From NCBI RefSeq assembly GCF_014197855.1, contig NZ_JACIGJ010000023.1:1-47442 (forward strand): a stretch of 47,442 nucleotides of DNA, read 5' to 3'. A program made the translations under genes and the position numbers. How positions within the stretch are numbered: the stretch's first letter is position 1; each line of letters opens with the position of its first letter. Of this stretch, positions 1-47,442 are shown piece by piece. Under the pieces are notes generated by a model that did not search any database, had not been told where the DNA came from, and was given only the letters and a program-made list of their open reading frames with translations. Source of the DNA: Roseospira marina. GTDB lineage: Bacteria; Pseudomonadota; Alphaproteobacteria; Rhodospirillales; Rhodospirillaceae.

Positions 1-93
1 GCCTCCCTGGCAGTCTGTGTCGTGTCGCAACTACCAGTGTGTCAGGCCGTCCCGTTGTCCGCCCCTCCCCGATTTTCCGTCATGAACCTTTTT

Positions 94-1041
94 TTACAGG
101 GTGTTTTTGGCGGTTTCGCTCAGCCAGGTCAGGGCGCCCTTGGTCGAGGTCCATGTCTCCCCGCTGGACAGGACGTAGAGGACTGCCTCGTCCTTCGATC
201 CCAGGGCGTAGTGGGGCGGGGTCTGGTTCGGCAGGTGCTTCTCGCCAAGCAGGTACGCCGGCACATGGGGGTTATTCTTGATCGCCGCGACCAAAGCCTT
301 GTTCGCCACCGACGTGGCCCCGCCCTGTTTGTATTTCAGCAGGGCGTCGGTATAGCCCCATTCGGCGAAGTCCGGCTCCTCGTACTCGTCGAGCAGCTCC
401 CGGGTGGCCTCGAACAGGTTCAGGTGCAGCAGTTTCGGCGCCAGCACATGGCGGAGGCCCATATTGTCATTGGGGCACAGCCGGAGCATGTCGCGCCAGT
501 GGGCCACGGCCTCATCGCGGTCCCCCATCTCCCAGAGGCACTCGGCCAGGGCCGCCCGGGCGCGCATGTAGGGGCGCGTTTCCAGGATCCCCCAGAAGTG
601 CCCCTCCTCCTCCTCGAAGGCCTCCTCCCCCAGGACGTGCCGCACGGCCTCTTCCCCGGCGGCCACGGCCCTTTCCAGGGCGGCCCGCCTCTCGACGACG
701 CCCTTGGCCTCCTCCTCGGCCAGCAGCAGCCAGGCGTTGGCGCAGAGATCCGAGATCCCGAGCGCCTGTTTCGCCAGGGCGACGCGCTCCCGTTTCGTCC
801 CGCACTCCCAGGCATCATACATGATGTCCTGCGCCGCGTGGAGCGGATCGGCCTCCGCCTCGCCCAGGAGATCGTCGGCCAGCAGGCTCCTCTGGAGGTT
901 GGCCATCATCTTTTCCATGGCCACCCGCGGGGGAAGGTCCTCCGGAAGCGGGGCCGGGGACGTTTCGGCTTTCCGGCGTTTCCGGGGCGCCGGCTTGGGG
1001 GCCTTCGTGCCGTCCTTGCGGCGGTTCTTGCTGACGGGCAC
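94..1041 (-). CDS. TPR-repeat protein, ST7-like
   Basis: A 315-residue protein from a GTG start. The start is chosen because an AGGGGAG ribosome site (about 1049-1055) lies 7-8 bases upstream; an upstream in-frame ATG at 1095 has no such site. The N-terminal ~45 residues are Lys/Arg/Pro-rich and low-complexity. The rest is helical and contains TPR-like segments (ARAALAECLWEMGDRDEAVAHWR and the following helices, then NLFEATRELLDEYEEPDFAEW). This arrangement resembles bacterial relatives of the ST7 family that occur on plasmids and islands; the family assignment is from memory. TPR folds mediate protein-protein contacts, and no enzymatic motif is visible. It follows the parB-like gene on the same strand, and the 3' end of that ORF overlaps its first ~136 bases. 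A perfect 9-bp hairpin (1084-1113) sits in its leader. Its function is unknown. Confidence 0.7.
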   Translation of the reverse strand: MPVSKNRRKDGTKAPKPAPRKRRKAETSPAPLPEDLPPRVAMEKMMANLQRSLLADDLLGEAEADPLHAAQDIMYDAWECGTKRERVALAKQALGISDLCANAWLLLAEEEAKGVVERRAALERAVAAGEEAVRHVLGEEAFEEEEGHFWGILETRPYMRARAALAECLWEMGDRDEAVAHWRDMLRLCPNDNMGLRHVLAPKLLHLNLFEATRELLDEYEEPDFAEWGYTDALLKYKQGGATSVANKALVAAIKNNPHVPAYLLGEKHLPNQTPPHYALGSKDEAVLYVLSSGETWTSTKGALTWLSETAKNTL

Positions 1042-2222
1042 GCGCGCTCTCCCCTCTGATACTGAGCAACACTCGCATTGACTCGGCGGGCCCATGGTCT
1101 CAACGGCCCGCCGAAGAAGATGAGTCCTTGATTTTCTCGCCGCAGCGCCCCTTCGGGGCGCGCGGCTCCGCGGCTCAGGTCCTCGCCCTCGCCATACGCC
1201 CCGAGAATGCGGTCGATCTCGGCCAGCAGGCTGTGCCGTTCGTGCTCCTCAGCCTCCGTCCTTGGGGACGGCTCGCCCGTGAGGGGGCGCATACCGTTGG
1301 TGTGGCCGTAGGGGAAGTCCGGCGCGGCCTCGACCCATGCCCAGCCCTCGGCCTTGATCTCGCCCGCCAGCGCGGTCAGTCGACCGCCGACAAGGCGCTC
1401 CAGGATTGTCATGTCCTGAAACCAGCCGCCGTCATCCTCGCTGAACAGGTCGCGCATGATGATGCCGCCGGCGGCCGCGTAGGCCTCTGCGCCCACGAAC
1501 CGCGCCCGGCGGTCGTCGGCCGGGATCGCCGTCTCCGTCAGCAGGCGGCGGATGGTGAAGGAGGGGCGAACCTGCCCATAGCTGGACAGCGTCTCCCAGA
1601 CCTGCTCCTGCCGCGCATGGTCGTCGGTGACCGTGAACGCCATGAGTTGTTCGAGATCCATCTCACCTTCGGCGTACTGGGCGAGCAGGCGCGGCGAGAC
1701 GGCGGTCAGTTTCAGGCGCTGGCGCACCACGGCGGGGGTGACGAAGAATCGCGCCGCGATATCCTCAATGGACAGGCCGCCCTTCTGAAGGGTCTGGAAG
1801 GCGCGGAACTGGTCGAGCGGATGCAGCGCCTCGCGGTGGACGTTCTCGGCCAGCGAATCTTCCGCGCCGCTGCCGTCCTCCCGCACGATGCAGGGGACGG
1901 GCGCGGTGCGGGCCAGCCGCTTCTGCTTCACCAGAAGCTGAAGCGCGCGGAACCGCCGCCCGCCGGCCGGAACCTCATAGGCGCCGGTCTCGTTGCCGTC
2001 CTCGTCCCGGATCGGGCGGACGGCCAGCGATTGCAGCAGCGTTCTGTTCGCGATGTCCTCGGCCAGGTCCTCAATGGACTGCCCGGCCTTGACCTTGCGG
2101 ACATTGGCCTGCGAGAGGACCAGCTTGTTGAACGGGATCTCCCGGACAGGGCTCAGGTTGACCTTGCCGGGCTTCGATTTGCCCGGGGCGGTCTTCTTTG
2201 TGTTCGTTGTCGTGGTCGTCAT
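906..2222 (-). CDS. ParB-like partition protein, C-terminally truncated
   Basis: A 438-residue ORF. Residues ~25-110 form the ParB N-terminal domain with GRRFRAL (box II / CTP-binding region) and AENVHRE (ENxxR motif). Residues ~130-210 form the HTH domain (SIEDIAARFFVTPAVVRQRL). Residues ~210-345 match the long alphaproteobacterial plasmid/ICE ParB-like family. Those proteins normally run to 600-700 residues. Here recognisable sequence stops near residue 345-360, and the tail (about 1130-906) is Arg/Pro-rich and is read in another frame through the start of the TPR gene, so it looks like read-through after a deletion. Such proteins are thought to act in maintenance or gene regulation of mobile elements. 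Start: ATG with GGAGAC upstream. The leader carries hairpin element copy 1. Confidence 0.8.
   Translation of the reverse strand: MTTTTTNTKKTAPGKSKPGKVNLSPVREIPFNKLVLSQANVRKVKAGQSIEDLAEDIANRTLLQSLAVRPIRDEDGNETGAYEVPAGGRRFRALQLLVKQKRLARTAPVPCIVREDGSGAEDSLAENVHREALHPLDQFRAFQTLQKGGLSIEDIAARFFVTPAVVRQRLKLTAVSPRLLAQYAEGEMDLEQLMAFTVTDDHARQEQVWETLSSYGQVRPSFTIRRLLTETAIPADDRRARFVGAEAYAAAGGIIMRDLFSEDDGGWFQDMTILERLVGGRLTALAGEIKAEGWAWVEAAPDFPYGHTNGMRPLTGEPSPRTEAEEHERHSLLAEIDRILGAYGEGEDLSRGAARPEGALRRENQGLIFFGGPLRPWARRVNASVAQYQRGERACPSARTAARTARRPPSRRPGNAGKPKRPRPRFRRTFPRGWPWKR
1084..1113 (-). other. Perfect 9-bp hairpin in TPR gene leader
   Basis: CGGCGGGCC at 1084-1092 is the exact reverse complement of GGCCCGCCG at 1105-1113. 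It lies about 43 bases upstream of the GTG start of the TPR gene. A second very stable hairpin with a TTCG loop (GCGCCCC/GGGGCGC, about 1143-1160) lies just beyond it. Neither is followed by a T-run on either strand. They could be leader structures, or scars of the event that truncated the parB-like gene. Confidence 0.5.
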
Positions 2223-2248
2223 GGTGACGTCTCCTTCGTTGGTGTTGC

Positions 2249-2320
2249 GACGGACCGGAGAAGGACCCTCCCTCTCCGCTCGAATCCGTCACAAAACCGA
2301 AGACGTCCTTTGACTCTGAC
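2249..2320 (-). promoter_or_regulatory. Structured 5' leader, copy 1 (parB-like gene)
   Basis: Read on the minus strand, an outer stem GACGGA (2285-2290) pairs with TCCGTC (2249-2254). Nested inside it, CGGAGA (2273-2278) pairs with TCTCCG (2256-2261). The inner loop is purine-rich (GGGAGGGT). Upstream lies a conserved box, GTC-AAAGGACGTCTTCGG-TTTTGT. The outer stem ends 26 bases before the ATG, and an AAGGAGAC ribosome site follows it. The inner TCTCC strand is complementary to the GGAGA of that ribosome site, so the two could compete. Confidence 0.75.
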
Positions 2321-2699
2321 TGGCACCGCCGGGCGCGATGCCGGGGATGTTCCTCACCTCCGCCCCCGCCATCGCCAAGGCGTGGGCAATCTCCTCCAGC
2401 GGCGCGTAGGACAGCGCATGGCGCGGCGGCGGACAGGGTGGCCGCCCGACGGCGGGCATGGGACCGCGCACCACCAGATCGAACAGCACGTCGAAGGGCA
2501 TGGCGCGGCTATCGATCACCGGCAGGCCCGCCGCAAGGCAGGCGGCCTTGATCGGTTCCACGTCATAGCCGGACAGGGTTGCGCCCGCGCCGAAATACAG
2601 CGTGAAACCGCCATGCCCGATGGACAAATGCCCGCCCGGCGTGGCGAGCGCGCCCGTGATAACCTCGGCGGTATGGGTGGAAATGGACTCGTGCGTCAT
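2289..2699 (-). CDS. Unknown 136-residue element protein
   Basis: I do not recognise the family. The protein is small and soluble with no signal peptide or membrane span. It has a Gly-rich N-terminal half (GGHLSIGHGGFTLYFGAGAT), then LPVIDSRAMPFDVLFDLVVRGP, a proline-rich stretch (PPCPPPRHA) and a helical C-terminus. The start is supported by GGAGACC directly upstream of the ATG. It lies upstream of parB-like on the same strand. Its last ten codons and its TGA fall inside the conserved box and first stem of the parB leader (2289-2320). That suggests the leader was placed against this gene's end, or that the two are transcribed together. Its own leader carries hairpin copy 2. Confidence 0.6.
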   Translation of the reverse strand: MTHESISTHTAEVITGALATPGGHLSIGHGGFTLYFGAGATLSGYDVEPIKAACLAAGLPVIDSRAMPFDVLFDLVVRGPMPAVGRPPCPPPRHALSYAPLEEIAHALAMAGAEVRNIPGIAPGGASQSQRTSSVL

Positions 2700-2713
2700 G
2701 GTCAGGTCTCCGT

Positions 2714-2782
2714 GACGGACCGACGGAAGCCCTCTCCCGTCTCTGAAAACCCGTCACGAAGACCCGAACGGCCTCTGACTCT
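2714..2782 (-). promoter_or_regulatory. Structured 5' leader, copy 2 (136-residue gene)
   Basis: On the minus strand the outer stem is GACGG (2751-2755) with CCGTC (2714-2718), and the inner stem is GACGG (2737-2741) with CCGTC (2722-2726). The inner stem bases differ completely from the GGAGA/TCTCC stems of copies 1, 3 and 4, yet pairing is preserved. The outer stem ends 14 bases before the ATG and abuts the GGAGACC ribosome site. The upstream box here is CAGAGTCAGAGG-CCG-TTCGGGTCTTCGT, a diverged version of that in copy 1. Confidence 0.7.
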
Positions 2783-3034
2783 GGGGCGTTGGATGTATAA
2801 TAAGTTGTTATTTGCTCTTTAGTATATTATACAGGGAGTTGTTTTCGCTTGGTGCCCATCTCGGTCGCTCAGACATTAATCAACTGTGTCAATATACGGA
2901 CGAATGTTACTAGTAGACTCAGGGGCAATGATAGCTTGGATCGTATTTCGCGCGGACTCTCTTCGACCTTGATCAAAGAAAATAAACGTAGATTTTTTAC
3001 TTAATATGCCGATGGGCATCAAGGGAGAAGTGGA

Positions 3035-3916
3035 GTGTCTACCTATTTTACGGATCGTGAATACGGAACACGGCCCCAAACAATCGAAATCATCGATGAG
3101 CGTTTGTGGGCCGGCCTCTCCAGCTTGATCCAGACGGGAATTGGCAACGGCTCATTTGGCTTGCGCTTTCCGGAACAGTGCCCAGACGGGAACGGTCCAT
3201 GCGGATGTGACGAGGCGGCCTTCCGCCAGGTGCTAGGCGCCGAGGTGCCTTGGATCGAATGGCCGCTTTCTCCGAACGTTGTGCCTGACACGCCAGTGAT
3301 CCTCGATCTACTCGAGTTTTGCGCCAGCGCCGTGGGTGAGCCGATTCAGGGCGCTTATCATTCCTACTATCGTCACCATCACTTGAGTTGGGATCGAGAC
3401 GCTGGCCTTGCGCGATTTGTGGCCGACGTGAACCTCCTGTTTCGCCGCAACGCTGTCGCCTATGAACTCACAGCGACCGGACAGGCCCGTCGCCTTCTTC
3501 CGCAGGCGATAGCCAGTACGATCGGCTGGGCCTTGTTTCACACCGATGACGCGGAAACCGACAGGCTTCTTGAAGCCGCACGACAGCGAATTCTCTCGCC
3601 AAAGCCCGATGATCGCCGCGATGCGTTGGAAAAGCTGTGGGATGCGTTTGAGCGGCTGAAGACGTTGGAACCGGGGGCCGACAAGCGCGCGCAGGCCGAT
3701 GCACTGCTCGACCGTGTCGCCGCGCCGGGTTCGGGTTTTCGCCAAGCGCTCGGGCGCGAAGCCGCCGAACTGACCAAAGTTGGGAATAACTTTCGCATTC
3801 GTCACTCTGAGACGACGCAGGAAGTGCTGACTTCTCTCGATCAGGTCGATTACCTTTTTACCCGCATGTTCGCATTCGTGCGCGTGATTCTGAGAGGAAC
3901 CAACCGTGGCGGATGA
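3035..3916 (+). CDS. Putative abortive-infection partner protein
   Basis: A 293-residue protein with a GTG start and an excellent AAGGGAG site (3021-3027) seven bases upstream. I do not recognise the N-terminal domain (residues ~1-190). The C-terminal end (about 245-285) has RIRHSE followed by a hydrophobic helix (VDYLFTRMFAFVRVIL). This resembles the C-termini of abortive-infection / DUF4145-HEPN-like proteins, but the canonical R-x4-6-H catalytic signature is not clear. It overlaps the next gene by 11 bases, so the two are translationally coupled. It is on the plus strand amid minus-strand backbone genes and is preceded by an AT-rich promoter region (2790-3020). A defence role is inferred from the partner gene. 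Confidence 0.5.
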   Translation: MSTYFTDREYGTRPQTIEIIDERLWAGLSSLIQTGIGNGSFGLRFPEQCPDGNGPCGCDEAAFRQVLGAEVPWIEWPLSPNVVPDTPVILDLLEFCASAVGEPIQGAYHSYYRHHHLSWDRDAGLARFVADVNLLFRRNAVAYELTATGQARRLLPQAIASTIGWALFHTDDAETDRLLEAARQRILSPKPDDRRDALEKLWDAFERLKTLEPGADKRAQADALLDRVAAPGSGFRQALGREAAELTKVGNNFRIRHSETTQEVLTSLDQVDYLFTRMFAFVRVILRGTNRGG

Positions 3917-5228
3917 CCTCTATGGGCGCGTCGCCGGCCTCCTTCAGGGGATGACCCACGACCAACTCAGCGAGGAGCCGCAGCGGGTCGCGGGCTTGGT
4001 TGTGCCATCCGAGAAGGGCTTGTCAAGGCGGCAGCGTATCGAACAAGCGCTGGCGAACCTGACACAGAAGCAATTGGCGCGACTCGCGCTGAAGTTTGGG
4101 GCGGATCGTGGCGACATCCCCCTTGATGAAGCGGGCCGCAAGGTACTCGAAGCAAACGACCCGCCTATATCTCACATTACACGACGAGACCTCGCACGTG
4201 TCTTCGGAGACGATCTCGCCGGCGAGCGCGGCACGGTGGAAATCGTCGGACGCTATTTTGTCCTTTCCACACCGATTGAAGACCTCCTCGGAAGCAGTGG
4301 ACAAAGCCTGCGTGACCAAATCGACCGGCATATGGATCAGAATCCGGGCGACTGGTCGGTGGAACATTTATTCAGTGAAATCGGTGCCTTTGATTGCTCC
4401 AACGCCAGATTTGGCGCATTGCTCGAAGAAGCCGTTCATCCGCTTTCCCGGTCAGGTGATGATCAAGCGGGGATAGTCGTCGCCCTGAACAAGATTCTCG
4501 CGCGCGATGGATACGAGCTCGTGCAGGAAAGTGAGCTCTCCGGTCATCCGATTTTCGGCTTCCGTCCTGTCGTGCGTGGTGTCGGTGGTCGACCCAAGAA
4601 CTTGATCTTTGCCTCGCGAGGACCGAAGTCTGAGATCGGCTTCGCCGATGCGATCAACAACGACATCGTCATTCTGTCTGGCGAAGAGAGTTGCTTGGTC
4701 TACGACCGGCCGATCGGCGCGAGCGGCCTTCTATGGTCGGAACTCGTCACTTGGTGGGGCGAGATTACGCCGGGGGCGGATGCCGCAAAACTCGGAGCCC
4801 GCCTCCAAGAATCCTTAGCCTCGGACGCAGAGCGCAAGCTTTTCGCGACCTACTTTAAGGCCTATCGGTCCACTCTCGGCGAGGCGCTGCCTGCGCTCCT
4901 ACCCCAAGTCTACCTTCACTATGATCCCGCCGTCGTGAAAACCCTGCGCCGCCGGCTTCCGCTACCGCGTCAGCGCATGGACTTCCTGATACTGCTTCCG
5001 AGCCGTCAGCGCATCGTGATCGAGGTTGACGGCAAGCATCACTTTTCGGAAAACGACCTTCCGTCATTGAAGGTCTATGCCAACATGGTGTCGGCCGACC
5101 GCGAACTGCGCCTTGCCGGATACGAGGTCTATCGGTTCGGCGCAAATGAACTGGTCGGTGACAGCGCCGAGGCGAGGATCACAGATTTCTTCGACAAACT
5201 ATTTCATTTGTATCGCATACGGCAGTGA
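3906..5228 (+). CDS. AbiJ-NTD3-like protein with PD-(D/E)XK nuclease end
   Basis: A 440-residue protein with a GTG start inside the end of the previous gene. The middle (residues ~150-215: EIGAFDCSNARFGALLEEAV, then HPLSRSGDDQ and GYELV) matches the pattern of AbiJ N-terminal-domain-3 proteins. The C-terminal ~95 residues look like a Vsr/DUF559-type PD-(D/E)XK nuclease: RMDFLIL supplies the Asp near residue 358, and IVIEVDGKHHF supplies the E-x-DGK-x-H core near residue 372. Proteins of this layout are usually phage-defence or abortive-infection effectors that cleave nucleic acid. The fold assignments rest on motif pattern and memory. With the upstream gene it forms a two-gene cargo unit. Confidence 0.6.
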   Translation: MADDLYGRVAGLLQGMTHDQLSEEPQRVAGLVVPSEKGLSRRQRIEQALANLTQKQLARLALKFGADRGDIPLDEAGRKVLEANDPPISHITRRDLARVFGDDLAGERGTVEIVGRYFVLSTPIEDLLGSSGQSLRDQIDRHMDQNPGDWSVEHLFSEIGAFDCSNARFGALLEEAVHPLSRSGDDQAGIVVALNKILARDGYELVQESELSGHPIFGFRPVVRGVGGRPKNLIFASRGPKSEIGFADAINNDIVILSGEESCLVYDRPIGASGLLWSELVTWWGEITPGADAAKLGARLQESLASDAERKLFATYFKAYRSTLGEALPALLPQVYLHYDPAVVKTLRRRLPLPRQRMDFLILLPSRQRIVIEVDGKHHFSENDLPSLKVYANMVSADRELRLAGYEVYRFGANELVGDSAEARITDFFDKLFHLYRIRQ

Positions 5229-5370
5229 ACTTGCTTGCTGACGTACCAAGCGCCGAGGGCCACAACGGCTCGAGAGTTGATAGGCAGCTTCCCGCCCATA
5301 CAGTTGTAGCATATTGAACCGGCCCGGAACGACCCCCGCCAGCTCTTGAGCGAGGACCGTGTCAGATCGC

Positions 5371-5595
5371 TCAGGCCCCGACGCCATCATGATCGGTGAG
5401 GACCATGTCGGGCGTGAGGCTGACGAAGAGCGGCTGGATGTTGACGGTGTTGCCGTCCTCATCCGGCGTGATGGCGACGATGGCCGAGGCCGGTTGGCCG
5501 TTTACGAAGCAGGAGAACAGGGCGAGATTGTCGTAATCGCCGCTGGTCAGCGCCTCGAACGCGTCTTGGTGGGCGGGGGTGATGTTGGTGCTCAT
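5371..5595 (-). CDS. Small conserved element protein (74 aa)
   Basis: A small acidic protein (SCFVNGQPASAIVAITPDE, then LFVSLTPDMVLTDHDG). Similar small proteins lie beside DUF2958 genes in alphaproteobacterial plasmids and ICEs, and their function is unknown. The start is set by GGAGGCGACC immediately before ATG at 5595. It lies 11 bases downstream of the DUF2958 gene, so it is probably the second cistron of a two-gene operon controlled by the structured leader at 5990-6059. Confidence 0.7.
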   Translation of the reverse strand: MSTNITPAHQDAFEALTSGDYDNLALFSCFVNGQPASAIVAITPDEDGNTVNIQPLFVSLTPDMVLTDHDGVGA

Positions 5596-5606
5596 GGTCG
5601 CCTCCC

Positions 5607-5963
5607 TCAAGCTGCGATGTGGCCGGCGGTGGCCGCGTCGGCGGCATAGCGGCTGATGGGCTTGGTGGCCTTGAAGTGCCGGTCGACCTCGACAGGGAGA
5701 CCGAGCCGCCCGCGTACACCGGCCAGCTCCGCGAGCGACACATAGCCGAGTTCCGGGAAGCCGAGCCCCAGATCGCACAGGCCGAACGCGATGTCGGGCT
5801 CGTCCGGGTCGATCTCGGTCAGGAGCCAGGTGCAGCCTGCGTCCGGCGTGAACAGCTTCACGACGGGGTGGAAGTCGATCTCGTCTTCGGTGCCGCGCAC
5901 CGGATCCTGACGGCGGCCGTTGGCCAGCAAACGGTCGTAGATGGATTTCGGCAGAAAGGTCAT
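5607..5963 (-). CDS. DUF2958 domain protein
   Basis: A 118-residue protein made almost entirely of the DUF2958 domain: LPKSIYDRLLANGRRQD, then PVVKLFTPDAGCTWLLTEID, FGLCDLGLGFPELGYVSLAE and LPVEVDRHFKATKPISRY. The family is a marker of plasmid and ICE backbones in alphaproteobacteria, but its biochemical role is not established. The ATG has GAGGAGAC upstream, and the leader carries hairpin copy 3. The C-terminal residues AADAATAGHIAA look like a small extension. The 74-residue gene follows closely. Confidence 0.88.
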   Translation of the reverse strand: MTFLPKSIYDRLLANGRRQDPVRGTEDEIDFHPVVKLFTPDAGCTWLLTEIDPDEPDIAFGLCDLGLGFPELGYVSLAELAGVRGRLGLPVEVDRHFKATKPISRYAADAATAGHIAA

Positions 5964-5989
5964 GGGTCGTCTCCTCGTTTTGTTGAACC

Positions 5990-6059
5990 GACGGGGTGGA
6001 GAAGGCCCCTCCCTCTCCGTTCAAACCCGTCAACAAAACCGAAGACGTCCTCTTCCTCT
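5990..6059 (-). promoter_or_regulatory. Structured 5' leader, copy 3 (DUF2958 gene)
   Basis: On the minus strand the outer stem is GACGGG (6026-6031) with CCCGTC (5990-5995), and the inner stem is GGAGA (6014-6018) with TCTCC (5998-6002). The sixth outer pair is G-C here but A-T in copy 1, a compensatory change. The upstream box (AGAGGAAGAGGACGTCTTCGG then TTTTGT) is nearly identical to that of copy 4. There are 26 bases between the outer stem and the ATG. Confidence 0.75.
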
Positions 6060-6185
6060 ATGGTCGCGTGGTGGGCAGCGCGTCGATCATTTCAGGCAAT
6101 ACAAAAGGGGAAATGCTGGCCGACGTGCCGCCCGGTTCCGCCGATGCCGGAGCGGATACGCCGGACGAGAAGCGGTCCCGGGCGA

Positions 6186-6491
6186 TCAGGCGGAGATGTA
6201 GGGCTTGACGTCGATGGTGTCGGCGCGACCGCGCATGGTGAAGACATCGAACTGGACCTGCATCGGCAACAGAAGCTCCATCGAAACGCTGAAGGCCTTC
6301 TCGATGCGCAAGGCCATTTCGGGGGACAGGGCCGCCTTCTCGTTGACGAGATCGGACAGGGTCGCGCGACGCACGCCCAGGATTTTTGCGGCCCGGGACA
6401 CGGACAGACCCAGTTCGGCGAAGATTTCCTCCCGGATGAATTCGCCCGGATGGACGGGCTTCATGCCGATTTTTTCAATCCGCTCGCTCAT
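6186..6491 (-). CDS. higA: HigA-family antitoxin (orphan)
   Basis: A 101-residue protein of the HigA/VapI family. It has the diagnostic PVHPGEFIREEIFAELGLS start, then the HTH (VSRAAKILGVRRATLSDLVN) and the tail LRIEKAFSVSMELLLPMQ. HigA proteins bind operator DNA and neutralise HigB ribosome-dependent RNases. The gene lies 6 bases downstream of a complete toxin/antitoxin pair and has no toxin of its own nearby, so it is either a spare antitoxin or the remnant of a second locus. The C-terminus is somewhat divergent. Confidence 0.85.
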   Translation of the reverse strand: MSERIEKIGMKPVHPGEFIREEIFAELGLSVSRAAKILGVRRATLSDLVNEKAALSPEMALRIEKAFSVSMELLLPMQVQFDVFTMRGRADTIDVKPYISA

Positions 6492-6497
6492 GGGCCT

Positions 6498-6845
6498 TCA
6501 CGCACCGTTGGGGTGAGCGTGGCTGCCTGACGCATCCGAAAAGCCGTCCAGCGACACCGGCGGACGCCCCGGAAACTCCACAGTCAGTTTCAGCGAGCCG
6601 CCCATGGCCTCGACGTAGCTGCGCAGGGTGGAGAGCATCAGGTCGCTGCGCTTTTCGAGTTGGGCCACCGTGGCCTGGCGGATACCCAGCATCTCCGCCA
6701 TCTGTGCCTGCGTGAGGTCTTGGGCCTTGCGCAGTTCTTTCAGCGTCTGATAGGCGGCATGCAGACGGTCGGCCTCGGCCTCGATCCGCGCCCGGCGCTC
6801 CGGCGGCAATTCCGCCATCTTTTCCCTCAGTGTCTTGGCCATCAT
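6498..6845 (-). CDS. XRE-family antitoxin
   Basis: A 115-residue protein. The N-terminal helix (residues ~1-35) is followed by an XRE-type helix-turn-helix (AQDLTQAQMAEMLGIRQATVAQLEKRSD, about 40-68), then a beta segment (GGSLKLTVEFPG) typical of HigA2/RelB-type antitoxins. The start codon overlaps the toxin stop by 4 bases. The toxin-first order fits HigBA-type modules, which repress their own promoter. The inverted repeat at 7204-7243 is a plausible operator. Confidence 0.85.
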   Translation of the reverse strand: MMAKTLREKMAELPPERRARIEAEADRLHAAYQTLKELRKAQDLTQAQMAEMLGIRQATVAQLEKRSDLMLSTLRSYVEAMGGSLKLTVEFPGRPPVSLDGFSDASGSHAHPNGA

Positions 6846-7198
6846 CCTCCTCCTTTCCTGCGGCTCATGTGCCGCTCGAACCTCTCGTCGGCCTTGGCCA
6901 CGAGCGTTTTGTAGAACCGTTTCTGACTGCCGCCCGATTTGTCTCCGGCCGCCAGCAGGATGGCATTGCGTTCGGGATCAAAAGCGAAGGCCACGCGCCA
7001 GACGCCATCGGCCGCCGTGCACCGCAGTTCCTTCATGTTGGCGTGCCGCGACCCATTCAGGGTATCAACATACGGGCGGCCCAGATGCGGGCCTTCGCGC
7101 TCCAACACGGCAACGCGCGCGAGGATGGCGTCCTGGACATCCTCGGCAAACGCATCGAATTCGGGCTCGAAGGCCTCGTCAAACAGCACGTCCCACAT
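6842..7198 (-). CDS. HigB/RelE-like toxin (Gp49 family)
   Basis: A 118-residue basic protein. It fits the phage-derived Gp49-like / HigB family: an N-terminal helix pair (FEPEFDAFAEDVQDAILARV), then the strand-rich core LNGSRHANMKELRCTAADGVWR, VAFAFDPERNAILLAAGDKSG, and the C-terminal SQKRFYKTLVAKADERFERH. Toxins of this group cleave mRNA on the ribosome. It is the first gene of a toxin-antitoxin operon. It lies inside the element backbone, where such modules stabilise the element. Confidence 0.85.
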   Translation of the reverse strand: MWDVLFDEAFEPEFDAFAEDVQDAILARVAVLEREGPHLGRPYVDTLNGSRHANMKELRCTAADGVWRVAFAFDPERNAILLAAGDKSGGSQKRFYKTLVAKADERFERHMSRRKGGG

Positions 7199-7203
7199 CG
7201 TTT

Positions 7204-7243
7204 AAATATAGCACAGAACCTATATAGACTTCAAGCTATATTT
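7204..7243 (-). promoter_or_regulatory. Probable operator of the toxin-antitoxin operon
   Basis: A perfect 9-bp inverted repeat, AAATATAGC (7204-7212) and GCTATATTT (7235-7243), starts 6 bases upstream of the toxin start and lies in the only AT-rich stretch nearby. Position and symmetry fit an autoregulatory site for the XRE antitoxin; the right arm may overlap the promoter. Confidence 0.55.
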
Positions 7244-7325
7244 CCGCGCCCCATATCGCGACACAGTGCCGCGCCCGGGGCGGATGCAACGCCGCTGTGT
7301 CGAGCCGTGAAGGGGAAGAGGCCGC

Positions 7326-8258
7326 TTATTCGGCGGCCTCGCTGATCTGTAGAATGGGATCCGCCGCGCCGGGCTGGCGGCCGTGCAGGTAATCGGCGGC
7401 GCGCTGGGCGTGGGCGGCGGCGGAGAAGATGGCCCGCTTGTCGGCCTTCAGGACGCCAAGCCAGTGGTCGATATAGGCGGCGTGATCCTCGCGGACGTGC
7501 AGCGTCAGGTCCAGATCGGCGCACAGGAACGCCGCCCCCAACTCGGCCACCAGTTCCTCGCGCGCATAGCCTTCGTCGCCGAAGGTCTTGCGCCCGAAAT
7601 CCCGGGCCAGGCGGTCGGGATGGCGAGTCGCGTGCGTTGCTTCATGCCCAAGGGTCGCATAAAAGCTGTCCGCGTCGCGGAAGGCCTCAATCGGCGGGAT
7701 TCGGATGCGGTCGAGCGCCACGTTGTAGCTGGCCTCGGTGCCGCCGGTGACGATCTGGACGCCGATATTGGCAAAGAACGCCTCGGCGTGGGCAATGCGC
7801 TCCGGCCCGTCGGCCCGGGGCTCGGGCTTGGTGTAGTAATGCGCGGGCAGGTCCTCGATCTGCTCGACGTTGAACACGCTGTACGCCTTCATGAAGGGGA
7901 TGTGCTGTTCGACGGTCTCGCCCGCGTCGGTCTCGTCCGTGCGGGTGATCGTGTTGGCGTAGACGACCGGCGAGCCCTTCTCGCCCTTGCGCACATGCGC
8001 GCCGAGCGCCAATGCCTGCCGGAAGGTCATCCACATGGGCGAAGCGAAGCCGTGTTCCATGGCGGCCGACCAGAGCATGAGGATGTTGATCCCCGCATAG
8101 GGCACGCCGTTGTGCCGGAGGGGCCGGTTGACCCGGCCGGCGGCGTGCTCGGCGCTCCAGGGCTTCTCCCACGGCCGAACGCCCTTTTCCAGTTCGGCGA
8201 TGATGCTGTCGGTGACCCGGGTGTAGATGTCCTGCCGAGGGGTGGTTTCGCGTGTCAT
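7326..8258 (-). CDS. ardC: ArdC-type antirestriction protein, zincin domain
   Basis: A 310-residue protein. The N-terminal ssDNA-binding ArdC/DUF1738 domain covers residues ~5-130 (YTRVTDSIIAELEKGVRPWE, then YAGINILMLW and FRQALALGAHVRKGEKG). The C-terminal zincin-like domain has GHEATHATRHPDR (HExxH-type zinc site) and REELVAELGAAFLC (third ligand). ArdC proteins carried by conjugative elements protect incoming single-stranded DNA from restriction. The start is ATG 8258 with AAAGGAGAC upstream. The leader carries hairpin copy 4 with a tandem duplication. The gene is complete, unlike its stub at 40190-40336. Confidence 0.9.
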   Translation of the reverse strand: MTRETTPRQDIYTRVTDSIIAELEKGVRPWEKPWSAEHAAGRVNRPLRHNGVPYAGINILMLWSAAMEHGFASPMWMTFRQALALGAHVRKGEKGSPVVYANTITRTDETDAGETVEQHIPFMKAYSVFNVEQIEDLPAHYYTKPEPRADGPERIAHAEAFFANIGVQIVTGGTEASYNVALDRIRIPPIEAFRDADSFYATLGHEATHATRHPDRLARDFGRKTFGDEGYAREELVAELGAAFLCADLDLTLHVREDHAAYIDHWLGVLKADKRAIFSAAAHAQRAADYLHGRQPGAADPILQISEAAE

Positions 8259-8285
8259 GGTCCGTCTCCTTTGGTTCGTGCGGTC

Positions 8286-8379
8286 GACGGGCCGGAGAAG
8301 GACCCTCCCTCTCCTCTTGAATCCGTCACGAAACCGAAGACTTGAATCCGTCACGAAACCGAAGACGTCCTCTTCCTCT
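8286..8379 (-). promoter_or_regulatory. Structured 5' leader, copy 4 (ardC), duplicated arm
   Basis: On the minus strand the outer stem is GACGG (8323-8327) with CCGTC (8286-8290, read in reverse), and the inner stem is GGAGA (8310-8314) with TCTCC (8294-8298). A 25-bp unit (8316-8340) is repeated exactly at 8341-8365. The 5' arm of the outer stem therefore exists twice, and two alternative outer stems are possible. The upstream box matches copy 3. There are 27 bases to the ATG. Confidence 0.75.
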
Positions 8380-8638
8380 GACTGCGTTGGCCGGGCGCGG
8401 GTGCTGATCGCTCGCGTGTCGGCGAATCCTCGTGGCGACGCTATCGCCGGCCTTGTGCCGCGCGGTCGGTCTGGACCGGAGCGGCCGGGTTCGGACCACC
8501 GTGCTGGTCTGATGATCCTTCCATGCGCGTGCGGGCGGGCCGCCGCCCACGGATGCCTTCTAACCCCATGATGATGTCGGGACGGGGCGAAAGGCTCCGA
8601 TGGGCGGGGCCTCCACACACGAGATGGAGGATACGACC

Positions 8639-8824
8639 ATGCACGGTCTCACCACATCCGATCTGGTCTGGCGACCGACCGCAGAGCTGCACGGCCTGCT
8701 GCGCGCGGCGTTCAACATGATCGCCGCCAGCACACCGGACAGCCCGAACCGCCGGGCGGCCCTCGCCGCAATCACGGCAATCCGCCGGGAACTGGCCCGG
8801 CGCGGGCCTAACCCGGGGCCATGA
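8639..8824 (+). CDS. Small conserved protein beside recombinase (61 aa)
   Basis: A 61-residue protein starting at ATG 8639, chosen for the GGAGG site at about 8626; a longer upstream start has no ribosome site. The sequence is helical (ELHGLLRAAFNMIAA, then RRAALAAITAIRRELARRG). Similar small proteins are found next to serine recombinases in alphaproteobacterial elements, and their role is unknown. It is the first of three plus-strand genes leading into the recombinase. Confidence 0.6.
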   Translation: MHGLTTSDLVWRPTAELHGLLRAAFNMIAASTPDSPNRRAALAAITAIRRELARRGPNPGP

Positions 8825-8910
8825 CCCGGGTCACCGACGGGCGGACCGCACATGCGGCCCGCCCGTTCGCGCGAGGAATTCCGGGGCCTGGGTCGGCCTA
8901 AACTGGCGCC

Positions 8911-9102
8911 ATGGACACGGCACGCACATCGCGACGGACGCGCGGCACGAAACGGGATGGGGACGGATCGGCGACCCTGGACCCCCGGGTGGTCGCGCTC
9001 GTCAAACTGCTTGCGCGACAGGCGGCGCAAGCGGAGTATGAACGTCTTCTCCGCACGCATATGTCTGCCAAGCCGCTCCCGCCGGAAGAGTCCGCGCCAT
9101 GA
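8911..9102 (+). CDS. Small protein coupled to recombinase (63 aa)
   Basis: A 63-residue protein with a basic N-terminus (RTSRRTRGTKRDG) and a helix (DPRVVALVKLLARQAAQAEY). Its stop codon overlaps the recombinase start (ATGA at 9099-9102), so the two are translationally coupled. It may be an accessory or directionality factor for the recombinase, but this rests on position only. I do not recognise the family. Confidence 0.55.
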   Translation: MDTARTSRRTRGTKRDGDGSATLDPRVVALVKLLARQAAQAEYERLLRTHMSAKPLPPEESAP

Positions 9103-10799
9103 CGACCGCCTCGATCTACGCCCGCTATTCCTCGGACCTGCAACGGGAAGCGTCCATTGACGATCAGGTCAGGATTTGCAGAGAACGCCTGACCCGCGAA
9201 GGCTGGCGGCTGCATCAGGTCTATTCCGACCGGGAGATTTCCGGTTCGAACCTGCTGCGCGCGGGCGTGCAGGCGCTGATGGCCGATGCCGGGCGCGGGC
9301 ATTTCAACATCGTGGTCGCCGAAAGCCTCGACCGCCTCTCCCGCGATCAGGAGGACATCGCCGCGCTCTACAAGCGCTTGTCCTTCGCGGGCGTCAAGAT
9401 CGTCACGCTGTCCGAGGGCGAGATCAACGAGTTGCATATCGGCCTGAAAGGCACGATGGGCGCGCTGTACCTGAAGGACCTCGCCGACAAGACCCGCCGG
9501 GGCCTGCGCGGGCGCGTCGAGGCCGGAAAGTCCGGCGGCGGCCTGACCTACGGCTACGACGTCGTGAAGGCGCTCGACGCCAACGGCGAGCCGATCCGGG
9601 GTGAGCGCACCATCAACGAAGATCAGGCCCGCATTGTCCGCCGCATTTTCGAGGAATACGCCATCGGTCGATCCTCGCGCACGATTGCCGTGGACCTGAA
9701 CAAGGACGGCGTGCCCGGCCCTTCGGGCAGGGAATGGGGCCACAGCACGATCAACGGCAACCGCGAGCGCGGCACCGGCATCCTGAACAACGAACTCTAT
9801 ATCGGCCGTCTGGTCTGGAATCGCCTGCGCTATGTCAAGGACCCCATGACCGGCAAGCGGGTCTCGCGCCTGAACCCGGAAGAGGACTGGATTATCCAGG
9901 ACGTCCCCGAGATGCGGATCGTCGATCAGGACCTCTGGGACCGGGTGAAGGCGCGGCAGCAGAAGACGGGCGTGGATACGCGCGGCAAGGCCTCCAGGGG
10001 CGATGCGCCCGCCACGGCTGCGCCGAACGATGGCTTCTGGAACCGGCGTCGCCCGAAAACTCTGTTCTCGGGTCTACTCAAGTGCGGGGTGTGCGGCGGC
10101 GGTTTTGTGAAGATCAGCACCGAGCATTTCGGCTGCGCCACGGCCCGCAACAAGGGCACCTGCGCCAACATGCGCACCATCCGCCGCGACCGGATGGAAG
10201 AGACCATCCTGTCGGGGCTCCGGAATCACCTGATAGACCCGGCGCTGTATGAGGTGTTCGCGGAGGAGTTCACCAAACACGCCAACCGCCTGCGCATGGA
10301 GCACAACGCCACGCTGGCCGGGTACAAGGCGGAGCTGGAGCGGATCGACCGGCGCATCAAGAAGCTGATCGACGCCGTCGCGGACGGCATGCCGGGCAGC
10401 GTCGTCAAGGACGAGATGATCGCGCTTGCCGACCGCAAAGAGGACCTGAAGCATCGTCTCGCCACGACGGACGAAGCACCGACGCTCCTGCACCCCAATA
10501 TGGCCAAGCTGTACCGCGAGCGGATCGCCGCGCTGGCCGAAGCGCTGAACCAGCCGGACCAGCAGACCGAAGCGGCGGACATCATCCGCACGCTCGTCGA
10601 CCGCATCGACCTGCGGCCCGACGAGGGCGATCCGAAGGGCCTGGTGATCGACCTTCATGGCGCGCTGGCGGGCATCCTAAGCCTTTGCGCGGAAAGCAAA
10701 AAGGCCCCCGCTGTCTCCAGCGAGGGCCCAAGGATGCTTGAACAGCAAATAAAGGTGGTTGCGGGGAGAGGATTTGAACCTCTGACCTTCAGGTTATGA
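9099..10799 (+). CDS. Large serine recombinase
   Basis: A 566-residue protein. Residues ~3-145 are the resolvase catalytic domain: IYARYSSDLQREASIDDQ with the nucleophilic Ser of YSS, and SLDRLSRDQEDIA with the conserved Arg pair. Residues ~160-270 are the Recombinase domain (GYDVVKALD, then ARIVRRIFEEYAIGRSSRTI). Residues ~310-355 are the zinc ribbon (CGVCGGG, then C and C about 20 residues on). A coiled-coil region follows (~375-460). Such enzymes integrate and excise ICEs and phages. The last ~14 residues (VVAGRGFEPLTFRL) are encoded by a tRNA-derived attachment sequence, so the natural C-terminus has been altered by, or evolved with, the att site. It reads outward to the element edge. Confidence 0.92.
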   Translation: MTTASIYARYSSDLQREASIDDQVRICRERLTREGWRLHQVYSDREISGSNLLRAGVQALMADAGRGHFNIVVAESLDRLSRDQEDIAALYKRLSFAGVKIVTLSEGEINELHIGLKGTMGALYLKDLADKTRRGLRGRVEAGKSGGGLTYGYDVVKALDANGEPIRGERTINEDQARIVRRIFEEYAIGRSSRTIAVDLNKDGVPGPSGREWGHSTINGNRERGTGILNNELYIGRLVWNRLRYVKDPMTGKRVSRLNPEEDWIIQDVPEMRIVDQDLWDRVKARQQKTGVDTRGKASRGDAPATAAPNDGFWNRRRPKTLFSGLLKCGVCGGGFVKISTEHFGCATARNKGTCANMRTIRRDRMEETILSGLRNHLIDPALYEVFAEEFTKHANRLRMEHNATLAGYKAELERIDRRIKKLIDAVADGMPGSVVKDEMIALADRKEDLKHRLATTDEAPTLLHPNMAKLYRERIAALAEALNQPDQQTEAADIIRTLVDRIDLRPDEGDPKGLVIDLHGALAGILSLCAESKKAPAVSSEGPRMLEQQIKVVAGRGFEPLTFRL

Positions 10800-10800
10800 G
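10756..10800 (-). other. Attachment-site scar: 3' end of tRNA-fMet gene
   Basis: The minus strand of these 45 bases reads as the 3' part of an initiator tRNA: anticodon loop CTCATAAC, 3' anticodon strand CTG, variable AAGGTC, T-arm AGAGG-TTCAAAT-CCTCT, acceptor strand CCCCGC and the ending AACCA. The 5' half is absent; bases to the right (10801 on) do not resemble D-arm or acceptor. It is therefore not a working tRNA but the duplicated 3' end left by integration into a tRNA-fMet gene. It lies between a serine recombinase and a tyrosine integrase. Confidence 0.85.
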
Positions 10801-10852
10801 TTCTACAATTACTTCTACGGCAAAATACTTCCATATGCGGTAACGTGCGATA

Positions 10853-10882
10853 AAGCCCTGTTTCGGGCTCATTTTCCGATTT
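10853..10882 (+). terminator. Possible terminator after recombinase
   Basis: AGCCC and GGGCT form a short stem around a TGTTTC loop (about 10855-10870), followed by CATTTTCCGATTTT. The stem is short and the T-run is interrupted, so this is only a weak candidate for ending the recombinase transcript. Confidence 0.35.
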
Positions 10883-11003
10883 TCTGCTTGTCGCCCATTT
10901 ACGCCCTTGTTACCCTGAACTTGCTCTCTTCTGCTACCTATGTGTTGCCCGTCGGGACCGTCAGGAGAGATGCCTGAAGGTCGTGCGGCGCGGGAGGCAG
11001 ACC

Positions 11004-12245
11004 ATGGCAAGGATCACGAAACGAGTGGTGGACAGCCTGACGCCGGGCCCCCGAGACGTCATCCATTGGGATGATGAGCTACGTGGGTTCGGCGTGCGGG
11101 TCTGGCCGACCGGGCGGAAGGTCTATGTCGCCATGACGCGGGTGAAGGGCCGCCTGCGCAAGGTGACCATTGGGTCGCACGGCACCATGACGCCGGATCA
11201 GGCACGCACCCGCGCACTCGAGATCATCTCCGAGGCCAAGGCCGGACGCGACCCCGTCCGCGACGCCGATCTGGCCCGCAAGGCGCCGACCATGCGCGGC
11301 CTCGGAGACCGCTTCCTGGCCGAGCACGTCGCCGTGCGCTGCAAGCCGTCGACCCAGTCGGAATACAAGCGCGCGGTCGAATTGTTCATCAACCCGGCGT
11401 TGGGACCACGCCGCATCACCGACATCGAACGCCGCGACATCGCCGACCTGCATCATTCCCTCCGGCACATTCCGTACCAGGCCAACCGGACGCTGGGCGT
11501 GCTGTCGAAGATGTTCAATCTGGCGGAGGTCTGGGGCCTGCGGCCCGATGGCAGCAATCCGTGCCGCCATGTGGCCAAGTACCCGGAGCGCAAGCGCGAG
11601 CGGTTCCTTTCGCCCGAAGAGTTCGCCGCCCTTGGCGAGGTTCTCCGCGATGCCGAACGGGATGGGTCGGAAACGCCCTCGGCGATCGCCGCCATCCGCC
11701 TGCTGGCCCTGACCGGCTGCCGGCTGAACGAGATCATGACCCTGCGCTGGGAGCATGTCGACCTGCGCAACCGGGCGCTGCGGCTGCCGGAGTCAAAGAC
11801 GGGTGCCAAGGTGGTGCATTTCGGCGAGACGGTGGCCGCCGTGTTGCGGGGCATTGAGCGCGTCGACGGGAACCCGTGGGTCATCACCGGCCGGAAAGAG
11901 GGTTCGCGGCTCACCGACCTGCAGCATCCATGGCGGCGCATCCGCGCCAGCGCCGGCCTGAACGACGTGCGCCTCCAAGACCTGCGCCATTCCTTCGCCA
12001 GTGGCGCGCTGAGCCTCGGTGAAGGGCTGCCGATGATCGGCAAGCTGCTGGGCCACAGTCAGGTCCAGACCACGGCCCGCTACGCCCACCTTGCCGACCA
12101 TCCGGTCAAAGCTGCCGCCGGAAAGGTCTCGGACTACGTTGGGGCAGCAATGATGGGTGGCCGAGATCGGGTGGCGGCGCATTACAATTCTGAAAGAGGC
12201 CTGAATAAAAACAATGGAATGAATACAGAAAGAGGCAAGCCTTAA
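11004..12245 (+). CDS. int: P4-type tyrosine integrase
   Basis: A 413-residue protein starting at ATG 11004, with GGGAGG at 10992-10997. The N-terminal DUF4102-like domain (VVDSLTPGPRDVIHWDDELRG, then FGVRVWPTGRKVYV) marks the P4/CP4 integrase class. The SAM-like core-binding domain spans ~90-180. The catalytic domain has the Arg of TGCRLNEIMTLRW, the motif RLQDLRHSFAS (H-x-x-R type box: D-LRH), and the tyrosine in LGHSQVQTTARYAHL. These integrases use tRNA genes as targets, which fits the tRNA-fMet fragment about 200 bp upstream. The C-terminal ~35 residues are an unusual polar extension in a locally AT-rich stretch. Confidence 0.93.
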   Translation: MARITKRVVDSLTPGPRDVIHWDDELRGFGVRVWPTGRKVYVAMTRVKGRLRKVTIGSHGTMTPDQARTRALEIISEAKAGRDPVRDADLARKAPTMRGLGDRFLAEHVAVRCKPSTQSEYKRAVELFINPALGPRRITDIERRDIADLHHSLRHIPYQANRTLGVLSKMFNLAEVWGLRPDGSNPCRHVAKYPERKRERFLSPEEFAALGEVLRDAERDGSETPSAIAAIRLLALTGCRLNEIMTLRWEHVDLRNRALRLPESKTGAKVVHFGETVAAVLRGIERVDGNPWVITGRKEGSRLTDLQHPWRRIRASAGLNDVRLQDLRHSFASGALSLGEGLPMIGKLLGHSQVQTTARYAHLADHPVKAAAGKVSDYVGAAMMGGRDRVAAHYNSERGLNKNNGMNTERGKP

Positions 12246-12347
12246 AAAAAGCAAAAAATACTTTTGGCCGATTGAACGTGCGTGCCGTCAATACCATATA
12301 GAAAATGCTGGCAAATCATTGCCGGCATGACCCGAAAAGGGGCACTC

Positions 12348-12497
12348 ATGTCTTTCAAAACATTCTCTCAATCGCAGCCCAGCGCAAATAAGGACAAGTC
12401 GGATGACAAGGCGGCGGGTGCGCCGGCCGCCGGGAAACCGGCCGCCCAGCCCCCCGAAAAAGAGGGCGATGTGGCTTCGGCGCAGAGGCCGAAGTGA
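12348..12497 (+). CDS. Small Ala/Pro-rich protein (49 aa)
   Basis: A 49-residue hydrophilic, disordered-looking protein (MSFKTFSQ, then KDKSDDKAAGAPAAG). The start is supported by AAGGGG 5-6 bases before ATG 12348. I cannot name the family; short low-complexity proteins like this often sit among alphaproteobacterial stress genes. Expression is uncertain. Confidence 0.45.
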   Translation: MSFKTFSQSQPSANKDKSDDKAAGAPAAGKPAAQPPEKEGDVASAQRPK

Positions 12498-12570
12498 CGG
12501 GACTCGGAAGGGGGGCGCCCCCTCCGCCTGCCTCCCCCCCGCCGGGATCGTCGCGACGCGGAGTTCGCGG

Positions 12571-12867
12571 ATGACCGTCCGCACATCAAAGAAAACCGTC
12601 GCCTTCGCAAACCCCTTCACTCTCGGTGATTTCGACGAGCTTCTCCAGCCCGGGACCTACGACGTGGAAACGGACGAGGAACGACTGGAGGGCGTGTCGT
12701 TCGAAGCCTATCGACGGGTACAAACCCTGGTCCACCTGCCCGCGACACCTGCAACTCCTGGGCGGTCGCGAACGCTGACGGTCGATCCCGATGACCTGGC
12801 GGCAGCCCTGGCGCGCGATGCGGCGGTGTCGATCCAGACCGCGCCAGAGCCGCCGACAGCCCGCTAA
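12571..12867 (+). CDS. Conserved hypothetical protein (98 aa)
   Basis: A 98-residue protein. The core (FANPFTLGDFDELLQPGTYD, then VETDEERLEGVSFEAYRRV) resembles a small conserved hypothetical family widespread in alphaproteobacteria, here with a diverged C-terminal tail. It has no signal peptide or catalytic motif. The ribosome site before ATG 12571 is weak (GGAG ~10 bases upstream). It lies downstream of the integrase and ends just before the convergent Crp/Fnr gene. Confidence 0.65.
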   Translation: MTVRTSKKTVAFANPFTLGDFDELLQPGTYDVETDEERLEGVSFEAYRRVQTLVHLPATPATPGRSRTLTVDPDDLAAALARDAAVSIQTAPEPPTAR

Positions 12868-12920
12868 ACGGCCCGCTCAGCGTATCCAGAGATGCGATCC
12901 CGGACACCGCCGCGCGGACA

Positions 12921-13724
12921 TCACGTTCCGGGATGGCCGTGCCCGGACTGGCCGTGATTGAGATAACCGCTGTCGAAGCCGGCCAAGTCCTCAAGCCCCG
13001 CCAAGTCGAGAATAATCACCTGTTGGGCCTTGAGCGTGATGAGCCCGCGTTCACGCAATTGCCTGAGAATGCGGTTGACATGGATGGCGCTGAGCCCCAG
13101 CGCGTCGGCCAAAACGTATTGATTGAGAGGGCACGCGAACCCGTTGTTCGTCACCCTGCCGATCAAGGCGAGGCGTTGCCCCAGTTCCAGAAAGAAGTGC
13201 GCCGTCCGCTCGATGGCGCTTCGCCGCCCGATATTCACCAGATGCTCGACCACCATCGCCTCGTCACGGGAGGTGGCCCACATGATGGCCGTGGCCAGAC
13301 GTGGAAAGTCCTGGAAAATCTGGATCATTCTTTGCTGAGACACTTCGCTGATGACGGCGTCGGTCAGGCTCTCGAAAGAATGATCGGAGGTGCGCAACAA
13401 GATACTGCGCAATCCCATGAAATCACCGGGAAGCGGGAAGCCGATAATCTGCCGGCTACCGTCGGGAACGATTTTGTAGCAGTTGGCCCAGCCCTCAAGA
13501 AGCAGCCATGCGCGATGGTCCTGCTGCCCCTCGTATACGATTTCCGTTTGCGGCGCCACGCTGCGACGGATGGATTCCAGTTCGGCAACGCACCGCAACT
13601 CGTCCGGCATCAGCGGCATGAAAGAGCCAAGCTTTCTCGCCAAGGGGCTTTCGCTTGCGGACAAGGGTCGTGCTCCCGGGTCGCACCGTCGGCACCAAGC
13701 CAACAGGCTATCCCAGATTAGCAC
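12921..13724 (-). CDS. Crp/Fnr-family transcriptional regulator
   Basis: Up to 267 residues. The cyclic-nucleotide-binding-type beta-barrel spans residues ~35-150 (EIVYEGQQDHRAWLLLEGWA, then IGFPLPGDFMGLRSIL). A dimer helix follows (VEHLVNIGRRSAIERTAHFFLE), then the Crp-type HTH (NQYVLADALGLSAIHVNRIL, ~205-235). The four-cysteine Fe-S pattern of Fnr is absent, so oxygen sensing of that kind is unlikely. The GTG start at 13724 has no ribosome site; a TTG at 13664 preceded by GGGAG may be the real start, giving ~247 residues. It is divergent from the small gene at 13817. Confidence 0.88.
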   Translation of the reverse strand: MLIWDSLLAWCRRCDPGARPLSASESPLARKLGSFMPLMPDELRCVAELESIRRSVAPQTEIVYEGQQDHRAWLLLEGWANCYKIVPDGSRQIIGFPLPGDFMGLRSILLRTSDHSFESLTDAVISEVSQQRMIQIFQDFPRLATAIMWATSRDEAMVVEHLVNIGRRSAIERTAHFFLELGQRLALIGRVTNNGFACPLNQYVLADALGLSAIHVNRILRQLRERGLITLKAQQVIILDLAGLEDLAGFDSGYLNHGQSGHGHPGT

Positions 13725-13816
13725 GCGGCGCCACGGGACGCGCTAGGCTTTCTCGTACAGTCGCCCTGGAGCGCGGCACGGCATCCCGCCAGACCCCACC
13801 TCCTTGAGGACCGCAC

Positions 13817-14053
13817 GTGAAACCTGATCCCGATATCGCCGGTTTGGCGGCCCTGTCCATCTGCGAATCGCTGCTGCTGTCAATGACCGACCTTGAGATC
13901 ATCGACCGCGACGAGGCCCACGCGATCCTTGAGGACGCCGCCACGGCCCATCGCAGAGCCATGGAGGAGGCCACCAATCAGCAGGTGCATCGGGACGTCG
14001 CCGACCTGATCGAACGCATCATCAAGGGCAGGAACTCGACCCGGCCCCTCTAG
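13817..14053 (+). CDS. Small helical conserved protein (78 aa)
   Basis: A 78-residue protein with a GTG start and TTGAGGA 6-7 bases upstream. It is acidic and helical (GLAALSICESLLLSMTDLEI, then IDRDEAHAILEDAATAHRRA). It is probably a conserved hypothetical found next to Crp/Fnr regulators, and I cannot assign a function. Its TAG stop is the first three bases of the palindromic repeat that begins at 14050, so the repeat inserted at the gene's very end. Confidence 0.6.
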   Translation: MKPDPDIAGLAALSICESLLLSMTDLEIIDRDEAHAILEDAATAHRRAMEEATNQQVHRDVADLIERIIKGRNSTRPL

Positions 14054-14125
14054 TGTCCCGAATCCGAAGTTCGCCCTCTTTTTCGGTAAGCGTCAAACGA
14101 ACTTCGGATTCGATCAGGACGCTAG
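14050..14125. repeat. 76-bp palindromic element with CTAG ends
   Basis: The outer arms CTAGTGTCC (14050-14058) and GGACGCTAG (14117-14125) pair with one G-T. The inner arms GAATCCGAAGTTCG (14060-14073) and CGAACTTCGGATTC (14098-14111) are exact complements. The CTAG ends and near-perfect symmetry suggest a miniature mobile or REP-like unit. It supplies the stop codon of the upstream gene. Confidence 0.7.
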
Positions 14126-14154
14126 TAAATAATTGATTCTATTGTGGTTTATGG

Positions 14155-14204
14155 ATTTGAAGTTCCTATGCGCGCGCGCAGAAATGGTAGTAGGAACTTT
14201 AAAT
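14155..14204. repeat. Inverted repeat flanking a GC run
   Basis: ATTTGAAGTTCCTA (14155-14168) pairs with TAGGAACTTTAAAT (14191-14204) with one G-T wobble. A further GTGGT/ACCAC pair lies just outside. The loop holds an alternating GCGCGCGC run. The arms share the AAGTTC core with the neighbouring element at 14050, hinting at related origin. Confidence 0.6.
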
Positions 14205-14275
14205 TCACCACACTAAAGCAAATCCCGAGCGATCGGGAATAGATCGCCCCCCACAAAACCGGGGACGAATTGCGT

Positions 14276-14329
14276 AAATAAAAAAAGATAGAGCGTTTTA
14301 CGTGACCCAAATGTCACGCAGAACGCTCT
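14276..14329 (-). terminator. Strong Rho-independent terminator, minus strand
   Basis: AGAGCGTT (14290-14297) pairs with AACGCTCT (14322-14329). Nested inside, CGTGAC (14301-14306) pairs with GTCACG (14313-14318). On the minus strand the hairpin is followed by an ATCTTTTTTTATTT tract. No minus-strand protein gene ends here, so it either terminates an unannotated small RNA from about 14330-14480 or is a transferred relic. Confidence 0.65.
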
Positions 14330-14837
14330 CGTGTTCGCCCATGCGGCCTGCCTGAAAGGGGGTCTGTCCATGCATTTGCTGCTCACCACTTCCCGGTTAC
14401 CCGAACGCTGCTGGAGCTTCAAATAAACGGTGGACCCTGTGCTGCCGGGCACGCGCTCGGTATCGGCCCAAACGTCTCATGGAGACGCAAGCGAGGCTTA
14501 CGCTGCGGTTTCACACCAATGAGCCGACCTGCCTGAACCAAGTTGACCGCCGGCTGGATCCCCTGAAAGCCTATGGGGACAGCCTTTCCATCATGGCGGA
14601 CGAACACCTGTGGGGTCGGTTTACCACCGATACGTCAGTGTTTCATCTCGTGCTGCCGGACCGAGCACCCTATGCGGTCGGACGTGCCGGGGCATGACAC
14701 GACGTGACAGGCGCACCCCGACCCTCGGTCGCCGCGCGCGTCCGGACTCGACCGGGCGTCGGACGCCTGACCCGACCGCCACCGCGCCGAGGGCCACCCG
14801 CAAGAGCCGGTACCCCTGAGCCAAAGGAGACCAGGAC

Positions 14838-15023
14838 ATGGAACGCCAACAGATCGACACCGCCCACCTGGACACGGACACGCCCATCACGGACGCCGAA
14901 ATGCGCTGCGCCGGGGTCACGCGTGTTTCAACCGATGTATTCCACTATCGGGAATACAAGTACACGAACCTGAAGGACGCCATGGCACAGGCGAAACGCG
15001 ATGCCGACGAGAAGAACCGTTAA
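14838..15023 (+). CDS. Small conserved hypothetical (61 aa)
   Basis: A 61-residue protein with AAAGGAGACC about 8 bases before ATG 14838. The motif FHYREYKYTNLKDAMAQAKR recurs in small alphaproteobacterial proteins of unknown function as I recall it. It is acidic at the N-terminus and basic at the end, with no membrane span. It is the first of four same-strand small genes. Confidence 0.65.
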   Translation: MERQQIDTAHLDTDTPITDAEMRCAGVTRVSTDVFHYREYKYTNLKDAMAQAKRDADEKNR

Positions 15024-15203
15024 GAACCGTCAATCGCCGACTGGATCGTTTCGGGGCGCTCGCCCCATCGATCCCCCCTCAACCAGGAAGGGGCCGAAGC
15101 GTTCGACATGGAAAACCATGACAAAGCCAATTGTCGGACGTGCATCAAGACACGCGGGCACGCTTGTTGCCACCGCCAAAATTCAGAGCAAGGAGATTCG
15201 GCC

Positions 15204-15419
15204 ATGGGATCGCAAAATATTGAGCCTTCGAGAACAGAAGAGACCTGTTCGGCGGATTCTACCACACAAATCACGGGGGCCCGGATCGTGCTTTCGCCCG
15301 TGGACCCCTTCTACGACCTTTACCTGAGGTACGGCAGCATGAAGAACGCCCTTCAACATTACAAAACTCAAGGTCAATATAGCCGTATCTCCGGCAAAAT
15401 TATCTCCTGCGAAAAGTAG
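15204..15419 (+). CDS. Small hypothetical (71 aa)
   Basis: A 71-residue protein. ATG 15204 is chosen because AAGGAG lies 8-10 bases upstream; the in-frame ATG at 15108 has no ribosome site. The C-terminal part (VDPFYDLYLRYGSMKNALQH, then YKTQGQYSR) is tyrosine-rich and resembles the YTNLKDAMAQ region of the preceding gene (a short Y-x-N/S-x-K-x-A-x-x pattern), so the two may be distant relatives. Confidence 0.5.
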   Translation: MGSQNIEPSRTEETCSADSTTQITGARIVLSPVDPFYDLYLRYGSMKNALQHYKTQGQYSRISGKIISCEK

Positions 15420-15467
15420 TATTATATGCGGTACAATAAATAGACCAACAATAGGAGCCAAAATATC

Positions 15468-15953
15468 ATGGTAGAAAGTAGAGGCGGTTCGAATCGACTT
15501 TCGAAAATGAATGACAATGAAAGGGAGCGGCTTGCATACGAGAGAATTCTTTTGCAATCCCTTGTCGCCCATATGTCCTGGACGGAACCACGGTTCGTCA
15601 ATCACCTGAAGGACCGGTTTGTTGCACCCATGGCGCAGGCGATTCGGGACCACGACCGCACGACGGCCGATGATCGTGGCAACGACTTCATCCGGTCCAT
15701 TCTGCGCATCATCGAGAGACCCAGCCCCGATATCCAGGACGAAGCGCAAGTCGAGGCGGCCGACACCGGAGGCGATGGGGGAACGCTGCTCCCAAAGTCC
15801 ACCAGTTTTACAAAAAAACTCTCGGCCGATAGGGTTGATATTATAGAAACGGATGAAGCATGGGAAGTTCGGGTTGATGACATATTCTGGGGCGACTACT
15901 TCGATAAGGAAAGCGCACATGTGGCCGCAGACTTGGTAAGGCAGTCTCTTTAA
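15468..15953 (+). CDS. Hypothetical protein (161 aa)
   Basis: A 161-residue soluble protein, family not recognised. ATG 15468 follows TAGGAGCC; a second in-frame ATG 13 codons later is possible. The N-terminal helical part (LAYERILLQSLVAHMSWTEP, then RFVNHLKDRF) is followed by a charged linker and a short acidic domain (DIIETDEAWEVRVDDIFWGD). Codon use shifts toward A/T near the 3' end. It lies 17 bases upstream of the PsiE-type gene, likely in the same transcript. Confidence 0.55.
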   Translation: MVESRGGSNRLSKMNDNERERLAYERILLQSLVAHMSWTEPRFVNHLKDRFVAPMAQAIRDHDRTTADDRGNDFIRSILRIIERPSPDIQDEAQVEAADTGGDGGTLLPKSTSFTKKLSADRVDIIETDEAWEVRVDDIFWGDYFDKESAHVAADLVRQSL

Positions 15954-15970
15954 AAAATGGATAGATAAAA

Positions 15971-16411
15971 ATGAGCCAAGATAAAGAAAATGATATAGAA
16001 AATAATGATATTGCCAAATCCGCTCGTTCAGAGCGCATTGATGAGATAGAGAGAAACATAGCACACTATATATTCCACATAACGGAAAGATTATTTCTTA
16101 TTTTCATATTGACGATGACCATATGTGGAGTTGCTGTTGAAATATATCATATGTATATTGTCAAGATAATAGGGTTGCCTGATATACTTCTTATGTTTCT
16201 TTATATTGAAGTTGTCGGAATGGTGTCTGTTTATTATTCAGATCGCCGCTCTGTATTCGTATACCCGATTTTTATCGCGATAACAGCACTGACCCGATTG
16301 ATCATTCTCCAGGGAAAAGAAACTGCGCCGGAAAGCGTGCTCTTCGAGGCATTTGCCATTCTTCTATTGTCTTTATCTGCCATCGTTATTGTCCGCATGA
16401 GCAGAGACTGA
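15971..16411 (+). CDS. PsiE-family membrane protein
   Basis: A 146-residue protein with a hydrophilic ~45-residue N-terminus and four membrane spans (LFLIFILTMTICGVAVEIYH; IIGLPDILLMFLYIEVVGMV; VFVYPIFIAITALTRLIIL; LFEAFAILLLSLSAIVIV). LMFLYIEVVGMV followed by AITALTR is the signature of the phosphate-starvation-inducible PsiE family, whose molecular role is unclear. The gene is much richer in A+T than its neighbours and uses ATA and TTA codons freely, which points to transfer from a lower-GC donor. Confidence 0.8.
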   Translation: MSQDKENDIENNDIAKSARSERIDEIERNIAHYIFHITERLFLIFILTMTICGVAVEIYHMYIVKIIGLPDILLMFLYIEVVGMVSVYYSDRRSVFVYPIFIAITALTRLIILQGKETAPESVLFEAFAILLLSLSAIVIVRMSRD

Positions 16412-16583
16412 TCCGGACGACACCGGCAATGACGGTGTTGAGGAAAAAGGGAACAGCGTCGCAAACCGGCGATCCGTTGCCCCCCGCGAGTAGGGGACCA
16501 AAGAGCTGTTTGGAACGAGACCGCATGGGGGCGCATGCGGGCCATAGCCGACGCCCGGACTGTTCTTGGAGGACCCCTGGACC

Positions 16584-19500
16584 ATGCAGTCTCTACGGCA
16601 ACCCGGCATCCGCGGGCGTCCATCCTCCACCCCCCTTTGGGTCGGGCCGGCGCCCATCCGGGAGGAGCGGTTCGGTCTTGAACGCTTGGAGCGGCACGCG
16701 CAAAGCCTTGCCGTGGCCCAGCAGGTCACGCCTAGGCCACCACGGGTCCCGCCGCTGGACCGGCGCCTGAAAAGCAACGCCGTCGCGTTGTTGGCCGATT
16801 ATCGGTCGAATGCCGCCGAAGCCGAAAAGGGGGGCGACATCGTTCCTGCGGCGGAGTGGCTCCTGGACAACTATCACCTTGTCGAGAAACAGATCCGGCA
16901 GATCCACGACCATCTGCCCGCCGGCTATTACCGGCAATTGCCCAAACTGGCCGCGGGTCCCCTCGCCGGCTATCCGCGCGTGTTCGGGCTGGCCTGGGCC
17001 TTCATTGCCCATACCGACAGTCATATCGATCCGGTGACGCTGCGCTGTTTCATCAGGGCCTACCAACGCATCCAGCCGTTGATGATCGGCGAACTCTGGG
17101 CCGTCGCGATTACCCTGCGCATTGTTCTGGTGGAGAACCTGCGGCGGCTGTCGGCCCAGATCGTTCTGGGGCGTTCGGAACGGGCGGACGCGGACGCGTT
17201 GGCCGACCGACTGCTGGCGTCGGGCGGTGCGAAGGCGGCCCTGGACGCCGATATCGCCACGCGCTCCGATGGCCCGCTCTCGGAGGTCTTCGCCGCGCAA
17301 CTGGCGAAGCGGTTGCGGGACCAGGACCCGACGATGACACCCGCCATCGGTTGGCTGTCCGATCGCCTTGAGCAACAAGGGGTATCCATCGAAACGGTGG
17401 TCTCGCGGGCGCAACAACGCCTGGGAACGTCGAATGTTTCCATCCGCAACGTCATCAACAGTATGCGGCTGATCTCGGACATCGACTGGACGGAGTTTGT
17501 CGAGAGCATCAGCCTGGTGGATGAAAGGCTCTGCGCCGGCAGCCGTTTTGCCTCCATGGACTTCCCGACGCGCGACCTGTACCGGGCCGCCATCGAGGCA
17601 CTGGCTCGGGGCTCGGCGCTTTCGGAAGGCGACGTCACGGACCACGCCATCCGTGCCGCCACCGAAGCCGCCCGAACCGCCCCGACACCGGAGATGGCCG
17701 AACGGGTCGGCGACCCCGGCTTCCATTTGATCGGGCACGGCCGCCGCGCGCTTGAGCAGGCAATCGGGTTCCGTCCGACGTACCCGGCACGGCTCGGCCG
17801 CCTGGGCCGCGACATGGGGCTGGCCGGCTACGTCGGCGCCATGGTGGTCCTGACGACCCTGGTTCTGGCGCTGCCTCTCTGGTGCCTCTCCCTGGCCGGG
17901 CTGAGTTGGGGCGGACTGGCGATGTTTGCCATCCTGGGGGGCGTTCCCGCCACCGAGGTGGCCACCGCCCTGGTCAACCGCCTGGCGACCTGGCGCCACG
18001 GTCCCGTGATTCTGCCGGGGCTCGACCTTTCGGCGGGGATTCCAGGGTCTGCGCGCACGCTGGTGGCCGTCCCGACGCTCCTGACCCGCGAAACCGATCT
18101 TCGGGACCACATCGAAAGCATGGAGGTGCATTACCTGTCCGGCGCGGGCGGTGACATCACCTTTGCCCTGCTGTCGGATGGGGCGGACGCCGATCATGAG
18201 GTCGTCGACAGCGATGCGGGCCTGCTGTCCGTCGCCGTCGAGGCGATCGCCGCGCTGAACAGGCGACATGGCCCCGGCCCCGACGGCGACCGCTTCCTGT
18301 TTCTGCACCGCCACCGGCGTTTCAACCCGAAGCAGGGCGTGTGGATGGGGTGGGAGCGCAAGCGGGGCAAACTGGTTGAGTTGAACCGGCTTCTGCGCGG
18401 GGCCACCGACACGTCCTTCGCGACCGTGGGCGGGGTGCCGCCCCATGTGCCCGATGGTGTGCGGTATGTGATCACCCTGGACGCCGACACCCGGCTGCCG
18501 CGCGACGCGGCGCGGCGGCTGGTGGGCAAGATGAGCCATCCCCTGAACCGGCCGATCCTGGATCCGGCCCGGCGGCGGGTCTCGGACGGGTATGGCATTC
18601 TCCAGCCGCGCGTCACGCCGTCGCTGCCGCGGGGCGGGGAAGGCTCGCTGTTCCAGCGGGTGTTCTCGGGACCGGCGGGCATGGACCCTTACGCGGCGGC
18701 GGTCTCCGACGTCTACCAGGATGTGTTCGGAGAAGGATCGTTCGCCGGCAAGGGCATCTATGACGTGGATGCGTTCGAAGCCGCCCTGTCCGGCCGGGTC
18801 CCGGAAAACGCCCTGCTCAGCCACGACCTGTTCGAGGGCCTATGGGTGCGGGCCGGGCTCGCCTCCGACGTCGAGGTCGTCGAGGACTTCCCCAGCCGCC
18901 ATGACGTCGCCGCCAAACGCCAGCACCGCTGGATCCGGGGCGACTGGCAGCTTCTGCCCTGGGTGTTCGGTCACTGGTCCGGTCCCGCTGCTCCGTCCCT
19001 TCTCGGGCGGTGGAAGATGCTCGACAATCTGCGACGGTCGCTCCTCGCGCCCTTCCTCCTGTTCGCACTGGCGGCCTGTTGGGTGATGCCGACGCCGGCG
19101 GCCTGGATCGGGATCGCGTTCGTCATGGCGGCCATGGCACTGCCCGCGTTCCTGCCGAGCGCCTTCGCCATTCTGCCCCGGCGCTCCGGCCTGACGGCGC
19201 GCAGCCATTTCGACACCTTGGGCAAGGGGGTGTGGCTGGCGATGGTGCAGGTTTTTCTCTCGGTCTGTTTCCTGCCCGACCAGACCCGGCGCGCCGTCGA
19301 CGCCATCGGTCGCACTGTATGGCGCCTGTTCGTCACACGCCGCGATCTCCTGGAATGGACGACGGCGGCGACATCGACGGCGGCGCCCCGTCTGGACCTG
19401 CCCGGGTTTTACGGAACAATGCGCGGCGGCATGGCGCTCGGCTTGATCCTGGCGGCCGGAGCCGTGGTGATCGCGCCGTCCTCCTGGCTGTTGATCCTGC

Positions 19501-22500
19501 CCGTCGCCGTGTCCTGGGCGGCCATGCCCGCCATCGCGTACCGGATCAGCCGGCCGTCGCCGCGCGCGCGACGCCTTGTGGTGTCGGACGCCGACCGCTG
19601 CGCCCTGCGCCTCGTCGCCCGGCGGACCTGGCGCTTTTTCGAGACCTTCGTGACGAAGGCGGACTCTTTTTTGCCGCCCGACAATTTTCAGGTCGATCCG
19701 GCCCCCGTCCTCGCCCACCGGACCTCCCCCACCAATATCGGGCTGTACCTGCTCTCCACGGTGGCGGCGCGGGACTTCGGATGGGCGGGCACGACCGAAA
19801 CCGTCGAACGCCTTGAGGCGACCCTGACGGCCATGGACGGTCTGGCGCGCTACAAGGGCCACTTCTTAAACTGGTACGACACACGGGATGGGCACGTTCT
19901 CGATCCGGCCTACGTTTCGTCGGTCGATAGCGGAAATCTGGCGGGCCATCTGATCGCGCTTGCCAATGCCTGCGAGGAGTGGGCGACCCCGGCGCCGGGC
20001 AAGCCGGACGCACCGCTGAACGCGCCCGAGGCGGATGTGCGGGCCGGGCTGATGGACACCCTGCGCCTTGCCCGTCTGGCCATCGCCGATCTGCCCGCCC
20101 CACCCCGGGGGCAGGGGCCGTCCGTGTCGGCCTGTCTCGACGAGATTGAAACCCTGCTTGAGGGGGCCCAGGGCCTCGACCTGGTTTTCGCACCCCTGAA
20201 CCGCCTTGCGGGCAAGGCGGCGGAGGCCATTCGGGACAGTCTGCCCATGGCGGACGACGACGACTTGGCATCCGATCCCCTGTTCTGGATCGACGCCCTC
20301 AGGACGGCCGGCCTAAGCCATGCCCGGGATCGCCAGGCCAGCGAGGACGAGGCGCGGCATCTGGTGGATCGGGTGAGGGCACGCGCCGCGCAGGCCCGCG
20401 CCATGGCCATGGCCATGGATTTCACGGACCTGCTCAATTCCGAAAGGATGCTGCTGTCCATCGGGTATTCCCTCGCGGACAACGGGCTGGACGCGAACTG
20501 CTATGACTTGCTGGCCTCGGAAGCGCGTCTGGCCAGTCTGTTCGCCATCGCCAAGGGCGATGTGCCGACGCGGCACTGGTTCCGCCTCGGTCGGGGCGCC
20601 ACGCCCATGGGCAGCGGGTCGGCCCTGATCTCCTGGTCCGGCTCCATGTTCGAATACCTGATGCCGTCGCTGGTGATGCGCGCACCCCTCGGCAGCGTGC
20701 TTGAGCAAACCAATCGGCTAGCCGTTGCGGTCCAGCAGGCCCATGCCCGCACACTGGACATCCCCTGGGGGGTCTCGGAATCCGCCTTCAACGCCCGCGA
20801 CCTTGAACTGACGTATCAGTATTCCAGCTTCGGCGTGCCGGGACTTGGCCTGAAACGGGGGCTGGCGGGTGACGCCGTGGTCGCGCCCTATGCCACCGCG
20901 CTTGGAGCGATGGTCGATCCGCACGGCGCCCGCCGCAACTTCGACCGGCTGGCCGGGATGGGTGCGCTGGGACGCCATGGCTTTTTCGACGCGCTGGATT
21001 TCACCCGCTCGCGGATCCCGGGGGGCGAGACGGTCGCCATTGTGCGCACCTTCATGGCCCACCACCAGGGCATGACCATCGTCGCCCTTGCCAACACCGT
21101 GACCGGGGGCCGGATGCGCGACCGGTTCCATCGCGATCCCATGGTAAAGGCTTGCGCGCTGTTGCTTCAGGAGCGCGTCCCTCAGGATGTCGCGGTCGCC
21201 CGTCCGGCGGCGGAGGGCGTCAGGACGCCCGTTACCGCCATCGCCTCTGCAGGGGCCGCGACCCGTCGGCTGAGCGTCGCGGCCTCCGGCGCACCGGCCA
21301 CGCACCTGCTGTCGAACGGGTGCTATGCGGTGATGCTGACGGCCACGGGCGGCGGATACAGCCGCTGGGGGTCCATCGCGGTGACCCGGTGGCGGGAGGA
21401 CGCTGCACCCGAAGACGGAGGTACGTGCATCGTCCTCAGGGACCGGGCCACGGGAAAGCGCTGGACCGCGAGCGCCAGTCCGGCGGGCGACGAGGGCAGC
21501 CCCCCGACCGACGTCCTGTTCAGCGAGGATCACGCCCAATTCATCGGCCACGACGGGACCCTGACGACCACCATGGACGTCCTGGTGTCCGGCGAGGATG
21601 ACGGGGAGGTGCGCCAGGTTTCCCTGACCAACAGTGGCGTGCGCTCCCGGGAGGTCGAGCTGACATCCTATGCCGAACTGGTTCTGGCGCCGGTGGCGGC
21701 GGACGCTGCTCATCCGGCCTTCTCCAGGATGTTCGTCCAAACCGCGCATCTTGCGGACTACGAGGCCCTCACCGCGACCCGCCGGCCCCGATCCGGGGAC
21801 GAGCCGGGCGTCTGGGCGGCCCATTTCGCCGTCGTCGAGGGTGAGATCGCCGCCGATCCCGAATACGAAACCGATCGGGCGCGCTTCCTCGGCAGGGGCG
21901 GCAGCACCCTGTCCGGCGCGGTTGCGATGCGGGACGGACAGGCGCTCTCCAACACCGTGGGCACCGTCCTCGATCCGGTGTTTTCCCTCAGGCGTTGCGT
22001 GAGGATTCCCGGCGGCTCCGTTGCCCGGGTGTCCTTCTGGACCGTGGTGGCCTCCACCCAAGCGGCGCTGCTGGACCTGATCGACAAGCACCACGACCGG
22101 AACGCCTTTGACCGGGCCAAGACCCTCGCCTGGACACAGGCGCAGGTGGAACTGCGGCATATCGGGATCGGCGCGGCAGAGGCGATGGACTTCCAGACCC
22201 TGGCCGCGCCCATCCTTTACGAGGACCCGCGGTATCGGATGTCGGCGGAGGTGATCGCCCGAGGCGCGGGGCCTCAGTCCGGGCTCTGGCCGCTGGGCAT
22301 CTCCGGCGACCTGCCCATCGTCCTGCTTCGCATCGACGATTCGGCGGACATGGCCGTGGTCGGCCAGATGCTTCAGGCCCATGAGTACTGGCGCATGAAG
22401 CAGGTCGCCGTTGACCTGGTGATCGTCAACGAGCATCCCGCCTCCTACATCCAGGACCTTCAGACCGCGCTTGAGGCGGCGGTTCGCAAAAGCCAGTCGC

Positions 22501-25166
22501 GGCCGCGCCTGGGCGAGTCCGTCGCGGCGGGTGCGGTGCATGTCCTCCGGCGCGATCTTGTCCCGCAGGAGACGCGCGACCTTCTGGCCGCCACCGCGCG
22601 TGTCGTTCTCCATGCCCAACGCGGATCCGTGGCTGACCAGATCGCACGGGCCGAGCGGCCCGCCGCCGGCGTGCGCCCCAAGCCCAGGCATCCGGACGCC
22701 AGACCCGCGCAGGGATCGCCCCACGCCGCGCCCCATTCCGCGCCCGGTGCCGCCGACCTTGAGTATTTCAACGGCTTCGGGGGCTTCGCCCGCGATGGAC
22801 GGGAGTATGTCACGGTCCTGACGGGCGACGAGACCACACCCGCGCCCTGGATCAACGTGATCGCCAACGCCGAGTTCGGCTTTCAGGTGTCGGCGGAGGG
22901 CGCGGGCTACACCTGGGCCGTGAACAGCCGCGAGAACCCGCTGACGCGCTGGTCCAACGACCCGGTGATCGACCCATCGGGCGAGGCGATCCTTGTACGG
23001 GACGACGAAACCGGAGCGGTCTGGAGCCCGATGGCGTGGCCCCGGCGCGATGGGGGGACCTACGTGGCGCGCCACGGCTTCGGGTACAGCCGGTTCGAGC
23101 ACGAGGCGGAGGGCGTGGCCCTCGACCTGATCCAGTTCGTTCCGCGCGCCGACCCGATCAAGATCTCGCGCCTGACCCTGCGCAACCGGTCCGGCCAACG
23201 GCGGCGTCTGTCGGTCACCGCCGCTGTCGAATGGATGGTCGGCATCGCCCCGGGAACCGCCTCGCCCTTCCTGCTGACCGGACGCGACGACGAGACCGGG
23301 GCGATTTTCACGCGCAACCCATGGGGACCGGGGTTTCCGGATCGGGTCGCCTTCACCGACCTGGGCGGACGGCAGACGAGCTGGACCACGGACCGCGCCG
23401 CGTTTCACGGGGACATCGGCGCACCGGCGTCGGACACGGCCGGCGTCGTGCTCGACCGCTGTGTGGCCTTGAGCGCCACCATCGATCTCGCGGACGGAGA
23501 GGAGACCGACGTCGTCTGGTTCATGGGCGAATGCGCCTCGGACGCCGAGGCCCGCGCCCTGATCGCCCGGTCCCGACGGGCCGATCTCGACGCCGTCCTG
23601 GCCGACGTCACGAACCTCTGGGCCGGACGGCTCGGCGCGGTGCAGGTCAGGACGCCCGATCGCGCCATGGACATCATGCTCAACGGTTGGCTGCTCTATC
23701 AAACCCTCGCGTGCCGCATCCTAGCCCGGTCGGGGTTCTATCAGGCCAGTGGCGCCTATGGCTTCCGCGACCAGTTGCAGGACGGCATGGCCCTGACCTT
23801 CGCCTGTCCGGAGGAGACGCGGGCCCATCTGCTGCGCGCCGCCGCCCGGCAGTTCGTCGAGGGCGATGTGCAGCACTGGTGGCTGCCGCACTCCGGTCAG
23901 GGCACGCGGACCCGCATTTCCGATGACCGGATCTGGTTGGTGTTCGCCGTCGCCAGCTATGTGGCGACCAGCGGGGACACGGGCGTCCTGGACGAAACCG
24001 TGTCCTTCCTGGAGGGACAGGCCCTGAGGCCGGGCGCCCACGATGCCTTTTTCACGCCGACGCTCTCGGATCGGCAGGGATCGCTGTTCGAACACTGCGC
24101 CCTGGCCCTCGACCGGAGCCTGGCCCTTCTGGGGCCGCATGGCCTGCCGCTGATGGGCACGGGCGACTGGAACGACGGCATGAACCGCGTGGGAGAGAAT
24201 GGTCAGGGCGAAAGCGTGTGGCTGGCCTGGCTGATCGCGCGCACCGTCGCGCTGTTCGCGCCCCTCGCCACGGACCGCGCCGATGCCCGCGTCCAGGGGT
24301 GGCAGGCGCAGGCGGCCGGGATCGTGGCGGCGGTCGAGCGCGAGGCCTGGGACGGCGACTGGTACCGACGGGCCACCTTTGACGACGGCACGTGGCTGGG
24401 CACACGGGACGGCGATGCCTGCCACATCGATTCCATCGCCCAATCCTGGGCTGTCCTGTCAGAGGTGGCGGACCCGGACCGCGCCGCCCGCGCCATGGCC
24501 GCGCTGGACCGGCATCTGGTCCGGCGGCAGGACCGTCTGGTTCTGCTGTTCACCCCACCCTTCGACTCAACCACGCACGATCCCGGCTACATCCGGGGCT
24601 ATCCCCCGGGTCTGCGCGAGAACGGCGGCCAGTACACGCATGCCGCCATGTGGGCCATCCTCGCGTTCGCCAAGCTTGGCGATGGCGCCAAAGCCGCAGA
24701 GCTGTTCGCCATGCTCAATCCCATCACGCACGCCCGACGGCATGACGATGTCCAACGATACAAGGTCGAACCTTATGTGGTCGCCGCCGATGTCTATTCC
24801 CAACCACCCCACGTCGGACGCGGCGGGTGGACATGGTACACCGGGTCGGCGGCCTGGATGTACCGCGCCGGGGTCGAGGGGATTCTTGGTCTTCGGCGGG
24901 AGGGACGCGATCTCGTCGTCGATCCGCGGATTCCGGACACCTGGCCCGGGTTCGAGGCCACCGTCACCGTGGCCGGAACCCGCTGCGACATTCGGGTGAA
25001 GACCGCCCTTGTATTCACGGAAGACCAACCCTGCGTGGCCCTGGATGGCGCCCGGCTCACCGCCCGCGCCGGCGCCGCTCGTATCCCCCTGGATGGGGCG
25101 TCCCATGCTCTTGTCATCACGCTGACAAGAGAATCCGCTCAGCCCCAATGCGACGGAGGCCATTGA
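16584..25166 (+). CDS. ndvB: Cyclic beta-1,2-glucan synthase (NdvB type)
   Basis: A 2860-residue inner-membrane enzyme of the usual family length. It starts at ATG 16584 after GGAGG (16568-16572). Domains in order: an N-terminal region; a TM pair at ~413-465; the GT84 glucosyltransferase, with LDADTRLPRD near residue 632 (DxD-type UDP-glucose site) and QHRWIRGDW near 779 (QxxRW motif); further TM segments ~820-865 and ~950-985; a glycoamylase-like domain (~1100-1450, SGNLAGHL, WSGSMFEYLMP); repeated glycosyltransferase-36 regions; and a GH94 phosphorylase-like domain (GFRDQLQDG ~2395, GDWNDGMN ~2528 with the conserved Asp). It makes periplasmic cyclic glucans used in osmotic adaptation and host interaction. 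No frameshift or missing motif is apparent. Confidence 0.95.
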   Translation: MQSLRQPGIRGRPSSTPLWVGPAPIREERFGLERLERHAQSLAVAQQVTPRPPRVPPLDRRLKSNAVALLADYRSNAAEAEKGGDIVPAAEWLLDNYHLVEKQIRQIHDHLPAGYYRQLPKLAAGPLAGYPRVFGLAWAFIAHTDSHIDPVTLRCFIRAYQRIQPLMIGELWAVAITLRIVLVENLRRLSAQIVLGRSERADADALADRLLASGGAKAALDADIATRSDGPLSEVFAAQLAKRLRDQDPTMTPAIGWLSDRLEQQGVSIETVVSRAQQRLGTSNVSIRNVINSMRLISDIDWTEFVESISLVDERLCAGSRFASMDFPTRDLYRAAIEALARGSALSEGDVTDHAIRAATEAARTAPTPEMAERVGDPGFHLIGHGRRALEQAIGFRPTYPARLGRLGRDMGLAGYVGAMVVLTTLVLALPLWCLSLAGLSWGGLAMFAILGGVPATEVATALVNRLATWRHGPVILPGLDLSAGIPGSARTLVAVPTLLTRETDLRDHIESMEVHYLSGAGGDITFALLSDGADADHEVVDSDAGLLSVAVEAIAALNRRHGPGPDGDRFLFLHRHRRFNPKQGVWMGWERKRGKLVELNRLLRGATDTSFATVGGVPPHVPDGVRYVITLDADTRLPRDAARRLVGKMSHPLNRPILDPARRRVSDGYGILQPRVTPSLPRGGEGSLFQRVFSGPAGMDPYAAAVSDVYQDVFGEGSFAGKGIYDVDAFEAALSGRVPENALLSHDLFEGLWVRAGLASDVEVVEDFPSRHDVAAKRQHRWIRGDWQLLPWVFGHWSGPAAPSLLGRWKMLDNLRRSLLAPFLLFALAACWVMPTPAAWIGIAFVMAAMALPAFLPSAFAILPRRSGLTARSHFDTLGKGVWLAMVQVFLSVCFLPDQTRRAVDAIGRTVWRLFVTRRDLLEWTTAATSTAAPRLDLPGFYGTMRGGMALGLILAAGAVVIAPSSWLLILPVAVSWAAMPAIAYRISRPSPRARRLVVSDADRCALRLVARRTWRFFETFVTKADSFLPPDNFQVDPAPVLAHRTSPTNIGLYLLSTVAARDFGWAGTTETVERLEATLTAMDGLARYKGHFLNWYDTRDGHVLDPAYVSSVDSGNLAGHLIALANACEEWATPAPGKPDAPLNAPEADVRAGLMDTLRLARLAIADLPAPPRGQGPSVSACLDEIETLLEGAQGLDLVFAPLNRLAGKAAEAIRDSLPMADDDDLASDPLFWIDALRTAGLSHARDRQASEDEARHLVDRVRARAAQARAMAMAMDFTDLLNSERMLLSIGYSLADNGLDANCYDLLASEARLASLFAIAKGDVPTRHWFRLGRGATPMGSGSALISWSGSMFEYLMPSLVMRAPLGSVLEQTNRLAVAVQQAHARTLDIPWGVSESAFNARDLELTYQYSSFGVPGLGLKRGLAGDAVVAPYATALGAMVDPHGARRNFDRLAGMGALGRHGFFDALDFTRSRIPGGETVAIVRTFMAHHQGMTIVALANTVTGGRMRDRFHRDPMVKACALLLQERVPQDVAVARPAAEGVRTPVTAIASAGAATRRLSVAASGAPATHLLSNGCYAVMLTATGGGYSRWGSIAVTRWREDAAPEDGGTCIVLRDRATGKRWTASASPAGDEGSPPTDVLFSEDHAQFIGHDGTLTTTMDVLVSGEDDGEVRQVSLTNSGVRSREVELTSYAELVLAPVAADAAHPAFSRMFVQTAHLADYEALTATRRPRSGDEPGVWAAHFAVVEGEIAADPEYETDRARFLGRGGSTLSGAVAMRDGQALSNTVGTVLDPVFSLRRCVRIPGGSVARVSFWTVVASTQAALLDLIDKHHDRNAFDRAKTLAWTQAQVELRHIGIGAAEAMDFQTLAAPILYEDPRYRMSAEVIARGAGPQSGLWPLGISGDLPIVLLRIDDSADMAVVGQMLQAHEYWRMKQVAVDLVIVNEHPASYIQDLQTALEAAVRKSQSRPRLGESVAAGAVHVLRRDLVPQETRDLLAATARVVLHAQRGSVADQIARAERPAAGVRPKPRHPDARPAQGSPHAAPHSAPGAADLEYFNGFGGFARDGREYVTVLTGDETTPAPWINVIANAEFGFQVSAEGAGYTWAVNSRENPLTRWSNDPVIDPSGEAILVRDDETGAVWSPMAWPRRDGGTYVARHGFGYSRFEHEAEGVALDLIQFVPRADPIKISRLTLRNRSGQRRRLSVTAAVEWMVGIAPGTASPFLLTGRDDETGAIFTRNPWGPGFPDRVAFTDLGGRQTSWTTDRAAFHGDIGAPASDTAGVVLDRCVALSATIDLADGEETDVVWFMGECASDAEARALIARSRRADLDAVLADVTNLWAGRLGAVQVRTPDRAMDIMLNGWLLYQTLACRILARSGFYQASGAYGFRDQLQDGMALTFACPEETRAHLLRAAARQFVEGDVQHWWLPHSGQGTRTRISDDRIWLVFAVASYVATSGDTGVLDETVSFLEGQALRPGAHDAFFTPTLSDRQGSLFEHCALALDRSLALLGPHGLPLMGTGDWNDGMNRVGENGQGESVWLAWLIARTVALFAPLATDRADARVQGWQAQAAGIVAAVEREAWDGDWYRRATFDDGTWLGTRDGDACHIDSIAQSWAVLSEVADPDRAARAMAALDRHLVRRQDRLVLLFTPPFDSTTHDPGYIRGYPPGLRENGGQYTHAAMWAILAFAKLGDGAKAAELFAMLNPITHARRHDDVQRYKVEPYVVAADVYSQPPHVGRGGWTWYTGSAAWMYRAGVEGILGLRREGRDLVVDPRIPDTWPGFEATVTVAGTRCDIRVKTALVFTEDQPCVALDGARLTARAGAARIPLDGASHALVITLTRESAQPQCDGGH

Positions 25167-25371
25167 CGAAGATATGTGGCAGAAAAATCGGCATCTTTCC
25201 GCATAAAACCAATGAGTTAAAACACAAAGGACATCACAAAAAAATGTCCCGAAGCTTAACGATTCTTGCAACAATACATATTGGGAAATGACTTAGATTC
25301 TCTTTTTGGTCGGCATCCGCAACGGTCCGGTCGGCCGATGGTCCCGAGGTCCCCAACCTGGCAGAGGCGTC

Positions 25372-28300
25372 ATGATGTCCAAGCGCAAGTCCTCGTTTCC
25401 CATCGTCGGAGTTGGCGCTTCGGCCGGTGGCATCGCCGCCCTGAACACCTTCTTCGACCACATGCCACCGGACAGCGGCATGGCCTTCGTGGTCATCCTG
25501 CACCTGGACCCATCCCAGGCCAGCCGCGTGGCCGAGATCATCGCCACGCACACGGCCATGCCCGTGGTCCAGGCCGAGCAGGGGATGCCGGTCCAACCGG
25601 ACCGGGTCTACGTCATCCCGCCGGCCACCCTGCTGGGTCTGGGGGACGAGGCCTTCCGGCTGGAAGAGATGGACCCGGAGCGGGTGCGACGCCGCCCGGT
25701 GGACCATTTCTTCACGGCGGTGGCCGCGCTGCGCGGCGAGCGCGCGGTGGGGGTCATCCTGTCCGGCACCGGCAGCAATGGATCGGAAGGGATCAGCCGC
25801 ATCAAGGAAGCGGGCGGCCTGGTCGCGGTCCAGGCCCCCGAGACGGCGGAATACACGGGCATGCCCCGGCACGCCGTCGCGACCGGACTGGCCGATATCG
25901 TCCTGCCGGTAGAGGCCCTGCCGGACACAATCCGCCACGTGATCCTGCACGACCAACCCCTCGCGCCGACACTGGAAGGACCGGGACCGGCCGCCTCATC
26001 CGCGCCGCTGGACGGAATTCTGGCCGCCGTGCGCGCCGAGACCGGGCACGAATTCCAATGCTACAAGGACGCCATGATCGGCCGACGCGTGCAGCGCCGC
26101 ATGGGCCTGAAGGGCCTGCGGACGATCACCGATTATCTGAACCTCGTCCGCAAGGATCCCCAGGAAGTTTCAGCCCTGGCGCGCGACCTGCTAATCAACG
26201 TGACCAGCTTTTTCCGCGACCCGGAGGCCTGGGAAGACCTCAGGGCGCAGGTCATAGCGCCGATGGTTGCGGAGCGAGGCCCGGACCGGCCGATCCGCGC
26301 CTGGGTCGCGGGCTGCGCCACGGGCGAGGAAGCCTACACTCTTGCCATGCTGCTGATGGAGGCGGCCGAGGCGGCGCGAACATCCGTGTCCGTGCGGGTC
26401 TTCGCCACGGATGCCAGCGAGGACGCCCTGGCTGTCGGCCGAAACGGGCTGTATCCGGCCAGCGTGATCGAAACCCTGTCCCCCGGCCGCATCGACCGGT
26501 TCTTTTCACGGGAGGACGATGCCTTCCGGGTCCGTCCGATCCTGCGCGATGCCATCACGTTCGCCCCCCAGAACCTGCTGCGGGATCCGCCGTTCTCCCG
26601 AATGGACGTGGTCGTCTGTCGCAACGTGCTCATCTACCTCAAACCGGACATTCAACGGAAGCTGCTGGCGCTGTTCCAGTTCGCGTTGCGACAGGGGGGT
26701 GCGTTGTTTCTGGGCTCCGTCGAGACCGCCCTGGGCCTGGAGGATGGATTCGAAACGATCTCGAAGCGGTGGCGCATTCATCGCCGGACCGGACCGGTCC
26801 TGCGTGACGGGATCGAGTTTCCGGTCGTTGGCGGCCCATTGGCCGGGGGCAACGGCGCGGGGTCGATGGCGCGCGTCACCCCGGCAGCGCCGCGCCGCGA
26901 TCACAGCGATCTGGCGCGGCGCGTCCTGCTGGACCGGTTCGCGCCGGCCGCGGTGCTGACGGACCCGGACCTTCGCATTCTGTCGGTGCACGGCGACACC
27001 ACGCCCTTCCTGCGCCATCCGGACGGCGAACACACGCGCGACCTGACGCGGCACCTGCGCGATGCCCTGCCCCACACGGTGCGCAATCTGGCACAAAGAG
27101 CCCTGGCGCAGCAGCGGACACAAAGCGGTCAGGTCGTGATGACCACCGGGCAGGACCTGCACCAGGCGGTGACGGTGACCGTGGCTCCGATCCTCAGCAG
27201 TCATGACGATACGCTTCTGTTGACCACCTTTGATCGAATTGGCTCGCGCGAGACCGTGCCGCTTTGGGGTCCCCACCCCGGGGCAGCCCAGCCCTCCGCA
27301 GCCGACCAAGCCGACACGCCCGCCGTGCCGGACCCGGATCTTCTGGCGGCACAGGAACAAGTGCGGCTGACCGTGCGCCAGCTTGAAGGCACGAACGAGG
27401 ACCTGAAAGCCTCGAACGAAGAAATCATGACGATGAACGAGGAGCTCCAGTCCACAAACGAGGAACTGGAAAGCTCCAAGGAGGAATTGCAGTCTCTCAA
27501 CGAGGAGCTGAATACGGTCAACACGCAGCTTCAGAACAAAGTTCAGGAGTTGGAGAGCAAGAGCAACGACCTCAACAACCTTCTCAACAGCACCGATACC
27601 CCGACGCTCTTCCTGGATCGGGCCATGACCGTGCGCTGGTTCACACCCAGGTTGCGGGAACTGGTCGACCTGACGCCCGGCGACATGGGGCGCCCCTTTG
27701 CAAGCTTCGCCCGCAAAGTCATGGACGAGACCTTCGAGGCGGACGCCCGCGCCGTTCTGTCCACGCTGAGTCCCAGCGAACGACAGGTGCCCGGCACCCA
27801 GGGCAATCAGTGGTTCCTCCGGCGCATTCTCCCGTACCGGACCGAGGATGATCGTATCGACGGCATCGTGGTGACCTTCATCGACATCACCGAACGACGC
27901 CTCTACGAGCAGAGGCTTCAGTCGGCCAAAGACTTCGCCGAAGCGATCGTCGCGACCGTGCGCTCGCCCTTGCTCATCCTCGACCCCGAACAAAGGGTCG
28001 TGTCTGCGAACCCGGCGTTTTATAGCCACTTTCGGATCGCGCCGGGCCTGGCCAACGGGCGCGTCCTGTCCGAACTGGGCAACGGAGCATGGAGCATCCC
28101 TGACCTTGATACTCTCATGGCGGCCGTTCTACCGGCAAACAGAGAGGTGGAAGGCTTCGAGGTCGAGCACGATTTTCCCGGCCTTGGGACCTGCACCATT
28201 CTCATCAACGCGATGCGGCTGGACAGCATGGACCTGATCCTGGTGTCCATCGAGGACGTCACCCAGGACCGCTGGGCCGAAGAGCAGGGCCGTGAGCACG

Positions 28301-30537
28301 AAGCCCGTCAGGCCCTGCGGATCGAGTTGTCCGACCGTTTGCGTGACCTTTCTGATCCGGTCCGTGCCCAGGCCGTCGGATGCGAGATTCTGGCCCGAGA
28401 CCTTGATGCCAACCAGGCCATCTATGCCGAGATCGACCCCGCGCGCGACGAAACCATCGTCGCGCAAGACTGGACGGATGGCACGATCCCCAGCATGGCG
28501 GGGTCCCATCGGCTCAGCGATTTCGGATCGACCGTCATGGCCGACCTTCAGAGCGGCAGGACGGTTACCGTCGGTGACGTTCATGCAGACCCGGGCATCG
28601 GGGCATCGGGCGTGCCCCGCGTTTTCGCGGCGCGTTCAATCGTGGCCTTTCTGATGGTGCCCCTTGTCAAGGGTGACAGGCTGGCCAGCGTGCTCAGTGT
28701 CCACGTATCCAGGCCGAGACACTGGAGCCCCGGCAACGTAGCCCTCGTGGAGGAGGTGGCGGCCCGGATCTGGTCCGAGGTCGAACGCGCACGGGCAGAA
28801 GAGGCGCTCCGGGACAAGGAAGAACGTCTACGGCTTGCGGTCGAGGCGAGCAGCGGTGGGGTGTTCGCGTACGATTCTATCCGCGTGGATCCCCCCTTCG
28901 TCAGTGATCGGTGCGCCGAGATTCTTGGTGTGTCCCGCACCGCACAGCCGGATCGGGATCACCTTCAGGCATGGCTGCTGAACCGGATTCATCCCAACGA
29001 CACCGCCGAGGTGAAGGGTCGGGCTGCCGATCTCATCGACGGCGGGGCGGACAGATTGGACCTGGATTTCCGCGTTCGGCTGGCGAACGAAACGTGGCGC
29101 TGGGTCCGGGGCGTTGCACAGGCTGCGCGGCAGTCCGAGGAAGGCCCGGCCCGGCACATCACAGGCATTCTGTTCGATATCAATGCGCGCAAAACGATCG
29201 AGGAACGGCTCGCCCATCTGGCGTTGCATGACCCCCTAACAGGATTACCGAACCGGTCGCTGTTTTCCGACCGGCTCGAGACGGCCCTGACGCAGGCGCA
29301 ACGCCAAGGCAGCCGTGTCGCCTTGGCTCTGCTCGATATCGACAAGTTCAAGGCAATCAACGACACGCTCGGTCATGCCGCCGGCGATCATATTCTCCGC
29401 CAACTGGGCAGTCAGGGGCCGGCCGCCCTGCGGCCGCTTGACACGTTCGCGCGCCTGGGCGGCGACGAGTTCGCCGTGATCCTGCCGGACCTCGAGGCCG
29501 GCACGGGCGCCAGTCGCGTGCTTGACCGCTTCCTGGCCGGCCTTGATCTCCACGTGGGAGAAGGTGACCGGAAGGTCTCGGCGTCGATCAGCATGGGCGT
29601 GGCGATTTTTCCGGAGGACGGTGAAAACCAGGAGGCGCTATTCAGTCATGCCGACCTTGCGCTTTATCGGGCAAAGGGCGTTGAGGGCAACCAGATGCGG
29701 TTTTTCGAGCCGGGCCTCGGCGCCGAGGTCAAACGCCGGCGCACACTTGCGGACGGGCTGAAGCAGGCCCTTGAGGCCGACCAGTTCGAGGTGTACTACC
29801 AGCCGCTTCTTGACCTTCATCGCGGCAGCATCACCGGAACCGAGGCGCTGGTGCGCTGGAATCATCCCACGGATGGACTGGTCATGCCGGACGATTTCAT
29901 CCCGATAGCCGAAGAAACGGGGCAGATCGTTCCGCTGGGCGGGCGCGTTCTGGAGGATGCATTGCGGCAGACCCGTTTCTGGCGCAACGAAGGATTGGAC
30001 CTCAAGATTGCCGTTAACCTCTCGGCCAAACAACTAAGAAACAAAAAAATTCTTGAGGATATTGATGCTTGCCTCAGTACGCATGGCCTCGAACCCGAGG
30101 ACTTGGAGATCGAGCTGACGGAAAGTACTATTTTTCGCTATGATAGCCAAGAGACAGCGCGCTTTTTGGAAGGGGCTAGAAGCCGTCACTTCGCGCTGGT
30201 CATCGACGATTTCGGAACCGGTTTCAGTGCGTTCAGTTATCTGCACTACCTCCCCATCACCAAGATCAAGCTGGACCGGTCGTTCATTGCCACGATCAGC
30301 GATGCGGACCACGAGGCCCTGGTCGGCGGACTGGTGGACCTGGGCCATCGGCTTAGCTGCCGGGTCACGGGCGAGGGGGTCGAGACCGCCGAACAGCTGC
30401 AGTTCCTCCTCCGCGTTGGCTGCGACGAGGCCCAAGGGTTTCTGATTGCGCCTCCGACGCCGGCGGGGGAGGTGTCGGCTGTCGTGCGAGAGATCAACCG
30501 GCGCGGCGTGTCGGCGTTTCTGTCGGACGCGACGTGA
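25372..30537 (+). CDS. CheB-CheR-PAS-GAF-GGDEF-EAL hybrid signalling protein
   Basis: 1721 residues. The CheB methylesterase domain (~1-190) has GASAGG (Ser) and HLDPSQ (His), but the usual GTGSDG Asp is Asn here (GTGSNGSEG). The CheR methyltransferase domain (~205-475) has the SAM loop AGCATGEEAYTLA and the FATDAS motif. A linker leads to a long coiled coil (~659-743, repeated NEELQS units), then PAS (~745-850), PAS (~850-960), GAF (~990-1130) and PAS (~1145-1275). GGDEF (~1280-1445) has an intact GGDEF and an RPLD inhibitory-site motif five residues before it. EAL (~1460-1715) has TEALVRW, ELTES, DDFGTG and EGVE. It could link methylation-type sensing to making and breaking c-di-GMP. ATG ATG start after AGAGG. 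Confidence 0.93.
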   Translation: MMSKRKSSFPIVGVGASAGGIAALNTFFDHMPPDSGMAFVVILHLDPSQASRVAEIIATHTAMPVVQAEQGMPVQPDRVYVIPPATLLGLGDEAFRLEEMDPERVRRRPVDHFFTAVAALRGERAVGVILSGTGSNGSEGISRIKEAGGLVAVQAPETAEYTGMPRHAVATGLADIVLPVEALPDTIRHVILHDQPLAPTLEGPGPAASSAPLDGILAAVRAETGHEFQCYKDAMIGRRVQRRMGLKGLRTITDYLNLVRKDPQEVSALARDLLINVTSFFRDPEAWEDLRAQVIAPMVAERGPDRPIRAWVAGCATGEEAYTLAMLLMEAAEAARTSVSVRVFATDASEDALAVGRNGLYPASVIETLSPGRIDRFFSREDDAFRVRPILRDAITFAPQNLLRDPPFSRMDVVVCRNVLIYLKPDIQRKLLALFQFALRQGGALFLGSVETALGLEDGFETISKRWRIHRRTGPVLRDGIEFPVVGGPLAGGNGAGSMARVTPAAPRRDHSDLARRVLLDRFAPAAVLTDPDLRILSVHGDTTPFLRHPDGEHTRDLTRHLRDALPHTVRNLAQRALAQQRTQSGQVVMTTGQDLHQAVTVTVAPILSSHDDTLLLTTFDRIGSRETVPLWGPHPGAAQPSAADQADTPAVPDPDLLAAQEQVRLTVRQLEGTNEDLKASNEEIMTMNEELQSTNEELESSKEELQSLNEELNTVNTQLQNKVQELESKSNDLNNLLNSTDTPTLFLDRAMTVRWFTPRLRELVDLTPGDMGRPFASFARKVMDETFEADARAVLSTLSPSERQVPGTQGNQWFLRRILPYRTEDDRIDGIVVTFIDITERRLYEQRLQSAKDFAEAIVATVRSPLLILDPEQRVVSANPAFYSHFRIAPGLANGRVLSELGNGAWSIPDLDTLMAAVLPANREVEGFEVEHDFPGLGTCTILINAMRLDSMDLILVSIEDVTQDRWAEEQGREHEARQALRIELSDRLRDLSDPVRAQAVGCEILARDLDANQAIYAEIDPARDETIVAQDWTDGTIPSMAGSHRLSDFGSTVMADLQSGRTVTVGDVHADPGIGASGVPRVFAARSIVAFLMVPLVKGDRLASVLSVHVSRPRHWSPGNVALVEEVAARIWSEVERARAEEALRDKEERLRLAVEASSGGVFAYDSIRVDPPFVSDRCAEILGVSRTAQPDRDHLQAWLLNRIHPNDTAEVKGRAADLIDGGADRLDLDFRVRLANETWRWVRGVAQAARQSEEGPARHITGILFDINARKTIEERLAHLALHDPLTGLPNRSLFSDRLETALTQAQRQGSRVALALLDIDKFKAINDTLGHAAGDHILRQLGSQGPAALRPLDTFARLGGDEFAVILPDLEAGTGASRVLDRFLAGLDLHVGEGDRKVSASISMGVAIFPEDGENQEALFSHADLALYRAKGVEGNQMRFFEPGLGAEVKRRRTLADGLKQALEADQFEVYYQPLLDLHRGSITGTEALVRWNHPTDGLVMPDDFIPIAEETGQIVPLGGRVLEDALRQTRFWRNEGLDLKIAVNLSAKQLRNKKILEDIDACLSTHGLEPEDLEIELTESTIFRYDSQETARFLEGARSRHFALVIDDFGTGFSAFSYLHYLPITKIKLDRSFIATISDADHEALVGGLVDLGHRLSCRVTGEGVETAEQLQFLLRVGCDEAQGFLIAPPTPAGEVSAVVREINRRGVSAFLSDAT

Positions 30538-30754
30538 CCCTGCCTCGAACCGCGCCATGACATGGCGGGGCCGGCGCCTCGACCGGCGCCACGGTGGGGA
30601 ACACTAGGTGATCGAAGCCGCGCTAACCTCGATCAGCACGGCCCGTCCCGGCACCGTGTACCGTTTCCGCTCAAGATCATGGGGCCCGAACACCCGGGTG
30701 GACCATCATCCACCGGCACGGAAGCGATCTCGTGCCTGGAAGGAAACGCCCAAT

Positions 30755-31555
30755 ATGCACCATTTCGAGACTGGGGCCGTGTTTATCGCAAGGTCAACCT
30801 GGCGCCTCTTTGTGGCCGCGCTCCTTGTCTTTCTGTTCGTGTCTGTTTCTGTCGCCCAGGATCAGACCGGCTCGACTCCTGAGAATGCGCATGACCGTGC
30901 TTTTGGCGGAGGCTGGGACTGCGACGACGGGTACCGTCCGGAGGACGGGGCCTGCATCGCCATCGTTGTTCCCGAGAACGCGTTTGTCACCGGGCGTTCG
31001 TACGGCCCAGGCTGGGAATGTCGGCACGGTTTCACGGACATAGACGGGGTGATCTGTCGTGAAGTCATCGTTCCACCGAATGCGTTCCTGAAATCGACCG
31101 GCGAGGCTTGGGCCTGCGACCGTGGTTACAGGCGGGTACGCGACGGATGTGAGCCCGTCGAACGCCCCGAGAACTCGTTTCTCTCCAACGATGCCTATGG
31201 GGCCGGATGGGAGTGTGATCGCGGCTTTTCAAAAGAAGCGGGCGGATGCGTGACAATCAACGTTCCAGACAACGCCTACCTAACGAACAAGCGCTATGGC
31301 TCGCCATGGGCCTGCGACCGGGGGTTCGTGGAGAAGAACGGTCGATGTGCGCACATCGTGGTTCCGGACAACGCGTTTCTTGTGGGGGGTGAATTCGGGA
31401 CGGGTTGGCAATGCGAGCGCGGGTACGCGCAGGACGGAAACACATGCATCCTGATCGTTCCCCCGCAAAACGCGCACATTGATCGTTCGGGGAACCGCTG
31501 GGCCTGCAACAGGGGCTTCCGGATGCTGGGCGGACACTGCGTGTTGGCGCGTTGA
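30755..31555 (+). CDS. Secreted seven-repeat cysteine-rich protein
   Basis: 266 residues from ATG 30755 (AAGGAAA upstream); a longer start at 30608 lacks support. The signal peptide is FVAALLVFLFVSVSVAQ. The mature protein is seven tandem units of ~34 residues, pattern W-x-C-x-R-G-F/Y-(x)6-8-G-x-C-x-x-I-x-V-P-x-N-A-F/Y-L, with two cysteines each, presumably disulphide-bonded in the periplasm or outside the cell. Similar C-RGF/VPENA repeats occur in other proteobacterial exported proteins of unknown role as I recall. It is followed by the desaturase (76 bases) and transglutaminase genes, which suggests an envelope or surface-modification function. Confidence 0.75.
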   Translation: MHHFETGAVFIARSTWRLFVAALLVFLFVSVSVAQDQTGSTPENAHDRAFGGGWDCDDGYRPEDGACIAIVVPENAFVTGRSYGPGWECRHGFTDIDGVICREVIVPPNAFLKSTGEAWACDRGYRRVRDGCEPVERPENSFLSNDAYGAGWECDRGFSKEAGGCVTINVPDNAYLTNKRYGSPWACDRGFVEKNGRCAHIVVPDNAFLVGGEFGTGWQCERGYAQDGNTCILIVPPQNAHIDRSGNRWACNRGFRMLGGHCVLAR

Positions 31556-31630
31556 ATGCTTCATCGCGCGGGCAGAGACGTGGGCCGTGCGCGCCGCCGA
31601 CACACGACGCCTTGGAAACGGGAGGAAAGC

Positions 31631-32650
31631 ATGACCCAAAAAAATGACCTCCGCCAGGACACGACAGCGTTTCAGGCGCCCATCCTGGGCAAGAGCATCG
31701 TCCAGGTCGTCACCTCCTTTGGCGGGTTTTTCGCCACGTGCGCCGTGATGTATCTGGCGAACGCCGTATCCGTCTGGCTCGCCCTTGCGCTTGCGCCGCT
31801 GGCGGCCGGATTCCTGGTGCGCATCTTCATCATTCAGCATGATTGCGGGCACATGGCCTTCTTCCGCGGACGGCGCGCGAACGACGTGCTCGGGTTTGCC
31901 TGCAGTCTGCTGACGCTGGCCCCGTATCGGTCCTGGCGGCGGCAACACGCCGGGCATCATGGGGGCTGGAACGACCTCGACCGCCGTGACCGTGGGGCCG
32001 ACATCTATTCGTCCTGCCTGACCGTGGCCGAATACCGGGCGCTGCCCTCATGGCGACGCCTGTGGTATCGCACGACCCGGCACCCGATCGTCGCCAATGT
32101 TCTCGTGCCGCCCTTGGTCTTCATCGGCCTTTACCGATTTCCGTTCGATACGCCGAAAGCATGGCGGCAGGAGCGGCGCGCCGTTTTTGTCACCGATCTG
32201 GCTTTGGTGGCGATGTTCGGCGGGTTGGGGCTGCTGCTGGGGTTTGGCGCGGTCGCCGCCGTCCAGATCCCGGTCATGATCGCGGCCTCGATCATCGGCG
32301 TCTTCCTGTTTTCCGTGCAGCATCGGGGCGATACGGTGGTGTGGGCCCGACACAAGGACTGGGACTCGATCTCGGCGTCCTTGCAAAGCTCGAGCTACCT
32401 GCGTCTCCCGGCGGGTCTGCAATGGTTCACGGGAAACATCGGGTTTCATCACGTGCATCATCTGAACCTGCGCATTCCCAACTATCGGCTTCAGGAGTGC
32501 CACGAGGCCATCCCCGCGCTGCGGGGTGTTGTGCCCTTGTCCCTCGGCGACGGGTTCCGCGCCGTGCGGTCGGTCTTGTGGGATGAAGAGAGCGGCCGCA
32601 TGGTGACGCTCAGGCAGACAGACGCCATACGGCATGGAGACCGCGCTTGA
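31631..32650 (+). CDS. Fatty acid desaturase
   Basis: A 339-residue integral membrane di-iron enzyme. ATG 31631 follows GGAGG. The three histidine boxes are present: HDCGH (~residue 74), HAGHH (~110) and HHVHH (~275). Hydrophobic spans lie between them, for example TSFGGFFATCAVMYLANAVS, LALAPLAAGFLVRIFII and VPPLVFIGLYRF. It inserts double bonds into membrane fatty acids, adjusting fluidity under cold or stress. Its stop overlaps the TTG start of the transglutaminase gene, so the two are co-translated. Confidence 0.9.
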   Translation: MTQKNDLRQDTTAFQAPILGKSIVQVVTSFGGFFATCAVMYLANAVSVWLALALAPLAAGFLVRIFIIQHDCGHMAFFRGRRANDVLGFACSLLTLAPYRSWRRQHAGHHGGWNDLDRRDRGADIYSSCLTVAEYRALPSWRRLWYRTTRHPIVANVLVPPLVFIGLYRFPFDTPKAWRQERRAVFVTDLALVAMFGGLGLLLGFGAVAAVQIPVMIAASIIGVFLFSVQHRGDTVVWARHKDWDSISASLQSSSYLRLPAGLQWFTGNIGFHHVHHLNLRIPNYRLQECHEAIPALRGVVPLSLGDGFRAVRSVLWDEESGRMVTLRQTDAIRHGDRA

Positions 32651-33546
32651 GTGCCCTCACGGTCCGTCACCGCACCACCTACCACTATCGCGAACCGATG
32701 GGCTTCGGCCCGCATCGCCTGATGCTCCGGCCGCGCGAGAGCCGCACCGTGCGGCTTCACACGCACGACCTGGAGATCTCTCCGCCCGCTACCGTCACCT
32801 GGGCCCACGACGTCGCCGGCAACGCCGTGGCGACGGCCACGTTCCGAACTCCGGCGGACACGCTGGTCATCGACAGCCTCGCCACGCTGACGCTTGATGT
32901 CGAACAATGGCCGGTCTTCGAGATTGCCGCCTCGGCCGTCACGTATCCGTTTCTGCTCAGTGACGACGACATGACCGATCTGGGCCCGCTCCGGCTGCAG
33001 GCCTACCTCGACTCCGGGGGACATCTGCACGACTGGGCGCGGGGGTTCGTTGCCGGCCCAGCCACGGACACCCTGTCGCTGCTGAAGGATATCAGCAACG
33101 GCGTGGCCGCGCGGATCGCGTATGAGGCCCGGGACGAAGAGACCGTTCAGACCCCCGTCGAGACGCTGGCGCGGGGCCGGGGCTCGTGCCGCGATTTCGC
33201 GGTGCTGTTCGTCGATGCCGTCCGAAGCCTGGGGTTCGGCGCGCGGATCGTGTCCGGCTATCTGTACGACCCCGACTTGAACACCCTCGGGTCAGCCGAC
33301 AGCGGCTCGACCCACGCCTGGGCCGAAGTCTACGTGCCCGGCGCCGGCTGGATCACGTTCGATCCGACCAACCGCAGCGTCGGCGGGTTTAACCTGATAC
33401 CGGTCGCCGTGGCGCGCCACATCCGCCAGACCGCACCGGTTGCCGGCCGGTTCGTCGGCGCGGCCGCGGCCTGCAGCGCGCTGGAGGTGTCCGTATCGGT
33501 TGAGCCCTTGAACCGTCCAGCGGGTGCTGGAGGCGAGGTGGTGTGA
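32647..33546 (+). CDS. Transglutaminase-like cysteine protein
   Basis: A 299-residue protein with a TTG start overlapping the desaturase stop. The N-terminal bacterial transglutaminase-like domain begins LTVRHRTTYHYREPMGFGPH. The core has the catalytic triad Cys (GSCRDFAVLF, ~181), His (STHAWAEVY, ~223) and Asp (FDPTNRS, ~239). There is no signal peptide, so it is likely cytoplasmic. Enzymes of this class are often found near desaturases and cyanophycin- or peptide-ligase-like genes, and act as peptidases or amidases on unknown substrates. The triad is intact, so activity is expected. Confidence 0.9.
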   Translation: MSALTVRHRTTYHYREPMGFGPHRLMLRPRESRTVRLHTHDLEISPPATVTWAHDVAGNAVATATFRTPADTLVIDSLATLTLDVEQWPVFEIAASAVTYPFLLSDDDMTDLGPLRLQAYLDSGGHLHDWARGFVAGPATDTLSLLKDISNGVAARIAYEARDEETVQTPVETLARGRGSCRDFAVLFVDAVRSLGFGARIVSGYLYDPDLNTLGSADSGSTHAWAEVYVPGAGWITFDPTNRSVGGFNLIPVAVARHIRQTAPVAGRFVGAAAACSALEVSVSVEPLNRPAGAGGEVV

Positions 33547-33641
33547 TGCCGGCGGCATCTGACGATGACTGCGGGAGGGTCCGTGGCCGGCCTGTCCCCT
33601 GTGCGGAGAGCCTCCCACGCCGGGCCAGCGATGTCGCGCCC

Positions 33642-33910
33642 TAGGGCCTGTGGACAATTGGGGCACGGCCACGGTTGAGACGAAAACGGTCCGAGACAAG
33701 GAGCGAGGACGAAGGACATGCTGCGCATATTCGAGGACGAGCGACGCAGTCTTGGGCCGTTTTCGTCCAATCCCATAGGGACGGACCAGGGTTTCCCGCT
33801 GGCAGCGTCGCGGATGGCTTATGTGGAACCTGCCACACGGCGCCATCCGCTTCTTGCCAGCGAAAAACCCTGGTCCGCCGTGACCGCGCCCTAATTGTCC
33901 ACAGGCCCTA
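33642..33910. mobile_element. 269-bp MITE-like element with 18-bp perfect ends
   Basis: The termini TAGGGCCTGTGGACAATT (33642-33659) and its exact reverse complement (33893-33910) extend as an imperfect repeat (GGGC-CGG-CACGG) for about 35 bases. Two nested hairpins fill the inside: GACGAAAACGG (33679-33689) with CCGTTTTCGTC (33757-33767), and ACCAGGGTTT (33785-33794) with AAACCCTGGT (33865-33874). There is no transposase. The ends resemble IS5-family terminal repeats, and CTA/TAG or TA is the likely target. It lies at the 3' end of the matrixin gene and provides its stop. Confidence 0.8.
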
Positions 33911-34663
33911 ATCCGTCCGGCCGCTTTGCGGGCGCACACCGTAGAGCCTGACGATGCCGGCGATATCCCCGTCGGTCAGGGAATCGAGCTCCTCCTGATA
34001 GCTGTACGCCATCAGCACGCCCCGTGACCCCGGATGATCGAGGCCGACGGCATGTCCGATCTCGTGGGCCAGGACGCGGCTGAGTTCGAAGGTTCTGGTC
34101 GTATCGTCCGCCGTGCCGCCCGCCCGCCAGGTCGCCATGGGATTGAGGCAGACCGTGGCTTGACCAAGCCTCGCGAAGGACCGGCCCGCCACCGGCTCGG
34201 ACTGGATGTTGGTGTAGGCAACGCCGCGCGGCTCGGCCTGTGCGCCGATCACGATGTCCGATGTCTCTGGCGACGCCGCGCGCACGAAGGTGATATCGGC
34301 GGCGGACTGCCACAGGGCCAGGGCCGACGTCAGGCGTTCGGTGAACGTCGCCATATCGAGCCCCGCGCGGCTCAGCAGACCCTCCAGCCGGGTCATCGCC
34401 TTGCAGTTGATCGCGTCCGGATCCCGCCGCGCCTCCGTCAGAAGCGCGTAGCTGACCGTCGCACCGGACCCGAAACGCGGCGCACCCCACTTGATATAGG
34501 CGCCTTGCAGGCGGAGCAGGGTGAAGTCGCTCTCCGATCCCCTGGTCGGCTCCTGTCCCGCCTGGGCCGTAACCGCGACCAACGCCAGGGTCGCGGCGAC
34601 GATCGCCACCCGCGCCCGGCGCCATCCTGGGCGCCTGTCCACCATCTCAACTGGTTGTCGCAT
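33908..34663 (-). CDS. Secreted matrixin-type zinc metalloprotease
   Basis: A 251-residue protein starting at ATG 34663 after AGGGGAG. The signal peptide is in residues ~20-35 (VAIVAATLALVAVTAQAG). The metzincin site HEIGHAVGLDH (~200-210) with its third histidine and the Met-turn (LMAYSY, ~218) place it in the matrixin (M10A-like) group. It probably acts outside the cytoplasm on protein substrates. The C-terminus is short (YGVRPQSGRTD), and the TAG stop is the last three bases of the MITE repeat, so the original C-terminus may have been longer. A longer ORF upstream of this start is antisense to the PRC-barrel gene and is not used. Confidence 0.85.
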   Translation of the reverse strand: MRQPVEMVDRRPGWRRARVAIVAATLALVAVTAQAGQEPTRGSESDFTLLRLQGAYIKWGAPRFGSGATVSYALLTEARRDPDAINCKAMTRLEGLLSRAGLDMATFTERLTSALALWQSAADITFVRAASPETSDIVIGAQAEPRGVAYTNIQSEPVAGRSFARLGQATVCLNPMATWRAGGTADDTTRTFELSRVLAHEIGHAVGLDHPGSRGVLMAYSYQEELDSLTDGDIAGIVRLYGVRPQSGRTD

Positions 34664-34966
34664 TCCCCACTCCCCTGAATTCAGAGCCCGCGCCCAAGAC
34701 TGCATGCGCCGGGAATATGTCGAGCCTGCCCCACGCGAATGAAAAAACCGTTGAAAGGACAGGATCAGACGCCGGACATGAGTAGATTCCGAGGCTGCCC
34801 AAACCGCCAAAAACTTTGTATTCATTTGGAATAGGCCAGAACCCGCCTTCTCAAGGCGACAAAGGAAACCGTGAAAACGGCTCTGGCCCGGCACAGAAGG
34901 ATGGAAACGTCTCATGCGAACCGCACGGGGCCTTCTCTTTTCTTCGACGGAATGAAGGGCTGCAGC

Positions 34967-35731
34967 ATGAAAAAGATCACTGTATTCGGAACGATCCTGA
35001 CCGTCCCGATGCTTGCGCTGGTCGCTGGTACCGCGATGGCGGCGGATCCGGCACCCAGCGTCAGCGACACCGGCGCCACGGCTGGTGACACCATGAAACC
35101 AGCGGCCTCTGACACGCAGGCACCCGAAACGCCCGCGAACGCAGCCGCACGGACGGCCATGCCGACCAAGGCGGCGATCGGACGGGAGGTCGTCAATACG
35201 AAGGGCGATACGGTCGGCGAGGTTTCGGCGATCACCGGTGACCGCGTGATCGTCGATGTCGGCGGGTTCCTCGGCATGGGCACGCATGGAGTCGCGCTCA
35301 ACTGGCGCGACCTGACCCCCATCGGCAGCGGCGAGGGCATGACGCTTCAGACGGCGCTGACCAAGCAGCAGATCGAGGACCTGCCGAAAGCGGAGTCCGG
35401 CGCTCAGGACACCGCGCAGACAGGCGAGGCTTCCGATCAGATGACCGACTCCGCCGCGCAAACGGGTATGTCGTCGCAGAAGGCGGACATGCCGACCAAG
35501 GCCATGATCGGACGGGAGGTCGTCAATGCCGAGGGTGATACCGTCGGCGAGGTTTCGGCGGTCGCTGGCAACAGGGTGATCGTCGAGGTCGGCGGGTTTC
35601 TCGGCATTGGCGCGCGCGGGGTTGCGCTCAATTGGCGCGACCTCACCCCCATCGGCAGCGGCGAGGACATGAAACTCGAGACGACTCTCACCGATGCGCA
35701 GATCAAGGACCTGCCGAAGTACGATCAGTAG
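34967..35731 (+). CDS. Exported protein with two tandem PRC-barrel domains
   Basis: A 254-residue protein from ATG 34967 (GAAGGG upstream). The signal peptide ends at AMAADPAP (~25). A Thr/Ala/Pro-rich linker leads to two near-identical PRC-barrel copies, residues ~65-143 and ~175-254, each MPTKA-IGREVVN-GDTVGEVSA-VGGFLG-GVALNWRDL. PRC barrels are small beta-barrels that bind partner proteins. Exported versions are widespread in alphaproteobacteria under stress, with no known enzyme activity. The 110-codon offset and high identity indicate a recent internal duplication. A strong hairpin follows at 35740. Confidence 0.85.
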   Translation: MKKITVFGTILTVPMLALVAGTAMAADPAPSVSDTGATAGDTMKPAASDTQAPETPANAAARTAMPTKAAIGREVVNTKGDTVGEVSAITGDRVIVDVGGFLGMGTHGVALNWRDLTPIGSGEGMTLQTALTKQQIEDLPKAESGAQDTAQTGEASDQMTDSAAQTGMSSQKADMPTKAMIGREVVNAEGDTVGEVSAVAGNRVIVEVGGFLGIGARGVALNWRDLTPIGSGEDMKLETTLTDAQIKDLPKYDQ

Positions 35732-35739
35732 GACTCGCG

Positions 35740-35771
35740 GGCCATGAAACGGTCCCGTCCGTTTCATGGCC
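35740..35771 (+). terminator. Hairpin after PRC-barrel gene
   Basis: GGCCATGAAACGG (35740-35752) and CCGTTTCATGGCC (35759-35771) are exact complements around a 6-base loop. It begins 8 bases after the stop. No T-run follows, so it may act as a bidirectional attenuating or mRNA-stabilising structure rather than a classical terminator. The convergent regulator gene ends at 35876. Confidence 0.6.
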
Positions 35772-35875
35772 TCCGCCGCCTCTGTGGTGCCGACGTCACC
35801 CCATTGTGGCGGCAGGGTCGCGACGCGGCGGATTGCGCTCGTCCCGGCGGGCCGGGCGTAACAAGCTGGCCGGTG

Positions 35876-37261
35876 TCAGATCGGCCAGGATTGCGCGTTT
35901 GGGCCGGCGGCCAGGGCCAGTCGTGTCAATCCCGGGAGGGACCGCGCCCCGGTTTTCCGCATGATCGCGGACCGGTGGTTCTCGACCGTGCGCTGGCTGA
36001 TGCCAAGGGTGGCGGCGATGATCTTGCTGGGCTGCCCCGCGAGGACAAGGGCCAGAACCTGCTGTTGCCTGGGTGTCAGGCCGGCAACGCTGCCGGTCGC
36101 GCGTTCATGCTGAGCTTCGGCCGTTCTCGACGCCCGCGACCACTCCAGCGCGCGGCCGATGCTGGTGAGCGCCGCTTGGCCGCACACCGGCTTTTGAAGA
36201 AAGTCCATCGCGCCCGCCTTCATGGCCGCAACGGCGACGGAGATGGCGCTGCCCCTGCCCATCATGATCGCCGGAAGACGACGGTCGGACTGACGGAGCC
36301 ACCGCAGAAGATCGAGTCCGCTCAGTCCACCGCGCAGATCGGCGTCGATCAGAACGCAGACGTCCCGCCGGCCCGGCTGTTTGGCCGGATCCGCGCTCAG
36401 GAACGCGTCGCTGGACGGAAACCCCTCAACCTGCCAGCCCCATTGACCGACCAACCCGCGTAGGTTCTCGCAGGTGTCCGGGTCGGGATCGACCACAAGG
36501 ATGACAGGCGAGGCATTGGGGCCGGCGCACACCGTTGCCTCTGGCACGGCGCGCGGCGGCGGCGATCGCGTGCCGTCCCAGCCCTGTGCGCGTGCGCCGG
36601 CGGGTAGGCCCTGGACCTCCCAGAAGCGCCCGACTTTGATGACGAACACCGACCCCACACCCGGACGCCCCCGCATGATGACCGGACAGCCGATCAGATC
36701 GCCCAGCCGCCGTGCCTCGGCAAAGCTGGGATCAGGATCATGGTCATGGTTCTGAGGTGGCGTGTCTCGCAGGACGTGGTTCCCAATGATGTCCTGAATT
36801 GGGCGTCTCGGAAAGCCCGTCCCGGTTTCCCGGATCTCGATGCTCAGGTGTCCGCCGCGGCGTTGGCACCCGATCAGAATCATGCCGTGCCGCGAGTGGT
36901 GCAGCACATTCAGAAGAAGGATCCGCACGATCTGGGTAAGGTGGCGCGGATCGCCGTCTATGGACAGGGGGCACGATGCCACGCGCAGGACAAGGCCCTC
37001 GGCGTCGGCCTGAGATGTGAAGTCTTCCCTCAAGGGGTCGAGCACGGTGTTGAGCGGAAACCGGATGCTCTCCACCAGGCCAGGGTCGGCCTTGATGGTG
37101 AGGTCGGGATCATCCGCTGCAGATGGACGCATGTCGGCGGCCGGGCGATGCGGTTCGCGCGCCGCGGCGGCGGTGTGACGGGGCGTGACGGACGTTGCGT
37201 TTGCAGCCGCCCGAGAGAGCATGGCCGTGTGGCGGACCGTGTCGTGTTTGCCTGAATCCAT
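35876..37261 (-). CDS. HATPase-REC-LuxR fusion regulator
   Basis: A 461-residue protein. The start is ATG 37261 (GGTGGAGG upstream); a longer ORF start at 37450 lacks a ribosome site. Residues ~50-210 resemble a histidine-kinase ATPase domain (LTQIVRILLLNVLHHSRHGM as N-box; ETGTGF as a weak G1 box, where Asp is usual), with no HisKA phosphoacceptor helix. Residues ~255-370 are a receiver domain (LVVDPDPDT; phosphoacceptor Asp in LIDADLRGG; Lys in FLQKPV). Residues ~395-455 are a LuxR/FixJ-type HTH (LTPRQQQVLALVLAG, then TLGISQRTVENHRSAI). It likely binds DNA; whether the ATPase part binds nucleotide is doubtful. Confidence 0.8.
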   Translation of the reverse strand: MDSGKHDTVRHTAMLSRAAANATSVTPRHTAAAAREPHRPAADMRPSAADDPDLTIKADPGLVESIRFPLNTVLDPLREDFTSQADAEGLVLRVASCPLSIDGDPRHLTQIVRILLLNVLHHSRHGMILIGCQRRGGHLSIEIRETGTGFPRRPIQDIIGNHVLRDTPPQNHDHDPDPSFAEARRLGDLIGCPVIMRGRPGVGSVFVIKVGRFWEVQGLPAGARAQGWDGTRSPPPRAVPEATVCAGPNASPVILVVDPDPDTCENLRGLVGQWGWQVEGFPSSDAFLSADPAKQPGRRDVCVLIDADLRGGLSGLDLLRWLRQSDRRLPAIMMGRGSAISVAVAAMKAGAMDFLQKPVCGQAALTSIGRALEWSRASRTAEAQHERATGSVAGLTPRQQQVLALVLAGQPSKIIAATLGISQRTVENHRSAIMRKTGARSLPGLTRLALAAGPNAQSWPI

Positions 37262-37884
37262 CGCGAAACCTCCACCTGGATGCGTTGGGCACCGGGCCTT
37301 TGCGGGCCACCGCGCCAAACGGCGCCGGCGCCCGGATTCAGCCAATCGGCGTCCCTCACTCGGATCGGATAGCCACACCAAAGTGTGGCGGGGTGTCTGT
37401 CGTTCTTCTGGGAATGGGGCGGACGCGCCGGACGACTGGGGTCCCGGCACCGTGCCGCTAGAGAAGATTCACGTGAATCTTTTCTAAATCAAACAGTTAG
37501 GGCGGACTCACGCGTCGCAATTGCCCTGCGGAGCGGGTCAATTGCGACGCGATCCGCCCTCGGCGTTTGCTACGCTGAACGGAGCTCGCCACCACACGTC
37601 CCTCATCGGGGGCGCGCGGGATCTCTCGAAAGGCTGTTCGCAGGGCCTCCCCCACGCCCACCGCAGGTCATGGGTAGGGCGTGGTGCCCTCGGGCGGGAC
37701 AAACCGTGGGTCCACGATCATCCTGAAAAGAGTGGGATCCGACGTCACGGGAACAGGCGTCACGGGCAGGACAGACCGACGGTCCTCGTCTTGCTGTCCC
37801 CACCGCATAATCGGGCCATGACCGGGCCATGACCGCACGCGCGGGGCGGATCGCGTTTCGCTCAAGGCGACCAAACCCACGCGG
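37262..37884. other. Gene-free stretch with palindromes and short repeats
   Basis: 623 bases with no supported gene; the ORFs present lack ribosome sites and family resemblance. It holds the palindrome cluster at 37445-37559 and, at 37812-37833, a tandem CGGGCCATGAC-type repeat. The stretch 37600-37800 has several short direct and inverted GC motifs (GTCACGGG twice) and may be an old insertion remnant. Confidence 0.6.
37445..37559. repeat. Cluster of three perfect palindromes
   Basis: The three are: CGGCAC/GTGCCG (37445-37457); the 18-bp self-complementary AAGATTCACGTGAATCTT (37464-37481); and a large hairpin with arms GGGCGGA/TCCGCCC (37500-37506, 37553-37559) plus CGCGTCGCAATTG/CAATTGCGACGCG (37511-37523, 37539-37551). 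They lie ~190 bases upstream of the fusion-regulator start. They could be protein-binding sites or stacked intergenic repeat units. Confidence 0.7.
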
Positions 37885-38217
37885 TTACTTTATGACCAGA
37901 TCGTTACGGACCTGCCGGACACCGGTCACGTCGGCGGCAACAGCGCCGGCGCGCTGCCTGGATGCGGCGGAGTCCACGAATCCGCTCAGTTGCACGACGC
38001 CTTTGTAGGTTTCGACATCGATCTTGAAGGCCGTCAGGCCCTGGTCGCCGAGAATGGCGGTGCGCACCGTGCTGCTGATGACCGTGTCGTCCAGGTACTC
38101 ACCCGTGCTTTCGCTGGTCGGGGTCGAGGTGCAGGCGGCCATCGACCCGACGGTCAGCCCGGCAAGCACGAGCAGGGCGGGCAGAAGGGCGCGATGGATG
38201 AAGCGGGGGCTCGTCAC
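37885..38217 (-). CDS. BON-domain lipoprotein
   Basis: A 110-residue protein with a GTG start at 38217 and GAAGGGA upstream. The signal peptide LLPALLVLAGLTVGSMAAC ends in a lipobox Cys (~residue 29). The BON domain fills residues ~42-110 (ISSTVRTAILGDQGLTAFKI, then VQLSGFVDSAASRQRAGAVA), with the terminal VRNDLVIK. BON (OsmY-type) proteins bind phospholipid or other envelope components and rise under osmotic stress. It lies downstream of DUF3309 on the same strand. Confidence 0.88.
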   Translation of the reverse strand: MTSPRFIHRALLPALLVLAGLTVGSMAACTSTPTSESTGEYLDDTVISSTVRTAILGDQGLTAFKIDVETYKGVVQLSGFVDSAASRQRAGAVAADVTGVRQVRNDLVIK

Positions 38218-38318
38218 GATGGGATCCCTTCGGCAGTGCCGCGCGGGGCGCGGGGGGGATGATTCGGCGGCCTGAACATCGGACCGAAGCGTGTTCCCTC
38301 CCGGCACGGCATGAGCGG

Positions 38319-38483
38319 TCAGATGCGGCCAAGCACCATCAGAACGATCAAGACGATCAGAACCGTGCCGAGGACACCGACCCCGACATGACCGAAGCCA
38401 TAGCCATACCCCCCGAAGCGTCCGCTGAATCCGCCAAGCAGAAAAACGACAAGAAGGATGATGAGGATCAGGCTGAGCGACAT
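38319..38483 (-). CDS. DUF3309 small membrane protein
   Basis: A 54-residue protein, ATG 38483 with CAGGAGAA upstream. Two hydrophobic segments (LSLILIILLVVFLLGGF and GVGVLGTVLIVLIVLMVLG) flank a Gly/Tyr-rich turn (GRFGGYGYGFGH), ending in LGRI. This is the DUF3309 pattern, a tiny inner-membrane protein common in alpha- and betaproteobacterial stress loci. Its function is unknown. Confidence 0.8.
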   Translation of the reverse strand: MSLSLILIILLVVFLLGGFSGRFGGYGYGFGHVGVGVLGTVLIVLIVLMVLGRI

Positions 38484-38677
38484 CGCGGTTCTCCTGGACG
38501 TCAGGGTGCCACCGGGGTTCCGAATGGCACTGAGTGTTGGCCGTGTCGCGCGGTGTGCCGAAGGGACGGCATCGCCGGGCTTCGGCGACCGGTCCCGATG
38601 GGGCACCCGATGGGGCAATTGCCGTCGATGGATACCCCACGGCCGTCGATCGTGATATCGACGCTACTCTGGCGTTC

Positions 38678-38755
38678 CTAGTAATAGAGGTACCCGGTCG
38701 CGGCGGCGGTTACGGTTAGCGCCACGATGGCGACAAGAAGAGAAGTCCAACTCAT
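38678..38755 (-). CDS. Possible 25-residue membrane peptide
   Basis: MSWTSLLVAIVALTVTAAAT followed by GYLYY and a TAG stop. The sequence is a single hydrophobic helix with a tyrosine-rich end, typical of small membrane proteins. GAGG lies about 9 bases before the ATG. Between DUF3309 and CsbD genes such peptides are plausible, but the length gives no statistical support. Confidence 0.4.
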   Translation of the reverse strand: MSWTSLLVAIVALTVTAAATGYLYY

Positions 38756-38842
38756 GAGCCCGTGCCTCGCCAAATCTCTGACCCTTACGGACAGCGCCGA
38801 CGGCACCATGCAGACCGTGCTTCGCCGTTGCGGCCACGGCCG

Positions 38843-39016
38843 TCAAGCGTCGCGGATGGTATCCTTGACCCCGCCGACGGCATTCTGGACCTTGCCCTCG
38901 ATCTTGTCGGCCTCGCCGTCCGATTCGAGCTTTTTGTCGCCGATCCCCTTGCCGACTGCGGCCTTCACCTTGCCTTTGATCACTTTCGCGGCGCCGATCA
39001 CACGGTCCTTGTCCAT
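38843..39016 (-). CDS. CsbD-family stress protein
   Basis: A 57-residue protein, ATG 39016 after AAAGGAGAACG. MDKDRVIGAAKVIKGKVKAA, then VGKGIGDKKLE, GEADKIEGKVQNAVGGVKD: the repeated Gly-Lys-Val amphipathic pattern is the CsbD hallmark. CsbD proteins are small and natively flexible, and are induced by general or osmotic stress; their mechanism is unknown. Confidence 0.9.
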   Translation of the reverse strand: MDKDRVIGAAKVIKGKVKAAVGKGIGDKKLESDGEADKIEGKVQNAVGGVKDTIRDA

Positions 39017-39113
39017 GACGTTCTCCTTTCTGCTCTGCGGCGATCCGCCGGAGACGTGTCTGGCGGGCAGGTCTCACCTGAACAGGTTTCGACCGTGTCC
39101 GCACTGACGCAGA

Positions 39114-39386
39114 TTAGCCTGTGGTAGAAAGCCGCCACGGCCCTCTTTGGGCGCCGCGCGGAGGGAAGGCGGGCCGCCGGGCGGGATTGACCCTGTTCAC
39201 TGATGATGGCCTGCGGGTACCGACCCGGGCCTGTTCCTCGCGGATCTGATCGCAGGAATAATCGGCGTACTGGTTGGGCGAGACATAGGCGGCGGCGATG
39301 TTCTCGCTGCTGCTGGCGCGGCCGGCCAGCGCCAGCGCGGTCGACAGGGTGGCAACGGACGCGGCGGAGACGAAGCGGTTCGACAT
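39114..39386 (-). pseudogene. Truncated lipoprotein without lipobox cysteine
   Basis: The first ~55 residues (MSNRFVSAASVATLSTALAL, then SENIAAAYVSPNQYADYSCD, QIREEQARV) match a common alphaproteobacterial lipoprotein family in which LAGC precedes SSS. Here the Cys codon is CGC (Arg, residue 23, bases 39318-39320), one change from TGC. After QARVGTR the sequence becomes an unrelated Arg/Pro tail and stops at 90 residues, whereas family members continue for another ~60 or more. Loss of both features points to a decayed gene. Confidence 0.65.
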
Positions 39387-39613
39387 GGAGGTGTGTCCTT
39401 CCCTTGGCTGCTCATCGAAGACCGGGATCGACCGGCGGGAGCCAGCAATCCCAGGCCTCACCATCGCATCAAGGGGTGCCACGTCCGGGCGCATGCCCGC
39501 CAAGGGTGACGGACCTTGGTGTGCCGGCAGGACGGCATCGCCAGAGGCCGGGTCAACAATGACTACGGAAGGCCGGGCGGGTCCTTGACCCCACCAGCCG
39601 GCCTTTCCCTCGC

Positions 39614-39943
39614 TCACCTCGGCGCGTTCCGACTCCAAACCAGGTTGGCGGTTTCGCCACCGCCGTCCGGGAACAGGGCGGCGGTGATGGGTCTGGGCAA
39701 ACCCGGATCGTCAAGGCGAACGCGCAGGTAGTCGCGCGGGGGCTCGGCTTTGGAGCGCGCGGCCCAGGCATCGCCGATGCGGTGGCCGGCGATCATGACG
39801 CGGAAGGCCGGCGCCCGCTCGGTCTCCCGGCTGTCGTTGGGAACGAAGCGGACCCCCGCGTCCAGGGTCAGGGTGCGGATGGTGCCGATCCAGCCGCCGT
39901 CGCGCGACGGCGAGAAGGTCCCGATAACGCTGATGACGCTTAT
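39614..39943 (-). CDS. DUF736 protein, start codon changed to ATA
   Basis: 109 codons encode a complete DUF736 domain: IGTFSPSRDGGWIGTIRTLT, then VRFVPNDSRETERAPAFRVM, DYLRVRLDDPGLPRPITAAL, ANLVWSR. DUF736 is an ICE/plasmid backbone marker of unknown function. No ATG, GTG or TTG is available at the expected N-terminus. The codon in start position is ATA (39941-39943), overlapping the TAA stop of the upstream fragment as ATAA. A single G-to-A from the usual ATGA would explain both. Either AUA initiates poorly or the gene is silent. Confidence 0.7.
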   Translation of the reverse strand: MSVISVIGTFSPSRDGGWIGTIRTLTLDAGVRFVPNDSRETERAPAFRVMIAGHRIGDAWAARSKAEPPRDYLRVRLDDPGLPRPITAALFPDGGGETANLVWSRNAPR

Positions 39944-40189
39944 GACTTGGTTTCCTGGCTGGTGGGTTCGGGACCGTCGGTGCTTCCCGCCCCCGCCGGT
40001 TTCCGCTGGCGGCGGCGCGGTGCGGCCGGATCGTCGCCCTCGCCCAGCCCATCCTTGCGAGCGCGGTTGAAAGCGCGGTCGCCGTCCAGGAAGGCGCGCA
40101 CCATGAAGGGGATCAGGTCGGCCACGCTTTCCGTCTCGCCGTAGGTGGCTTCGTAAAGGGCCGCGTTATGCTGACTCTTCGGACCTGTC
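39940..40189 (-). pseudogene. 3' remnant of an unidentified element gene
   Basis: An open frame (NAALYEATYGETESVADLIP, then FMVRAFLDGDRAFNRARKDG and a charged Pro/Lys tail) runs to TAA at 39940. The frame extends upstream only through sequence that belongs, in another frame, to the ardC stub. It therefore looks like the 3' end of a backbone gene joined to the 5' end of ardC by a deletion. Its family is not recognised. Confidence 0.4.
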
Positions 40190-40336
40190 TCATTGCCAGG
40201 CGGCGCCGAGGGCTGCACGATCCTTCCGGGCTCGCACGCAGACGTCCGGGTCAAGCTCGGCGATGATGCGGTCGGTGATCTCCGAATACAGGTTGGCGCG
40301 GTCGCCGTTGGACCGCCGGGCGGGTGCGCGGGACAT
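40190..40336 (-). pseudogene. ardC 5' stub
   Basis: 48 codons beginning MSRAPARRSNGDRANLYSEI then TDRIIAEL, which aligns with the N-terminus of ArdC proteins (compare IYTRVTDSIIAEL at 8220). It then ends within ~20 codons at TGA 40190. It has a normal GGGGAGAC ribosome site and the same structured leader as the intact ardC (copy 5). The remaining ~260 residues are missing, consistent with an internal deletion. Confidence 0.7.
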
Positions 40337-40349
40337 GGCGTGTCTCCCC

Positions 40350-40393
40350 GACGGGCCGGCGGAAGGCCACTCCCTCCGCCATCCAAACCCGTC
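40350..40393 (-). promoter_or_regulatory. Structured 5' leader, copy 5 (ardC stub)
   Basis: On the minus strand the outer stem is GACGGG (40388-40393) with CCCGTC (40350-40355), and the inner stem is GGCGGA (40375-40380) with TCCGCC (40358-40363). The inner stem differs at several positions from copies 1, 3 and 4, but the changes are paired. The upstream AAGAGGACGTCTTCGG box is not recognisable here. There are 13 bases to the ATG. Confidence 0.7.
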
Positions 40394-40434
40394 GCGGATC
40401 CCCCACCGACCCTCCGCCTCCAGCAGGTTCCCGC

Positions 40435-41263
40435 TCACCGGAGGAGGTCGCGATACCCCCGGGCCGCCATGTGGTCGGCGCCCCGGACCAGTCTCTGAAC
40501 CCGCAGGCGCAGATAGTCCGACTGCCCGGCCCAGTCCTGCGCCGCCCGGTCCGCGCCGAAGATCGCGGCGGCAATCTGGCGCTGGGACGCTCCGGCCCGT
40601 CGCGCGTCGAAGGCGCGCAGCATGTTCAGCCAGCGCCCGGCACGCCGTTCCGGCGTGTACAGGCGGTCGGGAAGCATCTGGGCGCTTCGGATATGGAGGA
40701 ACCGCCGCAAGGCCAGCAGGCGCGGTTCGTCCTCTGGCGCTGGCCATAGCGGAACCAGAAGGCGGACCGGATGCCGCACGGGATGCCGGGCCGCCCCATC
40801 GGCCACGACCTCGATCTGAAGGGATCGTGCCCCGTCCTGGATCAGCAACTGCCGGGCACTGTTCGGTTGCCGCAGCAGCATGACCGGCAGCGGAAGCCGG
40901 CCAAGGTCGAACGGCTCGGCCGCGGTGGCATCCCCAGCCCGGGCCTCGACGGTCAGGACGCTCGGCACCATCTCGCTCGACCAGAACACCAGGTCCATCG
41001 TCTCGTCGGCGAAACAGGACACCCCATTGGTGGTCCATCTCGGCACGGGGCGAGATCACGACCCGGGGCGCGGGCGTCCTGGCAATGGGTGTGCTCGCGT
41101 ACGGCCGGGTCCGCCGCACCGACACGAGGAAGTCCGGGTTGCGTTTCAGCCACTGCCAGGCCCAGGCGGTTCGGTCGAGCGCCAGCAGGGGGCGATAGGT
41201 CGCGGCATTCCGCCAGTCTGGCGGCGGAAAGGGTGGCGGAGGAAAGCGGCGCCTCTCGATCAT
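40435..41263 (-). pseudogene. DUF2285/DUF6499 protein gene with frameshift
   Basis: From ATG 41263 (GAGGAGGG upstream) the first frame encodes the DUF6499-type start (PDWRNAATYRPLLALDRTAW, then AWQWLKRNPDFL) through APRVVISPRAEMDHQWG. The matching continuation (VSCFADETMDLVFW, then the DUF2285 part ASQRQIAAAIFGADRAAQDW, DYLRLRVQRLVRGADHMAAR) is in another frame from about 41035. The switch lies at a GGGG run. Both halves are otherwise intact, so this is either one base gained or lost, or a sequencing slip. The family consists of putative regulators in ICE backbones. Confidence 0.75.
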
Positions 41264-41690
41264 GGAACGGCCCTCCTCAAGGATCACGGCGCGAAACGGC
41301 GCAACCGGCCGACGATGTCGCACCGGATGTGGACGGGATCAGAGGATGTTCGGAGTTCCGGCCGTTCTACCTGATGCGGCCCTGTCGATGACTATCGACA
41401 ACCCTGGCAAGAGCGGCTTCCACAAAATGCCGGAGCATGGTGCGATGTGAGCGGAAACAATGGGGGAACAGCGCAAAACATATCTGTTTCATCAAAAGCG
41501 ATGTGAATTGACATAAAATAAAAACGTTCCAGGCGTCGCCATATATCAGTTCAAAATTCGTCAGCCCTTGACACAATTAAGACAAGAAGATTCTGAACCA
41601 TGATCGTAGCCTTGCCGTGCCTTTTACGCCTGCGCGCGGCTCGAGTGCACTTGGGGGAGCATCGACCGCACCGATCATGGAGCGCTTGCC
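41264..41690. other. AT-rich intergenic region before AraC gene
   Basis: 427 bases with no gene. It holds a 7-bp inverted repeat TGTCGAT/ATCGACA (about 41387-41405) and an AT-rich stretch with two TTGACA boxes (about 41513 and 41569). The second could serve as a -35 element for the AraC gene, but no good -10 follows. Confidence 0.5.
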
Positions 41691-42569
41691 ATGACGGACA
41701 TCCTGACGATCGATTTCCAGGCGGACACGTTGGTCCTGTGCGACACCCTGACCGAGCGGGCGACCGGCAACGGCCTGATCGTCTGCCGCTGTCGGTTCCC
41801 GCCCTATCCCGGGCACTGGACGAAGTTCCTGCAGACGGTGCTCGTGCGGCCGGCCGGGCCGGTGACGGCTCGTTGGCGAAGCCTGGACGCGCCGGAGAAC
41901 CAGATGGTGTCGCTGTCCGGAACCGCCTTCCATCTGATCCCGGTAGATCGGCCGGTGCGGATCGAATGGGACGGGTGTGACGCGGCCCTCATCGTGGCAC
42001 TGACGCCGGGTTTCGTGGAAGCAATGGTAGCGCCGGTGTTCCAGGGGAGGTTACCGCGTCTCAACCCATGCGCCATGATCAAGGACGCGGTGCTGTCGGA
42101 CATGATGCCATGGTTCGCCGAGGCGTTGCGCCAGGATGCGGACAGGGCGAGGAAGTCCCTGGACCAATTCAGCGTGGCGTTCGCGCTCCAGTTGTTCGAA
42201 AAGTACGGCATTGATGACAACAGCTGGCTGCGAATCTCCGGCGGCCTCGGGGCATCGCGACAGAGACGGATCACGGCCTTCATCGACGCCAACCTCGACC
42301 GCACCGTCCCGCTTTCCGAGATGGCCAGGACCGTCGGCCTCGGGCGGTCGCATTTCGGCAAGGCGTTCCATGCCTCGTTCGGCCGCAGCCCGTACCAGTA
42401 TCTCCATGAACGGCGGGTCGAGAAGGCGAAGGAACTCCTACTGGACGACCGCCGGACGATCGTTAGCGTCGCTCTGGACGTGGGCTTCTCCAGCCACGGG
42501 CATTTCACCAAAGTGTTCCGCAACGTGACCGGGATGACGCCGTCGCAGTTCCGGCGGGACAGGGTGTGA
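41691..42569 (+). CDS. AraC-family transcriptional regulator
   Basis: A 292-residue protein. Residues ~1-185 form an unassigned N-terminal domain. The C-terminal AraC DNA-binding domain spans ~190-290: RITAFIDANLDRTVPLSEMA, HTH1 (VGLGRSHFGKAFHASFGRSP), then YQYLHERRVEKAKELLLD and HTH2 (IVSVALDVGFSSHGHFTKVF) ending GMTPSQFRR. The AraC signature is complete. It is convergent with the helicase gene. The target is unknown; no divergent gene other than the DUF2285 pseudogene shares its upstream region. Confidence 0.92.
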   Translation: MTDILTIDFQADTLVLCDTLTERATGNGLIVCRCRFPPYPGHWTKFLQTVLVRPAGPVTARWRSLDAPENQMVSLSGTAFHLIPVDRPVRIEWDGCDAALIVALTPGFVEAMVAPVFQGRLPRLNPCAMIKDAVLSDMMPWFAEALRQDADRARKSLDQFSVAFALQLFEKYGIDDNSWLRISGGLGASRQRRITAFIDANLDRTVPLSEMARTVGLGRSHFGKAFHASFGRSPYQYLHERRVEKAKELLLDDRRTIVSVALDVGFSSHGHFTKVFRNVTGMTPSQFRRDRV

Positions 42570-42667
42570 CTGCGAGCTGGTTCGAAATGGTGCCATCTGC
42601 CCAGCCGGGCATTGCCAAAAATTCAACAAAATCAGCGTGGTCGCGGGCCGCCATGCGCAGCCTGACT

Positions 42668-44848
42668 TCATGGCCCGGCCAGGCTCTCACGCAACCGGGT
42701 CCAGCGCCGCCGTCCCGAGGCGTTGCGGACAGCGATGGCGACCGCCTTGCGCTGGCCGACCAACACGACCAGCTTTCGCCCGCGGGTGACACCGGTGTAG
42801 AGAAGGTTCCGCTGAAGCATGGCGTAATGCTGAGTCATCACCGGAATGATGACGGCGGGGTATTCCGAACCCTGTGCCTTGTGGATCGTCGCGGCGTAGG
42901 CCAGCACCAGGGCGTCGAGATCGCCCAGGCCGTAAACGACGTTGTGGGCATCGAACCGGACTGCGAGCTCGCCCGCTTCGGCGTCGACGGTTTCGATGAA
43001 GCCGATGTCGCCGTTGTACACCTCGCGGTCGTAGTCATTCTCGATCTGCATGACCTTGTCGCCGGGTGCGAAGGTCCAGCCGAACTTCTCAACGCGGGCC
43101 GGCGGGTCGGGGTTCAGGGCCGCTTGCAGATCGATGTTCAGCGAGCGTGCCCCCATGCCGCCCCGGTTCATGGGGCACAGGACCTGAACATCCCGGATGG
43201 GATCGAGGCCGAAGCGGGCGGGGATGCGCACCCGCACCAGTTCGATGATGCGGGCCAGGGCGGTCTCCGGGTCGTCGGCCGGGACGAAGTAGAAATCGCT
43301 CTCGCCTTCGGGTCTCGTCAGGTCGGGGATGTGGCCCTCGTTGATCCGGTGCGCGGTCGTGATGATGCAACTCCGCGCGGCTTGGCGAAACACCTCGGTC
43401 AGGCGCACCACGGGAACCGCCCCGGAGGCGATGATATCGGCGAGCACCTGCCCCGGTCCCACCGACGGCAACTGGTCGATGTCGCCCACGATCAGGACGG
43501 CCGCCGTGTCCGGCACGGCGCGCAGCAGCGCGTGCATCAACAGCACGTCGACCATTGAGGTCTCGTCAATGACCAGCAGGTCGCAGTCGAGCGCATTCTC
43601 GGCGCCGCGCTTGAAGCCGCCCGTCGTCGGGTCGACCTCGAGGACGCGGTGAATGGTCCGCGCCTCGTATCCGGTCGCCTCGCTCATGCGCTTGGCGGCC
43701 CGTCCGGTCGGCGCGCACAGCATCAGGCGTATGCCCTTGGCGGCAAGGATGCGCAGGATGGCGTTGAGGATGGTCGTCTTGCCCACACCTGGGCCGCCGG
43801 TGATGACCAACACCCGTGACAGAAGAGCCAGACGCACGGCGGCCTTCTGGCTATCGGCGAGGTCCAGTCCGATCTTTTCCTCGATCCAGGGGATGGCCTT
43901 GTCTGGATCGATCCACGGCCAGGGCAGCGGCCCGTCGCGCAGGGCCATCACCCGTTCGGCGATCCCCTGCTCGGCGCGGTACAGCCCAGCCAGGAACACG
44001 CACCGGATCTCACCCAGCGCGGTCTCGATGACGGCGCCCTCGGCAAGTTCGTCGGCGAGCGCGCTCTCGACGAGCGACGGGTCGACCTCGAGCAGGGTCC
44101 GGGCCAGCGGAACCAGTTCGGTCACCGGGAGACCGCAATGGCCCTCGTCCATGGCCTCGGTGAGCGCATAGCCAATGCCGGCCCGCACCCGGATTATGGC
44201 GGTGGGCTCGATGCCCAAGCGCATGGCGATCTGGTCGGCGGTCTTGAACCCGATGCCACGGATATCCCGTGCCAGCCGGTACGGGTTCTCGCTCATGACC
44301 TGGACGGCATCGGCGCCATAGGTCTTGAAGATGCGCACCGCCCGGGCCGTTCCGACGCCATGGCTGTGCAGGAACACCATGATCTCGCGGACGACCTTCT
44401 GCTCGGCCCACGCGTCGACGATCCGCCGGGCGCGGACCGATCCGATGCCGTCAACCTCGCGCAGGCGATGCGGTTCGGTCTCGATGATGTCGAACACACG
44501 GTCCCGGAAAGCACGAACCAGCTTCTTGGCGTAGACGGGCCCGATGCCCCGGATCATGCCGGACCCGAGGTATTTCTCGATGCCATCAACGGACGTGGGC
44601 GCGGAGGTTTTCAGGAACCGGGCCTTGAACTGCAAGCCATGTGTCCGGTCGTTGACCCATTCGCCGCTGGCGGTCACCCACTCGCCGGCGGAGATGGTGG
44701 CGGCATGGCCGACCACGGTCACCAGGTCGCGGTGACCCCGTGCCTTCAGGCGCAGCACGCAGAAGCCGTTCTCCGCATTGTGGAAGGTGACGCGCTCGAT
44801 CAGGCCGGCCAATACCTCCCGGTCGGACTGGTCCTGTGGGCCGGTCAC
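42668..44848 (-). CDS. recD2: RecD2-like DNA helicase
   Basis: 726 residues, GTG start overlapping the previous gene by 4 bases. Order: an N-terminal OB-like domain (~10-75); helix-hairpin-helix repeats (~90-215: LGSGMIRGIGPVYAKKLVRA, VDGIGSVRARRIV, IRGIGFKTADQIA); Walker A GGPGVGKTT (~350); Walker B VIDETSMVD (~430); motif III GDIDQLPSVGPGQ; VFRQA; and a C-terminal SH3/UvrD-like motif with AYAATIHKAQGSE and LLYTGVTRG. This is the RecD2 (5'-3' SF1B) layout, without RecB/RecC. It is likely involved in DNA repair or element processing. Confidence 0.92.
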   Translation of the reverse strand: MTGPQDQSDREVLAGLIERVTFHNAENGFCVLRLKARGHRDLVTVVGHAATISAGEWVTASGEWVNDRTHGLQFKARFLKTSAPTSVDGIEKYLGSGMIRGIGPVYAKKLVRAFRDRVFDIIETEPHRLREVDGIGSVRARRIVDAWAEQKVVREIMVFLHSHGVGTARAVRIFKTYGADAVQVMSENPYRLARDIRGIGFKTADQIAMRLGIEPTAIIRVRAGIGYALTEAMDEGHCGLPVTELVPLARTLLEVDPSLVESALADELAEGAVIETALGEIRCVFLAGLYRAEQGIAERVMALRDGPLPWPWIDPDKAIPWIEEKIGLDLADSQKAAVRLALLSRVLVITGGPGVGKTTILNAILRILAAKGIRLMLCAPTGRAAKRMSEATGYEARTIHRVLEVDPTTGGFKRGAENALDCDLLVIDETSMVDVLLMHALLRAVPDTAAVLIVGDIDQLPSVGPGQVLADIIASGAVPVVRLTEVFRQAARSCIITTAHRINEGHIPDLTRPEGESDFYFVPADDPETALARIIELVRVRIPARFGLDPIRDVQVLCPMNRGGMGARSLNIDLQAALNPDPPARVEKFGWTFAPGDKVMQIENDYDREVYNGDIGFIETVDAEAGELAVRFDAHNVVYGLGDLDALVLAYAATIHKAQGSEYPAVIIPVMTQHYAMLQRNLLYTGVTRGRKLVVLVGQRKAVAIAVRNASGRRRWTRLRESLAGP

Positions 44849-45285
44849 CGGCCGATCCGCGGCGCGTCGGCGACCTCGTCGGCCTCGCCGGTTTCACCAT
44901 GGAGTTCCTCGCGGATGAGCCGGTCCGTGATCTCGGCGAGATAGCTCGAAAGGACCATGTTCAGTTCCTGGAACTCGGGCCACAGGACGCCGTCGATGAA
45001 ACTGGGTGGCCCCTTGACCAACACGGTCTGACGATGCATGCGGCGATACCGGAACGGCTTCAGCCCATAGCGCCGGCACAGGGCGACGAACAGATGTCGG
45101 GCCCAGGGGTCTTGCAGGCTGAACTTGAACTCCTCGGGCCGCTCGGACTCGACGGCCTCGCGCAGGCGGGCGCGCAACCGATCCGCTGCCGCCCCGGCGG
45201 CGGCCTTCTCGCCGGGAGTCGCCGCGCCGGCAAACAAGGCCTCGATCTTGCGCAGCTTATCGCGCAGGTCCTGGTCTGTGGTCAT
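44845..45285 (-). CDS. Unknown protein coupled to RecD2-like helicase
   Basis: A 146-residue protein, ATG 45285. The N-terminus (LRDKLRKIEALFAGAATPGE, then KAAAGAAADRLRARL) resembles the DUF2786 helical motif. The rest (EFKFSLQDPWARHLFVALCR, RYGLKPFRYRRMH, LWPEFQELNMVLSSYLAEIT) is a conserved-looking domain I cannot name. The GTGA overlap with the helicase gene implies a shared operon and perhaps a shared function in DNA metabolism. Confidence 0.7.
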   Translation of the reverse strand: MTTDQDLRDKLRKIEALFAGAATPGEKAAAGAAADRLRARLREAVESERPEEFKFSLQDPWARHLFVALCRRYGLKPFRYRRMHRQTVLVKGPPSFIDGVLWPEFQELNMVLSSYLAEITDRLIREELHGETGEADEVADAPRIGR

Positions 45286-45559
45286 CGCTGGTCTCTGCCC
45301 GCGTTCCGTCGTCTGCCGGCAAGCGTGCCCGGTTCAGGCCCAGGTGGCGCATCACTCGACGAAGATCTCATCTTGCTCCCGTTTCGCCCATAAGCAACGA
45401 TGGCACGATACCGGGAATGATGAACATCATGAATGGGAAGACTCTGAAAAGTGGACCATCAGCGCCGAAACGCAGGCGAGCACAAGTTCCGCAGGACGCC
45501 CTTGGTCGCGCCACAGGGCCCGGGCTGTCCGCTGCGATGCACGTGAGTACCGCCTGACC

Positions 45560-46480
45560 ATGGCCATCAACCTCGTCATCGCCGTGACCGACGGGGACTG
45601 GTTCGACATGCTGCGCCAGCGGCCGCACCTCGGCGAGGTGAATTTCTGGGCTCCCTCGGCCTCGAACTTTCGCGCTTTGCGGCCTGGCGAACTCTTCCTC
45701 TTCAAGCTTCACGCTCCACGCAATTTCATCGTCGGCGGCGGAATCTTTGCCTACGCCAATGCCTTGCCCTGTTCGCTGGCCTGGGAGGCCTTCACGGAAG
45801 CGAACGGCGCGCATTCGGCGCAGGACATGCGGGCACGCATCGCCCACTACCGGCGGACCGCCCCAAATGGCCGGAGCGACTTCGAGATCGGCTGTCGCAT
45901 CCTCACCCAGCCATTCTTCTTCGAGGAAGCTGACTTGATCCCCGTTCCACCCAGTTGGGCACGGAACATCGTTTCGTTCAAAACGTATTCGACGGCTGAT
46001 GCCGATGGGCTGGCCGTTTGGGAGGCGGTGAATGACAGGCTCACCCGGCCGCAGTTTCCTGGCATGGCTGAAGACCAAGGCCGATTTGGCGGCCCGCACC
46101 TCATTCAGCCGCGCCTCGGGCAGGGCGCATTCCGCATTTTGGTGACGGACATCTACCAGCGTCGCTGCGCCGTGACCCGGGAACGCACGCTGCCGGCGTT
46201 GGACGCCGCCCACATTCGCCCGTACGCGGACGGTGGGGCGCACGAAGCCCAGAACGGCTTGCTGCTTCGCCGCGATGTGCACAGCCTGTTCGACGCAGGA
46301 TACGTGACTGTTACCCCGGAGTTCCGCTTCGAAGTCAGTGGTCGTATCAAGGAAGAGTTCGAGAATGGCCGGGATTATTATGCCCTGCATGGCCGGCCCG
46401 TCTGCATGCCACCTGCAATGGCGCAACGCCCCGACGCTCGCGCTCTGCGGTGGCACAACGAGAGCTGCTACAAGGGCTGA
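45560..46480 (+). CDS. HNH endonuclease with PUA-like N-terminal domain
   Basis: A 306-residue protein from ATG 45560; the longer ORF upstream is antisense to the neighbouring gene. Residues ~1-105 (WFDMLRQRPHLGEVNFWAPS, then FRALRPGELFLFKLHAPRNF and IVGGGIF) look like a PUA/EVE/SRA-type fold that reads modified bases. The C-terminal HNH part is YQRRCAVTRERTLPALDAAH, then IRPYADGG, AQNGLLLRRDVHSLFD, with His, Asn and His in the expected order. Enzymes of this layout are annotated as predicted restriction endonucleases, usually modification-dependent. The next gene follows 11 bases after the stop. Confidence 0.8.
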   Translation: MAINLVIAVTDGDWFDMLRQRPHLGEVNFWAPSASNFRALRPGELFLFKLHAPRNFIVGGGIFAYANALPCSLAWEAFTEANGAHSAQDMRARIAHYRRTAPNGRSDFEIGCRILTQPFFFEEADLIPVPPSWARNIVSFKTYSTADADGLAVWEAVNDRLTRPQFPGMAEDQGRFGGPHLIQPRLGQGAFRILVTDIYQRRCAVTRERTLPALDAAHIRPYADGGAHEAQNGLLLRRDVHSLFDAGYVTVTPEFRFEVSGRIKEEFENGRDYYALHGRPVCMPPAMAQRPDARALRWHNESCYKG

Positions 46481-46491
46481 GGCGAGCAATC

Positions 46492-47286
46492 GTGACCCAG
46501 CAACGCTTCAACCGTTATGTCGGCATCGACTATTCCGGAGCCGAGACGCCAACGGCGAGCCTGAAGGGCCTTCGGGTCTATATGGCTGTCGCTGGCGGCG
46601 AACCGGAAGAGGTCCTTCCACCACCCAGTCCCCGCAAATACTCGACCCGCAAAGGCATCGCCGCTTGGCTGGTTGAAAGGCTGTCCGAGGATGTTCCCAC
46701 ACTGATTGGCATCGACCACGCGTTTTCATTCCCCTTGCGGTATTTCCACAGCCACCGGCTTCGGCTAGATTGGCCCGAATTCCTTGAAGACTTCCACGAG
46801 CACTGGCCTACGGATCATGACGACGTTTACGTTCGGAACGTCCGAGATGGGTCCGGCAAGGCTCGGATGGGCGATTCCCATTGGAAGCGTCTAACAGACA
46901 AACGGGCCAAACCGGCGAAGTCCGTGTTTCATTTCGGCGTGCAAGGTGAAGTGGCAACATCCACCCACGCCGGCATCCCGTGGCTGCGCGTCATCCGGAA
47001 CCAGCTTGGGAGCCGTGTCCATTTCTGGCCCTTCGACGGCTGGGACATCCCAGAGGGTCGGTCGACCATCGCTGAAGTCTACCCAGCGCTTTGGTCGCAC
47101 GCCTTTTCGCGCAACGGCCGCACCGATGACCAGCACGCCGCGTTCAGCGTCGCCGCCTGGATGTCGCGGGCGGACAGGAACAGGACACTGGGGGCCGCAC
47201 TTCATTCACGGCTCGCTGACCCCGACGACATTGTTGCCCGGGTGGAGGGGTGGATCCTTGGCGCCGATCGCCCGGTGGCCCCATGA
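46492..47286 (+). CDS. DUF429-like RNase H-fold protein
   Basis: 264 residues from GTG 46492, chosen for the TGAGGCGAG site before it; an ATG at 46450 inside the HNH gene is possible. YVGIDYSGAETPTASLKGLR and LIGIDHAFSFPL give two acidic strands like the RNase H-like DUF429/COG4328 predicted nucleases. Further conserved-looking blocks are SVFHFGVQGEVATSTHAGIP, VHFWPFDGW and TIAEVYPALW. It is probably co-transcribed with the HNH nuclease. Catalytic activity is not proven for the family. Confidence 0.65.
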   Translation: MTQQRFNRYVGIDYSGAETPTASLKGLRVYMAVAGGEPEEVLPPPSPRKYSTRKGIAAWLVERLSEDVPTLIGIDHAFSFPLRYFHSHRLRLDWPEFLEDFHEHWPTDHDDVYVRNVRDGSGKARMGDSHWKRLTDKRAKPAKSVFHFGVQGEVATSTHAGIPWLRVIRNQLGSRVHFWPFDGWDIPEGRSTIAEVYPALWSHAFSRNGRTDDQHAAFSVAAWMSRADRNRTLGAALHSRLADPDDIVARVEGWILGADRPVAP

Positions 47287-47416
47287 TGGGCGGACGCTGT
47301 CGGAGCGGGTCACGGAAGAGGGGCGCCCCGCCGGCTGCTACGCTCTGGATAACGTACCATTTCTTTCGCACTTTCGGATTGGGCGGCTCCTTCTATCCTG
47401 ATGGAAGGAGCTTGGA

Positions 47417-47442
47417 ATGGACGATCAGAAGGGCGTGACACC
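47417..47442 (+). CDS. Start of a gene cut by the window edge
   Basis: ATG at 47417 follows a good GGAAGGAG site by about 7 bases and opens MDDQKGVT before the window ends. Too short to identify. Confidence 0.4.

What the first reader, a model, noticed from the sequence alone, without database searches (positions are those of the whole stretch)
2249..40393. Covarying two-stem RNA leader upstream of five mobile-element genes
Copies at 2249-2320, 2714-2782, 5990-6059, 8286-8379 and 40350-40393, all on the minus strand. Each has an outer GACGG-CCGTC stem enclosing a second stem, and each ends 13-27 bases before a start codon. The inner stems differ: CGGAGA/TCTCCG, GACGG/CCGTC, GGAGA/TCTCC (twice) and GGCGGA/TCCGCC, always still paired. 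The sixth outer pair is A-T in one copy and G-C in two. Paired changes are the signature of selected RNA structure. The genes downstream (ParB-like, DUF2958, ArdC, unknown) share only mobile-element biology, so this looks like a common post-transcriptional control of an element regulon, perhaps responding to entry into a new cell. It may already be catalogued under an RNA-family name; I could not check.
Basis: partly seen in the sequence, partly recalled or inferred. Interest (0 to 1): 0.85.

Follow-up and report, generated by a model that had tools for sequence, protein, structure and literature searches.

The report
RBS-masking RNA leader of mobile elements
Mobile DNA elements of many Alphaproteobacteria carry the same folded RNA leader in front of several unrelated genes, including an anti-restriction gene, and its shape suggests that it keeps them from being translated until something opens it.

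Summary
All five copies are real, on the minus strand, each before a start codon. Two sets give 277 distinct copies: one by covariance model, one by a DNA pattern that leaves the inner stem free. Covariation is strong, also within single gene families, and in part independent on a tree. G-U is tolerated and A-C avoided, so the folded strand is the mRNA strand. Downstream: ParB-like (121), ArdC (88), DUF932-like (29), two unknown families (8, 6), DUF2958 (5). Best reading: a leader that masks the ribosome-binding sites of a mobile-element regulon and is read by an unknown trans factor. Single-stranded DNA promoter, thermometer and leader peptide are not supported. The trigger is unknown.

The parts
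2223..2317 (-). Copy 1 leader before the ParB-like gene: AGAG-type box 2308-2317, core (P1+P2) 2248-2291, long-type P0, Shine-Dalgarno GGAG 2231-2234, start codon 2222
   Evidence: (MFE -48.7 kcal/mol, z -5.98); SD unpaired probability 0.009, 0.521 without the 5' arm
2700..2782 (-). Copy 2 leader before the 136-aa gene: AGAGTCAGAG box 2773-2782, core 2713-2756, continuous P0/P1 helix over the SD (2708-2711), start codon 2699
   Evidence: (z -4.21); SD unpaired 0.001, 0.246 without the arm
5964..6059 (-). Copy 3 leader before the DUF2958 gene: AGAGGAAGAG box 6050-6059, core 5989-6032, long-type P0, start codon 5963
   Evidence: (z -2.77); SD unpaired 0.005, and 0.002 without the arm
8259..8379 (-). 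Copy 4 leader before the ArdC gene: AGAGGAAGAG box 8370-8379, 25-bp tandem duplication of the 5' arm 8317-8366, core 8285-8328, start codon 8258
   Evidence: (z -1.65; -1.09 with the duplication); SD unpaired 0.103, 0.201 without the arm
40337..40421 (-). Copy 5 leader before an ArdC-like remnant: box GGAGGCGGAG 40412-40421, core 40349-40394, P0, start codon 40336
   Evidence: (z -4.66); SD unpaired 0.261, 0.297 without the arm
906..2222 (-). ParB-like gene behind copy 1
   Evidence: Pfam ParB_N E 1.2e-8
2289..2699 (-). 136-aa ORF of unknown family behind copy 2; its stop codon is the TGA of copy 1's TGACGG
   Evidence: no Pfam match; its family stands behind 7 collected copies, this one included
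5607..5963 (-). DUF2958 gene behind copy 3
   Evidence: Pfam E 2.3e-38
7326..8258 (-). ArdC anti-restriction gene behind copy 4
   Evidence: Pfam ArdcN E 9.8e-45 and MPTase-PolyVal E 6.3e-49
40190..40336 (-). 48-codon remnant resembling the ArdC N-terminus, behind copy 5
   Evidence: shares its stop with the 40190-41323 ORF; a relative with the same leader and a 317-aa ORF is L022

Best explanation
A cis-acting, mRNA-borne leader of about 85-120 nt that masks the ribosome-binding site of each gene of a mobile-element regulon. Shown by sequence: stacked helices P0 (5' arm with the SD region), P1 (GACGGG/CCCGTC) and P2 (apical, strongly covarying); an AGAGnnAGAG box at a fixed distance upstream and the same word near the apex; fixed spacing to the start codon; the folded strand is the sense strand. 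Predicted: the SD is paired in most copies. Inferred: translation is low by default, and the unpaired purine words with the conserved P1/P2 stem are the handle for a trans-acting factor (protein, or a CUCU-bearing RNA) that opens P0, or holds it shut until removed, so that ArdC, the ParB-like, DUF932-like and DUF2958 proteins and others are turned on together. When this happens is not known.
For: Covariation, model-aligned: 95.1% standard pairs (shuffled 82.2), 14/15 pairs with double changes, 257 cells vs 74.4 shuffled and 23-47 slid. With the inner stem left free by the search: own arms pair at -12.34 vs -9.64 kcal/mol swapped, z -13.6, 0/2000; within ParB leaders z -7.2, within ArdC leaders z -8.2. 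On a ParB tree P2 pairs 2 and 4 changed purine/pyrimidine 12 and 11 times; in independent contrasts the partner followed in 6 of 7 and 6 of 6. P0: swap z -8.1 (S2) and -3.4 (S1), far control 0.2. Masking: at least 3 of 4 SD bases pair with the 5' arm in 231 of 273 leaders; mean SD unpaired probability 0.140, 0.446 without the arm, 0.534 with the arm shuffled. Sense strand: P2 observed/expected 0.77 for G-U, 0.27 for A-C; G-U:A-C 127:26, against 2918:1182 in shuffled interiors. Position: ORF start on the same strand within 80 nt for 133/136 and 149/159 copies; by one stricter rule 128/131 and 147/152 on the same strand against 6/134 and 13/154 on the other. AGAG box (at least 9 of 10) at -26 to -28 in 266 of 284; 9 of 10 reached in 4 of 284 shuffled. 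AGAG in the apical 13 nt in 250 of 277 distinct copies; 266 of 295 vs 46 shuffled before removing shared rows. 53 of 53 stretches with two or more copies have them on one strand.
Against: No expression, probing or binding data. In the window only copies 1 and 2 depend clearly on the 5' arm for masking; in copies 3, 4 and 5 the predicted SD opening with and without the arm is 0.005/0.002, 0.103/0.201 and 0.261/0.297. Copy 4's MFE lacks P1, and with the duplication the MFE lacks P0 too, though the centroid keeps it. P0 shows no covariation within ArdC leaders (z -0.7; the control there gives -1.2), and within ParB leaders one control reaches z -1.9 (168/5000) beside P0's -4.8; the 13 long-type leaders give only 48/2000. 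In-register P0 pairs k=1, 4, 5 and 7 do not exceed shuffles. On the ParB tree, at P2 pair 3 the partner followed in 2 of 6 contrasts and did not differ in about 4; the printed ArdC contrasts are few. P1's G-U/A-C contrast is small (0.59 vs 0.39). No promoter was found. ArdC genes often lack the leader: 0 of 16 sampled loci, 9 of them alphaproteobacterial, even at E 10.
Confidence: 0.71

Rival explanations
1. Single-stranded DNA promoter (Frpo/ssi-like): the hairpin forms in the incoming transferred strand, mimics a double-stranded promoter and gives early transcription of leading-region genes.
For: Right kind of genes (anti-restriction) and strict co-orientation; Frpo elements are folded promoters before such genes (PMC11541004, passages read).
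Against: No promoter-like conserved bases: nothing strong from -33 to -75; sigma70-like scores in the 122 nt above the box equal shuffles. In an Frpo the folded strand should be the template (my inference from the passages), which would favour A-C over G-U when read on the sense strand; the opposite is seen. Position is fixed to SD and start codon. Orientation relative to an oriT was not tested.
Confidence: 0.07
2. DNA palindrome: a protein binding site (for example of the ParB-like product) at which transcription is controlled.
For: The most frequent downstream gene is ParB-like (121 of 277); the AGAG repeats have constant spacing.
Against: A double-stranded DNA site would not tell G-U from A-C; P2 keeps pairing but not sequence; the SD is part of the pairing.
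Confidence: 0.1
3. RNA thermometer: P0 melts on warming and frees the SD.
For: U-rich arm opposite the SD, G-U pairs frequent in P0.
Against: Predicted mean SD opening barely moves from 15 to 50 degrees (0.135 to 0.166, n 156); it would not explain the AGAG box, P2 and loop.
Confidence: 0.04
4. Attenuation or translational coupling by a short upstream ORF ending at the conserved TGA of TGACGG.
For: 259 distinct leaders have this TGA, and in 192 of them the frame is open for 20 or more codons; in the window the 136-aa ORF ends at the TGA of copy 1.
Against: No conserved in-frame start (most frequent: GTG at -24 in 73 of 259, within the AGAG box); 34 of 259 frames close within 7 codons; another frame is about as open (191, in a set not freed of duplicates).
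Confidence: 0.06

Closest known systems
EGeRS1 of pLS20-family plasmids (Bacillus)
   Same: Repeated structured element directly before the RBS of five establishment operons, ardC among them; keeps read-through from expressing the gene (PMC8708921, passages)
   Different: About 400-750 bp with several branches, Gram-positive hosts; no short SD-pairing hairpin described in the passages seen; no sequence comparison was made here
Frpo/ssi single-stranded promoters
   Same: Folded element before anti-defence genes on one strand (PMC11541004, passages)
   Different: Promoter elements in the fold; here no such element was found and the sense strand folds
SD-sequestering leaders such as ROSE and fourU thermometers or ribosomal-protein leaders (recalled)
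   Same: SD paired in a 5' hairpin
   Different: Here one leader family stands before at least six unrelated gene families of mobile elements, with AGAG words; not temperature-sensitive in prediction
Rfam 15 families
   Same: None matched
   Different: No match at gathering score in the window or in 7 relatives' loci; with E up to 10 only weak matches to unrelated families, none on a leader core, in a stretch with four of the five copies and in one relative

Membership tests
Structured cis-regulatory leader RNA | Compensatory changes beyond relatedness | tested here: met
   independent contrasts at two P2 pairs, not at a third
Structured cis-regulatory leader RNA | Fixed place before start codons, same strand | tested here: met
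   133/136 and 149/159
Structured cis-regulatory leader RNA | SD occluded by the leader in the predicted fold | tested here: met
   231/273 with at least 3 of 4 SD bases paired to the 5' arm; weaker for window copies 4 and 5
Structured cis-regulatory leader RNA | Expression depends on the structure | not testable with these tools
   needs reporter or probing data
Any catalogued Rfam family | Match at gathering score | tested here: not met
   0 matches
Frpo/ssi promoter | -35/-10 elements in or at the hairpin | tested here: not met
   no such conserved element; canonical sigma70 only
Frpo/ssi promoter | Folded strand is the template strand | tested here: not met
   G-U kept, A-C avoided on the sense strand; the feature itself is my inference
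EGeRS1 | Long multi-branch region on Bacillus-type plasmids | tested here: not met
   leader is about 85-120 nt; 112 of 119 record titles name an alphaproteobacterium, 7 are unresolved
RNA thermometer | SD opens over the physiological range | tested here: not met
   prediction only: 0.135 to 0.166 from 15 to 50 degrees
Riboswitch | Metabolite-binding aptamer | not testable with these tools
   no candidate ligand; the genes share no metabolic function

The most novel reading that the evidence does not exclude
The leader is the common translational switch of an alphaproteobacterial establishment regulon: mRNAs of anti-restriction and maintenance genes are present but silent in the settled host, and one trans factor reading the AGAG words releases them together after entry or excision, giving zygotic induction at the level of translation rather than transcription.
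Probability: 0.3. Interest if true: 0.88.

Novelty: new variant of a known kind. Interest (0 to 1): 0.71.

Why it matters
Timed expression of anti-restriction and establishment genes helps decide whether a mobile element survives in a new host. The routes I know of are mainly transcriptional (single-stranded promoters, repressor dilution; EGeRS1 is unresolved). A widespread RNA family without an Rfam entry that marks a multi-gene regulon would give a post-transcriptional route, a way to find further establishment genes by their leader (two unknown families already), and a defined target for finding the trans factor.

Tried and rejected
Rfam searches: no family. BLAST of copy 3 against plasmids: nothing; a canonical relative as query found 81 records. 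P0 as a purely in-register helix: k=0, 2, 3, 6, 8, 9 exceed shuffles in S2 and k=6, 8, 9 in S1 (9 with 12/1000), k=1, 4, 5, 7 do not; bulges are needed. Standby-site idea: AGAG box against the anti-SD tail -9.21 vs -9.10 shuffled. Partner for AGAG in the first 200 nt of the gene: CTCT 133 vs 166 shuffled, none. Thermometer, leader peptide, promoter: see rivals. An argument for a host factor from restriction to one class was dropped: 0 of 16 sampled ArdC loci, 9 of them alphaproteobacterial, had the leader (in one of the 16, L292, the ArdC part lies inside a larger gene, so its leader region was not held). Clustering of neighbours for an RNA-binding gene (117 loci): ParB-like in 80 loci, a large protein in 34, perhaps the helicase seen in annotated plasmids (not tested), DUF932-like in 23; no obvious RNA-binding gene, but no domain search was made on these clusters and the ORF calling is crude, with antisense frames. 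Literature: seven searches showed no description of this leader; the large 2017 screen for structured RNAs (recalled) is not held, so absence from print is not established. Caveats: the stem finder picks the best stem per sequence, which favours pairing in general, though not G-U over A-C; the trees were quick ones and its output was cut, so the ArdC contrasts are only partly seen (printed: pairs 6, 7 and 8 with 4, 4 and 3 contrasts, partner following in about 2, 2 and 3, practically never opposite).
Full report
What was checked. The five copies were read on the minus strand and are as described. A generic two-stem shape is not special in this 64.6% G+C window, but the shared sequence is: a covariance model of the five (R1) finds them and one further copy in the 4.6 Mb genome, with a gap from E 0.0011 to 0.77 before the next match. 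The window is one whole contig of the assembly.

The structure is larger than reported. Folding from the upstream arm to the start codon gives stacked parts. P1 is the GACGG/CCGTC stem. P2 is the apical stem; its loop is AGAGG in 55 of 100 distinct interiors of the pattern set. P0 pairs the 5' arm with the stretch between P1 and the start codon, Shine-Dalgarno included: in copy 2 an almost continuous helix, in copies 1, 3 and 4 a longer interrupted one. In copy 4 the minimum-energy fold has P0 and P2 but not P1, and with its duplication not P0 either, though the centroid keeps P0. Energies against shuffles: z -5.98, -4.21, -2.77, -1.65 (-1.09 with the duplication) and -4.66 for copies 1 to 5.

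A family. R1 found the element in 8 of 98 genomes, own included. R2, built from 33 matches, found it in 29 of 317 genomes of the order, 25 of 385 of the class and 27 of 398 drawn from the phylum, own genome included each time; the last 27 all belong to the same class or closer, but the output does not say how many of the 398 lie outside it. By my count of these tables that is 73 different genomes. Two viral contigs matched a slightly shorter pattern and hold 2 and 3 copies. Named plasmids with it include Sphingobium indicum UT26S pCHQ1, Mesorhizobium loti NZP2037 pML2037 and Rhizobium rhizogenes pColt5.8d. I worked with two sets: S2, 159 copies from the model (163 matches), and S1, 136 copies from the pattern, in which P2 is free (two of them from the viral contigs). 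Judged by the core with 25 nt on each side the sets share 6 copies and together hold 277 different ones.

Covariation. On the model alignment (150 rows, 129 distinct) 95.1% of cells pair, 14 of 15 pairs have double changes, and 257 cells are double changes, against 74.4 shuffled and 23-47 slid. That alignment was fitted to the structure, so S1 is the fairer test: arms of the same leader pair better than swapped arms (z -13.6), while a far control shows nothing (0.2). It holds within ParB leaders (-7.2) and within ArdC leaders (-8.2). On a quick tree of 66 ParB-like proteins P2 pairs 2 and 4 changed between purine and pyrimidine 12 and 11 times; in independent contrasts on well supported branches the partner followed in 6 of 7 and 6 of 6 and never went the other way. 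At pair 3 it followed in 2 of 6 and did not differ in about 4; at pair 5 it followed in 2 of 2.

Which strand folds. With a stem finder that credits G-U and A-C equally, P2 of S1 has 682 Watson-Crick, 127 G-U, 26 A-C and 9 other pairs; shuffled interiors give G-U to A-C as 2918 to 1182. Against independent arms G-U is kept (0.77) and A-C avoided (0.27); S2 gives 0.80 and 0.28, P0 0.95 and 0.51, P1 0.59 and 0.39. This is expected if the sense strand folds, as mRNA does. It is not expected of a protein site in double-stranded DNA, nor of a folded template strand.

Ribosome-binding site. In 231 of 273 distinct leaders at least three of four SD bases pair with the 5' arm; P1 is present in 264. The SD is unpaired with probability 0.140 on average, 0.446 when the arm is missing and 0.534 when it is shuffled. 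In the window the arm matters clearly for copies 1 and 2 (0.009 to 0.521, 0.001 to 0.246) and little for copies 3, 4 and 5 (0.005 to 0.002, 0.103 to 0.201, 0.261 to 0.297). The swap test supports P0 overall (z -8.1 and -3.4), within ParB (-4.8; controls +2.7 and -1.9) and DUF932-like leaders (-3.6; controls +2.0 and +0.6), but not within ArdC leaders (-0.7; controls -1.3 and -1.2).

Conserved words. AGAGnnAGAG (at least 9 of 10, the two n counted) begins at -26 to -28 in 266 of 284 upstream regions, against 4 of 284 shuffled that reach 9 anywhere; neither search asked for it, and nothing between -33 and -75 is conserved to a similar degree. AGAG recurs in the apical 13 nt in 250 of 277 copies (266 of 295 against 46 in shuffles before removing shared rows); in window copies 1, 3 and 4 that AGAG lies in the stem rather than the loop. 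The box is mostly, not always, unpaired in prediction (mean 0.56; above 0.5 in 187 of 291). The same purine word three times suggests one reader, protein or RNA; this is inference.

Regulon. Of the 277 copies, 121 precede a ParB-like gene, 88 ArdC, 29 a DUF932-like gene (Pfam E 0.013, below its cut-off), 8 a 185-aa family, 6 the 136-aa family and 5 DUF2958; 7 precede an unassigned ORF and 13 no ORF by the rule used, some because the contig ends or the reading frame is short. The start codon lies 12-14 nt after the core in 130 of 136 (S1) and 126 of 159 (S2) copies, 24-26 nt in 14 copies of S2. In all 53 S2 stretches and all 19 S1 loci with two or more copies they share a strand. Near the window's copies lie a serine recombinase, an integrase, a HigBA-like pair and two AbiJ-domain genes; that they form one element is inference.

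Mechanism. Shown: selected RNA structure on the sense strand at a fixed place before unrelated element genes. Predicted: masking of the SD. Inferred: default low translation and a trans factor. Open: promoter, trigger, factor. ArdC of R388 is needed in the recipient, not the donor (PMC7213743, abstract and passages), and a different structured element precedes ardC and four other operons on pLS20 (PMC8708921, passages). These make the establishment reading attractive but do not test it.

Novelty. No Rfam 15 family matches, and seven searches of the held papers found no description (listed under tried and rejected); the library is partial. The kind, an SD-masking leader, is known; the family and its use as a common tag of a mobile-element regulon appear new.

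Noticed in passing
window 8317-8366: Copy 4 carries two tandem 25-bp copies of the 5' arm, giving two alternative P0/P1 partners; the predicted fold of the full leader differs from the shortened one.
   Followed up: partly
window 40190-40336: Short remnant resembling the ArdC N-terminus behind an intact-looking leader; a DUF2274 stretch (in 39940-40317) follows in another frame.
   Followed up: partly
window 3035-5228: Two adjacent plus-strand genes with AbiJ N-terminal domains (AbiJ_NTD4, AbiJ_NTD3), 86% DNA identity to a Blastomonas plasmid: candidate defence pair between leader-bearing genes.
   Followed up: no
window 6498-7198: HTH and Gp49-like pair (HigBA-type toxin-antitoxin arrangement, name recalled) between ArdC and DUF2958.
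   Followed up: no
window 25306-30537: One 1743-aa ORF joining CheB, CheR, PAS/GAF, GGDEF and EAL domains.
   Followed up: no
L276 and L277: Two IMG/VR contigs hold 2 and 3 leader copies; whether they are phages or other mobile elements was not examined.
   Followed up: no
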